Assembly: GCF_014193515.1 (NCBI RefSeq)
Contig: NZ_BLXX01000005.1
Span: forward strand, 1-64,000
DNA: 64,000 nt
Source of the DNA: Geomonas silvestris
GTDB lineage: Bacteria; Desulfobacterota; Desulfuromonadia; Geobacterales; Geobacteraceae
Direction: 5' to 3'
Made by a program: the position numbers and the translations under genes. Under the pieces are notes generated by a model. The model was given only the letters and a program-made list of their open reading frames with translations. It searched no databases and had not been told where the DNA came from. Shown one piece after another: positions 1 through 64,000 of this stretch (its first letter is position 1; every line of letters begins with the position of its first letter).

Positions 1-99
1 TTTGACTACATCGAGCGGTTCTACAACCGCAAACGGATTCATTCCTCGCTGGGGTATCGGACCCCGTTCGAGGTCGATCAACTCAACCTAGCCGCTTAA
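1..99 (+). CDS. IS3-family transposase, C-terminal end (partial)
   Basis: Only the last 32 codons are inside the window, open from base 1 to a TAA. The readable end contains FYNRKRIHSSLGY followed by TPFEV, the hallmark C-terminus of the rve/DDE integrase domain of IS3-family OrfB transposases (family knowledge). The catalytic core lies upstream of the window, so it cannot be judged whether the element is intact. A plausible right terminal inverted repeat follows at 105-129. Confidence 0.85.
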   Translation, partial: FDYIERFYNRKRIHSSLGYRTPFEVDQLNLAA

Positions 100-104
100 C
101 CGAC

Positions 105-129
105 TGTCCACGAAATCGGGGCAATTCCA
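105..129 (+). mobile_element. Probable right end of the IS3-type element
   Basis: Directly after the transposase stop, the stretch starting TGTCCACGAAATCGGGG and ending in CA looks like the right inverted repeat of IS3-group elements, which usually end in CA. The left end is outside the window, so neither the match nor a target duplication can be checked. Confidence 0.5.
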
Positions 130-361
130 TCTCTTGATATGCCTGCGGAAGCTGGTGAAAGTCTGTGAGAGCCGATCAAGCTGACGGAATATGAACAAGG
201 GCGAGATAAACCCAGAGAGTAGACATAAAGCGCGCCAACGAGAGGCGGGTGAAGCGGGCTCCGCAGTTTCTGGAAGTAGGCAGAAACCGATGAAAATGTG
301 TTTACTCCGCCGTTCACCCTGAGGCAAAACCCCTAGAACTTTATGAGAGGTAACCGGAGGC
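130..361. other. Intergenic stretch after the IS end
   Basis: No convincing gene is seen on either strand. The last bases hold a strong ribosome binding site (CCGGAGG) for the next gene. Promoter boxes could not be assigned with confidence. Confidence 0.5.
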
Positions 362-913
362 ATGAAGACCCAGTACTACACGGCATCCAGTCTTGATGGA
401 TTTATCGCCACCGAGGATGACTCCTTGGATTGGCTGTTTCCCCTTGCGGATCTGAATGACTCCAGCTACCCAGAATTCATTGCTGAGGTCGGCGCACTGA
501 CAATGGGGGCAGCCACCTACGAGTGGATCCTCCGCAATTCCGACAAGGTTGCTGCCGAGACCGGATCCCCGTGGCCGTACACTCAGCCTGTCTGGGTATT
601 CACCAATCGCGTACTTCCGACAATAGAAGGTGCAGAGATCAGATTCGTGAAAGGCGATGTGCGACGGGTTCACAATGAGATGGTCGTGGCCGCAGGGACA
701 AAGAACATCTGGATTGTGGGGGGTGGGGATTTGGCGGGGCAGTTTTATGATGCAGGACTTCTAGATGAGCTCATCATCCAAATCGGTTCAGTTACCTTAG
801 GCAGCGGCAAACAACTTTTCCCACGCCGAGTTCTAAGCCCAACCCTAAGCCTTCTTTCAGTTCGGCACATGGGGGCCGGCATGGTTGAACTAAGGTATGG
901 AGTACGTTCTTAG
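362..913 (+). CDS. RibD C-terminal/DHFR-like reductase family protein
   Basis: A 183-residue protein beginning MKTQYYTASSLDGFIA, the typical N-terminal strand and SxDG motif of the RibD-C (bacterial deaminase-reductase) fold, which resembles dihydrofolate reductase and binds NADPH. A later IWIVGGGDLAGQF segment matches the glycine-rich nucleotide-binding turn of the family. Its length is normal for stand-alone members such as YyaP/YwjB-like proteins, whose substrates are mostly unknown. The start is fixed by CCGGAGG six to seven bases upstream. It lies just downstream of an IS end, which fits an accessory gene. The fold is fairly certain; the substrate is not. Confidence 0.85.
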   Translation: MKTQYYTASSLDGFIATEDDSLDWLFPLADLNDSSYPEFIAEVGALTMGAATYEWILRNSDKVAAETGSPWPYTQPVWVFTNRVLPTIEGAEIRFVKGDVRRVHNEMVVAAGTKNIWIVGGGDLAGQFYDAGLLDELIIQIGSVTLGSGKQLFPRRVLSPTLSLLSVRHMGAGMVELRYGVRS

Positions 914-936
914 CGATTTAACGGGAGCTCGTTTAG

Positions 937-3168
937 ATGATATTGTGCATTGTGATTACCGCTGTAATGGCCGTATCGAACTATTACTTCTTGTCCAAGG
1001 TCAGCTCTGAAAGTGCACTGAATCGTGTATTGGTTGGGTTCGGCATGCTCTGCTCCCAGATCATCCTGTCAGAGCTCACCCTGGGACTCCTCGGCGTCCT
1101 TCATGCGTCCTACCTGGCGGCCGTCAACTTAGCAATCTGCCTTGCCTTGTTCATAGTCGCCTACCGGAAGACCAACAGGGATTTCAAAACCGTGCTAGAT
1201 GCGGACCTCGGGTCTTTGAAGCGTGCAGTTGCGGACGCGCTGGACGCTCCCACTGTGTGCCTGGGTATCCTTGTCGCATTCGCCTATTCCTGGGTGCTGG
1301 TCGCCGCGTATTACCTGCCCCCCCGGGGCATTGACGACTTTGCCTACCACCTCCCCACCATTTTCGAATACATCAAATCGCATGAAATAAGACTTTTGCC
1401 GGTCGCGTTGAGGACGCATTTTGCCTTCCCGCAAAATGCGGAGCTGTTGTTCATGTGGCTCGCGGTCTTTTCCAAAAGCCAGCGCATGCTCAGCGGCCTC
1501 AATGTCGTGTTCGTTTTCGCTTCTATCGCGACGTTGTATGCGCTGATTCGCCATTTCGGCATCTCCAGCAAGAACGCCCTCTTCGCGGCACTGCTCTATG
1601 CCTTGTGCCCTGTCGTTATCATGCAGGCGGGGGGGAATTATATCGACGTTATTGTAGCGTTGTTCCTGATGATGGGAATTTACTTCGCTATTCTGTTTCA
1701 TACCAACCAGAAGGTCATCTATCTGCTGGCGACGGGAATGACAATCGGGCTTATGTGCGGCATGAAATACACCTGCCTCGCGTTTGCCATCCCTTTCCAG
1801 GTCCTCATCATCCCGGGGCTATGGAAGTCGAGGCCCAGATATCTGATCGGCTATCTGTTCAGCATCCTCATACTGTGCGGTTGGTGGTACCTCAGAAACT
1901 TCGTGGTATTGGGAGATCCGACCTATCCCCTCAACCTCTTCAAACTCCCTTCGGGCCCGCCTGCAGGGGTGAGCGTTGCCACTAACATCGCGGGTAATCT
2001 TGACGGCTGGTGGCTCAAGTATCCGCTCTATGACATGGGGGTGGGGAGTTACGATGGTGGTTTCGGTCTGGTTTTTTGGGGAATCGGAATTTCGTCCTGG
2101 GTGTACGTCACGGGACGAGGGTTACTGCATCCCGGCAGGGTAGGTGTGGCGAAATGGACCGTACTTGGATTCCTGCCTGCCGGGTTTTTCCTGATGCTGA
2201 CGGTCCCCGTCGGGGATGCTGCCGTAACCGGCAGATTTGGGCTGATCGCGGTTGCCGTGGCCCTTTTCGCACTGTGCGAATTACTGGTGGTACTCAATGA
2301 CCGCGCCTACGAGTACCTGGTAAAGTCAGCCTGCATAATCTTGTCCTTTGTCACCGTGCCTCTCATGTCCGTTTCGGAAAGTCCGAGCTACCGGCTTGGT
2401 ACCGTCCTTACCGACCGAATCAACTTCAAGCATCCGTCGGAGTTCAAATACCTGAAGGACTCCCACGTGATGATCAGACGCTTGGTCGATGTATGGGCAC
2501 CGCTGGATTTTATCACACGTGAAGGCCGAGGGTTGAATTGCTACCTCGCCTCAGACGCGCCGATTTTTATGTCCGCACCGGTTTTCGGAAGCAAATTGCA
2601 GAATCGCGTCGTGAACCTGTCCAATACCAAAGAGCCGGTCGATGCGTTTGTCTACACCTATCTCATCAAAGACGGCATGAAAAACCATGATGCCATGAAG
2701 GTTGACCCGTCCACCACGGTTTTAGATATCATGTCGAGCGATGATTTTATCGTGGTTACCAATTCCAGGATCATGCTTAACGGAGCGGGTGCAGGAACCA
2801 GTCTGATGTTGCATAAGAACATCTTCTCCAGGCCTGAAACTCTTCAGTTGTTGAGAAAATACTATCACAGCGCCTGGCCTTTGGCGGCTGCCGCGGCTCA
2901 ACGGATCAATCCGGCCTTGGAGGAAAATATACCGGTTGTTACTTCGAGTGAGATCGGGTACGGGGTACGCTGCATCGACATGCTCGCCGGCAGAAAGGAC
3001 CGCATGGTAATGACTCCGGAAGATACTGAAGAGTTGGTGGTTGGCAGGAAGGGTTTGCAAAGGTGCTACACGATCGGCAAGGCGTTGCAGGGGTTCCAGC
3101 ACCGGCAGATTGCCAGCGTGTACTATAATAAATCGGACGTAACTATCTATCTCAACTGGAAACGGTAA
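937..3168 (+). CDS. Large polytopic membrane protein, GT-C glycosyltransferase-like
   Basis: A 743-residue protein with a hydrophobic N-terminal two-thirds (about ten to twelve membrane segments up to roughly residue 460) and a soluble C-terminal part. Around residue 130 it carries an acidic motif, GIDDFAYHLP, in the first large loop after a membrane helix. This is the position where GT-C enzymes (family 39/87-like) have their catalytic aspartates. Such enzymes move sugars from lipid-phosphate carriers on the outer face of the inner membrane. Acceptor and donor cannot be told from sequence. GGGAG lies nine bases before the ATG. The next small gene begins three bases after its stop. It sits in an IS-flanked, lower-GC area, which suggests acquired DNA. 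Confidence 0.6.
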   Translation: MILCIVITAVMAVSNYYFLSKVSSESALNRVLVGFGMLCSQIILSELTLGLLGVLHASYLAAVNLAICLALFIVAYRKTNRDFKTVLDADLGSLKRAVADALDAPTVCLGILVAFAYSWVLVAAYYLPPRGIDDFAYHLPTIFEYIKSHEIRLLPVALRTHFAFPQNAELLFMWLAVFSKSQRMLSGLNVVFVFASIATLYALIRHFGISSKNALFAALLYALCPVVIMQAGGNYIDVIVALFLMMGIYFAILFHTNQKVIYLLATGMTIGLMCGMKYTCLAFAIPFQVLIIPGLWKSRPRYLIGYLFSILILCGWWYLRNFVVLGDPTYPLNLFKLPSGPPAGVSVATNIAGNLDGWWLKYPLYDMGVGSYDGGFGLVFWGIGISSWVYVTGRGLLHPGRVGVAKWTVLGFLPAGFFLMLTVPVGDAAVTGRFGLIAVAVALFALCELLVVLNDRAYEYLVKSACIILSFVTVPLMSVSESPSYRLGTVLTDRINFKHPSEFKYLKDSHVMIRRLVDVWAPLDFITREGRGLNCYLASDAPIFMSAPVFGSKLQNRVVNLSNTKEPVDAFVYTYLIKDGMKNHDAMKVDPSTTVLDIMSSDDFIVVTNSRIMLNGAGAGTSLMLHKNIFSRPETLQLLRKYYHSAWPLAAAAAQRINPALEENIPVVTSSEIGYGVRCIDMLAGRKDRMVMTPEDTEELVVGRKGLQRCYTIGKALQGFQHRQIASVYYNKSDVTIYLNWKR

Positions 3169-3171
3169 CCT

Positions 3172-3321
3172 ATGGTGATAAAAGATACAGAAAAACTAAA
3201 CCATATACTGATAATGACAATCCTCGGTGTCTGCACAACGGTGCATTGGATATTTATCGACGACGTTTACACCCAGGCGCTGGCTCAGATGTATTCCTTT
3301 TTCAAGAGTATTCTTCAGTAG
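3172..3321 (+). CDS. Small hydrophobic protein, 49 residues
   Basis: An ATG-started frame three bases after the preceding gene's stop encodes 49 residues with one likely membrane segment (ILIMTILGVCTTVHWIFI). The tight spacing suggests translation coupled to the GT-C-like gene, and a small partner subunit is possible. No family is recognised and there is no separate strong ribosome binding site, so it may be a chance frame. Confidence 0.4.
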   Translation: MVIKDTEKLNHILIMTILGVCTTVHWIFIDDVYTQALAQMYSFFKSILQ

Positions 3322-3375
3322 GTAGGATTTGCGGTTCTTCTGTAGTAGTGGGGCCAGGTATAGGTACTGTTACAG

Positions 3376-3428
3376 GCAAATCCTCCCTGTCCACCTTTCG
3401 CAAAGGGGGGACGTGAGGCCGCCAGCAG
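3376..3428. repeat. Family B intergenic repeat, copy 1
   Basis: Contains CCACCTTTCGCAAAGGGGGG followed by ACGTGAGG and GCCAGCAG. The same hairpin and tail recur near 16816, 24498, 24634 and 24735. The core is a short C-run/G-run hairpin. See the finding on family B. Confidence 0.6.
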
Positions 3429-3578
3429 ATACCCCTGTGTGACCCTCGGCAAATTTTCCCCTCGGGTCGTGGGGCGGTTTTACCTCAAAGGTCTCTTCTG
3501 CTGGTCCCCTCGTGCCGAGTGTTGGTCGGCCTCCCTGGAAGAATGTGGCTCCAATTGGTAAGTGTTCCCAAAGCCGCT

Positions 3579-3962
3579 TCATTCGCCCGACGATGCTTCA
3601 CCGCTGCCGGAAGCCAGGCTGGTAAATAAGTCGATACGCCCGCTCTTGTCGAATCGAACCACGTGGACGTAGTCTACGCTCGCCTCACCACCCCTGTCCC
3701 CCAAGATGATGATAGCTCTTACTTTGGATGCTACATACCAGAATTCCGTTTCATCGAGGGAGCACCTGTCAGGCTCGCCCAATTCAAGCAGGACCTCTTC
3801 CCGCGAGGTACCTATCTTGAGCACTGAAGGCGCCTGCGTCCCGGTGTTCTGTCTCGAATATCCTTGGTAGTAGTTGGTCGGAATGATCAGGCAACCAGAC
3901 AACAGCAAGCATGCCAGCAATGCCAGTTCCGCAGGCCACATCAGACGCTTTTCCAAGGCCAA
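3579..3962 (-). CDS. Small BamE/SmpA-like lipoprotein
   Basis: A 127-residue protein with a lipoprotein signal peptide (LLSGC, acylated Cys about residue 24). It has a motif IGTSREEVLLELGEPDRC, typical of the BamE/SmpA-OmlA fold, in which a 'G-x-x-x-x-x-V-x-x-x-x-G-x-P' helix-turn packs on a small sheet. BamE itself helps the outer-membrane beta-barrel assembly machine, but this fold occurs in many small lipoproteins of unknown role. It starts three bases after the stop of a related gene on the same strand, so the two form an operon. The role is not known. Confidence 0.65.
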   Translation of the reverse strand: MALEKRLMWPAELALLACLLLSGCLIIPTNYYQGYSRQNTGTQAPSVLKIGTSREEVLLELGEPDRCSLDETEFWYVASKVRAIIILGDRGGEASVDYVHVVRFDKSGRIDLFTSLASGSGEASSGE

Positions 3963-3965
3963 CTC

Positions 3966-4301
3966 CTATCGCACCGAAACCATGCGATGTTTTTGCAGGA
4001 GCCCGTTATTGTCGAAGACGAAGACAAGGCTGTACTTGATATTGCTCCAGCGGACCATCCGGTCCATGAGGAAGTACCCGTCCGCATCCTCACCGATGCG
4101 ATAGGTGAGAATCCTGCCGGATTCGAAACTGGAGGACGGCTCTCCCAGTTTCATCAGCACTGCTTCGCGAGATACTCCAGGCAACGTGACATCGGTGAGG
4201 AGGTTTCGATCTCCGGGAAGGCGGGGAAAGGATGCGCAGGAAAAAAGAGCCAGGCTGGTTATTGCCAACCCAGAAATGGTGCGGATGCTTTTCTGTCTCA
4301 T
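3966..4301 (-). CDS. Small BamE/SmpA-like lipoprotein
   Basis: A 111-residue protein with a lipoprotein signal (LALFSC, Cys about 22) and a motif LPGVSREAVLMKLGEPSSS that parallels the one in the next gene downstream. It is the first gene of a two-gene unit, and the pair probably arose by duplication. Both are predicted to sit in the outer membrane or the inner-membrane periplasmic leaflet. No more specific function can be given. Confidence 0.65.
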   Translation of the reverse strand: MRQKSIRTISGLAITSLALFSCASFPRLPGDRNLLTDVTLPGVSREAVLMKLGEPSSSFESGRILTYRIGEDADGYFLMDRMVRWSNIKYSLVFVFDNNGLLQKHRMVSVR

Positions 4302-4414
4302 TGTCTGCTCCTATGATGACATAGCGCACTCATCAGAACTCTAACAGAGCCGCGTCTGCAGTCAATCTTTGAGTGAGGAAGGCTTTTCGCTGGATAGCTA
4401 GCTGAAGCAGTCGA

Positions 4415-4534
4415 GGGGACGCTGGTAACTTTTGTAACTCATTTGGAGAGATGACTAGAACGTTATGTAAATTACCAGCGTCCCTCCGATCGCACTGGGG
4501 GACGCGAGAGGGACGTTGTAGTTTAGTCGCGTCT
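4415..4534. repeat. Two adjacent inverted repeats, REP-like
   Basis: GGGACGCTGGTAA (within 4415-4428) is matched perfectly by TTACCAGCGTCCC at 4472-4484. Directly after, GACGCGA at 4501-4507 is matched by TCGCGTC at 4528-4534. Two hairpins side by side with GGGAC/GTCCC ends resemble REP/BIME elements mobilised by Y1 (RAYT) transposases. No such transposase is present here. Confidence 0.5.
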
Positions 4535-4719
4535 CGGACTGTCCACAAAACCGCGAGAGATCCAGATCACTATGCGAGAAAAAATAATTTGGATCACGGC
4601 GCTTGTACGTTTGATCGGCGTTCTGATGCTAGGCGGGCTGGTTGTCGATATGTTTATCCCTCAAAGGATATATCTGGAGGCGGTTAATTGGAAAATCTGT
4701 GATTAAAAGGTGGATAACA

Positions 4720-5260
4720 GGTTTTCCGTCGAAAAATGATGAATTCCGCGGAGAATTTTGTTTTATTGGCGAGACCACCTGCAGTTGCCCAGGAAACTTT
4801 TTTCTTGGAAAGAATCATGATGGATTTTCGAAAATAAAAAATCTTTCTCGTAAATTCCTCATGGTGTGCCGGAAATCAGCGTGGTTTTGGAAAACAAAAA
4901 ATATTTTCTCCGAAATCGTCGTGGTTTTCTCCAAATCTTTGATGAATTTCGAAAAAATATTTTTTCCTGTCCGAAATCCTCTTCGTTCCGGAAAAATATA
5001 AAAAGTTTTCCGGAAACCGGAGGTGCTTTTCAAAATTCGGTTGTGATCCGGCTGAAATTGTCACTGTTTTTCCCCAACTAAAAGTTTTCCGGCAAAACTT
5101 TTAAAAACTCGGGAAAATTTATTGGTTTCCGGAAAAATCGAAACGATTCCGGCAAAAGGAATGTAAAACCTGAAGAATTTACTTTTTTTCTGAAGAAAGT
5201 CTTAGCGGTCTTGGCTGAAAACAATTTTTTCTGCAGGGATTTCGAAAAAAGGTGGGAGAT
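4720..5260. repeat. AT-rich quasi-repeat field
   Basis: About 540 bp much richer in A and T than the rest of the window. It is built of imperfect repeats around TTTTCGAAAA or TTTCCGGAAA cores alternating with AAAAAATATTTT and CCGAAATC. Roughly 50-60 bp separate related blocks (compare 4831-4862, 4889-4925 and 4946-4985). Open frames run through it on both strands, but they are low-complexity by-products and show no ribosome binding sites. Confidence 0.55.
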
Positions 5261-5370
5261 GAGCTTTAGGAAGGGGGAACGCTTGCGTTTCTGCCTAGTG
5301 TTCAGGGACGGGAACGGACGGCCGGCTTTAACCGGACCGTCCGTAGGAGGCGAGGTCAGGAAAAACAAAC

Positions 5371-6015
5371 TTAGAGGAGAATTATGCTGACCGGCTTGCA
5401 CCAGCGGCCGACGGCTCCATTTTCATGGTAGCGTGCTCTCACGTAGATCCTTTTGGTGGGCACACCACCCCGAACCTCGGTGCGGGACCTATTGAACGTC
5501 CCATCGCCGATCCGCTGCCAGGACTGCTCGTCTTCGGGAGTCTCGGTCCACATGTATTCCACGATAGCACCGGCTTTCGCAAGTTTTGCCGAGATGACGT
5601 AGGCCCCTTCGACCCCCTCCATGTGTTTCAACGTAATCTCCGGCATCAGATCCAGAAGATTCACCCTCACTTTCACGCCGTTTTGCTGCTTGAAGTCGTA
5701 GCCCGCGTTGTTGAGGATGCTGGCATCCTGCCGGAAGACCGAAAACCTGATGACATGGTCGGCGTTGAAATCCAGAGCCTGTACCACCTGTGGCATGAGT
5801 ATGTTCAACAGGTCGATATTGCCGCTATCACGCGCGGCAGCCATTTTTGCAGCAAACTCCTTAAGCTTTGGCGATAGAGTGACATACTCCGCAACCGGCC
5901 CCTGAAAGGCGATGTGCACCTCAGCTTTCTCTGCTACGTGGTCCGTGGTGAAGATGAGGTCATTCACCCCTTGGCTACGATAGCCACGATCGTAGGGATC
6001 TTTTACACTTGCCAT
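5371..6015 (-). CDS. Conserved hypothetical protein, 214 residues
   Basis: The protein starts MASVKDPYDRGYRSQGVND, with GGGAGG well placed before this ATG. A longer frame upstream lacks such a site. There is no signal peptide or membrane segment. The last third (from about residue 140) resembles a fibronectin type III-like beta-sandwich ending in RARYHENGAVGRWCKPVSI, as in proteins of unknown function common in Geobacter genomes. It stands alone between repeat-rich DNA and the liv operon terminator. No function can be assigned. Confidence 0.6.
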   Translation of the reverse strand: MASVKDPYDRGYRSQGVNDLIFTTDHVAEKAEVHIAFQGPVAEYVTLSPKLKEFAAKMAAARDSGNIDLLNILMPQVVQALDFNADHVIRFSVFRQDASILNNAGYDFKQQNGVKVRVNLLDLMPEITLKHMEGVEGAYVISAKLAKAGAIVEYMWTETPEDEQSWQRIGDGTFNRSRTEVRGGVPTKRIYVRARYHENGAVGRWCKPVSIILL

Positions 6016-6247
6016 GTTTCCTCCCCAACAACGCAAAAATGATATAACGTGAGTGGATTCTAACCTGTGTGGGTGCCCTGTCAACTGCGGCGTTCAAACA
6101 AAAGAACAACCGGCGCAAAAAAAAACGGGGTTGGGGAAATGGTCTCCGGGCACGAAGTCTTGGCCGCGCTGGTCGCACACCATGAACCGTGCACATGCCG
6201 GGAGGTTGTTGTTGCAGTACCTGGGCTTCTCCCGAGTTTCCCGATGC

Positions 6248-6293
6248 ACCATAAAAAAAGGCCTCGGCATGTGCCGGGGCCTTTTTTTTGTGG
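6248..6293 (-). terminator. Rho-independent terminator, bidirectional in form
   Basis: AAGGCCTCGGCATGTGCC pairs with the following GGGGCCTT, with A- and T-runs on both sides. On the minus strand it lies about 140 bases after livF and probably ends the livKHMGF operon. The T-run on the plus strand would also let it work that way. Confidence 0.7.
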
Positions 6294-6429
6294 TGGCTCT
6301 GGTCGCCTCCGGCCGGAGGACGTTGACCTGCCTGTTCGATCTTCCTTTTACGCACATCGTTGTTGCTTGCCGAGCCTTGACCCTTGGGAAACTACCTGCC
6401 TCCCGGACCGACTGGCAGAGCCGACGTCG

Positions 6430-7146
6430 CTACTGGTGCCCCAGGTAGGCTTCCTTTACGCGCGGGTCGTGGGCCAGATCCTTCGAGGTACCCTCGAGGA
6501 CGATGTTCCCGGTTTCCAGGACGTAGCCGCGATGCGCTATCTTTAAAGCCATGTTGGCGTTCTGCTCGACCAGGAGGATGGTGGTCCCCTTGGTGGCGTT
6601 GATCTCCTTGATGACCCGGAAGACTTCTTTTACGAAGAGCGGAGAAAGACCCATGGAAGGCTCGTCCAAGAGCATGACGCGGCAGTCGGTCATCATGGCC
6701 CGGCCGAGGGCAAGCATCTGCTGCTCGCCGCCGCTTAAGGTGCCGGCTAACTGGGTCTTGCGCTCCTCCAACCGGGGGAAGATCCGGTACACCTCTTGGC
6801 GCAGGTCGGGGATGGCACTCTTCCTCTTGTTGGCCCAGGTGCCGAGCTTCAGGTTTTCCTGCACGGTGAGGCTCGGAAAGACCCCCCTCCCTTCGGGGAC
6901 GTGGGCGATCCCTAGCGAGACGACGCCGTGCACCGGCACCTGGGTGATGCTCTTGCCCTGAAAGAGGATATCTCCCCCCTGGATGGGGAGCAGGCGGGAA
7001 ATCGCCCTAAGCGCTGTGGTCTTCCCGGCGCCGTTGGCTCCCAGAAGGGAGACGATCTCCCCTTCCTCTATGCGCAGATCGATCCCCTCTAGCGCCTTGA
7101 TGGCGCCGTAGGAAACGCTCAGCCCTTTGATCTCCAGAATACTCAC
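6430..7146 (-). CDS. livF: Branched-chain amino-acid ABC transporter ATPase LivF
   Basis: A 238-residue ABC ATPase, the second energising subunit of the branched-chain amino-acid (LIV-I type) importer. Walker A GANGAGKTT lies at about 40, the signature LSGGEQQMLALGRA about 135, Walker B VMLLDEPSMGLSP about 155, and the switch histidine region (here LLVEQNA, as in LivF proteins) about 190. The GTG start overlaps the livG stop (GTGA), which indicates translational coupling. A longer frame that reads upstream into livG is a shadow. Last gene of the five-gene operon. Confidence 0.93.
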   Translation of the reverse strand: MSILEIKGLSVSYGAIKALEGIDLRIEEGEIVSLLGANGAGKTTALRAISRLLPIQGGDILFQGKSITQVPVHGVVSLGIAHVPEGRGVFPSLTVQENLKLGTWANKRKSAIPDLRQEVYRIFPRLEERKTQLAGTLSGGEQQMLALGRAMMTDCRVMLLDEPSMGLSPLFVKEVFRVIKEINATKGTTILLVEQNANMALKIAHRGYVLETGNIVLEGTSKDLAHDPRVKEAYLGHQ

Positions 7147-7910
7147 AGCCCATCCTCCTCGTCGCCCAGATAGGCCTTGATCACCACCGGATCGCCGGTA
7201 ACCTCGTGCGGGTCGCCTGCCGCTATGGTCCTGCCGAAATCCATGACCTGGACGCGGTTGCAGAGCTTCAAGACCACGGGCATGTGGTGCTCGATCAGGA
7301 GGATGGACAGGTCGAACTCCCGGTGGATGTCGCGGATGAGCCCGATGAGCCCCTCGACCTCGGTGGGGTTCATGCCGGCGGCCGGCTCGTCCAGTAACAG
7401 GACGCGCGGGTTGGTCGCCAGGGCACGCGCGATCTCCAGCCGGCGCTGTTCGCCGTAGGGGAGGTTCTCGGCGAGTTCGTTCCGTCGCTCGGCAAGCCCG
7501 AAGCGCTCCAGGAACGCCAGGCTCTCCTTGCAAACTTCCCGCTCACGGCTCTTGAAGAGGGGGAGATGGAAGACGGCATCCCAGAAACCGTGCCCCATGC
7601 GCTGGTGGAACGCCGTGATGATGTTGTCCCAGACGGTCATCTTGCCGAACAGGCGGATGTTCTGGAAGGTGCGGGCGATGCCGCGGCGGGAGATCACGTC
7701 GGAGGTGAGCCCTGAGAGATCCTGTCCGTCGAGCAGAATGCGCCCCTGGTCGGGCCGGTAGATGCCGGTGATCAGGTTGAAGGCCGTGGTCTTCCCCGCG
7801 CCGTTGGGACCGATGATCCCCTGGATGTCGCCTGTCTCCAGGTGCAGGGAGAGGTCGTCGACCGCCGTCAGACCGCCAAAGGACCTGGTGAGGTTCTCGA
7901 TCTTAAGCAT
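7143..7910 (-). CDS. livG: Branched-chain amino-acid ABC transporter ATPase LivG
   Basis: A 255-residue ABC ATPase starting MLKIENLTRSFGGLTAVDD. It has Walker A GPNGAGKTTAFN, a LivG-type 'RTFQNIRLF' Q-loop, signature LPYGEQRRLEIARAL, and Walker B VLLLDEPAAGMNPTE with LLIEHHM after it. The C-terminal tail GDPVVIKAYLGDEE is typical of LivG. It pairs with LivF to power uptake through LivH-LivM. It overlaps livM by eight bases and livF by four. Confidence 0.94.
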   Translation of the reverse strand: MLKIENLTRSFGGLTAVDDLSLHLETGDIQGIIGPNGAGKTTAFNLITGIYRPDQGRILLDGQDLSGLTSDVISRRGIARTFQNIRLFGKMTVWDNIITAFHQRMGHGFWDAVFHLPLFKSREREVCKESLAFLERFGLAERRNELAENLPYGEQRRLEIARALATNPRVLLLDEPAAGMNPTEVEGLIGLIRDIHREFDLSILLIEHHMPVVLKLCNRVQVMDFGRTIAAGDPHEVTGDPVVIKAYLGDEEDGL

Positions 7911-8904
7911 CGCCGCCCTCCGCCTGTTTCCGGTCCGGCAAGAGCCAGCGCCACTCGCGGTTGCCCATGAGCCCGTACTGACGGGTCAGCATGATGAGCA
8001 CGAGGATCAGGGGGCTTATCAGCATGCGCAGGTCGGCAAGCTGCGGCGCGACCATGCCGAGGACGTTGCGCAAAAGCTCCATGAGCACGGTGTAGGCGAC
8101 GACGCCCAGGATGGAACCGGAGAGGCTCCCCATGCCGCCCAGGTAGAGCATGACCAGGATGTCGGTGGTCTTTAAGTAGTCGAAGCTCTTCGGGGTGATG
8201 AACTGCTGGTACTGCGCGTAGAGCCCGCCTGCCAGGCCCGCGAAGGCGGCGGCGATGGTGAAGGCGAGGTTCTTCACCTTGTTCACGTCGATCCCGATCA
8301 GCTCGCCGGCGATGGCGTTCTCGCGGATGCAGAGCCACATCCGGCCGTAGACCGAATCCACCAGGTTGCGCAGGATCCAGTAGGTGATAACCGTGCAGAC
8401 CGCCACCGTCACCAGGTTGGTCCCCTTGGGAATCGCGGTGAGCCCGCGGGGGCCGCCCAGGTAGTCGATGTTCTGGATGGCGTTCACGATGATCATGTTG
8501 AAGCCCAGCGTGATGATGGCGAGGTAATCCCCGACGGTCTTGAAGGTGACCCGCCCGACCAGGTAGCCGATGACTCCCGCCGCGACCACGCCGCCTAAAA
8601 GGGAGAGCGGCAGGCGCACCAGGGCCGGCAGCGGGATCTTCAGCGCGATGAGGGCGGCGACGTAGGCCCCCACGGCCATGAAACCGGCGTGCCCCAGGGC
8701 GAACTCGCCCAGGTAGCCGTTCACCAGGTTGAGGCTCGCCACCAGGATGATGTTGATCCCGATCACGGTGAGGATGTGCAGGTAGTAGTTGTTGAAGAGG
8801 CCGACGTTCCCCAGAAACTGCACCAGCGTCGCGACGAGTATCGTGGCGATGGCGATGTTGCGGAAACGGACCAGCGTTTTTCCTTGTTGATCTGCCATGT
8901 TCAT
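7903..8904 (-). CDS. livM: Branched-chain amino-acid ABC transporter permease LivM
   Basis: A 333-residue inner-membrane permease with about eight to ten hydrophobic segments. It contains GYLGEFALGHAGFMAVGAY and the later SLSGSILGVV region characteristic of LivM. It forms the channel with LivH. The start overlaps the livH stop (ATGA), and a second ATG two codons on is an alternative. Confidence 0.93.
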   Translation of the reverse strand: MNMADQQGKTLVRFRNIAIATILVATLVQFLGNVGLFNNYYLHILTVIGINIILVASLNLVNGYLGEFALGHAGFMAVGAYVAALIALKIPLPALVRLPLSLLGGVVAAGVIGYLVGRVTFKTVGDYLAIITLGFNMIIVNAIQNIDYLGGPRGLTAIPKGTNLVTVAVCTVITYWILRNLVDSVYGRMWLCIRENAIAGELIGIDVNKVKNLAFTIAAAFAGLAGGLYAQYQQFITPKSFDYLKTTDILVMLYLGGMGSLSGSILGVVAYTVLMELLRNVLGMVAPQLADLRMLISPLILVLIMLTRQYGLMGNREWRWLLPDRKQAEGGDA

Positions 8905-9785
8905 ACCTTTTTCAGCTCGGCCCTTCCCATGATCCCGTTGGGTCGAATCAGAAGGAGGATGATCAGCAGGCCAAAAGCGATGCCGTTTTTCAGGTTGGAG
9001 GAAAGGTAGGCGACGGTGAGTACCTCGACCCCCGCCAACAGGAAGGAGCCGATGACCGCCCCCTCGATGGAGCCGATGCCGCCGATGACCGCCGCGATGA
9101 ACGCCTTCCAGCCGAGGTCAATCCCCATGTAGGGGTCGATGGAGTAGGCCTGGCCGAAGAAGATGCCGCCGGCTGCGGCGAGGGCCGAGCCGACGGCGAA
9201 GGTGGTGGCGATGATGAGGTTGAGGTTCACCCCCATGAGCTGCACCGCGTCCCGGTTGTCGGCGACCGCCCGCATGGCCGTGCCGATCAGGGTCCGGTTC
9301 ACGAAGACCCAGAGGATCACCATGAGCGCGAGGGAGATGAGGATGACCAGAATCTTGTCCTCGGTGATCACCACGCCGCCGCCAAGCTTCAGCACCTTGT
9401 TGGGGAGCTGGGCCGGGATCTGGCGGGCCTGGGGCCCGACCAGGATGCGCACCAGGTTCTCCAGGAAGATGCCGACGCCCAAGGCGGTGATGACGAGCGA
9501 CATCCGCTGGGCGTTTCTGAGCTTGCGGTAGGCGACGCGCTCGATCATGACCCCGATCATGGCGGTTATAAACATGGCCAGCGGGATCATGACCGCCACG
9601 GGGAGCCCGGGGATCACGGACACCAGGAGAAAGCCTACGAAACCACCGAGCATGAAGATGTCGCCGTGGGCGAAGTTGATCAGCCGGATGGTCCCGTAGA
9701 CCATGGTGTAGCCCAGCGCAATGAGGGCGTAGACCGCCCCCAGTTGCGCGGCATTTAACAGTTGCTGTATGGCAGTAGCGATCAC
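8901..9785 (-). CDS. livH: Branched-chain amino-acid ABC transporter permease LivH
   Basis: A 294-residue permease with LivH landmarks: YALIALGYTMVYGTIRLINF near the N-terminus, FAHGDIFMLG, and GGIGSIEGAVIGS in the cytoplasmic loop that contacts the ATPases. The GTG start shares one base with the livK stop (TAGTG), so it depends on translation of livK. LivH and LivM together form the membrane pore. Confidence 0.93.
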   Translation of the reverse strand: MIATAIQQLLNAAQLGAVYALIALGYTMVYGTIRLINFAHGDIFMLGGFVGFLLVSVIPGLPVAVMIPLAMFITAMIGVMIERVAYRKLRNAQRMSLVITALGVGIFLENLVRILVGPQARQIPAQLPNKVLKLGGGVVITEDKILVILISLALMVILWVFVNRTLIGTAMRAVADNRDAVQLMGVNLNLIIATTFAVGSALAAAGGIFFGQAYSIDPYMGIDLGWKAFIAAVIGGIGSIEGAVIGSFLLAGVEVLTVAYLSSNLKNGIAFGLLIILLLIRPNGIMGRAELKKV

Positions 9786-10915
9786 TAATTCACCGCGCTG
9801 TCGAAGACGAACTTGCCGTTGTCGATACGGATCATCACGGCACCCTTGACCGGGTCACCGGAGCCGTTGAAGGTGATGGCGCCGGTGGCACCGTCGAAGT
9901 CCTTGGTGTTGGCGATGGCGTCCCTGATGGCCTTCGGGTCGAGCTTGCCGGCCTTCTCTATGGCCTTCACGAGGATGTACACCGAGTCGTAGGTGAGGGC
10001 GGCGGCCGCATCCACCTGGGTGTTGAACTTCTTCGTGTAGTTGGCGATGAAGGTCTTGGAGGCCGGGCGGTCGACGTCCGGGGAGTAGTGGTTCGAGAAG
10101 AAGGAGCCTTCCATGTCCTTGCCGCCCATCTTGATCAGCTCCTGGTTATCCCAGCCGTCGGAACCGATGAACTTGCAGGTCATGCCGAGCTTGCGGGCCT
10201 GCTGCACCTGCAGCGGCACGTCGTTGAAGTAGTTGGGCAGGAAGAGCACGTCCGGGGAGGCGCCCTTGATCTTGCTCAGCTGGGCGGAGAAGTCCTTGTC
10301 GTTCGTGTTGTAGGTTTCAAAACCGACGATCTTGCCGCCGGCCTTGGTGAACTCGTCACGGAACACCTCGGCGATCCCCTTGTTGTAATCGCTCGCCACG
10401 TCGTAGAGGACGGCCGCGGTCTGGGCCTTCATCTTGCCGCGGGCAAACCCTGCCACTGCTTTCCCCTGGAACGGGTCGATGAAGCAGGCGCGGAACACGA
10501 ATTTCTTGTCCTTGGTCACGTTGGGGTTGGTGGACCAGGGGGAGATCTGGGGAACGCCTGCCGCCTCGGCGATGGGAGCGCCGGCGTTGGAGCACTTGCT
10601 GGACTGCGAACCGATGATCGCCACGACCTTGTCCTGGTTGATCATCTTCTGGAAGACGGTGGCAGCCGATTCCGGCTTGTTCTCGTCATCCTCGATGATG
10701 AAGGTGACCTTCTGCTTCTTTCCGCCGATGTCGATCCCGCCCTTGGCGTTGATCTCCTCCTGTGCCAGGAGGACCGCATTCTTGGTGGACTGACCCAGGG
10801 CGGCGATGTCGCCGGAGATGGGTGCCGAGACCCCGATCTTCACACCATTTTGCTGACAGCCGGTAAGAGATGCCAGAACCAACAACCCCGAAAGTAACCA
10901 TGCCGATTTTTTCAT
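9785..10915 (-). CDS. livK: Branched-chain amino-acid binding lipoprotein LivK/LivJ
   Basis: A 376-residue periplasmic binding protein with a lipoprotein signal (LASLTGCQQNG), so it is anchored rather than soluble. The type I fold begins KIGVSAPISGDIAALGQ and runs through QEEINAKGGI, SSKCSNAGAPIAEAAGVPQISPWSTNP and AALTYDSVYILVKAIEKAG, as in leucine/isoleucine/valine receptors. It is the first gene of livKHMGF, and the leader of about 200 bases upstream should hold the promoter. The exact ligand (branched-chain amino acid or another small acid or amide) cannot be read from sequence. Confidence 0.92.
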   Translation of the reverse strand: MKKSAWLLSGLLVLASLTGCQQNGVKIGVSAPISGDIAALGQSTKNAVLLAQEEINAKGGIDIGGKKQKVTFIIEDDENKPESAATVFQKMINQDKVVAIIGSQSSKCSNAGAPIAEAAGVPQISPWSTNPNVTKDKKFVFRACFIDPFQGKAVAGFARGKMKAQTAAVLYDVASDYNKGIAEVFRDEFTKAGGKIVGFETYNTNDKDFSAQLSKIKGASPDVLFLPNYFNDVPLQVQQARKLGMTCKFIGSDGWDNQELIKMGGKDMEGSFFSNHYSPDVDRPASKTFIANYTKKFNTQVDAAAALTYDSVYILVKAIEKAGKLDPKAIRDAIANTKDFDGATGAITFNGSGDPVKGAVMIRIDNGKFVFDSAVN

Positions 10916-11135
10916 AGACCCTCCCTTAGTATCCTACATAACACGTTTGCCAGCCGAAAAGGAGCAAAGCCGTCCACTTGAGAGATCGCAAGCGAAAGGC
11001 CGATACAATGCGCGCCATCCTCAATACCACAGCTTATGCGCCAAATAAAGTTCTAACTGTCATGAGGAGCTGCGACTGATGGCAAGAGAGCGCTAACGGG
11101 GAAAATTTGCGGGACCAGAACAACGGGGGACGCTA

Positions 11136-12677
11136 CTATTGCTGCGGGCGCTGGAAAAGGACACAGTCGGCATCCCCGTAGATCTTCTTCCAGCCGTGGT
11201 GGGCGACGTACCAGGCGGCCGGGGTGCTCGGCGGGGTGAGCACCAGGGTGTGGGGGTACTCTTCGAGGTAGCGGTTGCCCCGGGTCCAACCTTCCATGAA
11301 GGCAAAGTAGGCTTCTCCCACCTCGCGCGGGTACACCGTCTCGTACCTGCCGTCCATCGCCACCCGACACTGCCCCGGCAATTCCCACATCAGGTACTCT
11401 CCCCAGCTGAACTCGGGCAAGATGTTCCCCTTGATCCCTTTTGACTTCAGGTACTGAACTGCACCGACGGGATAGTTCTGCTCGGAGTCGTTGCTGCGCA
11501 AGACCAGGCTGAAAGGGTGGGCGCCCCAGAAGGAACGGCAGCCGTGAACCAGCAACGCCGCGAAAACCAGGGTGACCAGGTAGCGCGCCCAGTTCCGTGC
11601 CGCTGCCGGCTTTTTGGCGAAGTAGTCCTCCCCCAGGCCGAGGGTGACGTAGGAGGGTGCCAGCACCCCCATCGCCAGGAAGAAGAGGCTTTGGTGGCGC
11701 ACGTGCCCGAAGGCAAGGTAGGCCGTGACGCCCAGCACCATGGCGTCCAGGAGCGATTTTTTACGGGCGGAGAGGAGCATCATCAAGGCGATGACGGCCA
11801 GCAGGAGGAAAAAGACGGCATTGGCGTGGTAGTCGCCGGCCCCGATGGCGGTCGTAAAGGACTGCCACTCGTCGATCTGCGGGCGCGGCATGGTGAGAGC
11901 GTCGGCGAGATAGGTCCAGTAGTGGTAGCCGTACGGGTTCACCAGCGTTGCCAGGGAAGCGAGCACCCCCGCCTGGAGGTACGGCACGACATCGCGCCGC
12001 TCCAGGAGAGCGCCGGCCGCGTAGATCCCGATGATCCCGAGGCCGGAGACGAATCCCCCGTGAAAGTTGGCCCACAGCACGAAGAGGGGGGCCAAAAACC
12101 AGAGCACGCGGCGGTTCCCGTCCCGACGGTGGGTTTCCAGGATCAGCAGGGTGAGCGGGAAAAAGAGGTAGGTGAAAACCTGGGCGCGCACCGGAGAGTA
12201 CGAGAACCCGAAGTGGGGACTGATCAACAGCAGGGAGCCCAGGATGGCCCAACCCGCCCCGCCGCGCGTGCGCGCCGCGGCCCAGACCGCCGCAACCGTG
12301 GCGACAACCAGCGCGTATTTGAGAAGCTGCATCCCGGCAGCGCCGGCAACATGGTACACGGGGTAGAACAGCACGCCGGTGAGCCACTCGTGATAGACCC
12401 ACAGCGGCTTGGTCGGCAGGTACGAGAAGGTGTCGTGCCAGGGAAAGCCGGGCTGGGTCCAGAACAGCCGGCCAAAGGAGAGGTACCCCCAGAGATCGGG
12501 GTCCGCGAGGGTAGTTGCCGAACGCGCCAGGATGATGGCCAGGGTTCCCAGCAGCGCCAGGATGAAGAGCCAGCGTGGCATGGAAGCCTGGAGAGCCTTG
12601 TCTGCTTGTCCGGCTGCGGTGTTCACGGGTATTCCAATCTCCAAAGCTCGTTGGCAGTACCTTTTCCCCTGTACCAC
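11136..12677 (-). CDS. Polytopic membrane protein, GT-C-like
   Basis: About 513 residues with ten or so membrane helices and a small C-terminal globular part. After the first helix comes TLADPDLWGYLSFG. An acidic DPDxW motif in the first periplasmic loop is typical of a bacterial GT-C-like family of unknown substrate. The C-terminal part (GRYETVYP and following) resembles the globular end of related proteins. The start is uncertain: the GTG at 12677 has no clear ribosome binding site, a GTG at 12626 and an ATG at 12581 (MPRWLFIL) are alternatives, and all give the same membrane core. It appears to be a single-gene unit. Confidence 0.6.
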   Translation of the reverse strand: MVQGKRYCQRALEIGIPVNTAAGQADKALQASMPRWLFILALLGTLAIILARSATTLADPDLWGYLSFGRLFWTQPGFPWHDTFSYLPTKPLWVYHEWLTGVLFYPVYHVAGAAGMQLLKYALVVATVAAVWAAARTRGGAGWAILGSLLLISPHFGFSYSPVRAQVFTYLFFPLTLLILETHRRDGNRRVLWFLAPLFVLWANFHGGFVSGLGIIGIYAAGALLERRDVVPYLQAGVLASLATLVNPYGYHYWTYLADALTMPRPQIDEWQSFTTAIGAGDYHANAVFFLLLAVIALMMLLSARKKSLLDAMVLGVTAYLAFGHVRHQSLFFLAMGVLAPSYVTLGLGEDYFAKKPAAARNWARYLVTLVFAALLVHGCRSFWGAHPFSLVLRSNDSEQNYPVGAVQYLKSKGIKGNILPEFSWGEYLMWELPGQCRVAMDGRYETVYPREVGEAYFAFMEGWTRGNRYLEEYPHTLVLTPPSTPAAWYVAHHGWKKIYGDADCVLFQRPQQ

Positions 12678-12942
12678 GTTTCACTGTCAGGGAGAATAAG
12701 GCAGCTGGCTTATAGCATAGATCTATTTTAAAGTCTTCTTATTCCGGTGCGGCCGGCGAGCATGATGAGAGGAACTAGTGGCATTGCTGTCCGATGCTTG
12801 GTAGTGTGTGCTGGCAAAGATCCGCCGGCCAGCGTGCGTCAGCTGTGGCGGTTTTCCCCGGGATACAGTACGGCGGGTTTGTCCTGAGAATAAAGAAAGG
12901 CTTTCGGAACCCTAGCCGAAAGCCTCGTTGTTGGGGGGAGTC
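12678..12942. promoter_or_regulatory. Intergenic region with a hairpin just before the glpM-like start
   Basis: AGGCTTTCGG at about 12898 pairs with CCGAAAGCCT ending at 12924. The hairpin ends only about 18 bases before the TTG start of the next gene, so it could act as an attenuator or mRNA 5' structure. On the minus strand it is followed by a weakly T-rich run and could be a weak terminator. Nothing else is recognised. Confidence 0.4.
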
Positions 12943-13293
12943 TTGATCTCTCTTATCGTCAAATGTCTCTTCGGAGCCGCCGCAGTGGTAGCGATCGCGC
13001 TGTTGTCGCGCTCCAAAAGCTTCTTCATCGCGGGGCTGGTGCCGCTCTTTCCCACCTTCTCACTGGTCGCCCACGTCGTCGTCGGCACCGAGCGCTCGGC
13101 CAAGGACCTGCAGGTCACCGCCCTCTTCGGCCTCTATTCCCTCGCGCCCTACATCCTCTATCTCCTGACCGTGTACTTGCTCTGCACCAGGTTCCCGCTG
13201 GCGGCTACGCTGACCCTGGCAACCCTGGTCTGGGTGGTCGCGGCCGGCATCCTGCTCGTCATCTGGACCAGGTTCTATTCGGGCGTACTCTGA
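12943..13293 (+). CDS. glpM: GlpM-like inner-membrane protein
   Basis: A 116-residue protein with four predicted membrane helices. The segment SRSKSFFIAGLVPLFPTF followed by LVAHVVVGTER matches the GlpM family, whose E. coli member has KTKNYYIAGLIPLFPTF at the same place. GlpM affects alginate production in Pseudomonas; its molecular role is not known. A TTG start is chosen because the family begins directly with the first helix and GGGGGGAG lies just upstream. A TTG five codons earlier is in frame but lacks that site. Apparently monocistronic. Confidence 0.75.
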   Translation: MISLIVKCLFGAAAVVAIALLSRSKSFFIAGLVPLFPTFSLVAHVVVGTERSAKDLQVTALFGLYSLAPYILYLLTVYLLCTRFPLAATLTLATLVWVVAAGILLVIWTRFYSGVL

Positions 13294-13316
13294 GCCGCGG
13301 GAAGGGGAGGCGCGAC

Positions 13317-13499
13317 TCAGGAGACCGTCAGCCTTGGGGGAATCCCAAATCGCTCCCCCCACATCTTCTCCGCGGCAAGCTTGAGCGCGTTGTTCCAGGC
13401 GTAGGCTGCCTTGGCAACGTCGCTCTCGGGTGATGCTTCCTCTTTTTTCGGAGCAGACGGTGTCTGGTGCAACTCCTCTCTCTCTTCGTAGCGTTTCAT
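13317..13499 (-). CDS. Small conserved hypothetical protein, 60 residues
   Basis: A short protein beginning MKRYEEREELHQ and ending GERFGIPPRLTVS. The start is chosen because GAGGTGGG precedes this ATG at good spacing. A longer frame reaches up to 13688 without such a site. It is mostly charged and helical, with no signal or membrane segment. No family is recognised. The gene is convergent with the glpM-like gene. Confidence 0.45.
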   Translation of the reverse strand: MKRYEEREELHQTPSAPKKEEASPESDVAKAAYAWNNALKLAAEKMWGERFGIPPRLTVS

Positions 13500-13864
13500 G
13501 GCCCACCTCTCTGACAAGGGATGCTCAAACGGTTTAACCGCCGGCTGTGCCGGCAGCGCACCGATTGTTGTCATTGCCCTCTCCCGGGTATCCGGTCTGG
13601 AGCTTGTCGCCTGACTCATGCTCAGCATACGACGTGCCAGAAGTGAAAAAGACGGTACTTTCAGCCGATAGCGGCCTGCATGGCGCAAGGGGGCTGCAAA
13701 AAAAACGGCAGAGATGGTCGTTTTTTAAGCGGAGGAACGGCCGCCGGTGTTGCCCGGTTTACCAAGGAACCGGAGGCGGCAGCCGCGAATGGGGTGAGGT
13801 ATAACGGAAAAGGGGTAGGGCGTGCGGGCCCTACCCCTTTGGTGTCTCCAGCTGGGGGCGCAGC
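13500..13864. other. Intergenic region with a terminator near its right end
   Basis: About 365 bases with no convincing gene on either strand, except for the open continuation of the small upstream frame. The notable element is the hairpin at 13809-13840 listed separately. Confidence 0.4.
13809..13840 (-). terminator. Hairpin terminator after the two-component operon
   Basis: AAAGGGGTAGGG pairs with CCCTACCCCTTT around a short loop. It lies about 25 bases after the response-regulator stop on the minus strand. The T-run is short, so it may work in both directions. Confidence 0.6.
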
Positions 13865-14547
<683 letters not shown>

Positions 14548-14551
<4 letters not shown>

Positions 14552-15717
14552 GGCGCCCCTATCTCCACGCTGTAAGCCGGCAGCACGATGGTGAAGCAGG
14601 CACCGGCCCCCTCGACGCTTTCGACCGAGACCTCGCCGCCGTGCGCCTGCACCAACTCGCGGGTGATGGCGAGGCCCAACCCGGTGCTCTCCAGGTCCTT
14701 GGTGCGCTCCGAATCGATCCGGTAAAAGCGGTCGAAGATGAAGGGGAGCTTGTCCTGCGGGATGCCGGGCCCGTTGTCGGCGATGTCGAGGGCGATGAGC
14801 TCCCCGTTGCGGTACAGGCGAAACGAGATGGAGAGTCGCTTGCTCTTGCCGTGCCCCTTTGCGTTGCAGACGATGTTGTTGATGGCCTGGTAGAAGCGCC
14901 TGCCGTCCAGCACCACCTGGGGGTCGTCCGAGAGCTGATCGAGGTAGGAAAAGCCGATCCCCGCCCCCTCGAATTCCAGCTGGTACTCCTCCAAAAGGTC
15001 GTGCAGGTAGTGGCGGATCGAGGTCCTCTCGAAATGGAACTCGAGTTTTTGCATGTCCAGCTTGGAGAAGAGGAACAGGTCGTCGATCAGCCGGTTCAGG
15101 TAGACCGCGTTGTGGTGCACCACCTTGAGGTATTTCTCCCGGGTCTCGGGAGGGAAGCTGCGCCCCTCCAAAAGTGCCTCGATGTGCCCGTGGATCGCGG
15201 TGATGGGGGTCTTCAGGTCGTGCGATATGTTGGCGATGAGCGCCTTGCGGTTCTCCTCGTACTCGGCCTGGAGCCGCTCGTTTTCTTTGAGCTGCAGTGC
15301 CATCTCGTTGAAGGAGGCGGTCAAGAGCCCCAGGGCGTTGGGCGCCGGGCTCTCCACCCAGACGTCGTAGTTCCCCTTGGCGATCTCGTTCACCCCCTCG
15401 CGCAGCGCCTCGATCGGGGTGATGATGCGCCGCTCCAGGCGCAAGAGGAAAAAGAGCAGGAAGATCTCCTTGGCCACGATGAGGACGGCGAAGAAGATGC
15501 CGACCGCCTTGAACCCGGACCAGGTGAAGAGCAGGTAGAGCAGGACCAGGTTGAAGATGAGGATCACCGGGCGCGCGAAGTGGAAGAACCGGTGGTACTG
15601 CTGGAACTCGTGCCGGTGGCCGTGGAAGTGGTCGTGCACGTGGCGCAGGCGCTCCTGCAGCCCCTCGCAGCGCTCGCCAGCCGCGCATCTGCCCAACCTG
15701 CTCTCATACCTGTTCAT
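14548..15717 (-). CDS. HAMP sensor histidine kinase with a His-rich N-terminus
   Basis: A 389-residue kinase. Residues 26-46 hold eight histidines (RHVHDHFHGHRH and two more) before the first of two close membrane helices (about 50-65 and 72-93). A HAMP linker (about 95-150), HisKA with phospho-acceptor H166 (NISHDLKTPITAIHGH) and a HATPase domain (NNIVCNAKGH, DNGPGIP, STGLGLAI) follow. With almost no periplasmic loop, sensing is probably by the His-rich tail or within the membrane, and metal ions are a reasonable guess. AGGAG lies six bases before the ATG. Confidence 0.9.
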
Positions 15718-15738
15718 TGATACTCCTGGTGTTACGGA

Positions 15739-15842
15739 CCTCCCCCTCCCTTGACGGGAGGGGGCCGGGGGGTGGGTGAAGCTGCCACAGGCGATGACGT
15801 GGCGCCTTCCCCCTCACCCTGTCCCCGCAAGGGGAGAGGGAA
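15739..15842 (-). repeat. Family A intergenic repeat, inverted copy
   Basis: Two hairpins: CCCCCTCCCTTGACGGGAGG and, about 75 bases on, CCCCGCAAGGGGAGAGGG. They are separated by GGTGGGTGAAGCTGCC and GGCGCCTTCCCCCTCACCCT. It is the reverse complement of the copies at 32171 and 58832. It lies between the His/Cys-rich gene and the kinase gene, both on the minus strand. Confidence 0.75.
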
Positions 15843-15920
15843 CCCGTGAGACACTTTTCCTGCTCGCGGTGGAATGTTTCCGGGGGCGCCGGACCTTGCG
15901 GCACCGGCGCCCCTTCGGTG

Positions 15921-16619
15921 CTACCAGGCGAACTGCACGTCGGCAGTCGCGGTTACGGCGTGGGACTCGTCCTTCTGGTTCAGCACCCGGCCGTCCAGGT
16001 GCAGGGAGATCTTCTCGATCTCGCGCTTGCTGTTGAGGGTCACCAGCAAGAGGCCGTCGAGGGACTCGACGCTGTGCGGGCCGTCGGCGAAGGCGTGGTG
16101 CCAGTGGTGGCCGTGGTGGCCGTGCTGCGCGGCGCGCGGGTTATCGTCCCGTTCCGCGCGGCAGCAGCGGCCGTTCAGCCGTTCGCGAACCTCGGTCTTG
16201 AGCTCCTCGGGGAGGTCGGCGAGGTTCAGCGAGATGAGGATGGATCCCCCCTCGTGCTCCTCTGCTTTCACCGCGCCGAAGAGCCCGAACAGGAGCGAAA
16301 GCCGGGAGAAGAACCCCTTGATGCAGTTGCCACCCTCGGTGCCGTGGCGGTGGTGGAAGAAGTGGCGCAGCTTGTCGCCGTGGCAGCAGGGGCCGGAGCC
16401 GGAGAATTCGGTGTGGCTTTCGCGCTTCACCTTCTTCCCCTCGAGGTTCACTTCGCAGGTCACGTCGGTGGTCGCCAGGTCGCCGCTTTTCGCGAACTGG
16501 TTGCGCAGCGAGAAGATCTCTTCCTGGTCCTTCTGGACGAAGGTGGTGAGCACCCCGTCGATCCTCTCCTTGTTCTTAAGAATCCTCGTCACGTCGTAGA
16601 GCAGTTTTGCTTTATTCAT
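15921..16619 (-). CDS. His- and Cys-rich hypothetical protein, 232 residues
   Basis: No family is recognised. It is soluble, without a signal peptide. Clusters of likely metal ligands stand out: GPCCHGDKLRHFFHHRHG near residue 78, GRCCRAERDD near 150, and QHGHHGHHWHH near 168. The rest looks like a mixed alpha/beta fold. It lies upstream of, and on the same strand as, a two-component system whose kinase also has a His-rich tail. A metal-binding or metal-responsive role is inferred, but not shown. Confidence 0.6.
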   Translation of the reverse strand: MNKAKLLYDVTRILKNKERIDGVLTTFVQKDQEEIFSLRNQFAKSGDLATTDVTCEVNLEGKKVKRESHTEFSGSGPCCHGDKLRHFFHHRHGTEGGNCIKGFFSRLSLLFGLFGAVKAEEHEGGSILISLNLADLPEELKTEVRERLNGRCCRAERDDNPRAAQHGHHGHHWHHAFADGPHSVESLDGLLLVTLNSKREIEKISLHLDGRVLNQKDESHAVTATADVQFAW

Positions 16620-16815
16620 GGTGTAGCCTCCTTGGTTGTTGATGAGGCTACAGTACGAAAGAGATCTAAACTGCTCTTAAACAAACCATAAAAATTCCAT
16701 AAAAAATTTATTCTGCCTCGAGCCGCACCCCGAGTAAAGCAAAAGGGGAAATTGTGGCAGGATTATAACTCTTGTCGTGCCAGGGACGCACAATCTTTAG
16801 CCGGTGACAGGGTTC

Positions 16816-16861
16816 GTACGTTCCCCCTTTTTCAAAGGGGGGAACGTGTGGCCAGCAGCAG
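16816..16861. repeat. Family B intergenic repeat, copy 2
   Basis: CGTTCCCCCTTTTTCAAAGG pairs across its centre with the GGGGGGAACG that follows; then GTGTGGCCAGCAGC. This is the best hairpin of the family. A half copy (CGGAAGAACCTTTCCAAAAG plus GGGG) follows at about 16910-16940. Confidence 0.6.
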
Positions 16862-17007
16862 TGCTGCGTAGAAAGAGGCTCTGAGGTTTCGCAGAGAACA
16901 CCCGGAAGAACCTTTCCAAAAGGGGGCTCGTGACGTCAGCCGTAGCGCTGCGTGCACAGATTCTCTTAGTTTCCCGGGCTCAGGCGGTGTGGCTCAGGAA
17001 AAATTAG

Positions 17008-17049
17008 TTGACAGAAAACGGGCGGGACTGTATTGGTTGCATATGCAAC
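17008..17049 (+). promoter_or_regulatory. Promoter and palindromic operator of the MarR gene
   Basis: TTGACA at 17008-17013, a 17-base spacer and TATTGG at 17031-17036 form a sigma-70 promoter. A perfect 14-base palindrome, GTTGCATATGCAAC, follows at 17036-17049, where transcription should start. MarR proteins bind such palindromes, so self-repression is likely. Confidence 0.8.
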
Positions 17050-17062
17050 TGAGGGGAAACGT

Positions 17063-17497
17063 ATGGATCCAACAGCTGAAAATCTAGCCGTCACCATAGC
17101 GAACGAATGCCTGGCGGGAAAGGCCAGGCGCCTGAGCCGGGTGATCACCGGCATCTACGACCGCGCACTCATGCCTTTTGGAATCAAGATCAACCAGGCG
17201 AGCATTCTGGTGTTCCTCTCCAGAACCGGCGAGGCGAGTCCCGGCGACATCGTCAACCGGTTGCAGATGGAAAAGTCGACCGTGAGCCGCAACGTGGACC
17301 GCATGAGAAAGAGCGGCTGGATCGAGGTCGTCGAGCGTGGCGGACGTGGCGGCCAACTGCTGCGCATCACCCCGGCCGGACAGAAACTCTTGGTCGACTC
17401 GCACCCTCATTGGCAGCAGGCCCAGGAAAAGGCCCAGGCGCTTCTTGGCGCTGAGGGCTCCGATTCGCTGCGCCTGTTGGCGGAACGGATCCGCTGA
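17063..17497 (+). CDS. MarR-family transcriptional regulator
   Basis: A 144-residue winged-helix regulator. The DNA-recognition region is around residues 60-95 (GDIVNRLQMEKSTVSRNVDRM) followed by a wing rich in glycine and arginine (ERGGRGGQLLRITPAG). The start at the ATG of MDPTAEN is supported by GAGGGG seven bases upstream. A longer frame starting at 17033 would run through the operator. It is probably autoregulated through the palindrome at 17036. A near-identical palindrome downstream (17529) points to the QueG-like gene as a second target. The inducer is unknown. Confidence 0.88.
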   Translation: MDPTAENLAVTIANECLAGKARRLSRVITGIYDRALMPFGIKINQASILVFLSRTGEASPGDIVNRLQMEKSTVSRNVDRMRKSGWIEVVERGGRGGQLLRITPAGQKLLVDSHPHWQQAQEKAQALLGAEGSDSLRLLAERIR

Positions 17498-17519
17498 TTT
17501 TTATCGGCGGATTTTTTTT
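17489..17519 (+). terminator. Terminator overlapping the marR stop codon
   Basis: ATCCGCTGAT, a TTTT loop and ATCGGCGGAT, then eight T residues. The stem includes the TGA stop. A compact intrinsic terminator. Confidence 0.8.
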
Positions 17520-17528
17520 ATTGTTTCG

Positions 17529-17542
17529 GTTGCATATACAAC
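17529..17542 (+). promoter_or_regulatory. Second MarR-type palindrome
   Basis: GTTGCATATACAAC differs by one base from the perfect palindrome before the MarR gene. It sits just after the terminator and about 245 bases upstream of the QueG-like gene, which suggests a second operator for the same regulator. Confidence 0.65.
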
Positions 17543-17652
17543 ATTTTTTAAAAAACAATCCCCGGTGGTGCCGTCGAGCAGGGCCGCACTGCCAGGTCGG
17601 GTGGGGTGGGGGAAGCAGCCGTCGAGAAAACAGCTGTTATTTGGTTACCTCC

Positions 17653-17699
17653 GTGGCGCCTTCCCCCTCACCCTGTCCCTCCCGCAAGGGGAGAGGGGA
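17653..17699 (-). repeat. Family A intergenic repeat, partial copy
   Basis: GTGGCGCCTTCCCCCTCACC followed by a CCCTCCCGCAAGGGGAGAGG hairpin matches one half of the longer copies. TTTCCGGAAGAACC follows at about 17722, as it does after the copy at 58832. It lies between the second MarR palindrome and the QueG-like gene. Confidence 0.65.
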
Positions 17700-17787
17700 C
17701 TCGACGCGAGGACGTCACTGAGATTTCCGGAAGAACCTGTCGGAGCAGCAGCGGTAGCGCCACATAGAGGCGCCGAGGAGGAGATTG

Positions 17788-18657
17788 ATGAAGGAGCAGA
17801 TTCGTCGCACCATCACCCGGCTGGTGACGGAAAACGAAAAGAACTGGTCGCAGGCGCTGAACGCACCGTATTTCACGGCACCGCTGGTAGGTTTCGCCTC
17901 CGCCGACGATCCGGTCTTCGAGCACTTCAAGGAGGCGGTCGGTGATTGGCACCTGACGCCGCGCGAGGCGTTCGAGGCGGTGCATGGTCAAGGAAGCTGG
18001 CACGGCGGCACGGTGGTGAGCTGGGTGATGCCCTGGAGCCAGGAGCTGCGCGACTCCAACCGCCACCAGGTCGAGCGCCCCTCGCGCCAGGTGACGGAGG
18101 CCTACCATCTAAGCTACTTCACCCTGATGAAGGAGCTGCGTGCGAAACTTTTGCACTTCTTGGCCGATGACGGCTACCGCGGGGTGGCACCGGTCGACGG
18201 GCCGGGCTTTCGGATGGTCGATACCCCGACCGGCAAGTCTTCCACCTGGTCGGAGCGCCATATCGGCTATGCGGCGCGGCTGGGAAGCTTCGGGCTCAGC
18301 AGGGGCTTCATCTCGTCGCTCGGGAGTGCCGTGTACCTAAGTTCGGTGGTGATCGATATCGCCCTCGAGCCGGACCCGCAGGAGTTGAGCGATCCCAACG
18401 AGGGGTGCCTGTTCTACTACAACGGCAGCTGCGGCGCCTGCGTGCGGCGCTGCCCGGGGCAGGCAATCTCCAAAGAGGGGCAGGACAAGACCATCTGCGC
18501 AAGCTACGCCTACGGGCGGGAGTCGATCGCGCTGTCGGCGACCTACGGCCTCAGGGGGCCGGCGGGGTGCGCACTCTGCCAGGTGAAGGTCCCCTGCGAG
18601 TCCAAGAATCCCGTGGCCGAGCTCAAGGAAAAACGGAGGCTGGCGGCGATTTTTTAA
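17788..18657 (+). CDS. Epoxyqueuosine reductase-like 4Fe-4S protein
   Basis: A 289-residue protein. The C-terminal half has the two-cluster ferredoxin pattern: NGSCGACVRRCPGQAIS with a further Cys in TICASYAYG, then CALCQVKVPCES. The middle region (SERHIGYAARLGSFGLSRGF) matches the 'G-x-G-x-x-G-x-x-G' cobalamin-side motif area of QueG and related Fe-S proteins. It is shorter than QueG and is probably a paralogue with another reductive role. GAGGAGGAG precedes the ATG; a TTG one codon earlier is less likely. The gene may be controlled by the neighbouring MarR protein. Confidence 0.7.
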   Translation: MKEQIRRTITRLVTENEKNWSQALNAPYFTAPLVGFASADDPVFEHFKEAVGDWHLTPREAFEAVHGQGSWHGGTVVSWVMPWSQELRDSNRHQVERPSRQVTEAYHLSYFTLMKELRAKLLHFLADDGYRGVAPVDGPGFRMVDTPTGKSSTWSERHIGYAARLGSFGLSRGFISSLGSAVYLSSVVIDIALEPDPQELSDPNEGCLFYYNGSCGACVRRCPGQAISKEGQDKTICASYAYGRESIALSATYGLRGPAGCALCQVKVPCESKNPVAELKEKRRLAAIF

Positions 18658-19196
18658 CGGCGCGGCTGGCTGAGTCGCTGCAGGTAGCGCTGCATCCGGG
18701 CGGCGAGCGTTGGGGAGTCGATAAGGAGCGAAAGCTCGTTGTTGCGGGTGAGGGCGGACTGGGTGAGGTTGTGGCTGCCGACGATGACGTAGCGCTCGTC
18801 GATGGCGACGGCCTTGGCGTGGGTGGTGCTCCCTGCGGGGGCGAAGACGACCCGGACGCCCCCCTGGGCCAAAAGGCGCGTGGCGTTGCGGTTGTCGGCC
18901 TGGGTCTGGCGGGTGGCGTCGAGCACCACGGTGACGTCCACCCCGCGGCGCTGGGCGGCGATCAGCTCGCTTGCCACGGCGCGCGGCAGGCTACGCGGGG
19001 AGTCGGCGATCTTGAAAAGAAAAAAGACGCAGATGATGCGCCTTTTCGCCTGCTGGATCTTTTGGATGAGTACCGGGCCGTAGCTGCCGTTTTCCAGCAG
19101 CTGCGGCTCGGGGAGTGGTGTCTGGCCGTGGGCGGGGAGGGCGGTGAGGCAAAGCGCCAGGAGAAGCCCCAAGCTGCCCCGCGCCCAGGCTCGCAT
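18654..19196 (-). CDS. Exported phospholipase D-like nuclease/hydrolase
   Basis: A 180-residue protein with a signal peptide (GLLLALCLTALPAHG) and one PLD motif: HAKAVAID followed by IVGSHNLTQSAL and an acidic NNE. Single-HKD proteins of this size (Nuc type) form dimers that cut DNA or phosphodiesters in the periplasm. The ATG follows the dnaJ stop without a gap, so translation is probably coupled to the heat-shock operon. The 3' end overlaps the convergent QueG-like gene by four bases. Confidence 0.85.
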   Translation of the reverse strand: MRAWARGSLGLLLALCLTALPAHGQTPLPEPQLLENGSYGPVLIQKIQQAKRRIICVFFLFKIADSPRSLPRAVASELIAAQRRGVDVTVVLDATRQTQADNRNATRLLAQGGVRVVFAPAGSTTHAKAVAIDERYVIVGSHNLTQSALTRNNELSLLIDSPTLAARMQRYLQRLSQPRR

Positions 19197-20315
19197 CTAG
19201 TTGAAGATATCCATCACCTTGGAGAAGAAGTTCTTGCGCATCGGATTCGCGTCCTCGCCGCTGATCCGCGCCAGCTCCTCCAGGAGTTCGCGCTGCTGTT
19301 TGTTCAGGTTGGTCGGGGTCTCCACCTTGGCAACCACCAGGTGGTCGCCGCGCCCGTAACCCTGCAGGGCCGGGACCCCCTTGCCGCGCATCCGGAACAT
19401 GGCGCCGGACTGGGTTCCCTCCGGTATCTTCATGTTCACCCTGCCGTCTAAGGTCGGGACCTCGATCTCGCACCCCAAGGCCGCCTGGGTGAAGCTGATC
19501 GGGATCTCGCAGATGACGTCGTTGTCCTCGCGGCGGAAGATGGGGTGCTCGCGCACGCTCAGGGCGACGTAGAGGTCGCCGTTGCTGCCCCCCTTGGCCC
19601 CCTGGCCCCCCTCGCCGGAGAGTTTCAGGCGGATGCCGGTCTCGACCCCGGCCGGGACCTTGACCGAGATGGTCTTCTTGTCGCGCACGGTGCCGTTGCC
19701 GCGGCAGCTGGGGCAGGGGTGTTCGACCACGCGCCCCTCGCCGTTGCAGTGCGAACAGGTCTTGGAGACGCTGAAAAAACCCTGCTGGAAACGCATCTGC
19801 CCGGCACCCTGGCAGGTGGGGCAGGTTTTGGGCTGGGTGCCGGCCTTGGCGCCGGAACCGCCGCAGGCCTCGCAACGCTTGTTGTAGGGGATGTCGATCT
19901 TCTTCTCGATGCCGAAGGCGGCCTCTTCGAAGGTGATGTCGAGGTTGTACTGCAGGTCGTCGCCGCGGCGCCCGCGACCGGCACGGCTGCGCCCGCCGCC
20001 ACCGAACACCTCGCCGAAGATGTCACCGAAGATGTCGCCGAAGGGGGTGCCGGCACCGAAACCGCCCGAGGAGAAGCCGCCCCCCATGCCGGCATGGCCG
20101 AACTGGTCGTAGCGCGCCCGCTTCTCGGCGTCAGAGAGGACCTCGTAGGCCTCGGTGATCTCCTTGAACTTCTCCTCGCTTTCGCGGTCTCCCTGGTTCT
20201 TGTCCGGGTGGAACTTGACCGCAAGACGACGGTACGCCTTCTTGATCTCGGTCTCGGAGGCGTTCCTGTTGACTTCCAGTGTCTCGTAGTAATCCTGCTT
20301 GTCGCCGTTTGCCAA
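19197..20315 (-). CDS. dnaJ: Chaperone protein DnaJ
   Basis: A 372-residue Hsp40. The J domain has HPD in [10 protein letters not shown] (about 34-36), then a Gly/Phe-rich linker, and four zinc-finger repeats ([32 protein letters not shown]; about 145-210), then the substrate-binding C-terminal domains. It stimulates the ATPase of DnaK and delivers unfolded proteins. It follows dnaK by 120 bases on the same strand. A GC-rich hairpin in that gap (about 20341-20369) may tune the relative amount. Confidence 0.96.
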
Positions 20316-20435
20316 GATAGATCCCTTGCTAACGCAAAGAGCAGCGTCCCGGTTTTTTGAGACGCTGCCCGCGTTTTTTTGATGGTTTAAACTGCCCTGC
20401 CGATTATAGCGAAAGACCGGCCCGGGATGCGAGCA

Positions 20436-22361
20436 TTACTTCTTGTCGTCTTTTACTTCTTCGAAGTCGGCATCGACGACCTTCTCGCCCTTGGCTGCGC
20501 CGCCGTTCTCGGCACCCTGGGCCTCGGCGCCCGCTTCGGCACCGGCACCGGCTGCCTGTGCCTTGGCGTAGACCGCCTCGGCCAGCTTGTGCGAGGCCTG
20601 CATGAGCGCTTCGCTCGCCTTCTTGATCTCTTCCGCATCGGTCCCTTCGAGGGTTTTCTTGAGGGCCGCGATCCCTTCTTCGATCTTCTGCTTCTCGGAG
20701 GCGTCGATCTTGTCGCCGAACTCGCCCAGGGACTTCTCGGTGGAGTAGACCAGGTTGTCCCCCTGGTTCTTCGCTTCGATCAGCTCACGCTTCTTCTTGT
20801 CGTCGGCGGCGTGCGCCTCGGCCTCGCGCACCATCTTCTCGACCTCTTCCTTGGAGAGACCCGAGGAAGCGGTGATGCGGATGGACTGCTCCTTGCCGGT
20901 GCCCAGGTCCTTCGCGGAGACGTGGACGATGCCGTTCGCGTCGATGTCGAAGGTCACCTCGATCTGCGGGACCCCGCGCGGTGCGGCCGGGATGCCGGAG
21001 AGCTCGAAGTTGCCCAGGGTCTTGTTGTCCGCCGCCATCTCGCGCTCGCCCTGCAGGACGTGGATGGAGACCGCCGGCTGGTTGTCGGCTGCGGTGGAGA
21101 ACACCTGCGATTTCCGGCACGGGATGGTGGAGTTCTTGTCGATCAGCTTGGTCATCACGCCGCCCAGGGTCTCGATCCCGAGGGAGAGCGGGGTGACGTC
21201 GAGCAAGAGCACGTCCTTCACGTCGCCTTTCAAAACGCCGCCCTGGATGGCCGCGCCGATTGCCACGACCTCGTCGGGGTTCACGCCGCGGTTCGGGGCC
21301 TTGCCGAAGATGTCCTGCACCCTCTTCTGCACGATCGGCATGCGGGTCATGCCGCCCACCAGGATCACCTCGTCGATGTCGCTCGGGGAGAGACCGGCGT
21401 CCTTGAGCGCGGTGCGGCAGGGGCCTTCGAGCTTCGCGATCAGGTCGGCGCAGATGGCTTCCAGCTTGGCGCGGGTCAGCTTCATGGTCAGGTGCTTGGG
21501 ACCCGAGGCGTCGGCGGTGATGAACGGGAGGTTGATATCGGTCTCAAGCGAGGTGGAGAGTTCGCACTTCGCCTTCTCGCCGGCCTCTTTGAGGCGCTGC
21601 AGGGCCATCTTGTCGCCCCTGAGGTCGATCCCCTGGTCCTTTTTGAACTCGTCGGCGATGTGGTCGATGATCTTCTGGTCGAAGTCCTCGCCGCCCAGGA
21701 AGGTGTCGCCGTTGGTGGATTTCACCTCGAAGACCCCTTCGCCGAGTTCCAGGATGGAGATGTCGAAGGTACCGCCGCCCAGGTCGAACACGGCGATCTT
21801 CTCGTCTTTCTTCTTGTCCAGGCCGTAGGCGAGAGCTGCCGCGGTCGGCTCGTTTATGATGCGCAGGACGTTCAGGCCGGCGATCTTGCCGGCGTCTTTC
21901 GTTGCCTGGCGCTGCGAGTCGTCGAAGTAGGCCGGGACGGTGATGACCGCGTCGGTCACGGTCTCGCCCAGGTAGTCCTCGGCGGTCTTCTTCATCTTCA
22001 TGAGGACCATGGCCGAGATTTCCGGCGGGGAATATTTCTGGCCGCGCACCTCTACCCAGGCGTCGGAGTTGTCGGCTTTGACGATCTTGAACGGCGAGAT
22101 GGCGATATCCTTCTTCACCGCTTCGGTGTCGTACTTGCGCCCGATGAGACGCTTGATGGCGTACAGCGTGTTCTCGGGGTTGGTGACCGCCTGGCGCTTG
22201 GCCTGCTGTCCGACCAGACGCTCACCGCTCTCGGCGAAGGCCACCATGGACGGGGTGGTGCGGCTACCTTCCGCGTTAGCTATGACAACCGGCTCCCCAC
22301 CTTCCATCACTGCGACGCAGGAGTTGGTGGTCCCGAGGTCGATCCCTATCACTTTGCTCAT
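20436..22361 (-). CDS. dnaK: Chaperone protein DnaK (Hsp70)
   Basis: A 641-residue Hsp70 starting [21 protein letters not shown]. It contains the ATPase signature IFDLGGG-type segment ([15 protein letters not shown]), the third signature [11 protein letters not shown], the linker [12 protein letters not shown] and the substrate-binding domain, and ends in an Ala/Gly-rich tail with [15 protein letters not shown]. An upstream in-frame extension of 24 codons is not part of the protein. Third gene of the hrcA operon. Confidence 0.97.
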
Positions 22362-22454
22362 GTCTGTTGATCCTCCATGTTTGGTAACTATCGCTGGAAA
22401 CCTAGTCATCCCCCCGCCAAAAAACAAGGGCACGACTAAAAAAAACTGAAATCA

Positions 22455-22597
22455 GTTCTAGGTTCCTATGTTCTACGTTCTAAGTTAACACCCAGAAGGG
22501 CTTCCCTTTTTTGAGCCGGGGCGACGATCCGGTCACCTGGGCTTCGAACCTGGAACAGCCGGGGGAAACGTAGAACCTAGAACGTAGACCTAGAACG
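22455..22597. repeat. Heptad repeats in opposite orientation between dnaK and grpE
   Basis: GTTCTAGGTTCCTATG and TTCTACGTTCTAAG at 22455-22485 are built of 7-base units of the form TTCTAnG. The reverse complement of such units (AACGTAGAACCTAG, AACGTAGACCTAGAAC) lies at 22567-22597. The two blocks could pair in the mRNA across about 80 bases. The same heptads occur at 50243. Confidence 0.65.
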
Positions 22598-22601
22598 GCC
22601 G

Positions 22602-23186
22602 TTATCCCTTGGGCGCGATGGCCACGGTGACCATGGCCGGGCGCAAGAGGCGCTCGTTCAACAGGTAGCCCTTCTGGAACTCGGCCACCACGGTGTTGGG
22701 CTGCTGGTCGGCGGTCTCCACCTGCGCCATGGCCTGGTGGAAGGAGGGGTCGAACGCGGTCCCCGGAGCGTTCTCCACCGGGGTCACGCCGAACTTCTTC
22801 AGGGCGCCCTGCAGCATGGAGAGGGTGAGCTTCACCCCTTCGATGATGGCGGTGAGCCCTTCCTCGGAGGCGTGGGCGATGGCGCGCTCCATGTTGTCGA
22901 CCGCCGGGAGCACCTCGAGGATCAGCTGCTCGTTGCCGTACTTGAGGATCTCTTCCTTCTCGCGCTGGGTCCTCTTGCGGAAGTTCTCCAGGTCGGCCCG
23001 CTCGCGCAGGAATTTGTCCCAGTTTGCCGCCGACTCGAGCCCCTTGGCGGCGAGCGCCTCTTCCAATTCCTTGATGCGATCCGCGTCGCTGGCCGGAGCC
23101 GAAAGCTCGACGTGGTCCTGGGAAGCTGCCTGGGGAGCCTCCTCTTTCTTGGGCTCCTGATTACCGTGTTTTTTCTTGAGATCCAT
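22602..23186 (-). CDS. grpE: Nucleotide exchange factor GrpE
   Basis: A 194-residue protein with a charged N-terminal tail, a long helix (about 40-95, [17 protein letters not shown]) and the C-terminal beta part ([20 protein letters not shown] through [17 protein letters not shown]) that pushes ADP out of DnaK. Second gene of the operon, 24 bases after hrcA. Confidence 0.96.
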
Positions 23187-23210
23187 CCGGTTCCACTCTC
23201 CTTTGTCCCC

Positions 23211-24242
23211 CTACTCGGTCTCGAGCAGGCGGCTGATCAGTTTCGCTGTGTAGTCGACGATCGGGATCACCCGGCCGTAGCCCATGCGGGTCGGGCCGAT
23301 GACGCCGAGGACGCCGACGGTATCTTTTCCGGTCATATACGTCGAGGTGATCAGGCTCATCCCCTCCATCTTCACCAGGTGCGACTCGGACCCGATGAAG
23401 ATCTGCACCCCCTCGGCCTGCATGGCGCGGTCCAAAAGGTCGAGGATCAACCCCTTGCTCTCGAAGGCGCGGAAGATCTCGCGCATCTTGGCCGCGTCGT
23501 GGAACTCGGGCTGCTCGAGGATGTTCGCCTGCCCCTCGACGAAGATCTGGGTGTCGTCGCTTTTGAGGGTCGCCTCGGAGAGCACGATGGCCTGGGACAG
23601 CATGGCGTCGTAGCGCACCTTTTCGCTCTTCATCTCGAAGAGCAGCCGCTCGCGCACCTGGGCTATGGTGAGCCCCTTCAACTGCTCGTTCAGGTAGTTC
23701 CCCATCCTGACCAGGTCGTCCTGGCCGATCTCGTGGTCGGTCTCGATGAGACGGTTCTGCACCGCGCCGTTTTGCGAGACCAGGATCGCCAGCAACCGGT
23801 GGCTGGAGAGCCTGACGAACTCGAGCTGGCGGAAGACGTTGGCGGCGAAGCGCGGCGCCATGACGACCCCCATGTAACTCGAGGTGGAGGAGAGCAGGCG
23901 GCTGGTCTCTTTCAGGACCTCGGAGATGTCCTTGCCGGCCAACTGGCAGCGGCGCTTGATCTCCTCGCGGTTGTCCCGGGTCAGGTTTCTCACCTCGAGG
24001 ATCGAGTTCACGTAGAGGCGGTACGCCTTGTCGGTCGGGATCCTGCCGGCGGAGGTATGGGGGGAGGTGAGAAAGCCCATCTCCTCGAGGTCGGACATCA
24101 CGTTGCGCACCGTCGCGGGCGAAAGCGCCAGCGCGTGGCTCTTGGTGAGCGTCCGGCTTCCGACAGGTTCGGCAGTGGCGATGTAGTCCTCGATGACTGC
24201 CTCGAGGATCCGCTTGCCCCGTTCTGAAAGCTGTTCTTCCAT
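23211..24242 (-). CDS. hrcA: Heat-inducible repressor HrcA
   Basis: A 343-residue repressor. The N-terminal winged helix (SERGKRILEAVIEDYIATAE, then SHALALSPATVRNVMSDLEE) binds the CIRCE operator. The rest includes the GAF-like core and ends GRVIPIVDYTAKLISRLLE. HrcA needs GroE for folding, so the operon is released when GroE is engaged by unfolded protein (family knowledge). The start MEEQLSERG is preferred for its GGAGCGAGGT leader; an upstream start eleven codons earlier would overlap the operator region. Confidence 0.95.
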   Translation of the reverse strand: MEEQLSERGKRILEAVIEDYIATAEPVGSRTLTKSHALALSPATVRNVMSDLEEMGFLTSPHTSAGRIPTDKAYRLYVNSILEVRNLTRDNREEIKRRCQLAGKDISEVLKETSRLLSSTSSYMGVVMAPRFAANVFRQLEFVRLSSHRLLAILVSQNGAVQNRLIETDHEIGQDDLVRMGNYLNEQLKGLTIAQVRERLLFEMKSEKVRYDAMLSQAIVLSEATLKSDDTQIFVEGQANILEQPEFHDAAKMREIFRAFESKGLILDLLDRAMQAEGVQIFIGSESHLVKMEGMSLITSTYMTGKDTVGVLGVIGPTRMGYGRVIPIVDYTAKLISRLLETE

Positions 24243-24264
24243 ACCTCGCTCCTTCAAAAGCAGA

Positions 24265-24291
24265 TTAGCACTCAAAAACCCAGAGTGCTAA
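24265..24291 (-). promoter_or_regulatory. CIRCE operator
   Basis: TTAGCACTC, nine bases, GAGTGCTAA: a perfect match to the CIRCE consensus bound by HrcA. It sits 22 bases before the hrcA start and directly after the -10 box. Confidence 0.97.
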
Positions 24292-24298
24292 CCAGCCT

Positions 24299-24327
24299 AA
24301 GTTAGCAACGGACCTAAGCTTTGTCAA
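24299..24327 (-). promoter_or_regulatory. Sigma-70 promoter of hrcA-grpE-dnaK-dnaJ
   Basis: On the minus strand TTGACA (24327-24322), 17 bases, TAACTT (24304-24299). The expected start site falls at the edge of the CIRCE element, so bound HrcA would block initiation. Confidence 0.85.
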
Positions 24328-24787
24328 GGGGACTCTCCAGGGGACTTTTTGGCGGCGGCGGAGGGAGGAAAATCGTGGATATCCGTGGGGATAGTGGCGG
24401 GGCGCGGCGGCGGAGAACCGGCCGGCGAGGTTTTCCCCTGGCGGCAACGACGAGCAGGTGAGCCGCAGCGCCGAGGGGGAAGGGGAACGAAGCCGGTCAA
24501 ATCCCCTCTGTCTCCTTTCGCAAAGGGGAGGACGCGGGGGAGGCTGCAGCGCTAACGTGGCTGCAGCGGGGCCATCCCTTCTTTTCTCTCGTGCTCACGA
24601 TAGATCGTAGGAGCGAACAATGGTGCAGGGAAAGGCGAATCCCCCCTGGCCCCCCTTTTCCAACGGGGGAAACGTTGGGCTGCCAGCAGTAGTTGAAAAG
24701 AACCATGTCAGCGCTTCCCGGAATTCCGGAGGAGTCTTTCCAAAGGGGGGGACGTGAGGCGGAAGGTGCCGCTTTGCACAAGTGTCG
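24328..24787. repeat. Intergenic region with three family B repeat copies
   Basis: Copies are seen at about 24498-24552 (CTCCTTTCGCAAAGGGGAGG), 24634-24690 (CCCCCTTTTCCAACGGGGG followed by GCTGCCAGCAG) and 24735-24762 (TCTTTCCAAAGGGGGG then ACGTGAGG). No gene is seen. This is the densest cluster of the family in the window. Confidence 0.6.
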
Positions 24788-25936
24788 TCAGAGGAACTCG
24801 GCGAAGATGCGGTTGGCGACGATGATCGCCTGCGGTGCCAGGCGGATACGGCTTCCTTCTCGGACCAGCTGACCGGCGGCGACCAGGCGGTCGACGATTT
24901 CCAGCCGCGAGGCGAGGGCGCTTGCGCCGTAATCCTTTTCCAGTTGGTCCAGGTCCAGGCCGGCGAGGACGCGCAGGCCGAGGAAGAAGGCTTCCGAAAC
25001 CGCCTGATCGTGGTTCAAGACTTCCCGCTCCCGCTCGGGGAGGGCATCTGACAGGACCGCCTCGCGGTACTCGCCCGCCCCCTCGGCGTTGTGCCAGCGC
25101 TCTCCCATGCCGTTGTCGTTCCAGAACGAGTGGGCGCCGGCGCCGAAGCCGAGATAGCTCTGCCGGGTCCAGTAGGCGCCGTTGTGACGCGATTGGCGGC
25201 CGGGACGGGCGAAGTTGGAGATCTCGTAGTGCCGGTAGCCCCCCTTTCCCAGCACCTCGGCGGTGGCCTCGAACATGGCGGCCGCGTCCTCCTCGCCGGG
25301 AAGCGTCAGGTTGCCCGACTCTACCAGCGCCTCGAAGGGGGTCTCCTCCTCGACGGAGAGGGCGTAGGCGGAGATGTGCTCCGGGGCGAGCGCGATCCCG
25401 TCCGCGAGTGCCTGGCGCCACTGCGCGGGGGACTGGCCGGGGAGCGAATGCATGAGGTCGATGCTCACGTTGTCGAAGCCGGCCTTGCGGCAGGCCTCGA
25501 AAGCGTCCAGCGCCTCCTGCCGGCTGTGGACGCGCCCGAGCATTTCCAGGAGGCGGTCCTCGAAGGACTGGATCCCGAGCGAGATGCGGTTCACCCCGGC
25601 GCTGCGGTACCCGGAGAGTTTTTCGAGGGTGAGCGTCCCCGGGTTGGCTTCCAGGGTGATCTCGGCGTCGGGGGCAAGTGAGAAGCGCGCCGCTGCTGCG
25701 TCGATGAGGGCTGCGACCTCGGCAGGCGCCATGAGCGACGGGGTGCCGCCTCCCAGGTAGAGGGTGGTGGCCTGAACCGGCTGGGCGAGCCGCGCCTGGC
25801 GCAGCTCCATCTCGCGCACGAGGAGCTGCGGATACTCCTCACGCGCCAGGATGCTCGAGGCCGCCGAGTTGAAGTCGCAGTAGAGGCACTTCTTGAGGCA
25901 GAAGGGGAAATGTATGTAGAGTCCGGTTCTGATCAC
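24788..25936 (-). CDS. hemW: Radical SAM heme chaperone HemW-like
   Basis: A 382-residue radical SAM protein. IHFPFCLKKCLYCDFNS gives the CxxxCxxC cluster ligands with the extra Cys-Asp-Phe typical of HemN/HemW, followed by LYLGGGTPSLM. It lacks the long N-terminal part of the coproporphyrinogen dehydrogenase HemN. HemW proteins bind heme and are thought to deliver it to respiratory proteins, which fits a cytochrome-rich organism. The GTG start (VIRTGLYIHF) is chosen because CGGAGCG lies at good spacing; the much longer open frame has no support. Confidence 0.85.
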   Translation of the reverse strand: MIRTGLYIHFPFCLKKCLYCDFNSAASSILAREEYPQLLVREMELRQARLAQPVQATTLYLGGGTPSLMAPAEVAALIDAAAARFSLAPDAEITLEANPGTLTLEKLSGYRSAGVNRISLGIQSFEDRLLEMLGRVHSRQEALDAFEACRKAGFDNVSIDLMHSLPGQSPAQWRQALADGIALAPEHISAYALSVEEETPFEALVESGNLTLPGEEDAAAMFEATAEVLGKGGYRHYEISNFARPGRQSRHNGAYWTRQSYLGFGAGAHSFWNDNGMGERWHNAEGAGEYREAVLSDALPEREREVLNHDQAVSEAFFLGLRVLAGLDLDQLEKDYGASALASRLEIVDRLVAAGQLVREGSRIRLAPQAIIVANRIFAEFL

Positions 25937-26129
25937 GTTGAACGCTCCGTCTATTCTTAAGTTGCCTGCTGCACGAACGCCCAGGTCGGGGGTGTCTCCT
26001 CCTCTTAAGTAGCAAATTCCCGCGCGCCTTGTCACCAAAATGCGTGGAACTCCTGAAAGTCTCTTGAAATCCGCAGACGCTCGGATTAAAATTCCGCTTT
26101 GCAGTTTTCCCGAAGCCAAGGGGGAGGAG

Positions 26130-26909
26130 ATGCAGAGTACTGTTAAAGCTGCGGCCGTACAGTTCACCATCGCACTGGGGGACGTCGACGCGAACCTTGC
26201 GCAGGTGCGGGAGGCCCTCGCACGGCTCGCGCAGCGCGGCACGGAACTGGTCGTGCTCCCGGAGATGTGGAGCTCGGGCTTCGCCTATAAGGAACTGAAC
26301 CGGTTGGCGCAACGCACCCCCGAGATCGTCGAGGAGCTGGAACGGCTCTCCCGCGAGTACGGGATGGTGATCGTGGGGAGCCTCCCCGAGCCGCACGGCG
26401 ACAAGGTCTACAACACCGCCTACCTGGTGGACCGCGGGCGCCTGGCCGGCAGCTACCGAAAGCTGCACCTCTTCTCGCTGATGGGCGAGGACCGCTCCCT
26501 GGACGCCGGGGACCGCGCGGTGGTCGCGGAGACCAGCCTGGGCAGGGTCGGCATGCTGATCTGCTACGACCTGCGCTTCCCGGAACTGGCCCGCCGGCTC
26601 ACGCTCGACGGCGCCGAGATCCTCGTGGTCCCCGGGGAGTGGCCCAAGCCGCGCGACGACCACTGGCACACGCTCTTGCGCGGCCGCGCCATCGAAAACC
26701 AGCTCTTCATCGTCGCCGCGAACTGCTGCGGCATGGTCGGCAAGCTCGATTTCTTCGGGGGGAGCCTGATCCTGGGACCCAAGGGTGAGATCCTCGCCCA
26801 GGGGGGGTACGAGAGCTGCGAGCTGGAGGCGACCCTGGAGGCGCAGGCCATGGAGAGCTGGCGCGCCAGCATCCCCTGCCTTAAAGACCGCAGGCCCGAC
26901 TGCTACTGA
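26130..26909 (+). CDS. Carbon-nitrogen hydrolase (nitrilase superfamily, omega-amidase-like)
   Basis: A 259-residue enzyme with the full catalytic triad: Glu in LVVLPEMWSSGF, Lys in YRKLHLFSLMGED, Cys in MLICYDLRFPEL. The pattern resembles omega-amidases (YafV/NIT2), which hydrolyse alpha-ketoglutaramate and similar amides in the methionine/glutamine salvage route, but other amide substrates are possible. GGGGGAGG sits just before the ATG of MQSTVKAA; a 30-codon extension upstream is unlikely. It is divergent from hemW. Confidence 0.85.
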   Translation: MQSTVKAAAVQFTIALGDVDANLAQVREALARLAQRGTELVVLPEMWSSGFAYKELNRLAQRTPEIVEELERLSREYGMVIVGSLPEPHGDKVYNTAYLVDRGRLAGSYRKLHLFSLMGEDRSLDAGDRAVVAETSLGRVGMLICYDLRFPELARRLTLDGAEILVVPGEWPKPRDDHWHTLLRGRAIENQLFIVAANCCGMVGKLDFFGGSLILGPKGEILAQGGYESCELEATLEAQAMESWRASIPCLKDRRPDCY

Positions 26910-26931
26910 GCCGGCCCGTCACGCTTTCCTG

Positions 26932-26960
26932 TTGACTTCGCCGAAGCTAAAGCATATTTT
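26932..26960 (+). promoter_or_regulatory. Promoter of the tol operon
   Basis: TTGACT at 26932-26937, 17-base spacer, TATTTT at 26955-26960. It lies 38 bases before the tolQ start and after the stop of the hydrolase gene. Confidence 0.7.
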
Positions 26961-26997
26961 TTCGCTTTGACTGTCATTTAACCGGAGGTACTGTCCC

Positions 26998-27669
26998 TTG
27001 GGTATGTTCGCTTCGACCGGCCTGGTCGTAAAAATCGTCCTGATCGTTTTGCTCTACTTCTCGGTGGTCTCCTGGGGGATCATCTTCTACAAGCTCTTGC
27101 AGGTCTACCGCGCCAACGGCGCCTCGAAGCGCTTCCTCGAGTTCTTCTACAAGGCCAAAAGCTTCGACGCCATCGGCTCGCAACTGGACCGCTTCGAGAA
27201 CTCGCCGCTCGCGGTCTTGTTCCAGGACGGCTACAACGAGCTGAAGAAGCTGCGCGGCAAGGGTGACGAGAAGGCCGATCCCAGCGTGATCAGCACCGAC
27301 CTGGGGATCGACAACATCGCCCGCTCGCTGCGCCGGGCCACCACCTCGGAGATCACCCGCCTGGAGAAGTACCTGACCTTCCTCGCCACCACCGGCGCCA
27401 CCGCACCGTTCATCGGCCTGTTCGGCACGGTCTGGGGGATCATGAGCGCCTTCGAGAAGATCGGCCAGTCCGGCTCGGCCTCGCTCGCCGTGGTCGCCCC
27501 CGGGATCGCCGAGGCGCTCATCGCCACCGCAATCGGCCTGGTGGCCGCCATCCCCGCCGTCATGGGGTACAACCACTTCCAGCAGAAGATTAGGGTGCTC
27601 ATCTCGGAGATGGACAGCTTCTCCACCGAGTTCCTGAACATCGTGCAGCGCAACTTCGCGGGGAGATAG
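26998..27669 (+). CDS. tolQ: TolQ (MotA/TolQ/ExbB proton channel)
   Basis: A 223-residue inner-membrane protein with three helices (about 8-30, 125-150, 160-185) and the family motif TTGATAPFIGLFGTVWGIM. With TolR it converts proton flow into movement of the Tol-Pal system, which pulls the outer membrane inward at division. A TTG start (MGMFASTG) is chosen because GGAGGT lies eight bases upstream; the ATG two codons later would be too far from it. First gene of the operon. Confidence 0.93.
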   Translation: MGMFASTGLVVKIVLIVLLYFSVVSWGIIFYKLLQVYRANGASKRFLEFFYKAKSFDAIGSQLDRFENSPLAVLFQDGYNELKKLRGKGDEKADPSVISTDLGIDNIARSLRRATTSEITRLEKYLTFLATTGATAPFIGLFGTVWGIMSAFEKIGQSGSASLAVVAPGIAEALIATAIGLVAAIPAVMGYNHFQQKIRVLISEMDSFSTEFLNIVQRNFAGR

Positions 27670-27672
27670 ACC

Positions 27673-28089
27673 ATGGAGTTCGGCAACAGGGACAGCGGCC
27701 GCTCCACGATGTCGCAGATCAACGTCACCCCGCTGGTCGACGTCATGCTGGTGCTTTTGGTGATCTTCATGGTCACCGCGCCGATGATGCAGCAGGGGGT
27801 GCAGGTGAACCTCCCCAAGGCGGAGAGCAAGTCGCTCGCCCCCAAGGAGGACACCCTGGTGGTCTCCATCGAGAAGTCCGGCAAGACCTTCATCAACTCC
27901 GACGCCATCGACACCGACCTCTTGAAGGACAAGCTCAACTCGCTTCTGGCCGGACGCGCCAAGCGCGAGGTGTTCCTCAAGGCGGACAGCTCGGTTCCCT
28001 ACGGCGAGGTGGTCCGGGTGATGGCCCAGATCAAGGCTGCGGGCGTTGAGCGGCTCGGCATGGTCACGGAGTCCCCGCAGCGCAAATGA
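27673..28089 (+). CDS. tolR: TolR (ExbD/TolR biopolymer transport protein)
   Basis: A 138-residue protein with a single membrane helix carrying the essential aspartate (INVTPLVDVMLVLLVIFMV) and a periplasmic domain ending in GVERLGMVTE. It works with TolQ as stator. Three bases separate it from tolQ, and it overlaps the next gene by four. Confidence 0.94.
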   Translation: MEFGNRDSGRSTMSQINVTPLVDVMLVLLVIFMVTAPMMQQGVQVNLPKAESKSLAPKEDTLVVSIEKSGKTFINSDAIDTDLLKDKLNSLLAGRAKREVFLKADSSVPYGEVVRVMAQIKAAGVERLGMVTESPQRK

Positions 28090-28829
28090 TAGGCCAGACC
28101 AGGAGATATCCGGGGCCGGGGGGGATGTTCCTATGCTCCTTCCTGTGCCACCTGGCTGTCTTTGCACTCATCCTCTGGTTCAACCAGGACGCCGTCTTTA
28201 CTCCGTCCGAAGAACCGGTCACCTACGTCGACCTGGCGACCCTCCCGGTCGCCGCGCCGCAGGCCGGCACCCCGGCCCCCGCGGAGTCGACCCCGGCTCC
28301 GCCGGCAGCTCCCGCACCGGTTCCGCACGCCGCCATGGCGCTCCCGCCCAGCAAGCCCAAGACCCAGCCGCCGGTAAAAGGGAAGACCGAGAAGCCGAGT
28401 GCCGAGGAGGGGAAAGAGTTCTCCGAGCGCATGAAGGACCTGCAGCGCAAGGCCGAGGAGCGCCAGCTGGAGGCTGCCGTCGCCGGGCTCAAGAGCCGCG
28501 GGGGGAACAAGACGGTCGGCATGCCGGGGGCCAAGGGGAACCAGGCCGGGAGCGACTACGGCTCCTATCTGCAGTCGCGGCTCAAGGACGCTTTCAGGGA
28601 CGTGATCGCCCTCCAAAGCGGCACCCCGCAGGCCCTGGTCCGCATCAAGGTGGGGCCGGACGGCCGCATCACAGACTACCGCGTGGAGAAACGCTCCGGC
28701 GACCCGGTCTTCGACGACGCGGTCTCGCGGGCGGTCACCCTGGCGGGGCGCACCCTGAGGCCGCCGCCCAACGGGCAGAGTTTCGAACGCGTGTTCCGCT
28801 TCAAGCCGGAAGGGGTCGCTTTACCATGA
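28086..28829 (+). CDS. tolA: TolA-position protein with a TonB C-terminal domain
   Basis: A 247-residue protein: short N-terminal anchor helix (about 13-32), a Pro/Ala-rich stretch (55-100), a charged coiled-coil segment (KEFSERMKDLQRKAEERQLE), and a TonB/TolA C-terminal fold (ALVRIKVGPDGRITDYRVEK through FDDAVSRAV). By position between tolR and tolB it should bridge the inner membrane to Pal/TolB. The C-terminal domain is of the TonB type and the long TolA helix is short here. It overlaps tolB by four bases. Confidence 0.8.
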   Translation: MIGQTRRYPGPGGMFLCSFLCHLAVFALILWFNQDAVFTPSEEPVTYVDLATLPVAAPQAGTPAPAESTPAPPAAPAPVPHAAMALPPSKPKTQPPVKGKTEKPSAEEGKEFSERMKDLQRKAEERQLEAAVAGLKSRGGNKTVGMPGAKGNQAGSDYGSYLQSRLKDAFRDVIALQSGTPQALVRIKVGPDGRITDYRVEKRSGDPVFDDAVSRAVTLAGRTLRPPPNGQSFERVFRFKPEGVALP

Positions 28830-30061
28830 AACGAATCATCCTGTTGTGCCTTTTGCTCCTGGTCACCCCGCAGCTCATGGGGGCCGCCGACCAGTACCTC
28901 GACGTGACGGCTCCGGCCAACACGAAGCAGCAGATCTACCTGGCGCCGGCGACCACGCTCTCCGGCCCGGCCCTCCCCGAGGTGGGGCGCGAGCTCGCCG
29001 AGCTCTTCCTGTTCGACCTGAACCTGGCCGGCCCCTTCACGGTGGTCCCTGCCGAGGGGGGGAGCGCGGGGGCGAACCTGATCCTCAAGACCGCCTACGG
29101 GACGAGCGGCACGAACCTCACCATCGAGTGCCGCCTCTTCGACCCGGTCCTGAACCGCGACATCGCCGCCAAGCGCTACACCGGCGGGATGAAGGACCTG
29201 CGCCGCATGGGGCACGCCTTCTCCGACGAGGTCTTACGGGTGCGCACCGGGCAAAAAGGGCCCTTCACCGGAAAGCTCGCCTACGCGAGCAAGGTCTCCG
29301 GCAACAAGGAACTCTTCGTCATGGACTACGACGGGTTCAACACGCAAAGGGTCACCAACAACGGCTCGATCAACCTGAACCCGGACTTCGCCCCCTCGGG
29401 ACGCGAGATCATCTACACCTCGTACAAGAAGGGGAACCCCGACCTGTACCGGCGCGAACTCTACAGCGGCGTCGAGGCCCGCATCTCGGCGCGCAGCGGC
29501 CTGAACGCCATGGGGAGCTTCTCCCCGGACGGCAGCCGGATCGCGGTGGTCTTGACCAAGGACGGCAACTCGGAGATCTACCTGATCTCCCGGGAGGGGA
29601 AGGAACTGGCCCGGCTCACCCGCAGCCACGCCATCGACGTCTCGCCCGCCTGGTCCCCGGACGGCACCCGGCTCGTCTTCGTCTCGGACCGGCTGGGGAA
29701 GCCGCAGGTCTTCACCATGAACGCCGACGGCTCCGACGTGAAACGGCTCACCACGAACGGCGCCTACAACGTCACCCCGCGCTGGTCGCCCAAGGGGGAC
29801 CGCATCGCGTACGCCCGCCAGGGAGGCGGCGGCTTCCAGATCTACGCCATCAACCCGGACGGGACCCAGGACACCCAGCTGACCACCCAGGGGAGCAACG
29901 AGCACCCGCGCTGGTCGCCTGACGGGCGCTTCATTGTTTTTTCCTCAAGTCGCGACGGAGGCGAGGCGATATATGTCATGCGCGCCGACGGGAGTGCACA
30001 GACCAAGGTCTCGCGCGGCAGAGCGCGCGACTCGCATCCTACCTGGTCGGCCGCCTGGTAA
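28826..30061 (+). CDS. tolB: Tol-Pal system protein TolB
   Basis: A 411-residue periplasmic protein with a signal peptide (LLCLLLLVTPQLMGA). An N-terminal alpha/beta domain is followed by five or six WD40-like PD40 repeats, each with SPDGxxI/L or PDGT-type turns (SFSPDGSRIAVV, AWSPDGTRLVFVS, RWSPKGDRIAYA, RWSPDGRFIVFS). The start is the ATG in the ATGA overlap with the previous gene. It binds Pal and TolA in the periplasm. Confidence 0.95.
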   Translation: MKRIILLCLLLLVTPQLMGAADQYLDVTAPANTKQQIYLAPATTLSGPALPEVGRELAELFLFDLNLAGPFTVVPAEGGSAGANLILKTAYGTSGTNLTIECRLFDPVLNRDIAAKRYTGGMKDLRRMGHAFSDEVLRVRTGQKGPFTGKLAYASKVSGNKELFVMDYDGFNTQRVTNNGSINLNPDFAPSGREIIYTSYKKGNPDLYRRELYSGVEARISARSGLNAMGSFSPDGSRIAVVLTKDGNSEIYLISREGKELARLTRSHAIDVSPAWSPDGTRLVFVSDRLGKPQVFTMNADGSDVKRLTTNGAYNVTPRWSPKGDRIAYARQGGGGFQIYAINPDGTQDTQLTTQGSNEHPRWSPDGRFIVFSSSRDGGEAIYVMRADGSAQTKVSRGRARDSHPTWSAAW

Positions 30062-30087
30062 ATTTACTGTTACAGAAGCAACAGTCG

Positions 30088-30115
30088 TTGCGTTAACTGA
30101 AAAAACCAGTATAAT
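30088..30115 (+). promoter_or_regulatory. Internal promoter before pal
   Basis: TTGCGT at 30088-30093, 16 bases, and a perfect TATAAT at 30110-30115. It lies in the 120-base gap between tolB and pal, so pal and cpoB can be made independently of tolQRAB. Confidence 0.7.
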
Positions 30116-30181
30116 TTGATCCGCTTCATTGAGTCGTCTGGCGACGCCAGACGCCTAAATTCATCCAAAAGGAGTGGGGGA

Positions 30182-30775
30182 ATGAGCAAAAAACTTTACG
30201 GATGCCTTGTTGTCCTTTGTCTTGCAGCAGTTGTTTCGGGCGGTTGTGCCAAGAAGGACATGGTTAAACCCGAGGAACAGACCCCTGCAACGCAGGTCGT
30301 CCCCCCTCCGGCACCCATGACCGAGGGCGCCAAGGCGGCAGCGGCTCCTGCCGCGCAGCCGGTGGCCGAGACCCAGGCCAAGGAGCAGAACGTCGCCCAG
30401 GAGACCCCGCAGCAGGGTGGCGCCGCACAGCCGGCACTCGAAGGGGCGCTGCAGAAGATCTACTTCAACTTCGACTCCGCGGATCTCTCCAGCGAGGCCC
30501 GCACCACCCTGTCGAAGAACGCCGACCTGTTGGCCAAGCAGCAGGGGGTGAGCGTGAGGATCGAAGGGAACTGCGACGAGCGCGGCTCGGACGAGTACAA
30601 CCTCGCCCTGGGCGAGAGAAGGGCCAAGGCCGCCCGGGACTACCTGGTGAACCTGGGGGTCAAGGCCGAGCGGATCTCGGTGATCAGCTACGGCGAGGAA
30701 AAGCCGGTTGACCAGGGGCACGACGAGGCCGCCTGGGCCAAGAACCGGCGCGACGAATTCGTCATCGTTAAGTAG
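30182..30775 (+). CDS. pal: Peptidoglycan-associated lipoprotein Pal
   Basis: A 197-residue lipoprotein (signal ending VVSGGCAKKD) with a Pro/Ala/Gln-rich linker and an OmpA-type domain: IYFNFDSADLSSEARTTL, then IEGNCDERGSDEYNLALGERRA and a final RRDEFVIV. It ties the outer membrane to peptidoglycan and to TolB. The start is fixed by AGGAGTGGGGG. Its residues NCDERG hold the diaminopimelate-binding Asp/Arg region. Confidence 0.95.
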   Translation: MSKKLYGCLVVLCLAAVVSGGCAKKDMVKPEEQTPATQVVPPPAPMTEGAKAAAAPAAQPVAETQAKEQNVAQETPQQGGAAQPALEGALQKIYFNFDSADLSSEARTTLSKNADLLAKQQGVSVRIEGNCDERGSDEYNLALGERRAKAARDYLVNLGVKAERISVISYGEEKPVDQGHDEAAWAKNRRDEFVIVK

Positions 30776-30797
30776 AAGACCGCGACGGAGTACCAAA

Positions 30798-30821
30798 AGG
30801 AGCCTGCGGGCTCCTTTTTTT
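30798..30821 (+). terminator. Terminator after pal
   Basis: AGGAGCC, a TGCG loop, GGCTCCT, then a run of seven T. Read-through may still supply cpoB, which has its own ribosome binding site. Confidence 0.8.
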
Positions 30822-30886
30822 CGTCAGCACGATCCCCTGAACCGGCGCTTCCACGCCCGACAGGATAACCACGTGGAGGAGTAGTT

Positions 30887-31750
30887 ATGCAGTCAGGCAG
30901 GTTGGTAGTCATTTCCCTGATCATGTTCGTTGCGGCGGGGTGCGCCTCCCAGAGTGACCTGGAATCGATGCGCCGCGACTCCGACGAGATGAAAAACCGC
31001 ATCTACAGCATCGAGAAGTCGCTGGGCGAGGTGCGCGGCGACGTGAAGGAGGGGGTCGAGAAGGCGCTCACCGCGGACCGCCAGCGGGTCGAGACCATGC
31101 AGCACGAGGTCGAGGCCTACCAGAAAGAGATGGCGGCGATCCGCAAAAGCGGCGCGGACCTCCAGGCTACCTTGGACAGTGCCCGGGTCGACATGCAGCT
31201 TTTGACCGGCAAGGTCGACGACCTGAGGATCCAGGCCCAGCGCCCGGCCGACGACCTGGCCCTTCTGAAGGAGGACACCGGCAAGCGCCTGGCGCTTCTC
31301 GAGGAGCGGCTCACCAAGCTGGAGCTTGGGGTGCAGCAGGGGTTCGCCGAGCTGCAGAAGAAGGCCCCCGAGCAGCCGGCCACCCCGGAAGGGGTCTACC
31401 AGCAGGGGCTGGACGCCATGAAGGCGGGGGACACCGTGAAGGCGCGCGAGTTCTTCACCAAGTTCCTGGACCAGAACCCGCGCCACAAGCTCGCCGCCAA
31501 CGCGCACTACTGGATCGGCGAGACCTACTACAGCGAGAAGCACTTCGAGCAGGCCATCCTGGAATTCCAGGAGGTGATCAAGAACTTCCCCGAGAAGGAG
31601 AAGGTCCCGGCGGCCATGCTGAAGCAGGGGATGGCCTTCAAGGAGATCGGCGACCTGAAGAGCGCAAGCTACATCTACAAGAAGCTCACCGAGGAGTACC
31701 CGAAGTCCGAAGAGGCGAAGGTCGCCAAGGAGAAGCTGCGCGGCAAGTAG
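30887..31750 (+). CDS. cpoB: Tol-Pal coordinator CpoB (YbgF)
   Basis: A 287-residue exported protein with a lipoprotein-like signal (FVAAGCASQ), which differs from the soluble E. coli form. It has a long coiled coil (about 25-160) and C-terminal TPR repeats (GVYQQGLDAMKAGDTVKARE, then AHYWIGETYYSEKHFEQAIL). CpoB links peptidoglycan synthesis with Tol action in E. coli. GGAGGAG precedes the ATG. Confidence 0.9.
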   Translation: MQSGRLVVISLIMFVAAGCASQSDLESMRRDSDEMKNRIYSIEKSLGEVRGDVKEGVEKALTADRQRVETMQHEVEAYQKEMAAIRKSGADLQATLDSARVDMQLLTGKVDDLRIQAQRPADDLALLKEDTGKRLALLEERLTKLELGVQQGFAELQKKAPEQPATPEGVYQQGLDAMKAGDTVKAREFFTKFLDQNPRHKLAANAHYWIGETYYSEKHFEQAILEFQEVIKNFPEKEKVPAAMLKQGMAFKEIGDLKSASYIYKKLTEEYPKSEEAKVAKEKLRGK

Positions 31751-31851
31751 GAGCCCGAAGACCGCGGCTTCCGGCCGCCCTGTGACGGCACCTGCCAAAG
31801 CCATCGGCGAGGCGGTGCGCAACAACCACCACCGAAAAAGGAGCCTAAGCC

Positions 31852-32043
31852 ATGTACCTCGCCCGCGATAAGAACAACGACCTCTACCTGTTCGACAAGC
31901 TCCCCATCAAGGGGGCCGAGTGCTGGTGGGCCGAAACCGGCGTCGACGGCACCTACCTGCGCCTGGACAAGTCCCTCTACCCCGAGGTGACCTGGGAATC
32001 CGACCCGGTCCCCGTGAAGCTGACCCTCATCGCGGGGGAGTAA
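31852..32043 (+). CDS. Small conserved hypothetical protein, 63 residues
   Basis: A 63-residue acidic soluble protein starting MYLARDKNNDLYLFDK, with GGAG at good spacing. It has no signal or membrane segment and no recognised family. It is followed by a strong hairpin terminator and lies downstream of cpoB on the same strand. Confidence 0.6.
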   Translation: MYLARDKNNDLYLFDKLPIKGAECWWAETGVDGTYLRLDKSLYPEVTWESDPVPVKLTLIAGE

Positions 32044-32068
32044 CCACGCAGCCCCGAGAACCCGATCC

Positions 32069-32095
32069 GGCCCCCTGGCTTCACGCCAGGGGGCC
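32069..32095 (+). terminator. Strong hairpin after the 63-residue gene
   Basis: GGCCCCCTGGC, TTCAC loop, GCCAGGGGGCC, followed after a few bases by TTTTT. It ends the tol-pal transcription region. Confidence 0.75.
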
Positions 32096-32526
32096 GTCGT
32101 CGTTTTTCTCGGCCAGGTTGCCGACGTTTCACCCGCCGCAAGGTTCGTCCGGGAATTCCGTCCACGCGTGTCCCCTCTCCCCTGGCGGGAGAGGGGCAGG
32201 GTGAGGGGGAAGGCGCCACATCATTGCAGATAGCAGCTTCACCCACCCCCCGGCCCCCTCCCGTCAAGGGAGGGGGGATGTGGTTCCTGAAATTCCTGGA
32301 AGAACCCCGCAAGCCCCTCCGCAAGCAATTAAAAGGCACAGTAACTACCTGAAGTTATCGTTCCTCCGCTCCCCGCCCGCCGCACCCGGCACGTAATTTC
32401 AGTTGTAATGAAAAAGCCGAGCCGATATGATTCGGCCACGCCCGGCCTATCCCGACCGGTTTACTGTGGTATTCCCGGGACCGGCCCCCGAGCCGGCGCC
32501 CGGATCTCCTCGAGGGGGGAATTGCT
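32096..32526. repeat. Intergenic region with a full family A repeat (core 32171-32283)
   Basis: The core runs from TCCCCTCTCCCCTGGCGGGA through GCAGCTTCACCCACCCCC to CCCCTCCCGTCAAGGGAGGG. It ends with GATGTGG and, a little later, TCCTGGAAGAACC. It matches the copy at 58832 almost throughout. The rest of the region is the leader of the kinase gene, with a GAGGGGGGA ribosome binding site. Confidence 0.75.
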
Positions 32527-34719
32527 ATGAACGACACTGCCGAAGCCGCCGGCTGGAAGGACTACGCCGGGGTCTTCTCGCTGCTGCTCATGGCCGTGTT
32601 CGCTACCGAACTCGCCATCATGCAGCTCTTCTCCCAGGTCTTCACCCGCCTGGGGACCGTCCCCGGCGGCCTCTTGGACGCCTCCTGCGTGACCCTTCTC
32701 TGCGCGGGGCCCCTTTGGTTCTACCTCTTCCGCCTGGTCCCGGACCAGGGGGGCGGAGTGGACCGCCGGGGGAACTGGCGGATCCTCTTGAAGGCGCTTT
32801 TAAGCGTGTTCCTGATCGAGTTCTTGGTGATGCTCGTGCTGCCGCTGCTCTACCCGAGCACCGATTCCCTGGCGAGCGATCTCACCGATGCCGCCCTGAC
32901 CGCGCTCCTCTACGCGGTCCCCCTCTGGCGCCTGCTCTTCAGGCCGGAACTGCGCCGGCGCGTGGTCCCGATGATGGACACGCCGCTTAGGCTCTACGTC
33001 CTCTTGCTCGGCTCGGTCTTCATCGCCGACCTCTTGCAGGAGCTGCTCTTCCCCTACCGGGTGGGGAGCCTCTTCTTCACCCCGAACTACGTGGTGGACG
33101 CCTTCATCTCCACCATCTTCGGGGCGCCGCTCATCTGGCTTTTGGTGGCCCGCCCGCTGAAGCTTGCCGCGCGCTCCGAGCGGGCGCGGGTGACCGCGGT
33201 GTACAACCAGGTGATCGACGCCATCGTGGTGGTGGATGCCAAGGGGACGGTGGGGTCCTTCAACCCCGCCGCGGAGCGGATCTTCGGCTACCCGGCCCAG
33301 GAGCTTTTGGGCGAGTCGGTGACGCGCCTTTTGGAAGGGGGGGCGACGGCGCTCCAGGTGCTCATGAAGCGCGGTCTGGAGTCGGCCCAGCGCGGCGGCG
33401 CGCCGGTTGCCGAGCTCACCTGCCGGCGCCGGGACGGCCAGCCGCTCATCATGAACATCTCCCTGAGCGAACTGAGGCTGGGGGAAAAGCCCGAGTACCT
33501 GCTCATCATGCGCGACATCACCAGCCGCCGCCGCATGGAGCATGCCTTGAGGGAGAGCGAGACCCGCTTCCGGCAGATCTTCCAGCAGTCCGAGGACGCC
33601 ATCGTCTTCTTCAAGCCGGGGAGCCTCGAGTTGCTGGACGCCAACGAGAAGGCGGTGCAGGTCTTCGGCTACGACACCGGGGAGCTCCCCGCGGGCGGGT
33701 TTGCCGCGCTCTGCGGCTCGGCGGAACCGCCGGGGCTTGCCGAGGCGATCGCCGGGGTCTCAGCCGAGCAGGGGGTGCGCCAGGAGTTCAGCTGCCGGCG
33801 CAAAAACGGGGAGAGGATCATCGTCTCCCTGCGCGGCAAGGCCATGGTCCTGCAGGGGATCCCGGTCACCTACTGCACCTTCCGGGACATCACCGAGCGG
33901 GTCCGCATGGAGGAACGCACCCGGGAGATCCACGCCAAGCTGATCCAGGCCAACAAGATGACCTCGCTGGGGCTCCTGGTCTCGGGGGTGGCCCACGAGA
34001 TCAACAACCCGAACAACTTCGTCATGGCGAACTGCGAGCTTTTGTCCCGGATCACCGAGGACCTCTTGAAGGCGCTCGACGAGTACCTCCCGGACCAGGG
34101 GCGCTCCCAGATCTTTTTGGGGGGCGTGCCGCTCGACGAGGTCGGGGAGCAGACCCGGCGCCTGATCGGCGGGATCGGCACCGGGTCGCGCCGGGTCAAC
34201 GACATCGTCGGGAACCTGAAGGGGTTCGCGCGCCAGGAGCAGGGGCAGCAGCGGCGCGAGATGGACGTGAACCGGGTGGTGCGCTCGGCGCTCTCGCTCA
34301 TGAACCACGAGATCATCAAGTACACCGACAACTTCGCCCTGGAACTCGCCGAAGGGCTCCCGCCGGTCCTGGGACATCCCCAGCAGCTGGGGCAGGTGGT
34401 GATCAACCTCATCATGAACGCCTGCCAGGCGCTCCCCGGCAAGAAGAGCGGCATCTGGGTCGCCACCGCCTGCCAGGAAAGGGAGGTCCTCATCACGGTG
34501 CGCGACCAGGGGGTGGGGATGTCGGGCGACGACTGCCAGCGCATCCTGGAGCCGTTTTTCACCACCAAACTGGAAAACGGCGGGACCGGGCTCGGGCTCA
34601 CCATCAGCGACTCGATCGTGAAAGAACACGGCGGCACCCTGGAGTTCTCCAGCGTCCCGGGGGAGGGGACCAGCTTCGTGGTGCGCCTCCCTGCCGCCGG
34701 CACCACAAAGGAGCGGTAA
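32527..34719 (+). CDS. PAS-domain membrane histidine kinase
   Basis: A 730-residue sensor kinase. About six membrane helices (roughly 14-207) form an N-terminal sensor module. Two PAS domains (about 225-340 and 345-460) follow, then HisKA with H490 (VSGVAHEINNPNNF, the type paired with NtrC-like regulators) and a HATPase domain (VVINLIMNACQALPG, DQGVGMS, GGTGLGLTISDSIVKEHGG). It lies four bases before its sigma-54 response regulator. Signal unknown; a membrane or redox-related cue is possible. Together with the next gene it probably controls the exported redox cluster that follows. Confidence 0.92.
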   Translation: MNDTAEAAGWKDYAGVFSLLLMAVFATELAIMQLFSQVFTRLGTVPGGLLDASCVTLLCAGPLWFYLFRLVPDQGGGVDRRGNWRILLKALLSVFLIEFLVMLVLPLLYPSTDSLASDLTDAALTALLYAVPLWRLLFRPELRRRVVPMMDTPLRLYVLLLGSVFIADLLQELLFPYRVGSLFFTPNYVVDAFISTIFGAPLIWLLVARPLKLAARSERARVTAVYNQVIDAIVVVDAKGTVGSFNPAAERIFGYPAQELLGESVTRLLEGGATALQVLMKRGLESAQRGGAPVAELTCRRRDGQPLIMNISLSELRLGEKPEYLLIMRDITSRRRMEHALRESETRFRQIFQQSEDAIVFFKPGSLELLDANEKAVQVFGYDTGELPAGGFAALCGSAEPPGLAEAIAGVSAEQGVRQEFSCRRKNGERIIVSLRGKAMVLQGIPVTYCTFRDITERVRMEERTREIHAKLIQANKMTSLGLLVSGVAHEINNPNNFVMANCELLSRITEDLLKALDEYLPDQGRSQIFLGGVPLDEVGEQTRRLIGGIGTGSRRVNDIVGNLKGFARQEQGQQRREMDVNRVVRSALSLMNHEIIKYTDNFALELAEGLPPVLGHPQQLGQVVINLIMNACQALPGKKSGIWVATACQEREVLITVRDQGVGMSGDDCQRILEPFFTTKLENGGTGLGLTISDSIVKEHGGTLEFSSVPGEGTSFVVRLPAAGTTKER

Positions 34720-34722
34720 ACG

Positions 34723-36156
34723 ATGAGCAATTCCTGCAGACACGTGCTCTTGGTCGACGACGAGGAGCAGATCCTCGCCACCTCGAAGCTCGCCCTGGAG
34801 ATCGGCGGCATCCGCGAGGTCAGCATGATCTCCGACAGCCGCGAGGTGGTCCCTTTCCTGGAGGCGCACCAGGTCTCGGTCCTGGTGCTCGACCTCTCCA
34901 TGCCGCACGTCTCCGGGCTGGAGCTTTTGGAGAGCGTGACCCGCGACTACCCGCAGATCCCCATCATCGTGGTGACCGCCAACGACGAGATCGCCACGGT
35001 GGTCGAGTGCATGAAGCTTGGGGCCTTCGATTACCTGGCCAAACCGGTGAGCCCGGGGCGCCTGCTCACCTCGGTGCAGAAGGCGCTGGAGCGCTGCACC
35101 CTCTCCAACGAGATCACCTCCTTAAAGCAGCGCCTGCTCTCCGACAACCTGGAGCACCCCGCCGCCTTCGCCGGCATCGTGACCCGCAACCGCCAGATGC
35201 GCTCGATGTTCCAGTACCTCGAGGTGATCGCCGGGAGCCGGCAGCCGATCATCATCACCGGGGAGACCGGGGTGGGGAAGGAGCTGGTGGCCCGGGCCGT
35301 CCACCAGCTCTCCGGGAGTAAGGGTGAGTTCATCGCGCTCAACGCCGCGGGGCTCGACGACCACATGTTCTCCGACTCGCTCTTCGGCCACAAGAAGGGG
35401 GCCTTCACCGGGGCGGACCAGGCGCGCGAGGGGCTCATCGCCCGGGCCGCCGGGGGGACGCTCTTTCTGGACGAGATCGGCGACCTGAACGAGCTGTCGC
35501 AGTTGAAGCTTTTGCGCCTGCTGCAGGAGCGGGAGTACTACCCGGTCGGCTCGGACCTGACCCGCAAGAGCGACGCGCACTTCGTCCTGGCCACCAACCG
35601 GGACCTGCAGGCCCGCATCGCCGAGGGGAAGTTCAGAAACGACCTCTACTACCGGCTCTGCGGGCACCAGGTACAGGTCCCCCCCCTGCGCGAGCGCAAG
35701 GACGACCTGCCGCTGCTTTTGGACCACTTCATCCGCCAGGAAGCCGAGGCGCTGGGGATCCCGGCACCGGGGTACCCCAAGGAGCTCGTCGACCTCTTGG
35801 AGACCTACCACTTCCCCGGCAACGTGCGCGAGCTGCAGGCCATGGTGAGCGACGCGGTGCCGCGCTCCAAGTCGCGCACCCTCTCCCAGGAGCCGTTCCG
35901 CCAGGCGATCGCCACCGACCTGGGCCAGAAGCCCCAGCCCCCCCAGGCCGAACTCAAGGACGACGCCTCGCTTCTGAAGAAGCTGGAGGCGGTCTGGGGG
36001 CATTTCCCGACCCTGAACGAGGCGGAGGACCTCCTGATCGGCAGCGCGCTTGCCGCAGCCAAGGGAAACCAGGGGATCGCCGCCACCATGCTGGGGCTCA
36101 AGCGCCAGACCCTGAACATGCGCCTCAAAGTGCGCCGCGAAGCGGACAACGACTGA
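34723..36156 (+). CDS. Sigma-54 dependent response regulator (NtrC family)
   Basis: A 477-residue activator: receiver (phospho-acceptor D57 in VLVLDLSMPHVSG, K in YLAKPVSPG), AAA+ ATPase (Walker A GETGVGKE, the sigma-54 contact loop GAFTGA, Walker B LFLDEIGDL, R-finger region FRNDLYYRL) and a Fis-type helix-turn-helix at the C-terminus (GNQGIAATMLGLKRQTLNMRL). It activates -24/-12 promoters; one such promoter occurs at 43618 and a weaker one at 36404. GC-rich inverted repeat 36164-36185 after its stop may be a terminator. Confidence 0.94.
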   Translation: MSNSCRHVLLVDDEEQILATSKLALEIGGIREVSMISDSREVVPFLEAHQVSVLVLDLSMPHVSGLELLESVTRDYPQIPIIVVTANDEIATVVECMKLGAFDYLAKPVSPGRLLTSVQKALERCTLSNEITSLKQRLLSDNLEHPAAFAGIVTRNRQMRSMFQYLEVIAGSRQPIIITGETGVGKELVARAVHQLSGSKGEFIALNAAGLDDHMFSDSLFGHKKGAFTGADQAREGLIARAAGGTLFLDEIGDLNELSQLKLLRLLQEREYYPVGSDLTRKSDAHFVLATNRDLQARIAEGKFRNDLYYRLCGHQVQVPPLRERKDDLPLLLDHFIRQEAEALGIPAPGYPKELVDLLETYHFPGNVRELQAMVSDAVPRSKSRTLSQEPFRQAIATDLGQKPQPPQAELKDDASLLKKLEAVWGHFPTLNEAEDLLIGSALAAAKGNQGIAATMLGLKRQTLNMRLKVRREADND

Positions 36157-36163
36157 CGCCCCA

Positions 36164-36185
36164 GGGGGCCCCGCCCGGGGCCCCC
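36164..36185 (+). terminator. GC-rich hairpin after the response regulator
   Basis: GGGGGCCCC, a short loop and GGGGCCCCC. No T-run follows, so termination efficiency is uncertain. Confidence 0.45.
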
Positions 36186-36402
36186 GACTCTCCCCCCCAT
36201 CCGGCAACCGCGCCGCAGCGGCACTGCAAAGATATTGGCAGGCTTTAAAACGCGACATCGTTACAAATCTTAACGATTTCAGCTTGGTAGGCCGCGACGG
36301 CGTAAACCCTGTCGCAAACTGCAGGTCTTTCCCCCCGGGCACCCCCGCCGCCCTCCCTCAGGTATCTCCCGGTAATCACGGATAAACCTTTCTGTCACAA
36401 CT

Positions 36403-36419
36403 CTGGCACGATCCCTGTA
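36403..36419 (+). promoter_or_regulatory. Possible sigma-54 promoter, imperfect
   Basis: CTGGCACGATCCCTGTA has a perfect -24 half (TGGCACG) and a -12 half with TGT where TTGC is expected, so the spacing is GG-N10-GT. It lies 150 bases before the next gene and just after a sigma-54 activator gene. Confidence 0.4.
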
Positions 36420-36570
36420 AATGCTCGGACATCATGAGCAGTCCGATCCGGCGTCTCCGGCACCCGGGCTGCATTATCGGCGCTCCGCCCCGTGCCCGCG
36501 GGACCGGCCGCCGGCCTGATATGGACACGGTTCAGGAACCCCCTTCCTGGCCGCAAAAGGGAGGATCGCC

Positions 36571-39411
36571 ATGAAGGAATCAACAGCAACCATACGCTAC
36601 CAAGGAGCGGCGGGGCGCCTTTTGGGCACGCTTTTTTCTCTCGTGCTCCTTTTGGGAGTCTTAAGCGGCACGGCGGGCGCGGCTTTGAAAGCCGTGGGGC
36701 CCATCGACCCGCTGACCTCGCTCCCCGCCTTCTACCAGGACTTGAGCAGCCTCGCGCTGCAGCCCTGTCTGGACCAGAACGGGTTCTGCATCCTGCCGCC
36801 GCCGTTCGACCCGTTGACCAGCGTCCCCTTGAGCCCGATCACCACGACCGGGCCGATCAACAGCACGAACCTGCCCGCGGAGGGGTTCTACTACTCCGCC
36901 GGGGCCCTGATGAACATCGAGGGTGGCGAGAAGGCACGGCTCGACTTCGTGCTGGAGTACGCCTTCCTCTCGGGGGTGGCCCCCACCCTGGGGCAGACCT
37001 TCCTGCGCACCGACCTGGCCAAGATGAGCAAGGGGCTCTTGACCCCCAACTCGACCTACCGGGTCACCCACCCCTACGGGAGCTTCACCTTCCGCTCGGA
37101 CGCCACCGGCAAGTCGATCAACGACGGCCCCAACGGCGTGACGGTGCGGCTCGAGGACCAGATCGGGGTGAACGCCGACTACTTCCCCCCCCTGTTCCAG
37201 GCGGCCCCCAACACCAACATCGGACCCTACCTGAGGCCCGCTGACGGCATCTTCCCGACCGCGCTGGTGAACGGGCAGGCCCACACCTACATCGGCGATG
37301 CGGTCACCCCGATCCCGGTAACCGGCGGACCCAACGGCAACATCTTCCGGATCGACCGGCTGGACGCTCTGGGTAACCCGGTCCCCGGCGCGAGCTGGTT
37401 CACCAACCTCTGGACCCTGGCCGGGCGCGTCTTCACCGACCCGATCGCCTCGCCGATGACCGTGAACCGGGCCACCTACGCCCGGGACGCCAGCAGCCAG
37501 CAGGTGGACATCTTCGCCTCCGCCGAGCGTGCCGCCATCCTGACCATCTCGGGGACCGGCATCGCCTCGACCACGCTGGACCAGGACGTCCCCAACACCG
37601 GGAAGTTCTTCGTGCACCTGCCGGTGCAGGCGCTCCCCGGCAGCCTGACCATCAGCAACTCGCTCGACCTGCCGGTGATCCCGCACCCGGTCCCGCTGGT
37701 TGACGAGGTGAACATCACCGAGTCCTTCTACAACCCGGACACCAAGGCGATCACGGTGCGCGCGGCGTCGCGCGACAAGCTGGCGCCGCTCCCCACCCTG
37801 AGCGTGCCGGCCTTCGCGACGCCCAACACGCTGGACGCCACCGGGACCGTGGTCCTCGCGCTGCCGCTCAACACCATACCGCCGCAGAGCATCACCGTGG
37901 TCTCCAGTAACGGCGGCACGGCAACCGCGCCGGTCAGCGTGGTGATCCCCCCGGCGCCGCCGGTTGCGGCGGATGACAGCGCGACCACCGCACTCAACAC
38001 GCCGGTCGTCATCGACGTGCTCTTAAACGACCTCTCCGCCGCACAACTCGACCCCGGCACGGTGCGCATCGTGAACGCCGCAGCCAACGGCAGCACCGTG
38101 GTGGCCCCCAACGGTTCGGTGATCTTCACCCCGGCCAGCAACTTCTCGGGGGCGACCAGCTTCGGCTACGACGTGATGGACAGCTTCGGCCAGCGCTCCA
38201 ACACCGCCACGGTGACCGTGAACGTCCTGTCGCCGCCGGCCCCGACCACGGTGGCCGACGCGGCGAGCACCACCCAGGGGATTGCGGTGACCATCAACGT
38301 GCTCGCCAACGACAGCGGGGTGATCAACCCGGCCTCGGTGCTGATCTCCACCCCATCCGCCAACGGCACTGCGCTGGCCAACCAAAACGGCAGCATCACC
38401 TTCACCCCGGCCGCCGGATTTACCGGCGTGACCAGCTTCGCCTACACCGTGGCGAGCCTCGCGGCCCAGCCGCTCACCTCGCAGCCGGCCACGGTCACCG
38501 TGACCGTGATCCCGCCTGCGGCCCCGCCAGCGCCGGTCGCGAACCCCGACAGCGCCTCGACCCTGACCGGCAGCGCGGTGACCATCCCGGTGCTCGCCAA
38601 CGACACCATCGGGGCACCCGGGGTGATCGACACCACCTCGGTGCTGATCGCCACCACTTCGGCTAACGGGCTGGCCGCCGCGAACCCGAACGGCACCGTG
38701 ACCTTCACGCCGGCCGCCGGCTTTGCCGGGACCACCAGCTTCAGCTACACGGTGGCCAACACCTCGGTCCCGGCGCTCAGGTCCAACGCCGCCACCGTCA
38801 CCGTGACGGTGAGCGCCCCGGCCCCGGCCCCGGTCGCCAACAACGACACCGCAACCACCACGGCCGGCACGGCGGTTAGCACCGCGGTCCTCGCCAACGA
38901 CACCATCGCGGCCCCCGGCGTGATCAACACCGGGTCGGTCCAGATCGTGAGCCAGTCGGCCAGCGGCAGCGCGGTCGCCAACGCAAGCGGCACCGTGACC
39001 TTCACCCCGGCCGCAGGCTTCACCGGAACCACCAGCTACAGCTATACCGTGGCGAACAGCTCGGTCCCGCCGCTTACCTCCAACACCGCCACGGTGACCG
39101 TCACCGTGAACGCGCTGGCGAGCCAGACCATCCAGGTGACCCGGGCCCAGTTCACCCTGTCGAGCGCCTCCTGGCGCATCGACGGCACCGTCACCCCGGC
39201 GCCGCCGGCCGGAACCACGCTCAGCATCTACAACTCCGCGCTGGTGGGCGGGCCGGTGCTGATCGGGAACCTCACCGTCGCCAACAACGGCAGCTTGACC
39301 TGGAGCTCGCCCAACGGCTCGCCGCAGCCCAACGCCGCGCGCCGGATCAGCATCCAATCGAACCAGAACCCCGCCACCAAGCTCGAGAACATCACGGTGA
39401 CGGTACGCTGA
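36571..39411 (+). CDS. Exported protein with four cadherin-like (Big_9) repeats
   Basis: A 946-residue protein with a signal peptide (about 1-37, LLGVLSGTAGAALKA). Residues about 40-440 form an unrecognised N-terminal region. Four repeats of about 95 residues follow, each with APVANPDSASTLTGSAVTIP-type starts, VLANDT and FTPAAGFTGTTSFSYTVA, the pattern of the cadherin-like/VCBS-type Ig fold. A last 80-residue domain ends LENITVTVR. No dockerin-like end and no heme motif are seen. It is first in the exported cluster and probably has a structural or adhesive role. GGGAGG precedes the ATG. Confidence 0.75.
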   Translation: MKESTATIRYQGAAGRLLGTLFSLVLLLGVLSGTAGAALKAVGPIDPLTSLPAFYQDLSSLALQPCLDQNGFCILPPPFDPLTSVPLSPITTTGPINSTNLPAEGFYYSAGALMNIEGGEKARLDFVLEYAFLSGVAPTLGQTFLRTDLAKMSKGLLTPNSTYRVTHPYGSFTFRSDATGKSINDGPNGVTVRLEDQIGVNADYFPPLFQAAPNTNIGPYLRPADGIFPTALVNGQAHTYIGDAVTPIPVTGGPNGNIFRIDRLDALGNPVPGASWFTNLWTLAGRVFTDPIASPMTVNRATYARDASSQQVDIFASAERAAILTISGTGIASTTLDQDVPNTGKFFVHLPVQALPGSLTISNSLDLPVIPHPVPLVDEVNITESFYNPDTKAITVRAASRDKLAPLPTLSVPAFATPNTLDATGTVVLALPLNTIPPQSITVVSSNGGTATAPVSVVIPPAPPVAADDSATTALNTPVVIDVLLNDLSAAQLDPGTVRIVNAAANGSTVVAPNGSVIFTPASNFSGATSFGYDVMDSFGQRSNTATVTVNVLSPPAPTTVADAASTTQGIAVTINVLANDSGVINPASVLISTPSANGTALANQNGSITFTPAAGFTGVTSFAYTVASLAAQPLTSQPATVTVTVIPPAAPPAPVANPDSASTLTGSAVTIPVLANDTIGAPGVIDTTSVLIATTSANGLAAANPNGTVTFTPAAGFAGTTSFSYTVANTSVPALRSNAATVTVTVSAPAPAPVANNDTATTTAGTAVSTAVLANDTIAAPGVINTGSVQIVSQSASGSAVANASGTVTFTPAAGFTGTTSYSYTVANSSVPPLTSNTATVTVTVNALASQTIQVTRAQFTLSSASWRIDGTVTPAPPAGTTLSIYNSALVGGPVLIGNLTVANNGSLTWSSPNGSPQPNAARRISIQSNQNPATKLENITVTVR

Positions 39412-39418
39412 CGCCCGA

Positions 39419-39447
39419 GCCGGGCCGGCCTTCAAGGCCGGCCCGGC
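39419..39447 (+). terminator. Hairpin between the cadherin-like and RCC1 genes
   Basis: GCCGGGCCGGCC, TTCAA, GGCCGGCCCGGC. It is very stable but has no T-run, so it may protect the mRNA end or attenuate rather than stop transcription. The next gene starts 55 bases later. Confidence 0.5.
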
Positions 39448-39501
39448 TTCCCCTGACGGCGCCGCCTGGGGCGGCGCACCGCTCCGCAGGGAGGATCTAC
39501 C

Positions 39502-42500
39502 ATGAAAACCTCATTGAACATGCTGCGCCGGGTGCTCCCCGCGCTTTTGATCTCGATCCTCCCGGGACTGGCCGCACCTTCCTGGGGGGCCACCCCTAAC
39601 CTCGCCGCCGGCGAGAGCCACAGCATCATCCTCAAGGCCGACGGCACCCTCTGGGCCAGCGGCGCGAACCTCTCCGGCCAGCTGGGCGACGCAAGCCGCA
39701 CCTCCCGCACTAGCGCGGTTCAGGTCGGCCTCGAGCAGGGGTGGGCCGGCGCGGCCGCCGGGGCCGAGCACACCCTCGCCGTCAAGAGCGACGGCACCCT
39801 CTGGGCCTGGGGGAATAACGCCTCCGGCCAGCTCGGCTCCCTCAGCGGTACCGGGACACCGGTCGGCACCCAGTCAAGCCCGCTCAGGATCGGCGCGGCA
39901 CGGGACTGGGGCGCCGTCGCCGCCGGGAGCGCCACCTCCTACGCCCTGAAGGCCGACGGCACCCTGTGGGCCTGGGGCGAGGGGGGGCTCGGGCAGCTCG
40001 GTAACGGCGCCACCGCGCGCCAGAACCAGCCGGTGCAGGTAGTGAACCCCGCCGGCGGGCGCTACCTCATGGTTGCCGCCGGCGCCGACCACGCCCTGGC
40101 CCTCATGGCCGACGGGTCCCTCTGGTCCTGGGGGAGTAACGCCTTCGGCCAGTTGGGGGCCGCCGGCAGCGATCCGGCCACCCCGCGCCAGGTCGTCCTC
40201 GCCGCTGCCGTTTCCGACAACGACTGGCGCGCCGTCGCCGCGGGGGGGAACTTCTCCCTCGCGTTAAAGGCGGACGGCACGCTCTGGAGCTGGGGGGACA
40301 ACGCGGCGGGGCAGCTGGGACTGGGTTCCACCCAGCCCCAGGCCGAGCCGGTGCAGGTGGGAAACGACCGGGACTGGGCGGCTCTGGCCGCCGGCGCCCT
40401 GCACGCGGTGGCGCTCAAGAGAAACGGCCGGGTCTACGCCTGGGGGGACAACAGCTCGGGGCAGCTCGGCAACGGGGGCTTGGGGCAGCTGAACGCCCCG
40501 GCGCCGGTCCCCGGCATCGGCAACCTGGTCGCGCTTTCCGCCGGCGCCTTCCATACCCTGGCGCTTTCCGCCGACGGCCGCAGCTGGGCCTGGGGGGGGA
40601 ACCTGGACGGCCAGCTTAACACCGGCAGCCAGACCGGGAGCCTCGCCCCGGCCGACGCGGGGAACGCGGGGCTTGGCTGGGTCGCCCTCGAGCCGGGAAA
40701 CCAGTTCACCCTGGCGCGCCGCTCGGACGGGAGCCTCTGGAGCTGGGGCGACAACACGAGCGGCCAGCTGGGGAACGGGACCCTCGCCACCCAGGCGACC
40801 CCCGCCGCGCTGGACGCGCGCCACGACTGGGCCGCCCACGCCGCCGGGTTCGGGCACGTGGTGGCGCTCAAGGCCGACGGCACCCTGTGGGCCTGGGGGG
40901 ACAACTCGAGCGGCCAGCTGGGGGACGGCTCCCGCAACCCGAGCACCTTCCCGATCCAGATCACCAGCACCAAGCCGACCTCGGCCGCCAACGACTGGGC
41001 CCAGCTGGCGGCGGGGGACTTCCACACCCTCGCCCTGAAGGGGGACGGCACCCTGTGGGCCTGGGGGGACAACTCGACCGGGCAGCTGGGGGACAACACC
41101 AACACCCCGATGGGGAAACAGCCCGAGCAGATCGTGACCGGCAACCCGGGCAACTTCGACAGCAACTGGATCGCCATCGCGGCCGGCGGCGGCCACTCGC
41201 TCGGGCTGCAGGCCGACGGGACCCTCTGGGCCTGGGGGGACAACAGCGACGGGCAGCTGGGCGACCCTGCGCTTTTGGGGAGCGTCAACTTCCCGAGCCA
41301 GCTCGTGAACTTCAACCCGCCCGCCGACAACCCCGGCTTCAACGGGAACTGGAAGGGGATCGCCGCGGGGTTCGCGCACTCGCTCGCGCTGCAGGCGGAC
41401 GGTACCGCCTGGGGCTGGGGGAGCAACTTCGACGGCCAGCTCGGTAACGCCGACGCGACCCTCCCGAACCCGCCGGGACAGCCCCAGCCGGTTCAGGTCG
41501 TAAACGCCGGCCCGGCCCCGTTCCTGGCGCTTTCCGCCGGCGACGCGCACAGCCTGGCGCGGAAGGCGGACGGGACGCTCTGGTCCTTCGGGCGCAACCT
41601 GGGCGGCCAGCTGGGTATCGGCAGCTTCGACAGCACCCCGGTGCCGCACCCGGTACCGCTTGCCGAAGCCACCGGCTCCTTCACCTGGAGCGCTTCCGGC
41701 ATCGGCGGCAGCCACAGCGTGGCGCTCATGGCCGACGGCACCCTGTGGGGATGGGGGAACAACTTCTCCGGCCAGCTGGGGGACGGCTCCGACCAGGACC
41801 GCAACCGCCCGGCCGCGCTCCTGGAGGGGTTCGCCAGCGCCCCGACGTCCCTCGACCTGGGGACCGCCTTCCTGGGGGGGGCGGGCCTTTCCGGGAACCT
41901 GAGCCTCGGCAACAGCGGCAACGGCAACCTCTTCGTGACCGGCATCACCATCTCGGGCGCCGACGCGGCGCAGTTCGCCGTGGACCCGGGGAGCTGCGGC
42001 CTGCAGCTCGCCTTCCTGGTCCCCGCCGGGGGGAGCTGCCAGCTCAAGGTGAGCTTCCAGCCCGGTGCTGCCAGCGGGTCCCGCAGCGCCCTTCTGGAGA
42101 TCGCCACCAGCGACCCGGTGGCGCCCAGGCGCCAGGTGGCGCTCGCGGCACTCGCCGCCCAGCACCAGATCACCCTTGCCGCCGGTCCCAACGGGAGCAT
42201 CTTCGGACCGGTGCTGGTGAACGAGAACGCCACCCCGAGCTACGGCATCGTGGCGGCCACCACCTTCCACGTGGCCGACGTCAAGGTGAACGGGGTATCG
42301 AAGGGGGCGCTCACCACCCTCACCCTGCCGCCGGTAACCGGCGACCTGACCATCGCGGCGAGCTTCGCCATCGACACCTTCCCGGTGAGCTTCGCCTCGG
42401 CGGGCAACGGCACCCTCTCGGGGACCCTGAGCCAGAGCGTCCCCTACGGTTCCGCCAGCGCCACGGTCACCGCCCTCCCGGCAACCGGCTACCACTTCGT

Positions 42501-43266
42501 AAACTGGACCGAGGGGGGAAGCATCGTGGGGACCAACGCCGCGCTCAGCGTCTCCAGCATCACCGCGGCGCGCAGCTTCACCGCCAACTTCGCCATCAAC
42601 AGCTACCCGGTGACCTTCGCCTCCGGCGGCAACGGCACCCTGACCGGCAGCGTGAGCCAGAGCGTCGTCCACGGCGCCTCGGCGACTACCGTGAGCGCCG
42701 TTCCGGCACTCGGGTACCACTTCGTGAACTGGACCGAGGCCGGGCAGGTGGTCGGGAGCGGCACCGCCCTCACCCTCGGCAACGTGACCGGGGCGCGCAG
42801 CGTCACCGCGAACTTCGCCATCGACACCTTCACGGTGAGCGCCGCAAGCGACGCCAAGGGGAGCGTCTCCCCGGCCGGGGTGAGCACCGTGAACTACGGT
42901 TCGAGCGTCACCTTCAGCTTCACACCCGCCGCCGGCTACCAGGTGGTGGACGTCCTGGTGGACGGGGTCTCCCAGGGGGCGCCCGGCTCCTACACCATCT
43001 CCAACGTGACCGCAAACGGCCACACGGTACAGGTGGTATTCATCCCCGACGGGGATCTAAACGGCGACGGCCAGGTTACCATCGCCGACGCTTTGATGGC
43101 CCTGCAGATCGCAGTAGGTCTGAACCAGCCCACACCGGCCCAACTGCGGCACGGTGACCTGGCGCCCCTGGATGTGAGCGGCATCCCGGCGCCAGATGCC
43201 CAGATTCAGGTGGCCGATGCCCTGGTCATCCTGAAAAAGTCGGTGGGGCTTACCTCCGGGTTCTAG
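39502..43266 (+). CDS. Exported RCC1 double-propeller protein with InlB-like repeats and a dockerin-like end
   Basis: A 1,254-residue protein with a signal peptide (to about residue 30). Fourteen RCC1-type repeats follow (DGTLWAWGDNSSGQLGD and variants, about every 50-60 residues, to about 780), enough for two seven-bladed propellers. A beta-sandwich linker (about 785-890) follows, then about four InlB-type B-repeats (GYHFVNWTEGGSIVGTN, FAIDTF). The last 70 residues are dockerin-like: DLNGDGQVTIADALMALQ, a spacer, then IQVADALVILKKSVG. The Ca-binding DLNGDGQ loop is intact; the second (APDAQIQVADA) is degenerate. GGGAGG precedes the ATG. Confidence 0.85.
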   Translation: MKTSLNMLRRVLPALLISILPGLAAPSWGATPNLAAGESHSIILKADGTLWASGANLSGQLGDASRTSRTSAVQVGLEQGWAGAAAGAEHTLAVKSDGTLWAWGNNASGQLGSLSGTGTPVGTQSSPLRIGAARDWGAVAAGSATSYALKADGTLWAWGEGGLGQLGNGATARQNQPVQVVNPAGGRYLMVAAGADHALALMADGSLWSWGSNAFGQLGAAGSDPATPRQVVLAAAVSDNDWRAVAAGGNFSLALKADGTLWSWGDNAAGQLGLGSTQPQAEPVQVGNDRDWAALAAGALHAVALKRNGRVYAWGDNSSGQLGNGGLGQLNAPAPVPGIGNLVALSAGAFHTLALSADGRSWAWGGNLDGQLNTGSQTGSLAPADAGNAGLGWVALEPGNQFTLARRSDGSLWSWGDNTSGQLGNGTLATQATPAALDARHDWAAHAAGFGHVVALKADGTLWAWGDNSSGQLGDGSRNPSTFPIQITSTKPTSAANDWAQLAAGDFHTLALKGDGTLWAWGDNSTGQLGDNTNTPMGKQPEQIVTGNPGNFDSNWIAIAAGGGHSLGLQADGTLWAWGDNSDGQLGDPALLGSVNFPSQLVNFNPPADNPGFNGNWKGIAAGFAHSLALQADGTAWGWGSNFDGQLGNADATLPNPPGQPQPVQVVNAGPAPFLALSAGDAHSLARKADGTLWSFGRNLGGQLGIGSFDSTPVPHPVPLAEATGSFTWSASGIGGSHSVALMADGTLWGWGNNFSGQLGDGSDQDRNRPAALLEGFASAPTSLDLGTAFLGGAGLSGNLSLGNSGNGNLFVTGITISGADAAQFAVDPGSCGLQLAFLVPAGGSCQLKVSFQPGAASGSRSALLEIATSDPVAPRRQVALAALAAQHQITLAAGPNGSIFGPVLVNENATPSYGIVAATTFHVADVKVNGVSKGALTTLTLPPVTGDLTIAASFAIDTFPVSFASAGNGTLSGTLSQSVPYGSASATVTALPATGYHFVNWTEGGSIVGTNAALSVSSITAARSFTANFAINSYPVTFASGGNGTLTGSVSQSVVHGASATTVSAVPALGYHFVNWTEAGQVVGSGTALTLGNVTGARSVTANFAIDTFTVSAASDAKGSVSPAGVSTVNYGSSVTFSFTPAAGYQVVDVLVDGVSQGAPGSYTISNVTANGHTVQVVFIPDGDLNGDGQVTIADALMALQIAVGLNQPTPAQLRHGDLAPLDVSGIPAPDAQIQVADALVILKKSVGLTSGF

Positions 43267-43294
43267 ATCTGCCAGCAGCTGCGGCGTCATCATC

Positions 43295-43334
43295 GGTGGC
43301 TGTCCGGGGTCCGAGCCGGGCAGCCACCATTTTT
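43295..43334 (+). terminator. Terminator after the RCC1 gene
   Basis: GGTGGCTG, a loop containing a secondary CCGG pairing, CAGCCACC, then ATTTTT. A second hairpin with seven T follows at about 43417-43450 (GCACCCGG ... CCGGGTGC), so transcription is stopped twice before the peroxidase gene. Confidence 0.75.
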
Positions 43335-43416
43335 CTCCGGGGCGGGCAGCGGCACGCCCTCCCGCTGGCCCGCCGTCATTTGACGGAGACGGAGCCGGGA
43401 GCAGCTCCCGGCCGCC

Positions 43417-43450
43417 GCACCCGGTCCGCCCGGCCGGGTGCCGTTTTTTT
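43417..43450 (+). terminator. Second terminator after the RCC1 gene
   Basis: GCACCCGG at 43417 pairs with CCGGGTGC ending at 43441; TTTTTTT follows two bases later. Confidence 0.7.
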
Positions 43451-43617
43451 GTCAGCGACAGATTCCGGGCAGTGCGCCGCATCCCGCGCGGCTCCTAGTG
43501 TTTACGGGGCGTTGCCGGGCGCAGCGCTTCAGGTGCCGACAACCTTTTGGCCTTGAGCGCACCGGCCACATCCGCCGCAACTTCCGCCCCTTAGCCGCCT
43601 GAGCGCTTCCGGGGGCG

Positions 43618-43634
43618 GTGGCGCGTTAATTGCT
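43618..43634 (+). promoter_or_regulatory. Sigma-54 promoter of the peroxidase gene
   Basis: GTGGCGCGTTAATTGCT: GG at 43620-43621, ten bases, GC at 43632-43633. It matches the consensus YTGGCACGrNNNTTGCW except at the leading Y, one base in the -24 block and the r position. It lies 60 bases upstream of the start codon, after two terminators. The nearest activator gene is 34723-36156. Confidence 0.8.
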
Positions 43635-43694
43635 AATGAAAAGGCTCGTTCCCGCCGATGTAGTACCCAGGACCCCCCTGCAAGAGGACACCGT

Positions 43695-46322
43695 ATGACC
43701 CGAGCAAACCTTGTGCGCCGGCTCTTAGCCGCGCTTATCTGCCTGTGCCTTTCCGGCACCAGCTTCGCGGAGGTGGTGCCGCCGCCGACCCTGTTTCCCT
43801 TGAACCAGATCCCGGTGCCGGAGCCGCCGAGCCTCTTTCAGTACCTGAAGAACAAGCCGGCGGCGATCCGCCTGGGGAAGGCCTTCTTCTGGGAGATGCA
43901 GGCGGGCAGCGACGGCATCGTCGCCTGCGGCAGCTGCCACTTCCACGCCGGAGCGGACAGCCGGCTCAAGAACACGGTGAACCCCGGGACCCGCGGCGGG
44001 GACACCACCTTCCAGGTGCGCGGCCCCAACGACACCCTGCAGCCGGGGGACTTCCCCTTCCACCAGCGCCAGAACCCCGAGTTCCAGGCCTCGCCGGTGC
44101 TGCGCGACTCCAACGACGTGGTGGGCTCCCAGGGGGTGACGCTGAACAGCTTCGTCGGCATCGTCTCCGGCTCGGCCGTGGATGACGGCGTCCCGGTGGC
44201 CGATCCCATCTTCCAGGCCGGCGGGGTCAACATGCGCCGGGTCACCGCCCGCAACGCCCCGAGCGTCATCGACGCCGTCTTCAACTTCAACAACTTCTGG
44301 GACGGCCGCGCGCACTTCGTCTTCAACGGCGAGAACCCCTTCGGCCCCCTGGATCCCTCGGCGGGGGTCTGGATCAACCAGAACAACACCCTTTTAAAGC
44401 AGCCCGTCCTGATCGAGTTCGCGAGCCTCGCCTCCCAGGCGACCGGCCCTCCGCTGGACGACACCGAGATGTCCTTCACGGGGCGCAGCTTCCCGCAGCT
44501 GGGGCGCAAGCTGTTAAGCCTCACCCCGCTCGGCAAGCAGCTGGTGCACCCCGGCGACTCCGTCCTGGGGACGTTCTCCAACTCGGTTAGGCAGCAAAAC
44601 GGCACCCCCAGCCCGGACAAGGGGCTCAGGGTGAGCTACCGGCAGCTGATCCAGGACGCCTTCCAGGACCAGTTCTGGAACTCGAGCCTCCTGACCCCCG
44701 CAGGCTACAGCCAGATGGAGGCGAACTTCGCCTTCTTCTGGGGGCTCGCCATCCAGCTCTACGAGGCGACGCTGGTCTCGGACCAGACCCCGTTCGACCG
44801 CTTCCTTGGGGGGGACCAGAACGCGCTCACCACCCAGCAGCAGGACGGCTTCAGCCTCTTCTTCGGCGCGGCCGGCTGCAGCGCCTGCCACATCAACAGC
44901 GAGCTCTCCTCGGCCTCGGTGCGCGCCTCCGGCTTTCTCACCAACGCAAGCCACGCCCTCATCGAGCCGATGACCGTGGCAAGCGGGCTGCAGGTGATCT
45001 ACGACAACGGCTTCAACAACACCGGGGTGCGCCCGACGGCCGAGGACATCGCCCGCGGCGGCAGCGCGCCCTTTGTGAACTCGGCCACCGGCTTCCCCTT
45101 TCCGCTCTCCTTCTCGGCCCTGGCCGAACTGCAGGCCCTAGGGACGCTCGCCTTCAACCCGAACCTCTTCCCGCTGGGCGCGCCGGTCACCCCGATCCTC
45201 CCCCCCCAGATCCGCGCCACCTTCCCGGTGGCGAACCAGGGGAACTTCAAGGTCCCGGGGCTGCGCAACGTCGAGCTCACCGCACCGTACTTCCACGACG
45301 GCGGGGTCCTCACCCTCGACGACGTGGTCGACTTCTACGTGCGCGGCGGCAACTTCCCGGTGGCCAACCAGGCGAGCCTCGATCCGGGGATCGTCGAGAT
45401 CGGCACCCTGCAGAACCAGCCGGCCAAGCAGGCGGCGCTGGTCGCCTTCTTAAAGTCGCTCACCGACGAGCGGGTGAGGGCGGAGAGCGCCCCCTTCGAC
45501 CACCCCGAACTCTTCGTCCCCAACGGGGACCCCGGCTTCATCAGCATCCCGGCCCGCGACGCCCTGGGGAACGCGGCAGCCTCCCTGCTCATCACCCTCG
45601 ACCCGGTGACCAGCCCCACCGGGCTGGCGAGCCAGTCGATCGGCGGCACGGTCGATGCCGGCTCCTCGGTGTCGGTCACCCTGGACACGGCGGCCGCGGT
45701 CGGGCCGGTGACCGTGAGCGGCACCCGCTGGAGCGCCCAGGTAACCGGCCTGGTGCGCGGCGCCAACACCCTCACCGTGACCGCCACCAACCAGGCCGGC
45801 GACTCCGCGAGCGTCAAGGGGAGCATCACCCTCTTGACCACCCCGGGGCTTACCCTGGACGCCATCCCCGCCGTCACGGCACGCGCCCAGCTCGTTATCG
45901 GCGGGAGCGTGGACGCCGGGCTCACCCCGGTCGTCGCGCTCAACAGCGCCGCCACGGCCGGACCGGTCACTACCAGCGTCGGCGGCACCCGCTGGAGCTG
46001 CACCATCTCGAACCTTGTCCCGGGCGCCAACATCATAACCGTGGTGGCGGTCGACGCCGCCGGGAACCTGGCCGTGCGCAGCGCCCAGGCCAAGTACGCC
46101 CCGAGCGACGGCGACCTGAACCTGGACGGGCAGGTGGACCTGGCCGACGCCCTGGGGGCGCTGCGCATCGCGGTGGGGGTCGACCAAGCCCCCGGCGCCG
46201 AGGCGAAGGCCCACGCCGACGTGGCCCCCCTGGTGAACGGGGCGCCGTCCCCCGACGGCGTGGTCGACCTGCTCGACGCCCTGGTGATCCTCAAGAAGGT
46301 GGTCGGGAGCCTCAACTTCTAG
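43695..46322 (+). CDS. Di-heme cytochrome c peroxidase-like protein with a dockerin-like end
   Basis: An 875-residue exported protein. After the signal peptide (to about 25) comes a MauG/di-heme peroxidase domain with two heme-binding sites, C78-GSC81-H82 and C395-SAC398-H399. It also has the family segment APSVIDAVFNFNNFWDGRA, and FKVPGLRNVELTAPYFHDG near 520. Two Ig-like domains (about 635-800) follow. The C-terminal 70 residues are dockerin-like: DLNLDGQVDLADALGALR, spacer, then VVDLLDALVILKKVVG. Usual members are about 350-600 residues, so the Ig and dockerin parts are additions. Its own sigma-54 promoter lies upstream. Confidence 0.88.
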   Translation: MTRANLVRRLLAALICLCLSGTSFAEVVPPPTLFPLNQIPVPEPPSLFQYLKNKPAAIRLGKAFFWEMQAGSDGIVACGSCHFHAGADSRLKNTVNPGTRGGDTTFQVRGPNDTLQPGDFPFHQRQNPEFQASPVLRDSNDVVGSQGVTLNSFVGIVSGSAVDDGVPVADPIFQAGGVNMRRVTARNAPSVIDAVFNFNNFWDGRAHFVFNGENPFGPLDPSAGVWINQNNTLLKQPVLIEFASLASQATGPPLDDTEMSFTGRSFPQLGRKLLSLTPLGKQLVHPGDSVLGTFSNSVRQQNGTPSPDKGLRVSYRQLIQDAFQDQFWNSSLLTPAGYSQMEANFAFFWGLAIQLYEATLVSDQTPFDRFLGGDQNALTTQQQDGFSLFFGAAGCSACHINSELSSASVRASGFLTNASHALIEPMTVASGLQVIYDNGFNNTGVRPTAEDIARGGSAPFVNSATGFPFPLSFSALAELQALGTLAFNPNLFPLGAPVTPILPPQIRATFPVANQGNFKVPGLRNVELTAPYFHDGGVLTLDDVVDFYVRGGNFPVANQASLDPGIVEIGTLQNQPAKQAALVAFLKSLTDERVRAESAPFDHPELFVPNGDPGFISIPARDALGNAAASLLITLDPVTSPTGLASQSIGGTVDAGSSVSVTLDTAAAVGPVTVSGTRWSAQVTGLVRGANTLTVTATNQAGDSASVKGSITLLTTPGLTLDAIPAVTARAQLVIGGSVDAGLTPVVALNSAATAGPVTTSVGGTRWSCTISNLVPGANIITVVAVDAAGNLAVRSAQAKYAPSDGDLNLDGQVDLADALGALRIAVGVDQAPGAEAKAHADVAPLVNGAPSPDGVVDLLDALVILKKVVGSLNF

Positions 46323-46347
46323 CCTCCCGGTCCTGTAACCCTCCTAA

Positions 46348-46382
46348 GGCGAGGGGCGCTCGGTGCGCCCCTCGCCTTTTTT
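46348..46382 (+). terminator. Terminator after the peroxidase gene
   Basis: GGCGAGGGGCGC, TCGGT, GCGCCCCTCGCC, then six T. Near-perfect intrinsic terminator. Confidence 0.88.
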
Positions 46383-46866
46383 GTCCCTCGCGTCTTTGGG
46401 ACGCGCCCTTCCGCCTGCAGCCGAAGCGAATCCCCCCTGTCCCCGGCGTTGTCCGGTTAGTTCTTTGCCGTCGCCGGGCGGGTGAAAACTCTCCCTCCCC
46501 CGCCACACCCACGCCCAACTCGCTGCCCTTTAATCTCCCCTGCAAACATCTTGGCACGACAAAAACGAGGACAGGAAAAATATTCGATGTGATTTTCGAT
46601 ATTTACCCGCCTTGTCGCTTTTCTGTCGCTTTATTTTCCCCTCGCCCCGGTACGTCCATCAGCCGCCGGACTCGACGCTAACTGTTTGAAATAGCGCGCG
46701 TTACTCTCTGGGGAGGTGGTTGGCATATTCCATGTACATAGGGAGATACAGTCACTTTCAATCGAGATAGTTTCGCTTGCTTCCCAAGTAGTTAGTTGTA
46801 GTGCTGCAATGAGCTGCTCAGCTGAGATAACCCGTTTGGTACCGGCGAGCATACGAGGAGAAAGCC
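46383..46866. promoter_or_regulatory. Leader region of the cohesin-like lipoprotein gene
   Basis: About 480 bases without a gene; clearly more AT-rich from about 46560 to 46850. TTGGCATATTCCATGTA at 46720-46736 has GG-N10-GT spacing like the weak site at 36403, which may be chance. TTGGCACG at 46552-46559 has a -24 half without a -12 half. CGAGGAG lies before the ATG. Confidence 0.35.
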
Positions 46867-48663
46867 ATGAAAATGAAATCTTTAGTGGGGGCATTCTTAG
46901 TTGGTTTGTTGGCGGTGGCCCAGGGGTGCGGCGGCGGAGGCGGCGGCGCCGCTTCGGGCCCGGCTCCCGGCAGCACCGTCTTGAGCGGCACGGCAACCAA
47001 GGGACCGATCGCCGGCGGGACCGTGAAGGTGTTCGCGATCGTCTCGAGCGCCACCTCCAACCCGCGCAGCGGCGTACCCCGCCTGAGCTCGTCGGCCCTG
47101 GCCCAGGGGAGTACCGGCTCGGACGGCAGCTACAGCATCACCCTCCCGCCGGGGAGCGCCAAGGGGGGACTTTTGGTGCAGGTGACCGGCGGCAGCTATA
47201 AGGACGAGGCGACCGGCGCCTCGCGCAGCGTGGACGACCAGTTCGGCCCCAGCGGCATGCGGGCCATCTTCGGCAACGTATCGAGTGCCGCCCGCGGCGG
47301 CCAGTTGAGCGGCTACGTCACCCCCTTCACCGAGATGGCCTACCAGGCCTCCGGCGGCGACCTGCGGGCCCAGGGGATCGACGACGCCAACCGCCGCGTG
47401 GCGGGCGCCTTCGGACTTCCGGACCTGACCAAAACCCGGCCGCTCGATCCCAACACGCCGTTCCCCGCAAACGCGAGCGCGGATTCCAAGAAGTACGCCC
47501 TGGCGCTGGCGAGCCTCTCCCAGTACCAGAAGGACTACGGCGGGATCAAGAAACTCTCCGAGATCGAGACCGAGCTGGAGGCCGAGGCCAACAACGGGGT
47601 GCTGACCGGCAGCACCGACAACAAGTTCCGCTCCTCCGGTAACAACTTCGCCGCCAGCGCCGGCAACCCGAACCCGAGCCTGTTGGGGAGCGGCGACAAC
47701 GCGAGCGCGCCGACCGAGATCCAGGGGAGCGTGACACCGGCGAGCCTCCCCATCGGGGGCGCGGCCCTGATCCAGCTCAGCGTGAAGACCGGCGGCGGGA
47801 GCGCGGTCCCCGACGGCACCCTGGTGAGCATCTCCAGCAGCCTCGGTACCCTCTCCGCAGCCAGCGGCGCCACCGTCGGCGGGCAGGTCAGCTTCTCGCT
47901 CTCGAGCGCAGCCCCGGGGAACGCCACGGTTACCGCGCGCTCGGGCTCGGCGAGCTTCACGAGCGGCCCCATCGCCTTCTTCGACCCGAACCAGCCCGCC
48001 GGCCTCTCCTTGAGCGCCAGCAGTTCCTCGGGGATCGTGAACGGCCAGGGGGTACAACTCTCCGCCAGCGTGACCCGGGTGGCCGGCGGTCCGGTCCCCA
48101 ACGGCAGCGTGGTCAGCTTCGCCATAAGCTCCGGGTCCGGCCTCCTCTCCAGCGTCGGCACCACCGCAAACGGCATCGCCACCACGACCCTGACCAGTGC
48201 GGTCGCCGGCTCGGTCACCGTTACCGCGAGCATCGGCTCCTTAAGCCAGAGCATCCCGGTTAGCTTCGTGGTGCAGCCCACCCGGGCCGTGGTCAAGGTG
48301 CGCACCACCGGCCTCCTGCCGCTGGGAACCCTGATCGGCGGCATCGGCGCCACCGTCACCTACTCCGGCGGCAAGGGGCTCAGCATCACCGCGAGCAGCG
48401 CCGACATCGGCGTCTCCGGCGCCGGCCTGGGCTCCACCATGGTCCCCAACGTGAACACGGCAGGCCAGGTGACCCTGGGGCTTATCAACGTAAGCGGCAT
48501 CGGCAGCGGCGAGTTCGCCACCCTGAACTTCGCCATCGCGGCAGGGAACTTCCCCACCATCCAGGATTTCGCCATCTCCAGCTTGGGGCTGAGCATCATC
48601 GATACCGCCACCATCAATATCCCCGGCATGGGGGTTGGGATCGCGAGCGTGACCCTGCAGTAG
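46867..48663 (+). CDS. Lipoprotein with Ig-like domains and a cohesin-like C-terminal module
   Basis: A 598-residue protein with a likely lipoprotein signal (GLLAVAQGCGGGG, Cys about 21). It has a region starting LSGTATKGPIAGGTVKVFA, and two bacterial Ig-like (Big_1-type) domains (about 280-475) of the form GTLVSISSSLGTLSAASGAT. The last 120 residues resemble a cohesin module: IGGIGATVTYSGGKGLSI, then GQVTLGLINVSGIGSGEF followed by ATLNFAIAAG, the late beta-strands of cohesins. As the only cohesin-like protein near three dockerin-like proteins, and anchored by lipid, it is a good candidate for a surface scaffold. The cohesin call is from pattern only. Confidence 0.65.
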   Translation: MKMKSLVGAFLVGLLAVAQGCGGGGGGAASGPAPGSTVLSGTATKGPIAGGTVKVFAIVSSATSNPRSGVPRLSSSALAQGSTGSDGSYSITLPPGSAKGGLLVQVTGGSYKDEATGASRSVDDQFGPSGMRAIFGNVSSAARGGQLSGYVTPFTEMAYQASGGDLRAQGIDDANRRVAGAFGLPDLTKTRPLDPNTPFPANASADSKKYALALASLSQYQKDYGGIKKLSEIETELEAEANNGVLTGSTDNKFRSSGNNFAASAGNPNPSLLGSGDNASAPTEIQGSVTPASLPIGGAALIQLSVKTGGGSAVPDGTLVSISSSLGTLSAASGATVGGQVSFSLSSAAPGNATVTARSGSASFTSGPIAFFDPNQPAGLSLSASSSSGIVNGQGVQLSASVTRVAGGPVPNGSVVSFAISSGSGLLSSVGTTANGIATTTLTSAVAGSVTVTASIGSLSQSIPVSFVVQPTRAVVKVRTTGLLPLGTLIGGIGATVTYSGGKGLSITASSADIGVSGAGLGSTMVPNVNTAGQVTLGLINVSGIGSGEFATLNFAIAAGNFPTIQDFAISSLGLSIIDTATINIPGMGVGIASVTLQ

Positions 48664-48700
48664 GGTTTCGGGGGGCGCCCAAGCGGCGCCCCCGAAACCC
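48663..48700 (+). terminator. Long GC-rich hairpin after the cohesin-like gene
   Basis: GGGTTTCGGGGG(G)CGCC pairs with GGCGCCCCCGAAACCC around CAAGC. No T-run. Probably an mRNA-stabilising or partial terminator element, since the next gene is about 90 bases on. Confidence 0.5.
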
Positions 48701-48792
48701 AGGGACACTCGGCCCGTTGATTCGGTCTGCCGGCCAGCCGCCACGGGGTGCCCACCCGGCCCCGGCAGACCCTGCACTGTAAGGAGGATGCG

Positions 48793-50226
48793 ATGAAACG
48801 ACGTGAATTCTTGAAATTGAGCGCTGCCGGGGTGGCCACCCTGTTCATCGGCCGGATTCCCGGATTGGGTATCGAGGACGCCTTTGCCGCCACCCAGGTG
48901 CTGGAGATCAGCATCACCGACGCGCTGAAGGACATGGTCACCCACAACGAGATCAACACTGCCCAGAGCTATTTCTGGATCTACAAGATGAAGGCGGACG
49001 GGATCGAGGTCCCCGCCGACTGCCCGGGCCCCACCATCGTGGCCCTCAAGGGGGAGTCGATCACCGTCACCGTAACGAACGACCTGGACGAACCGCACGC
49101 CTTCTACATCCCGGGGCGGCGCCCCGACGATCCGCCGCTCTTCGACAGCGGCGAGATCAAGCCGGGAGCGACCTTCACCGGCACCTTCACCGCCAGCCAG
49201 TCCGGCGCCTTTTTGTACTACGACAACCTGAACGCGCCCGTTAACCGGGTCATGGGGTTGCACGGCGCCCTGGTGGTCCGCCCCACGGCGGGGGTGGCGG
49301 GGCACAAGATGACCCCCTACGACGACCCGAGCCCGCACGTGCAGGACCTCTACGACGCCTTCGGCGACCCCGGCGTCTTCCCGGGACTCGCCTGGGAGCA
49401 GGGGGACCCGAGCACCCACACCCCCCCCTTCAGGCAGTACGTCTGGCTCACCCACCAGGTAAGCCCGGCGCTCTTCGCCGAGGTGGGGAATCTGCCGCCG
49501 GGGCAGCTCTACGACCCCCAGAAGTTCGAGGACGCCTTCCTGCGCGACCCGTTCAGCGCGACCGGCGCCAACCGGCTCCCGAAGTTCTTCACCATCAACG
49601 GGCAGTCCGGCTTCTTCTCCCACTTCAGCCCGGGGATCACCCCGATGGGGCGGGTGGGGGAACCGGTGGTGATCCACATCCTGAGCGCGGGACTTTGGAC
49701 CCACTCGATGCACATCCACGCGAACCACATCTTCATCACCAGCGAGGACGGCGTGGTTACCGAGAACCCGCTCTGGGTCGACGTCTACACCGTGAAACCG
49801 ATGCAGTGGATCGACTACACGGTCCCCTACATGCGCCCACCCGACATCCCGAACCTGCGCGGCATCGGTCGCCCCGACCTGGGGATGCCGATTGGCAACG
49901 GCAACCGGGCCTATCCCCCGCTGCAGGAGTTCGACATGTACTACCCGGGGCCGGGCGAGGACATCGCCCAGGATGCCAACGGCAACCCGATCGACCTGAA
50001 GCAGCGCATGTCGCCTCTGTGCTTCCCGATGCACGACCACTCGGAGCCGAGCCAGACCGCCCAGGGGGGGAACTACAACTGCGGGCTCATCTCGGGGATC
50101 TACTTCGTCGGCGACCGGAACACCCCGGGGGCGATGAACTTCCCGATGGACGAGGACTTCGCCATGATGTTCCGCAACATCCGCGGCATCGCCGCCACCG
50201 GACCGGCCCCGGGACCCACGCCGTAA
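48793..50226 (+). CDS. Tat-exported multicopper oxidase-like protein
   Basis: A 477-residue protein with a twin-arginine signal (MKRREFLKLSAAGVATLFIG). Cupredoxin features: CPGPTIVALKGESITVTVTN and GLHGALVV in the first part. In the C-terminal part are H304-SMH307-IH309-ANH312 (the HxxHxH of multicopper oxidases), then C410-FPMH414-DH416, an incomplete version of HCHxxxH. The first-domain HxHG is absent (only EPHAFYIPG). So it looks like a copper oxidase that keeps the third-domain copper ligands and has lost, or never had, the first-domain ones. Ribosome binding site AAGGAGG. The next gene supplies the missing motifs. Confidence 0.75.
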   Translation: MKRREFLKLSAAGVATLFIGRIPGLGIEDAFAATQVLEISITDALKDMVTHNEINTAQSYFWIYKMKADGIEVPADCPGPTIVALKGESITVTVTNDLDEPHAFYIPGRRPDDPPLFDSGEIKPGATFTGTFTASQSGAFLYYDNLNAPVNRVMGLHGALVVRPTAGVAGHKMTPYDDPSPHVQDLYDAFGDPGVFPGLAWEQGDPSTHTPPFRQYVWLTHQVSPALFAEVGNLPPGQLYDPQKFEDAFLRDPFSATGANRLPKFFTINGQSGFFSHFSPGITPMGRVGEPVVIHILSAGLWTHSMHIHANHIFITSEDGVVTENPLWVDVYTVKPMQWIDYTVPYMRPPDIPNLRGIGRPDLGMPIGNGNRAYPPLQEFDMYYPGPGEDIAQDANGNPIDLKQRMSPLCFPMHDHSEPSQTAQGGNYNCGLISGIYFVGDRNTPGAMNFPMDEDFAMMFRNIRGIAATGPAPGPTP

Positions 50227-50242
50227 CGGCCAAGGCTCTAAC

Positions 50243-50310
50243 TTCTATGTTTTATGTTCTAAGTTCTAGGTTCTAAGTTCTAGGTTCTCTGTTTTGTGTT
50301 GTTAGTTCTG
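50243..50310. repeat. Heptad repeat array between the two copper-protein genes
   Basis: About ten 7-base units of the type TTCTAAG or TTCTAGG in a row (TTCTATG, TTTTATG, TTCTAAG, TTCTAGG, TTCTAAG, TTCTAGG, TTCTCTG, TTTTGTG, TTGTTAG). The same heptads lie between dnaK and grpE. Confidence 0.8.
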
Positions 50311-50335
50311 CTGAAATGTTCTGAGGAGGCACGCC

Positions 50336-52534
50336 ATGTCCGTTCAAAATCCCAAATATGCAATAGCCCGCTGGTCCGTGGTCGGTATGGAGGGGATGTG
50401 GTCCAAGATGTTCGACCCCCCCACCGAGAGCCCGGTGACCCCGGAACTCCTGGCGCCAACGAATCCGGTCCCCGAGGTGATGGCCGCCGCCGGGTACCAG
50501 AACCCGCCGGCCACCCCGCACACCGTGCAGCGCGACCTCCTGCACGGCCTTAAGATGCCGACCTGGGACGGCAAGAAGCAGCTCTTCTTCATGACCTTCG
50601 CCGACAACGACAACCCGGCGGCGAAGCAGGGGACCTACCCGGGACCTACCATCAGGATCCCGCGCGGGGTGGTCTACCACGCCGAGACCTCGGCCAAGGG
50701 GCCGCCGCCGCACACCATCCACTGGCACGGCATCGAGCCCACGCCGATGAACGACGGGGTGGGGCACTGCTCGATGGAGCTTGGCCAGTACACCTACCAG
50801 TGGCAGCCCAACTTCATCGGGTTCTACTTCTACCACTGCCACAGAAACACCATGCAGCACTTCGAGTTCGGCCTGTTCGGCGCGATGCTCATCGAGCCCC
50901 CGGACGCCTACTTCGCCACCCAGGTGCTGGGGGTCGACACCGCCCCGATCGGGCACTGCCGGGACGGCAAGCGGCGCACCGCGGCGAACCTCGCCGACTT
51001 CCCGCAGTTCCCCGGCTTCAACGGGAACCTCTTGACCGACCCGGACCCCTGGACCGGCGACCCGCAGCTCAAGTTCCCCAGCGACCCGCACGCCATGACC
51101 GTCCCCTACGACGTGGAGGCCCTCTGGGTCCTGGACGACCGGGACTCGGTCTGGAGCGACCTGGCTCCCAACGCCCGGCAGACCTATCCCCAGCACGGCA
51201 TCAAGCCGGGGATCAACGACAACTTCCACGGCCACGCCGGGGCCCTGGCCCAGCCGGGCGACTTCTTCGCCTTCAACGACTTCAACCCCGACTACTGGTT
51301 CGTGACCGGCATCCCGGTCCCCGCCCTCAAGGGGGGGACCGGCACCATCGTGGCGAACGCCGAGATCCCGCCCGAGCTGAACAGCGGGGTCTCCGGGACC
51401 CAGATCCCGATCAACGCCCAGGTGGGGCAGACCATCCTGGTGCGCTGCCTGGACGCCGCCTATAACAGCCTGCGCGTCACCTTCCCGGTGAACGTGGTGA
51501 TCATCGCCTGGGACGGCCGGGCCCTGGGGCAGCCCCCCTTCGGGTTCAACGAGGCCTACCTGGTGCCGGCGGGGACCACCATCCACATGAGCACCGCGCG
51601 CCGCTTCGACGCCCTGATCCGGGTCAACGCCCCCTTCACTGGGTACGCGGTGGCCGAGTTCATCAACACCCGCTCCCAGATTCCCGGTGAGAGCGAGGAG
51701 GTGCTGATGACCTGCCGCATCCCGATCAACATCGGCGGCACCCCGCAGCAGGCCCCGACCTTCACCGCCTTCGGGCGCCTTCTCGACCCGCTGGGGCTGC
51801 CGCTAGCCGGCGCCAGCATCACGGTGAACCCGAAGAGCCAGGGGGGGAGCGCACCGGTCGCCGTGGTAAGCGATGCCGGCGGCAACTTCCAGGTCCCGGG
51901 GCTCATCAACAGCAGCTACGAGATCACCCCGAGCCTTGCCGGCTTCAGCTTCGCACCGGCCAGCCGGATCATCACGGTGAACGACCAGAACGTGAAGGCC
52001 CAGAACTTCAGCGCCAGCGCCGCGGTGGGAACCGTGAGCGTCGCGCCGAGCCGGACCAGCCCGCAGCCTCCCGGACTGCCGGGCGGCATCACCTTCAGCG
52101 CCGATGTCCAGGGGGGGAGCGGCCCCTTCGAGTACCAGTTCTGGCTGGTAAACGGCGCCGACAAGACGCTGATGCGCGACTTCGCCGCCAATCCCAAGTG
52201 GAACTGGGACACCCTGGTGAGCGCGGCGGGGAGCTTCACTATCGAGGTGCACGTACGCCAGGTCGGCGCGACCTTGGCCTCGGCCGAGAAAACCGCCAGC
52301 ATCGACTTCGCGCTGGCCGGGCAGCCCCCGACCTTCACCCCCAACAGCTACAACATCCAGGAGGCGCTCGACGCGCTGCGCATCGAGGTGGGGCTTAAGA
52401 ATCCGACCAACGCGGAACTGGCCCGCTACGACGTGGCCCCGCTCCTCAACGGGATCGCCAAGCCCGACGGCAAGATCGACCTGGCCGACGTCCTCGAGAT
52501 CCTGCGCATGGCGGTCGGACTGGCTCCTTTGTAA
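50336..52534 (+). CDS. Multicopper oxidase-like protein with a dockerin-like end and no signal peptide
   Basis: A 732-residue protein. The N-terminal cupredoxin part has the first-domain copper motif H129-WH131-G and H167-C168-H169 with H175, the HCHxxxxxH type. Residues about 450-560 contain a carboxypeptidase-regulatory-like beta-sandwich (FGRLLDPLGLPLAGASITV). Another Ig-like domain follows, then a dockerin-like end (YNIQEALDALRIEVGLKN, spacer, DGKIDLADVLEILRMAVG) whose first Ca loop is lost. GAGGAGG precedes the ATG and a stop lies in frame just upstream, so no signal peptide exists. Export may depend on the Tat-exported partner (inference). Confidence 0.75.
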   Translation: MSVQNPKYAIARWSVVGMEGMWSKMFDPPTESPVTPELLAPTNPVPEVMAAAGYQNPPATPHTVQRDLLHGLKMPTWDGKKQLFFMTFADNDNPAAKQGTYPGPTIRIPRGVVYHAETSAKGPPPHTIHWHGIEPTPMNDGVGHCSMELGQYTYQWQPNFIGFYFYHCHRNTMQHFEFGLFGAMLIEPPDAYFATQVLGVDTAPIGHCRDGKRRTAANLADFPQFPGFNGNLLTDPDPWTGDPQLKFPSDPHAMTVPYDVEALWVLDDRDSVWSDLAPNARQTYPQHGIKPGINDNFHGHAGALAQPGDFFAFNDFNPDYWFVTGIPVPALKGGTGTIVANAEIPPELNSGVSGTQIPINAQVGQTILVRCLDAAYNSLRVTFPVNVVIIAWDGRALGQPPFGFNEAYLVPAGTTIHMSTARRFDALIRVNAPFTGYAVAEFINTRSQIPGESEEVLMTCRIPINIGGTPQQAPTFTAFGRLLDPLGLPLAGASITVNPKSQGGSAPVAVVSDAGGNFQVPGLINSSYEITPSLAGFSFAPASRIITVNDQNVKAQNFSASAAVGTVSVAPSRTSPQPPGLPGGITFSADVQGGSGPFEYQFWLVNGADKTLMRDFAANPKWNWDTLVSAAGSFTIEVHVRQVGATLASAEKTASIDFALAGQPPTFTPNSYNIQEALDALRIEVGLKNPTNAELARYDVAPLLNGIAKPDGKIDLADVLEILRMAVGLAPL

Positions 52535-52655
52535 GGGAGGGGCTAGGGATTGGGGACCAGGGGCTGGGGACTGAAACATCCCTTCGCCCTTGGTTTCCAG
52601 CTTCGACCCCAACTACAGAAAACCGCAACGGGGCCGCAAGGCCGGGGAGGACGCC
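52535..52655. repeat. Short G-rich repeat before tatA
   Basis: GATTGGGGACCAGGGGCTGG followed by GGACTG is made of short repeated GGGGACT/GGGGCT units. The rest is the tatA leader, with GGGGAGG before the ATG. No gene seen. Confidence 0.4.
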
Positions 52656-52820
52656 ATGTTTGGTATCGGCATGCCGGAACTTATCGTGATCCTGTTCATC
52701 GTGCTTTTGGTCTTTGGCGCCGGCAAGCTCCCGGAGGCGGGACGCTCGCTGGGCCAGAGCATCCGTAACTTCAAACAGGCCGCGGACGACCAGGAACACC
52801 CGGAACCGCCCAAGAGTTAG
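52656..52820 (+). CDS. tatA: Twin-arginine translocase subunit TatA
   Basis: A 54-residue protein: short N-terminal membrane helix ([16 protein letters not shown]) then [17 protein letters not shown] amphipathic helix and a charged tail, the TatA/TatE layout. It forms the pore for folded proteins with twin-arginine signals. The neighbouring gene at 48793 has such a signal, so this copy is probably dedicated to the cluster. tatB and tatC are not here. The start at 52656 follows GGGGAGG; an upstream extension is a shadow. Confidence 0.9.
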
Positions 52821-52992
52821 ACGCACCCTGCCGCAAGGCAGCACCCGTGGGCTCGGCACCATGCCGGCTCCGGGTGTCGGCGCGGTGCCTCCTTTCCCTC
52901 CTGGGCAACCGGGGGGGAATTTTTCAGATCTGCTGCAGCCGGAACTTGACTTACCAGGCTTCGGCTGGCAGCACCACGGAGCGAGGTTTATC

Positions 52993-53940
52993 ATGAAAAC
53001 GTTAGCCACTTTCTTTGCCGTTATGTTCTGCTCCGTCTCCTGGGCTCTTGCCGCCGAGGTGCCGGCGGCCCCGGCGGCCGCTCCCTCGGCGCTCCGCAGC
53101 GAACAGGGCGGGTTCAACCTGCAGCTAAGACTTCCCGATTCCGGACTGAAGCTCGGCCCCAATACTGCCGATATTACGGTACAGGACCAGGCGGGAAACC
53201 CCGTCGAGGGGGCGCAGCTCACCGTGACACCCTGGATGCCCAGCATGGGGCACGGGGTCTGGGACAAGCCGGTGGTGAAGGAGTTGGGCGGGGGACGCTA
53301 CCACGTGGAGAACGTGGTGATCATCATGGGCGGGGTGTGGGAGCTTAAGGTCGCCCTCAAAAAGGGGGAGCGCGAAGACCGCGCCGTCTTCAGCGCCACG
53401 GTGGCCGAGGCGGCACCGGCCCAGGCTTCCCCCGAGCCGGAGCGTACCGGGTACGACCGGACCCTGGCCGACTACAACGTACCGAACGTGACGCTCATCA
53501 ACCAGGACGGCCAGAAGGTGAACCTGCGCCAGCTTCTCGAGTCGGGGAAGCCGGTCATCGTCGACTTCATCTTCACCACCTGCACCACGATCTGCCCGGT
53601 GCTCTCGGCCGGCTTCAGCAACCTGCGCCGCACCCTGGGGGACGAGGCGCACAAGGTGCAGCTGGTCTCGATCTCCATCGACCCGGAAAACGACCGCCCC
53701 GAGAAACTCAAGACGTACCTGGAGCGCTTCGGCGGGCCGGAGGGGTGGGAGTTTCTCACCGGGAGCCGGGAGGAGGTGGGGCGGGTGCTGCGCGCCTTCA
53801 ACGCCTTCGTGGTCGACAAGATGTCACATGAGCCGCTCTACCTTCTGCACGCGCCCAACGCGCCGCAGTGGGTGCGCATCAAGGGGCTCATCAAGAAAAG
53901 CGATCTGCTGAACGAATACCGGAAAATGGAGAACCGATGA
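52993..53940 (+). CDS. FixH/YtkA-like plus SCO1/SenC-like copper protein
   Basis: A 315-residue exported protein (signal to about residue 22). The first domain (about 37-125) is FixH/YtkA-like with TPWMPSMGHG, a Met/His copper-type motif. The second (about 150-315) is SCO1/SenC-like: the CTTIC motif (CxxxC, in FTTCTTICPV) and the partner His near SHEPLYLLHAP. SCO proteins deliver copper or reduce cysteines for copper oxidases, so it fits as the assembly factor for the two upstream copper proteins. Fusion of the two domains is unusual but known. It overlaps the next gene by four bases. Confidence 0.85.
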   Translation: MKTLATFFAVMFCSVSWALAAEVPAAPAAAPSALRSEQGGFNLQLRLPDSGLKLGPNTADITVQDQAGNPVEGAQLTVTPWMPSMGHGVWDKPVVKELGGGRYHVENVVIIMGGVWELKVALKKGEREDRAVFSATVAEAAPAQASPEPERTGYDRTLADYNVPNVTLINQDGQKVNLRQLLESGKPVIVDFIFTTCTTICPVLSAGFSNLRRTLGDEAHKVQLVSISIDPENDRPEKLKTYLERFGGPEGWEFLTGSREEVGRVLRAFNAFVVDKMSHEPLYLLHAPNAPQWVRIKGLIKKSDLLNEYRKMENR

Positions 53941-55640
53941 CGATCCCCCGACTGGCTGTGCGCCTTTTCCCCCTGGTGCTGTTGTTGATCCTGGTCCCGG
54001 CGCTCGCCGCCGCCGAGGAAGCGGTGGCCGGCCGCCCGGCTGCCGAGGCGCTCAGGCTGGGCGAGGCGATGTACCAGCGGGGAATCCTCCCCTCGGGGAA
54101 GCCGATGCGGGCCCTGGTGCAGGGGGACCTGGAGCTTTCCGGGACCATGACCACCTGCGCGAACTGCCACATGCGCAGCGGCCTGGGCTCCGCGGAGGGG
54201 GGGATCTTCACCCCTCCCACCAGCGGCAAGAAGCTCTACGGGCCGCTCACCGGACAGCAGGACATCCCGGGCCCCACCATGAGCCGCTCCATGTTCCAGA
54301 GCCCGCCGCGCCCCGCCTATGACGACGCGAGCCTTTTGCGGGCGCTCCTCTACGGCGTCGACCCCACCGGGCGCAAGTTCAGCGCCACCATGCCGCGCTA
54401 CCTCCTGGAGCCGGACGAGGCCCGGATCCTGCTCCACTACATAAAGCAGCTCTCCTCCACCACCTCGCCCGGGATCACCGACACCCGGATGCACCTCGCC
54501 ACCATCGTCTCGGACGGGGTCGCCCCCCAGGCCTGGGAGGCCCAGCTCGGTCCGCTGAAGGCCTTCTTCGACAAGGAGTGGAACGCCCGGCTCGCCATCC
54601 TGGGCTCCCAGTGGAACGCGCGCTGGTTCGGCTCCGGCGGGAAGCCAAGCGGCGGGCTCACCTACCGCGAGGTCTCCCTCGAGGTCTGGCGGCTCAAGGG
54701 GAAGCCCGAGACCTGGGAGACCCAGCTTGCCGAGTACTACCGCAAAAAGCCCGTCTTCGCGGTGGTGGGGGGGATGGTCTCCGGGAGCTGGAGCCCGGTG
54801 CACCGCTTCTGCGAGAAGGGGAAGATCCCCTGCCTGTTCCCGGCGACCGAACTCCCTCAGGTCGCCGAGCACGACCTCTACACACTCTACTTCTCCAAGG
54901 GGTACTTCCAGGAGGGGGAATCCGCCGCCAAGTACCTCTCGCGCGTGGTTGAGCTCCCGCCGGGGCGGGAGGTGGTCCAGGTGTTCCGGGACGACGAGGC
55001 CGGACGGGCCCTAAGCCGCGGCTTCGCCGAGACCTGGCTTAAGTTCGGCAAGAACCCGGTGCGCGAGGTGAAGCTTGAGGGGACCGGGGCGACCGGCGCC
55101 ACCTTCTGGAAAGAGTTGGCGGCCCGGCACCCGGGCGCGGTGCTGCTCATCTGGCTCCCCGCCGGGGACCTCGCCGGGGTGGAGCAGTTGGCCCTCGCCC
55201 CGCAGCGCCCCTCGACCCTGTTCTTCTCCTCGACGCTCCTCGAGGACCGCTCCCAGGCACTTCCCGAGCCGCTGCGCGACTTCAGCTTCCTGACCTGGCC
55301 CAAGAGGCTTCCCGGCGACGGCGACTACACCCGCCAGTTGGTGCGCGGCTGGCTGGGGAACAAGAAGCTCCCGGTCGCGGACCTCGCCACCTCGGCGCAG
55401 AGCTACTTCATAACCCGGATGCTTTCGGTCGCCCTCATCGACATGGGGACCGACTACTACCGCGACTTCTTCCTGGACCTCCTGGACTGCACCCCGGACC
55501 AGGTGAACAGCTCGCTGCGCTACCCGGTGCTCAGTTTCGGCCCCGGCCAGCGCTACGCCTCGAAGGGGTGCTACATCGTGGCGCTGGGGAAGGGGGCCCA
55601 GCCCAAGCTGGTCAAGAAGAGCGATTGGGTGATCTACTGA
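53937..55640 (+). CDS. Monoheme cytochrome c fused to a periplasmic binding-protein domain
   Basis: A 567-residue exported protein (signal to about 26). The N-terminal cytochrome c domain has C74-ANC77-H78, with a likely distal Met in ATMPRYLLEPDEA. A type I periplasmic binding-like domain (about 185-560) follows, with VFAVVGGMVSGSWSPVHRFCEKGKIPCLFPATELPQ-like lobe structure. Such a fusion suggests a redox protein that also binds a small ligand or a partner. The start lies in the ATGA overlap with the SCO gene, so the two are co-translated. Last gene of the cluster. Confidence 0.82.
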   Translation: MTIPRLAVRLFPLVLLLILVPALAAAEEAVAGRPAAEALRLGEAMYQRGILPSGKPMRALVQGDLELSGTMTTCANCHMRSGLGSAEGGIFTPPTSGKKLYGPLTGQQDIPGPTMSRSMFQSPPRPAYDDASLLRALLYGVDPTGRKFSATMPRYLLEPDEARILLHYIKQLSSTTSPGITDTRMHLATIVSDGVAPQAWEAQLGPLKAFFDKEWNARLAILGSQWNARWFGSGGKPSGGLTYREVSLEVWRLKGKPETWETQLAEYYRKKPVFAVVGGMVSGSWSPVHRFCEKGKIPCLFPATELPQVAEHDLYTLYFSKGYFQEGESAAKYLSRVVELPPGREVVQVFRDDEAGRALSRGFAETWLKFGKNPVREVKLEGTGATGATFWKELAARHPGAVLLIWLPAGDLAGVEQLALAPQRPSTLFFSSTLLEDRSQALPEPLRDFSFLTWPKRLPGDGDYTRQLVRGWLGNKKLPVADLATSAQSYFITRMLSVALIDMGTDYYRDFFLDLLDCTPDQVNSSLRYPVLSFGPGQRYASKGCYIVALGKGAQPKLVKKSDWVIY

Positions 55641-55684
55641 CGGTTTCAGGTCTTTGGTTGTGATCAGCAGGAGGGAGTGCAGTC

Positions 55685-55716
55685 GAGGTGGCCGTTTCAG
55701 GCCGCCTCTTTTTTTT
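55685..55716 (+). terminator. Terminator of the exported redox cluster
   Basis: GAGGTGGCC, GTTTCA, GGCCGCCTC and eight T. It ends the transcript that starts upstream of the copper genes. The 3' end of the opposite gene overlaps it. Confidence 0.85.
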
Positions 55717-56035
55717 CGCGGATCGCCACCTCGGTGAACCGCGACCCCGGACGGCACCAGGGACGCGGCAGCGCGGTGTCGCAGCAGGAAAAGTGCGGTA
55801 CCCGGGCGAGCAGATAGGTGGGATGGCTGAAGAAGTCGGCGTGAAACCAGGTCTCGTTTTCCAGGACGCAGGTGCCCTCTCCCTGGGCGCCGCAGAACGG
55901 GCAGGTGGCGGGAGCCAGGCGGCCGTACTCCACGATGATGTTGAATCGGCTGCCATCCTTTGAGATGGTTGCCGAGGTGACATACCAGGGAGGGGCGAGG
56001 CCCAGGGTTGCGGATATGAAGACCAGCTGGTCCAT
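55697..56035 (-). pseudogene. ISL3 transposase zinc-finger remnant
   Basis: A 112-residue frame matching only the N-terminal zinc-finger part of ISL3-family transposases: LGLAPPWYVTSATISKDG, then CPFCGAQGEG, WFHADFFSHPTYLLARVPHF and PRPWCRPGSRFT. The whole catalytic DDE part is absent and the frame ends within a terminator. The second Cys pair (SCCDTA) is altered. It is either a transposase remnant or a domesticated DNA-binding domain. Confidence 0.7.
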
Positions 56036-56470
56036 GGTGAAAGCTACCTCGATGAGAATGCGCCCGGTGGGGCGTGAGCCGTGAGTTCCTTTGCTTGAGA
56101 CGGCGAGCCTGCCCTACCTTTTACAGGTATCGTGCCAGCCGCCGCGGACGCGGGAGTCCCTGATTCACAACAATTTTGGCTGCCGGGGGGAAGCGGGCGG
56201 GCTGCCAAGAAATTTGCTGCTGCCAGGGGATTTGGCGCCCGCGGCGCCTGGCAAGCCGGCCCTGCGTGGCCGAAACCCGCAGCGTCAGCTCCTCTTTTAG
56301 CGCCCGAAATTGTCCTGGCACCCCGGCACTCTGGTTTTCTATCGGCTGGTGAGCCGATTGACTTGAACACCGAGGACGGCTATAGTCAGGGCCGGTTCAG
56401 ACTCCCGGTCGCGCGGTTGAAGAGGCGGGCGGTCGTCAGGACCGGCAAAAAAAGAGACGGAGGCAGGTTC
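56036..56470. other. Gap between the ISL3 remnant and mobB
   Basis: About 435 bases. An open frame in phase with mobB runs back to 56132 but has no ribosome binding site and biased composition, so it is not taken as coding. No molybdenum-cofactor riboswitch could be recognised. Confidence 0.4.
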
Positions 56471-56986
56471 ATGGAGACAAAGGCCGTATCGTTTGTAGCA
56501 AAATCGGGGACCGGCAAGACCACCTTGCTCGAGAAGGTCATCGTGAACCTGAAGGAGCGCGGGCTGCGGGTCGGGGTGATCAAGCACGACGCGCACCGCT
56601 TCGACATCGATCATCCCGGCAAGGACAGCCACCGCCTCACCGCCGCGGGGGCCGACACCATGCTGATCTCCTCGCCGGAGAAGCTTGCCGTGGTGAAAAA
56701 GCACCGGGCCTCGCCCCCCATCGAGGAGCTGATCGCCACCTATTTCGGTGACGTCGACATCGTCCTTACCGAGGGGTTCAAGCTGAGCAGCATGCCGAAG
56801 ATCGAGCTGCACCGCCAGGAACGCAGCCAGACCTTGCTCTGCCGCGGCGAAAACTACGACGCGACCCTCATCGCCATCGCAAGCGACGAGGCGCTCGAGG
56901 TCGACGTCCCGGTGCTCGACCTGAACGACCCGGCCCAGGTGGCCCAGTTCGTGGTCGACTACTTCAAGGTGCAGCCGAGCCACTAA
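56471..56986 (+). CDS. mobB: Molybdopterin-guanine dinucleotide biosynthesis protein MobB
   Basis: A 171-residue GTP-binding protein starting METKAVSFVAKSGTGKTTLL, with the P-loop AKSGTGKTT. HDAHRFDIDHPGKDSHRLTAAGA follows, the MobB signature with the DxxGKDS/H region, then LTEGFK. It assists insertion of the guanine nucleotide into molybdenum cofactor. AGGCAGG lies before the ATG. Confidence 0.92.
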   Translation: METKAVSFVAKSGTGKTTLLEKVIVNLKERGLRVGVIKHDAHRFDIDHPGKDSHRLTAAGADTMLISSPEKLAVVKKHRASPPIEELIATYFGDVDIVLTEGFKLSSMPKIELHRQERSQTLLCRGENYDATLIAIASDEALEVDVPVLDLNDPAQVAQFVVDYFKVQPSH

Positions 56987-57012
56987 CCCTTCCGAAAAAC
57001 CCGCCCGACCTG

Positions 57013-57041
57013 CGGCTCCCACCCTGAGAAGGGGGGAGCCG
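57013..57041 (+). terminator. Terminator after mobB
   Basis: CGGCTCCC, a loop of about 13 bases, GGGAGCCG, then TTTC. Moderate quality. Confidence 0.6.
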
Positions 57042-57251
57042 TTTCATTTGAGCCTTCAGCGAGCCTCCCCCGCAGCCCCCCAACTAGAAAATATTGCAGC
57101 GCTCTTGCACGCCGAACAAATAATGATAGCCTTCTCATGTTTTGTTTCTTAAGAAATCGCGGTGAGTGGAGCGGCGGCCCTGGCCACCCTGCGGTTACCG
57201 CCGAGGTCGCCGTTTCGGCGAGTGCTCTGACTTTCCTAAAGGAGGCTGAAG

Positions 57252-58634
57252 ATGAAACGGTTCCTGCTCCCCTTCCTGGTTCCCGTCCTGGTATTTGCAA
57301 CGCTCGCGGTCGCGCACGCGGGGGTGACGGCAGAAAGCTTCTCCGTCTCACCGTTTGTGGGCGGCTACTCCTTCCTCGGCAGAGAGCACCTGAAGACCCG
57401 ACCGGTGGGAGGGGTGCGCGGCGGCTACAACTTCACCAAGCACGTCGGCGCAGAGGCGGCCTTCGACTTCACCCGGACCGAGGCGCGCTACTCCGAGACC
57501 GACTTCAACGTCTACGACTACCATTTCGACATGCTGTACCACTTCCTGCCGGACGGGCCGCTGGTCCCGTTCCTGGCGGCCGGCTACGGCGGGCAGACGC
57601 GCTATTCCGCCTATGAGGGGTCCGTCACCCATGGCGTCTTCAACTACGGTGGCGGGATGAAGCTCTTCCTCACCGACAAGATGGCCCTGCGCGGCGATGT
57701 GCGGCACCTGATCCAGAAGCACGACGAGCACAGCTACCACGACCTGCAGTACACCGTCGGGCTCGATTTCCTCTTCGGCGGCGTGAAGCCGGCGGCAGCC
57801 GCCCAGGCCCGGCCCCCCCAGGCGCTGCCCGAGCAGCCGGCGCCGGCCCCCGCGCCGGCCGAGGTGCCCCCCCCGGTGATCCCTGCCGAGCCGCAGCGCG
57901 GCCACTTCACCTACTGCGTGACCCTGCACGGCGAGTTCGACATCGACCGCGCCCTGATCCGCCCCGAGTACCGCGAGGAGATCGCGCTCGTCGGAGACTT
58001 CATGAAGAAATATCCGGACACCACGGCGGTCATCGAGGGTCACACCGACAACGTGGGGGATGCCGACTACAACCTGAAGCTCTCCCAGCGCCGCGCCGAG
58101 GCGGTGGTCAACTACCTGGTGGACAACTACGGCATCGACCGCTCCCGCCTGACCGCGAAGGGGTACGGGCTCACCCGCCCGGTGGCCGACAACGCGACCG
58201 ACGCCGGGCGCCAGAAGAACCGTCGCGTCGAGGCGGTCATCGACTGCGCCTTCGACGCCACCAAGGTCGAGCCCCCCGAGCGGCTCTGCATGGGGCTCGT
58301 GCTCGATTTCGAAAGCGGCAGCGCGCAGATCAGGGCCGAGGACCGCTCCGAGATCGCCAAGGTGGCCGACTTCATGAAGCGCTACCCGACCACCACCGCG
58401 CTCATCGAGGGGCACACCGACAACGAGGGGACGCCGGAAGGGAATATGAAGCTCTCCCAGGAGCGGGCCCAGGCCGTGGTCGACTACCTGGTGCAGAACT
58501 TCGGCATCGAGCAGAACCGCTTGGCGGCGAAGGGGTACGGTGCCACCCGGCGCATCGCTTACAACGCGACCCCCGAGGGGCGCGCCAAAAACCGCCGCAT
58601 CAACGCGGTGATCGACTGCGTGGTCCGGAAGTAG
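57252..58634 (+). CDS. Outer-membrane protein with two OmpA-like C-terminal domains
   Basis: A 460-residue protein with a signal peptide (cleavage after AHA at about 23). An N-terminal eight-stranded OmpA-like barrel (about 28-178, rich in aromatic strand ends) and a Pro/Ala linker (about 180-210) follow. Two OmpA/MotB peptidoglycan-binding domains follow in tandem (about 215-330 and 345-458). Each has VIEGHTDNVG or LIEGHTDNEG, the N/Y LSQxRAxAVVNYL helix and KNRR end. AGGAGG precedes the ATG. Usual OmpA proteins have one such domain. Confidence 0.88.
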   Translation: MKRFLLPFLVPVLVFATLAVAHAGVTAESFSVSPFVGGYSFLGREHLKTRPVGGVRGGYNFTKHVGAEAAFDFTRTEARYSETDFNVYDYHFDMLYHFLPDGPLVPFLAAGYGGQTRYSAYEGSVTHGVFNYGGGMKLFLTDKMALRGDVRHLIQKHDEHSYHDLQYTVGLDFLFGGVKPAAAAQARPPQALPEQPAPAPAPAEVPPPVIPAEPQRGHFTYCVTLHGEFDIDRALIRPEYREEIALVGDFMKKYPDTTAVIEGHTDNVGDADYNLKLSQRRAEAVVNYLVDNYGIDRSRLTAKGYGLTRPVADNATDAGRQKNRRVEAVIDCAFDATKVEPPERLCMGLVLDFESGSAQIRAEDRSEIAKVADFMKRYPTTTALIEGHTDNEGTPEGNMKLSQERAQAVVDYLVQNFGIEQNRLAAKGYGATRRIAYNATPEGRAKNRRINAVIDCVVRK

Positions 58635-58693
58635 GGGAATGGGTGGGCTAGGCGGACTTCGGGAAGCCTCGGCAGGCAGCGGGAAGAAACGGA

Positions 58694-58727
58694 AAAGGGA
58701 GGAAACCAAGGTTTCCTCCCTTTTTTT
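58694..58727 (+). terminator. Terminator after the OmpA-like gene
   Basis: AAAGGGAGGAAACC pairs with GGTTTCCTCCCTTT around a short loop, then several T. Strong. Confidence 0.85.
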
Positions 58728-58831
58728 CGTGCCTCGGGCAGGAAGGTCGGGGGAATCTCGTTCCCACGCCCCGGCGTCCCTGGTTTTGGCAGCGGACAAA
58801 GGCTCAATTCCGGGAAGGACGTCCGCCTGGA

Positions 58832-58949
58832 TCCCCTCTCCCCTTGCGGGAGAGAGGGACAGGGTGAGGGGAAAGGTGCCACGTTCATTGCCGATGGCAG
58901 CTTCACCCACCCCCCCGGCCCCCTCCCGTCGAGGGAGGGGGGGATGTGG
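58832..58949 (+). repeat. Family A intergenic repeat, full copy
   Basis: Runs from TCCCCTCTCCCCTTGCGGGA through GCAGCTTCACCCACCCCC to CCCCTCCCGTCGAGGGAGGG, then GATGTGG and TTCCGGAAGAACC. Nearly identical in layout to the copy at 32171. Confidence 0.8.
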
Positions 58950-59006
58950 TAGTCCCGAAGCTTCCGGAAGAACCAGCGTCGGAGCAGGAGCGGTTAGGAA
59001 ATGGGC

Positions 59007-59591
59007 TCAAGCGGGGCTTATGCTGAGGCGTGGGGCGGGAAGGCGTCTCGCCACGATGGTGCGGTGCCGCTCGCGCAGGCTGGCCAGGTTCCCCTCGAGG
59101 AAGCCGAGCGCAACGCGCTCCTCAGCGGCGCCTGCCAGGTAGGCATCGACCAGTTGTCCCATGTAGAGGTTGTAGCTTTTGGTGGAGGAGCCGTGGGCGT
59201 AGTTGCGTCCCGGGAAGCGGCGGATGTCGCCGTCGAAGTCGGGGGAGATGTGGTAGAGCTCGTGGAAGATAGTGATCAGCTTCTCGCGTGGGGAGAGTTC
59301 CAGGAAGCGGGGGACCAGGAAGTAGATGACGTAGAGCACCTCCTCGCCCAGGTGCATGATGGTCGGCATGGTGCAGACCACCCGGCGTCTGCCGCGCCGG
59401 GTGGTCATCGACTTCTCTCCCCCCGCAAAGCGCAGCGGGTGGATCTTGGCGAGGCTCCCTCCCGCGCTGGGGCGGCCGCTGGAAACGCAGATCAGGAGCC
59501 GGTCGGGGAGGACGTGGTTCAGTTCGGGGCAGCTTAGGACGATGTCCCTGATCAGCCGCTCCAATTCGCCGGTTAGATTAAGCGTGCTCAC
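59007..59591 (-). CDS. Putative metallopeptidase with an HExxH motif
   Basis: A 194-residue soluble protein of unknown function. It contains TIFHELYHISPDFDGD, a zinc-protease HExxH followed after some 17 residues by an NYAHG histidine that could be the third ligand. No signal peptide, so cytoplasmic. Similar proteins of this size occur as stand-alone putative peptidases in phages and bacteria. It is the last gene of a minus-strand series with the small cytochrome 48 bases upstream. Confidence 0.65.
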   Translation of the reverse strand: MSTLNLTGELERLIRDIVLSCPELNHVLPDRLLICVSSGRPSAGGSLAKIHPLRFAGGEKSMTTRRGRRRVVCTMPTIMHLGEEVLYVIYFLVPRFLELSPREKLITIFHELYHISPDFDGDIRRFPGRNYAHGSSTKSYNLYMGQLVDAYLAGAAEERVALGFLEGNLASLRERHRTIVARRLPAPRLSISPA

Positions 59592-59639
59592 GTCCGACGA
59601 ACCTCGGGTAGTGCAACAGCGGGAAACGTTACGGGCTGC

Positions 59640-59939
59640 CTACTTGCCGGCAGCGCTCGCCTTCAGCTTGTGGCAGAACAGGCAGCGCATCGGGCCGTCC
59701 TTGGGTTTTACCGGGTGCTTGGCCGGGAACGGCACGCCGCCCGGTTCGAAGTGGCAGGAGGGGCAGGTCTTGTCGACCTCCATCTTGCTCTGGGTTTTCT
59801 TGAACAGCTCGTAGGCGGCCTGGTGCTTCTCGTCCACCGGAACCCGCTTGGTTTTCTCTTCGCCGGAGATGGCGTAGAAGACGGCCAGTACGATGACGAT
59901 GACGCCGATGAACAACCAATCCTTCTTGCTAATTTTCAT
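59640..59939 (-). CDS. Small membrane-anchored di-heme cytochrome c
   Basis: A 99-residue protein: an N-terminal membrane anchor (WLFIGVIVIVLAVFYAI) and two heme sites, CPSCH and CLFCH, in a 33-residue tail. The ATG is chosen because GGAGG lies six bases before it; a TTG one codon earlier is in frame. It probably carries electrons in the periplasm, attached to the inner membrane. Its partner is unknown; it lies next to a HgdC-like activator gene. Confidence 0.85.
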   Translation of the reverse strand: MKISKKDWLFIGVIVIVLAVFYAISGEEKTKRVPVDEKHQAAYELFKKTQSKMEVDKTCPSCHFEPGGVPFPAKHPVKPKDGPMRCLFCHKLKASAAGK

Positions 59940-60011
59940 CAAATCCCTCCGGATGCTTAAGGCTGCCGGTGAAAGTAAACGGCCGGCGTCGAAAATTCAA
60001 GGAAAATGTGG

Positions 60012-60785
60012 CTACAGCGAGGCACAGCCGATGGCGCCGTTGTGCTGCGGGAATTTGGGGATTACGAGCTCCATGGCGCAGCGTTCCCTCAAAAGGGAGA
60101 CCATCGCGCCGTTTAAGGCGACGCCGCCGGTGATCACCAGGGTCTGGGACGGGAAGCGTTTCAGCATGGGGAGCACCCTCTTCACCAGGGTGAGGTTCAC
60201 GCCGGCGCAGAGTTGCGGGACCGGGTGGCCGCGCAGGATCTGGCCGATCAGTTCGCTCTCGCCGAAGATGCCGCAGGTGGCGTCCAGGGCGATGGGGCCC
60301 TCGGCGTGCGAGGAGAGTTCCTCCAGGGAGACCTCGAGGACCGCGGCCATGTTTTCCAGGTAGCGGCCGCTCGAGGCCGCGCACTTGTCGTTCATGACGA
60401 AGTCGTTGAGCCGGCCGGAGACCACCTGGGCCACCTTGGTGTCCTGGCCCCCCATGTCCAGCAGGGTGAAATCGGCGAGGCCGGTCTGGGCGCGGGCCCC
60501 GGCGACGTGGGCCTTGATCTCGGAGATCACCTTGGCGCCGTGCAGGTTGATGGTGTTACGGCCGTAGCCGGTCACGGTGATGCTCGCGTTGGCAAGCTCG
60601 TCGGGGGTGAAGATGCCGCTTGCTGCCAGGTCGAGGCAGAGCTCCTCGTTCACGATGCTGCCGTACTTCTTGTAGAAGGCGATGGTGTCCAGGTCGGCGA
60701 GCCTCACGATCTCGCCCTCACGCAAGAGGGCGAACTTCGCCTTCCTGCTGCCCAGGTCGATGCCTATATGATAAATCTCTGACAT
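60012..60785 (-). CDS. 2-hydroxyacyl-CoA dehydratase activator-like ATPase (HgdC/BadF-BcrA family)
   Basis: A 257-residue protein of the ASKHA fold: GIDLGSRKAKFALL, then DMGGQDTKV, and the iron-sulfur cysteines in NDKCAASSGRYLE and DATCGIFGES. Two monomers bind one [4Fe-4S] cluster and use ATP to drive single-electron reduction of the partner enzyme. The partner is encoded upstream on the same strand at 61146. Together they resemble the YjiL/YjiM or double-cubane-cluster pairs. Substrate unknown. Confidence 0.88.
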   Translation of the reverse strand: MSEIYHIGIDLGSRKAKFALLREGEIVRLADLDTIAFYKKYGSIVNEELCLDLAASGIFTPDELANASITVTGYGRNTINLHGAKVISEIKAHVAGARAQTGLADFTLLDMGGQDTKVAQVVSGRLNDFVMNDKCAASSGRYLENMAAVLEVSLEELSSHAEGPIALDATCGIFGESELIGQILRGHPVPQLCAGVNLTLVKRVLPMLKRFPSQTLVITGGVALNGAMVSLLRERCAMELVIPKFPQHNGAIGCASL

Positions 60786-60796
60786 GGTCTTAACCT

Positions 60797-61160
60797 CACA
60801 GGGATAAAGTCCTAAGCTAACAGGGATGAATGGGATTGATGGGATAAAACCTTAAACTAACAGGGATGTATGGGATTGACGGGATGTATTCTTCTAAAGG
60901 TCCAAACTCTTGAAACTTCCAGACTCGTTTTTTTGTCCTAAACCAAAATCAAAAGCTTGAATGCTCATATAGGTCTTAAAGAGCAGTTTTGCAGCTTTGA
61001 GAGGTTTAAGCCGTTATCCTCTTAATCCCCTTCTCCCTGTTGAAGGTTTAGGCCGTTATCCCTTGATCCCCTTCTCCCTGTTGAAGGTTTTAAGCCGTTA
61101 TCCCGTTAATCCCATTCATCCCTGTTATTATTTGGTGCTATCTGTTTATCCCTGTCGGTC
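60797..61160. repeat. Inverted arrays of a 'cagggatgaatgggatt' repeat
   Basis: Two units of ACAGGGATGAATGGGATTGA type at 60797-60890. The opposite orientation (GTTATCCCGTTAATCCC, ATTCATCCCTGTTA) with a different tandem (AAGCCGTTATCC, CCTTCTCCCTGTTGAAGG) lies at 61008-61160. They flank a gene-free, AT-rich gap between the activator and dehydratase genes. Confidence 0.7.
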
Positions 61161-62132
61161 GTCCAGCAGTTCCAGGAAGCCTTCCACCCTGATCTTGGTG
61201 CGTGCGTCCACCGCGCTCGGTTTATCCCCCTCGAGGGTCAGGATGGGGAGGTCGATGCTCTTTCTCAACACCATGTCCTCGATCTGCCTGAAGCAGAAGG
61301 ACTGCACGTAGTGGATCACGCCGTCCACCCGGCGCGCCTTCAGTTCGCGCACGATGTCCTCGAGCCGGTGGAAGATGTCGTAGGGGTAGGTGTAGGCACG
61401 GTACTGCTCGACCAGGTCCGGCAGGTCGTAGGGCATGGCGAACTGCCGCTGGGTCTCGTTGAAGACCACCCGCGCCCCCTGCCCCTCGAGGAAGTCGTAC
61501 AGCCCGCTCAAGATGGGCGGCACCCCGAGGTAGGCCAGGCGGAGCCGGTCCCGCCGCGGCGGCCGGCGCACGGCCTCGGCCAGAAGGGCGTCCACCTCGG
61601 CCTCGAACTTGTCCGGATCGCCGTTCATGTCGGAGGTGCAGACCTGGAAGTAGTGGTTCTCCTCGCCGGTCACCTTGTCTTCCTGCCAGGTGAGCCGGTC
61701 GATCTCGCGCACCTTGACCCGGATCCGGTCCAGACGCTCCTTGGCCGCCTGCACCGCATCCCAGCCAACCCCCAGATGCCCCATGAGGGTCTCGATCTCA
61801 CCCCTGAGCAGCTCCGCGCTGCGGCTGGTGGGGTAGGCGAACGGATAGACCTTCACCCCCTGCAGCGAAAGCACCTCCATGAGTGCCTTGGTGTAGCTGC
61901 AGTCTCCTTCCGTGACCGCGATCATCTCGGTGAGCCCGCTGGTCACCACGGCGCCGTAGATCCCCTTGATCCAGCCGCAGACGTTGCGGGGGAAACCGGC
62001 CAGTTCGGCATCTTCGATGAGTGAATGATTCTCGGGATTGGTGATGAAGATGTTGTTGAGGTCAACGGGGACCGCTCCCGCTGCAATCACGACTTCCAGC
62101 GGGATGGTGGAGGTGAAACCTACTTTGCGCAA
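61146..62132 (-). CDS. 2-hydroxyacyl-CoA dehydratase (HgdB)-like protein
   Basis: A 328-residue single-subunit member of the HgdB/BcrB-BcrC family. Conserved cysteines: C52 (RNVCGW), C78 (EGDCSY), C165 (FQVCTSD), C280 (QSFCFRQ), candidates for cluster ligands. The family includes 2-hydroxyacyl-CoA dehydratases, benzoyl-CoA reductases and double-cubane-cluster proteins, all fired by an ATP-dependent activator. The TTG start is supported by GGAG at seven bases, and the upstream membrane-protein gene ends six bases before. A lone HgdB-like subunit suggests a non-classical enzyme. Confidence 0.82.
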   Translation of the reverse strand: MRKVGFTSTIPLEVVIAAGAVPVDLNNIFITNPENHSLIEDAELAGFPRNVCGWIKGIYGAVVTSGLTEMIAVTEGDCSYTKALMEVLSLQGVKVYPFAYPTSRSAELLRGEIETLMGHLGVGWDAVQAAKERLDRIRVKVREIDRLTWQEDKVTGEENHYFQVCTSDMNGDPDKFEAEVDALLAEAVRRPPRRDRLRLAYLGVPPILSGLYDFLEGQGARVVFNETQRQFAMPYDLPDLVEQYRAYTYPYDIFHRLEDIVRELKARRVDGVIHYVQSFCFRQIEDMVLRKSIDLPILTLEGDKPSAVDARTKIRVEGFLELLDDRQG

Positions 62133-62137
62133 AAGAT

Positions 62138-62476
62138 TTACTCCGTCTTTATGAAGTACAGGTAGATGATGAAGGCGCCGATGGCGAGCCCGCCGAACGC
62201 GAAGGGGAGGGTGCTGGAGAGGGCGAGCGAGTCCCCTTCGGCCGGCATGGTGTAGCGCACCAGCAACAAAAGGGAGATGGCGGTGAACAGGGCGCAGAGC
62301 ACGAACTTGGAGCGCACCACCACGGCGTAAAAGAGCACGACCAGGAACACCCCGACGAACCAGGGATTGCCCAGGGCGCTTTTCACCGTGAGTCCCTTGA
62401 GAAAATCTATGACGTGTGCCGTCTCAAACGGCGAGAGTTTCTCGGTCGCTTTCTCGGCGAGGCTGTTGGTATCCAT
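62138..62476 (-). CDS. Small membrane protein, 112 residues
   Basis: Three predicted membrane helices (about 40-57, 58-75 and 86-108) after a soluble N-terminal part (LSPFETAHVIDFLKGL). No family recognised. It is five bases upstream of, and probably translated with, the HgdB-like gene, so a shared role such as membrane attachment or electron supply is possible. Confidence 0.6.
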   Translation of the reverse strand: MDTNSLAEKATEKLSPFETAHVIDFLKGLTVKSALGNPWFVGVFLVVLFYAVVVRSKFVLCALFTAISLLLLVRYTMPAEGDSLALSSTLPFAFGGLAIGAFIIYLYFIKTE

Positions 62477-62645
62477 GAGCTTCCTCCGGTCGAATTCCAG
62501 ATTATAGACATGTGGCGGAATTTGGCAAGGTTAAAGGCGCAGCGCCGGGGTGGCCAATTCTTTTCACGTGGGAAGAATATTTGTTTACAAAGAGGGATAT
62601 TTTTCTTAAATTGCGGCCAACCCTGCCAACGAGGAGAAACCGTCC
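62477..62645. promoter_or_regulatory. Divergent leader before gcvT
   Basis: No glycine riboswitch consensus was recognised. GAGGAGAAACCGTCC is the ribosome binding site region of gcvT. The two divergent promoters should be here but could not be pinned down. Confidence 0.4.
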
Positions 62646-63737
62646 ATGGAAGATCTCAAAGCAACTCCGCTGCGCGAACACCACGAGGGATTGAAGGCAC
62701 TTATGGCACCCTTCGGAGGGTGGCTCATGCCGATCCAGTACGCCGGCATCCTCGCCGAACACAAGTGGTGCCGGGAAAAGGCGGCACTCTTCGATATCTG
62801 CCACATGGGCGAGTTCCTGTTCCAGGGCGATATCGTCGCCGACGGCCTCGACAGCGTCTTCACCTTCTCGGTGCAGACCATCCCGGTGGGGCGTTCGCGC
62901 TACGGATTCCTGCTCAACGAGCGCGGCGGGGTGATCGACGACCTCATCGTGTTCCGGCTGGCCGAGGACCAGGTGATGATCGTGGTGAACGCCGCCACCA
63001 TCGACAACGACTTCGCCGTGATCCGCTCGCGCCTCAAAGAGGGCGCGAACCTCACCGACATCTCCGAACGCACCGGGAAACTCGACCTGCAGGGGCCGCT
63101 CGCCCGCGAGGTGCTGGTCGAGCACTTCGGCCCCGAGATCGGCACCATCCCCTTCTTCAAGTTCATCAAGACCAGCATCCTCGGAGTCGAGGCCCTGGTG
63201 AGCCGGACCGGCTACACCGGCGAGCTCGGCTACGAGATCTTCATCCCCGCACACAAAGTCGTGGAGCTCTGGGAGCACCTGCTTAAGGACCCGCGCGTGG
63301 CACCGGCCGGACTGGGGGCCCGCGACCTCCTGCGCCTGGAGGTCGGCTACTCGCTGTACGGCAGCGACCTGGACGAGAACACCACGCCGCTCGCCGCCGG
63401 CCTTGCCAGCTTCGTCAACCTCGACAAGGAGTTCGTGGGGAAAAAGGCTCTCCTCGAGGAGCAGCAGCGGGGCGCCGAGCGGGTCAAGGTTGCCTTCAAG
63501 GTCAATTCGCGCCGCTCGCCCCGGCACCACTACGAGATCTGGCAGGAAGACGCGGCGGTCGGCACCGTCACCAGCGGCGCCTTCTCTCCCATGCTCGGCT
63601 GCGGCATCGGCCTCGGTTTCGTGAAGCCCGGCGCCTCCGCTCTCGGGACCAAGATCTCCATCCGCCACGAGCGCGTGGAGATGGAGGCCGAGGTGGTCGA
63701 GCTCCCCTTCTTCACCGGCGGCTCGCTGCGGGCCTAG
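62646..63737 (+). CDS. gcvT: Glycine cleavage system T-protein (aminomethyltransferase)
   Basis: A 363-residue folate-dependent enzyme: [20 protein letters not shown], then DICHMGEF, an [13 protein letters not shown] motif, and a C-terminal barrel ([21 protein letters not shown]). It takes the aminomethyl group from lipoyl-H-protein and passes it to tetrahydrofolate. GAGGAG precedes the ATG. First gene of the gcv operon. Confidence 0.95.
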
Positions 63738-63792
63738 CGTTCATTCTGAAAACGTCATCTGCACTGCACCATATTCAACCGGAGGTTCACCA

Positions 63793-64000
63793 ATGTCCAT
63801 GTATTTCACCAAAGAGCACGAGTGGGTCAAAATCGACGGCAACCAGGCAACGGTCGGCATCAGCGCGCATGCAGCGCACGAACTGGGCGACATCACCTTC
63901 GTCGAGCTGCCGCAGGTCGGCAAGACCGTGAAGCAGTTCGACACCCTGGCGGGAATCGAGTCGGTGAAGGCAGCCAGCGACATCTACGCACCGGTATCGG
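63793..64000 (+). CDS. gcvH: Glycine cleavage system H-protein (partial, cut by window end)
   Basis: The first 69 codons: [16 protein letters not shown], then [18 protein letters not shown] and [14 protein letters not shown]. The lysine in SVKA is the lipoylation site of the H-protein. GGAGGT precedes the ATG; a second ATG two codons on is possible. The rest lies beyond the window. Confidence 0.95.

Follow-up and report, generated by a model that had tools for sequence, protein, structure and literature searches.

A cohesin-fold lipoprotein and dockerin-tailed redox proteins encoded side by side in Geomonas silvestris: a candidate envelope anchor

Cohesins and dockerins outside cellulosomes were reportedly treated by Peer et al. 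in 2009; compared with these, relatives of Geobacter have a many-copy family of cohesin-fold modules, mostly on lipoproteins and often encoded beside a tailed partner, and their dockerins carry an insert in the second loop. The Archaeoglobus fulgidus cohesin 2xdh has the same fold, is likewise a cohesin without a cellulosome, and is the best structural match of the module described below. Two Clostridium perfringens cohesin-like modules (2vo8 and 2jh2), also non-cellulosomal and among the top structural matches, presumably sit on glycoside hydrolases themselves, judging from the entry titles. In cellulosome anchoring of Ruminococcus flavefaciens, represented among the structural matches by 4iu2 and 2zf9, an envelope-fixed cohesin likewise captures dockerin-bearing proteins. 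ScaE of this Gram-positive organism is wall-attached, whereas the Geomonas cohesin is lipid-anchored in a Gram-negative cell and the scanned cargo has no catalytic hydrolases. In ANME and syntrophic sulfate reducers, which are also anaerobes with extracellular electron transfer, cohesin and dockerin proteins have been identified by domain annotation, and a role in adhesion or partner contact has been suggested (PMC9012536, PMC10553843, PMC5244752). Up to 5 cohesins occur in scaffoldin-like proteins of ANME, and ABC-transporter binding proteins are a common cargo there, whereas the Geobacter relatives studied here have mostly single-cohesin lipoproteins and redox, propeller and Ig cargo. For Geobacter, a soil study reports dockerin, cupredoxin and laccase genes expressed after O2 pulses; there too dockerins occur on copper-oxidase-type proteins, highly expressed in redox-fluctuating soil. 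Another part of that text reads dockerin as pointing to cellulose use, and no cohesin partner is mentioned in the passages considered (PMC6199725). Within the open-access PMC literature, we found no description of a tail-lipoprotein pairing in the listed titles or abstract openings, and no paper on Geomonas with dockerin.

We analysed a window of 64,000 nucleotides of Geomonas silvestris (contig NZ_BLXX01000005.1), in which a cluster of genes, here called A to H, lies on the forward (+) strand, as do all features of the window given below. Protein A (36571..39411, 946 aa) is exported and has an N-terminal domain followed by four Big_9/cadherin-like (tandem-95) repeats; it has no dockerin, and dockerin tails are present in relatives of its N-terminal domain at L073 and L111 (identical copies) and at L117. 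Protein B (39502..43266, 1254 aa) combines an RCC1 beta-propeller, a choice-of-anchor D domain, InlB-B-like repeats and a C-terminal dockerin. Protein C (43695..46322, 875 aa) is a di-heme MauG/MbnH-like peroxidase with two CxxCH motifs, Ig-like domains and a C-terminal dockerin, its NCBIfam matches being under their cut-offs. Protein D (46867..48663, 598 aa) is a lipoprotein (AQGC-GGGG) with an N-terminal domain, two Big_1 stretches and a C-terminal cohesin-fold module. Two multicopper oxidases follow: protein E, or MCO1 (48790..50226), with a Tat signal and no dockerin, and protein F, or MCO2 (50336..52534), with a CarboxypepD_reg domain and a C-terminal dockerin and, judged by eye, no signal peptide. 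Protein G (52993..53940) joins a YtkA-like domain to a SCO1/SenC copper chaperone, with orthologues at L072 and L116, and protein H (53937..55640) a one-CxxCH cytochrome region to a periplasmic-binding-protein domain. The redox cargo that an earlier note on this DNA had proposed is supported. A possible terminator with a 13-pair stem lies 3' of B (43295..43328) and a terminator-like hairpin of 14 pairs followed by a T-run lies 3' of C (46346..46378), in a region where the number of terminator-like sites, 11, is not above the 11.9 found in shuffles. The possible terminator lying between C and D speaks against transcription as one unit, and these two genes may be transcribed separately. An Rfam scan of 36000-56000 gave nothing at gathering score, and a sigma-70 scan gave 1 site with 1.2 expected.

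Dockerin-like C-termini had been proposed for the RCC1 protein, the peroxidase and MCO2, and all three were found where they had been placed, as divergent dockerins. The tails of B (43042..43257), C (46101..46319) and F (52337..52528) match the tail profile with E values of 5.9e-36, 3.7e-34 and 5.1e-30, each being itself a seed of this profile, which was built from the three window tails and three others. Their last residues are ADALVILKKSVG in the RCC1 protein, LDALVILKKVVG in the peroxidase and ADVLEILRMAVG in MCO2. The first Ca loop is intact in B and C and degenerate or lost in MCO2 (TPNSYNIQEAL), and a simple loop-1 pattern is matched by 29 of 65 tails; the second loop keeps its Asp positions and has an eight-residue insert, with the consensus DVAPL-NG-P-PDG. 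Searching the organism's own genome with the tail profile gave 10 copies at E<=0.001 (11 at E<=1), and of 65 distinct tailed proteins in the loci examined, 64 have a tail that stops no more than 5 residues short of the C-terminus. These copies and this near-constant position make the pattern more than chance.

Against Pfam Dockerin_1 (PF00404, cut-off 22.9 bits), the RCC1 protein reached 14.7 bits, in the first loop only, and the isolated peroxidase tail 20.1 bits (E 0.00073), both below the cut-off; the whole peroxidase and whole MCO2 gave no Pfam dockerin row at E<=1. Nevertheless, 19 of 23 aligned tails match this family at E<=0.1, the best at 9.4e-8. A search of PDB sequences with the tail profile placed a dockerin on top (E 0.0025), with ordinary EF-hand proteins mixed in. 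A tail from a relative (L119), which shares 57% identity with the RCC1 tail of the window and 51% with its peroxidase tail, was modelled with block-mean pLDDT of 95-98 and three helices (13-23, 31-37 and 55-65). This model superposes on dockerin 2ccl_B at 1.4 A with a TM-score of 0.85 by target length, a match of rank 15 with a Foldseek E value of 0.067 and a probability of 1.00; as read on the L119 tail, the predicted fold is the three-helix dockerin fold of two loop-helix motifs. We read the tails as dockerins of a subtype of their own, marked by the eight residues inserted into the second Ca loop.

The C-terminal module of lipoprotein D (48271..48660) and of its family, which we call CLM, is assigned by predicted structure. 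The AlphaFold2 model of the window CLM has a pLDDT of 96.4 and a pTM of 0.89, and every one of its 15 best Foldseek matches, among them all 6 with E<=0.001, comes from a cohesin or cohesin-dockerin entry, chains being assigned as cohesin by length; the closest is 2xdh (E 1.4e-4, TM 0.64). The module is thus predicted to have the cohesin jelly-roll fold, and the suggestion that the lipoprotein ends in a cohesin-like module stands on this predicted fold; the corresponding profile check did not confirm it, as the last ~130 residues of D gave no match to Pfam Cohesin (PF00963) at E<=1. Only 1 of 28 CLM sequences matches that family (E 3e-5), and the CLM scanned reached no Pfam or NCBIfam cut-off in the scans shown. 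The CLM profile found no cohesin among PDB sequences, hitting only three ribosomal S21-type chains that we took as chance. In hhalign, the family matched an alignment of 13 canonical cohesins of the phylum, from which six more sequences (duplicates and three apparent intermediates) had been left out, with a probability of 14% (P 0.0019), and the window CLM scored 10.8 bits against a cohesin HMM, with 7.3 for the best of 390 shuffled and 5.2 for the best of 78 reversed sequences. Upstream of the CLM, Pfam recognises two stretches of Big_1, of which residues 382-468 match better, so that D has one cohesin-like module; only L101 and L124, among the distinct CLM proteins listed, are lipoproteins with two. 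The lipid anchor claimed for D is supported by its lipobox, and a pattern search found a lipobox in 46 of 54 CLM proteins.

The window is one case of a tail-CLM pair that recurs through the genus and the order; the organism's own genome has other pairs at L086, L087, L088 and L091. Of 81 CLM matches in the genus (19 genomes), 43 lie within 1.6 kb downstream of a same-strand tail, where 0.11 are expected, and none of these 43 pairs comes from the window or the G. limicola cluster, the source of 5 of the 6 profile seeds. Outside the genus, adjacency was found in at least 20 of the 42 strongest (0.02 expected). Tail and CLM occur together in 93 of 196 relatives, the tail alone in 9 and the CLM alone in none, and within the genus their copy numbers correlate (Spearman 0.95). 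Over 51 pairs, the distance matrices of tails and neighbouring CLM also correlate, with an r of 0.51 against a maximum of 0.20 in 2000 permutations, in a setting where adjacent duplicated pairs yield correlated trees even without binding and relatives are not independent. The other 38 of the 81 CLM have no tail within 1.6 kb upstream; 4 of them have one at 1.7-2.1 kb, 5 have one 2.5-2.7 kb downstream, and for the rest the tail is farther off or none is shown. Conversely, 61 of 102 tails in the genus have no CLM within 1.6 kb downstream. The tailed cargo comprises propellers, copper oxidases, peroxidases, and Ig and MBG proteins.

Much of the gene set is conserved in relatives, and its members are scattered in part: the cluster is whole in G. 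limicola and reshuffled elsewhere. Near-full-length matches of lipoprotein D were found in 5 relatives; a tailed peroxidase or its end adjoins in 4 of them (L072, L115, L116 and L117), while the other members change. The exception is L118, where 18 kb with the lipoprotein show no tail, though the same genome has 3 tails elsewhere. G. limicola (L072) keeps B to H plus the end of A; G006 (L116) has the lipoprotein, MCO1, MCO2, SCO1, H and, at the contig edge, the C-terminal end of a peroxidase; and in G016 (L115) the lipoprotein stands with two peroxidases and a different copper oxidase.

We consider it probable that tail and lipoprotein are plug and socket, tethering exported proteins to the outer membrane. 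The CLM of D would be the cohesin partner of the insert-type tails, and tailed proteins, once exported, would be caught by a cohesin that a nearby gene supplies on an outer-membrane lipoprotein. MCO2 would probably be carried along by MCO1, which is exported through Tat. Such a system would be a Ca-dependent, non-covalent anchor retaining exported proteins on the envelope, with a largely oxidative cargo in the window (peroxidase, split multicopper oxidase and RCC1 propeller). We infer the binding, its Ca dependence, the membrane and its face, and which tails use lipoprotein D. Of the structural checks proposed earlier, the one on the fold supports a cohesin. For the interface, a model of tail and CLM in one natural chain reached a pTM of 0.57, which is too low for a docked pose to be asserted; our own rough estimates, not a tool result, are about 0.47 for two unrelated domains and at least 0.65 for a firm dock. 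The earlier suggestion that the proteins are exposed at the outer face, as opposed to the periplasmic one, is not supported.

A wider sorting system, in which the insert-type tail is an address, a secretin cohesin exports the cargo and matched cohesin lipoproteins hold it outside, would resemble sortase or T9SS anchoring without the covalent bond, its cargo here being oxidases and a peroxidase; we regard it as doubtful. Less probable still, the tails could be export addresses docking to the secretin cohesin, with the lipoprotein as an accessory (pilot or chaperone) handing over cargo. A secretin of the organism's own genome (L093, 996 aa) indeed ends in a Pfam cohesin (E 1.3e-7), its C-terminal 160 residues are conserved throughout the genus (19 of 19 genomes), and the CLM profile gives its cohesin 19.1 bits. 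However, each of these genomes has one secretin match, whereas CLM copy number tracks tail number, and tails adjoin CLM genes (52 loci and the window were scanned) while the secretin locus has no tail.

The multi-enzyme redox scaffold of the earlier note, in which the lipoprotein would unite the peroxidase, the copper oxidase and the propeller into a single particle, draws on the recurrence of peroxidase and copper oxidase with the lipoprotein, even with a different oxidase (L115). It is not supported, because a lipoprotein with a single cohesin has no room for three partners at a time: three dockerins would compete for the cohesin of D unless the lipoprotein oligomerises, and we think it quite improbable. 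We give marginally less credit to tail and CLM being independent domains of a surface-protein toolkit, co-inherited without binding each other; joint duplication of adjacent genes and the one-chain pTM are compatible with this, but the repeated pairing of a cohesin fold with a dockerin fold, partners elsewhere, is then hard to explain.

Some cargo has domains that owe their names to glycosidases, namely Glucodextran_B (in C, L085, L089, L107 and L119, for example) and CHB_HEX_C_1 (L087 and L092), which we take to be accessory Ig-like domains, not catalytic. Among 20 tailed proteins scanned individually (19 insert-type and 1 canonical), the sole catalytic glycosidase signal is a sub-threshold GH43 (L114; E 0.0025, 17.7 bits, cut-off 32.2). 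A cellulosome-like system for polysaccharide breakdown, suggested by the best-known home of both modules and by the way Fe(III)-reducer transcripts with dockerin genes have been read (PMC6199725), is rejected on this cargo, the 20 proteins holding no above-cut-off catalytic hydrolase, and we give it almost no credence. The window lipoprotein, with its one cohesin module, is no multi-cohesin scaffoldin either.

The anchor reading would explain concretely why dockerins occur in bacteria that are not regarded as cellulose degraders. To our knowledge, how large exported proteins, including copper oxidases, are retained at the envelope of Geobacter relatives is poorly understood, and the copper oxidases among them bear on metal and oxygen chemistry. 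A plug-and-socket pair, mostly unnamed by the family libraries scanned, would give a testable answer, would allow many uncharacterised lipoproteins and giant exported proteins to be named by function, and would supply new cohesin-dockerin pairs for engineering. Both dockerin types meet at one locus (L087), where an insert-type tail precedes a CLM and, next to it, a canonical dockerin lies ahead of a PEP-CTERM protein that matches cohesin weakly (15.6 bits).

Genes A to H, which open at 36571 and close at 55640 within the opening 64 kb of contig 5 of this 5.1 Mb genome, all lie on the + strand. They encode an Ig-repeat protein (A), an RCC1 propeller protein (B), a di-heme MauG/MbnH-like peroxidase (C), a lipoprotein with a cohesin candidate at its C-terminus (D, 46867-48663), two multicopper oxidase proteins (E or MCO1, 48790-50226, with a Tat signal, and F or MCO2, 50336-52534, with no signal peptide by eye), an SCO1-type copper chaperone (G) and a cytochrome/binding protein (H). 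B, C and F carry a C-terminal dockerin-like tail, as an earlier note had claimed for three proteins of the cluster. Hairpins 3' of B and of C suggest that each is transcribed separately from the next gene, the total of such sites being no greater than in shuffled sequence. Directly 5' of the cluster, a histidine kinase (32527-34719) and a sigma-54-type response regulator (34723-36156), read by eye, may act as its controller.

The tails in the window were below the cut-off of Pfam Dockerin_1 or unmatched, and 19 of 23 aligned tails matched it at E<=0.1 (best 9.4e-8). The top match of the tail profile among PDB sequences was a Ruminococcus dockerin (E 0.0025), followed by a mixture of dockerins and ordinary EF-hand proteins. 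The alignment defines a subtype with a normal Ca loop 1 and a loop 2 that keeps its Asp positions and has an eight-residue insert (DVAPL-NG-P-PDG). Among 65 distinct tails, the motif D-[VLI]-[AGS]-P-[LFMY] is present in 58 and the protein ends within 5 residues of the tail in 64; a simple loop-1 pattern fits only 29, so that loop 1 is often degenerate, that of F included. The tail modelled, from locus L119 of a relative (sharing 57% identity with the RCC1 tail and 51% with that of the peroxidase), has three helices with block-mean pLDDT 95-98. The C. thermocellum dockerin 2ccl_B ranked 15 against this model (E 0.067, probability 1.00) and superposes on it at 1.4 A over 67 columns, with TM 0.85 by target length.

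The final 130 residues of D are one member of a large family, represented by 28 seed sequences (profile A1), with up to 14 matches per genome. The AlphaFold2 model of this module has pLDDT 96.4 and pTM 0.89, and in Foldseek cohesin or cohesin-dockerin entries took ranks 1-15, including all six matches at E<=0.001; the best was 2xdh, a non-cellulosomal cohesin of Archaeoglobus fulgidus (E 1.4e-4, TM 0.64, 17% identity). In sequence, Pfam Cohesin matched 1 of the 28 family members, a search of PDB sequences with the module profile found no cohesin, and hhalign against cohesins gave 14% probability, though with the aligned region in register. The window module scored 10.8 bits against a cohesin HMM (shuffled controls reach 7.3 and reversed ones 5.2), and a profile of 78 modules scored 19.1 bits against the Pfam cohesin of a secretin in the same genome. 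Given strong structural matches and a thin sequence link, the earlier call of a cohesin at the end of the lipoprotein holds for the predicted fold, while common descent is probable, not proven.

The two domains occur together across genomes. Of the six seeds of the tail profile, the window supplied three, G. limicola locus L072 two and L073 one; L072 and L073 had both entered through their cohesin module. It found 102 tails in the 19 genus genomes, where A1 found 81 modules. For 43 of the 81 modules a same-strand tail lies no more than 1.6 kb upstream (0.11 expected under uniform placement), and neither the window cluster nor that of G. limicola contributes to these 43; extension to 2.2 kb gives 47, the gain being the four window-type clusters. 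In the reverse count, a module follows 41 of the 102 tails at no more than 1.6 kb; the other 61 have none that close. In the window's own genome the surroundings of 7 of the 8 modules were checked (all but C4:88456), and each of the seven has a tail upstream; one of these tails is weak (C5:258770, E 0.0017), and the window pair is included at a distance of 1.95 kb. Outside the genus at least 20 of the 42 strongest listed modules were paired (0.02 expected), a lower bound as the pairing used the 98 tails among the matches listed. Among 196 relatives, 93 have both domains, 9 tails only, none modules only and 94 neither; since these genomes share ancestry, a Fisher value for the co-occurrence should not be taken as a true probability. 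Copy numbers across the genus are correlated (Spearman 0.95), as are tail and module distance matrices for 51 adjacent pairs, a few of which share a tail (r 0.51; best of 2000 permutations 0.20), with r = 0.26 for divergent comparisons alone. Joint duplication of adjacent genes would also produce correlated distance matrices.

Other placements count against the pairing. Of the 38 modules with no tail within 1.6 kb upstream, four have one at 1.7-2.1 kb and five have one 2.5-2.7 kb downstream, the rest having it farther away or showing none. Thirteen of the 19 genus genomes, G012 among them (C3:458607 and 503728), have a lone module gene about 40-45 kb from a lone tail gene on the opposite strand: might these be unlinked pairs? 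At L118, where the lipoprotein is present, no tail was found in the 18 kb of the locus, though three are encoded elsewhere in that genome. The nine tail-only genomes, which have no module at the thresholds used, imply that the tail may have other receptors.

A lipobox pattern was passed by 46 of 54 distinct module proteins, but it was sought anywhere N-terminal to the module, so that a long protein could pass by chance, for example the 1751-aa one at L099; the other eight have, by eye, a hydrophobic run followed by a cysteine. By the +2 rule known from E. coli, a lipoprotein with glycine after the lipobox cysteine goes to the outer membrane. D has glycine at this position and by the rule would be an outer-membrane lipoprotein, a candidate location on either face. 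The L099 protein (6108-11363) combines the two domain types, with a cohesin module in its interior (E 2.7e-6) and a dockerin tail at its C-terminus. At L101 and L124, lipoproteins 3' of one tailed protein have two tandem cohesin modules and are possible divalent holders. At L090 a 233-aa Ig-domain lipoprotein (6102-6803) directly 3' of a tailed gene occupies the expected slot of the cohesin lipoprotein, and a divergent module that escaped the profile may form its C-terminus.

We propose that the tailed proteins are exported, then fold and bind Ca, and that the tail would plug into the cohesin of the nearby-encoded lipoprotein, retaining the protein on the envelope. The multi-enzyme assembly proposed earlier draws on the three tails in one cluster, but a single cohesin would serve them, so alternative occupancy would be expected: many copies of D, each holding one tail or another, not a fixed three-enzyme particle. 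The copper motifs of E (HSMHIH, HDH) and F (HIHWHG, YHCHRNTMQH) are complementary, as if the two were halves of one oxidase split over two chains. The Tat signal is confined to E and the tail to F, as would be expected if the two were exported together in folded form by the signal of E and then anchored by the tail of F. The tail gene shares its frame with the cohesin gene that follows at several loci, and for six of these, reading on past the stop codon would give a single chain. In a model of the L119 tail and module as one such chain (42 rows), each domain is predicted with high confidence and the linker poorly, for an overall pTM of 0.57.

Such tethering would apply to diverse cargo. Insert-tailed proteins elsewhere in the same genome are a DUF5122 propeller (L085), two Lcl_C/MBG proteins (L086, L091), a multicopper oxidase (L087), a Vps10/BNR-type propeller (L088), an NHL propeller with Ig domains (L089), an Ig protein (L090) and a 2508-aa YDG/MBG protein (L092); in relatives they include an NHL propeller (L107), an Ig-type protein (L119), an Lcl_C/MBG protein (L123) and a protein without firm domain match (L114). 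The expectation of the same gene set in relatives was borne out for the peroxidase, which in tailed form adjoins the lipoprotein in 4 of the 5 relatives with a near-full-length version of it (at L116 its end only, at a contig edge), and less so for the copper oxidase, which can be replaced or absent. This recurrence speaks for a functional rather than accidental association of peroxidase and lipoprotein. At L115 (G016) the same lipoprotein type is accompanied by two peroxidases and a different copper oxidase, each with a tail, and at L117 (G094) the genes before the lipoprotein encode four tailed proteins: a peroxidase, an A-type protein and two others.

Cohesins and dockerins are already known outside cellulosomes. 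Passages in PMC9012536, PMC10553843 and PMC5244752 report many of them in ANME archaea and their sulfate-reducing partners, and part of PMC6199725 ties dockerins on Geobacter cupredoxin/laccase genes in soil metatranscriptomes to Fe(III) reduction, and other dockerins to cellulose use. No description of the paired tail/lipoprotein system was found in the open PMC literature, mostly at title and abstract level. The secretin at L093 (9628-12618, - strand, G000:C4; Pfam Secretin) ends in a Pfam cohesin (E 1.3e-7), and its last 160 residues are conserved in all 19 genus genomes; prepilin-like genes nearby, seen by eye, place it in the type II secretion or type IV pilus class. Its 427-aa neighbour has a Pfam cohesin and, by eye, an EF-type end. 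L087 (6105-15335) holds two adjacent pairs: a cohesin lipoprotein accompanies the tailed multicopper oxidase, and a PEP-CTERM protein that matches cohesin only weakly (15.6 bits) accompanies a protein with a canonical dockerin.
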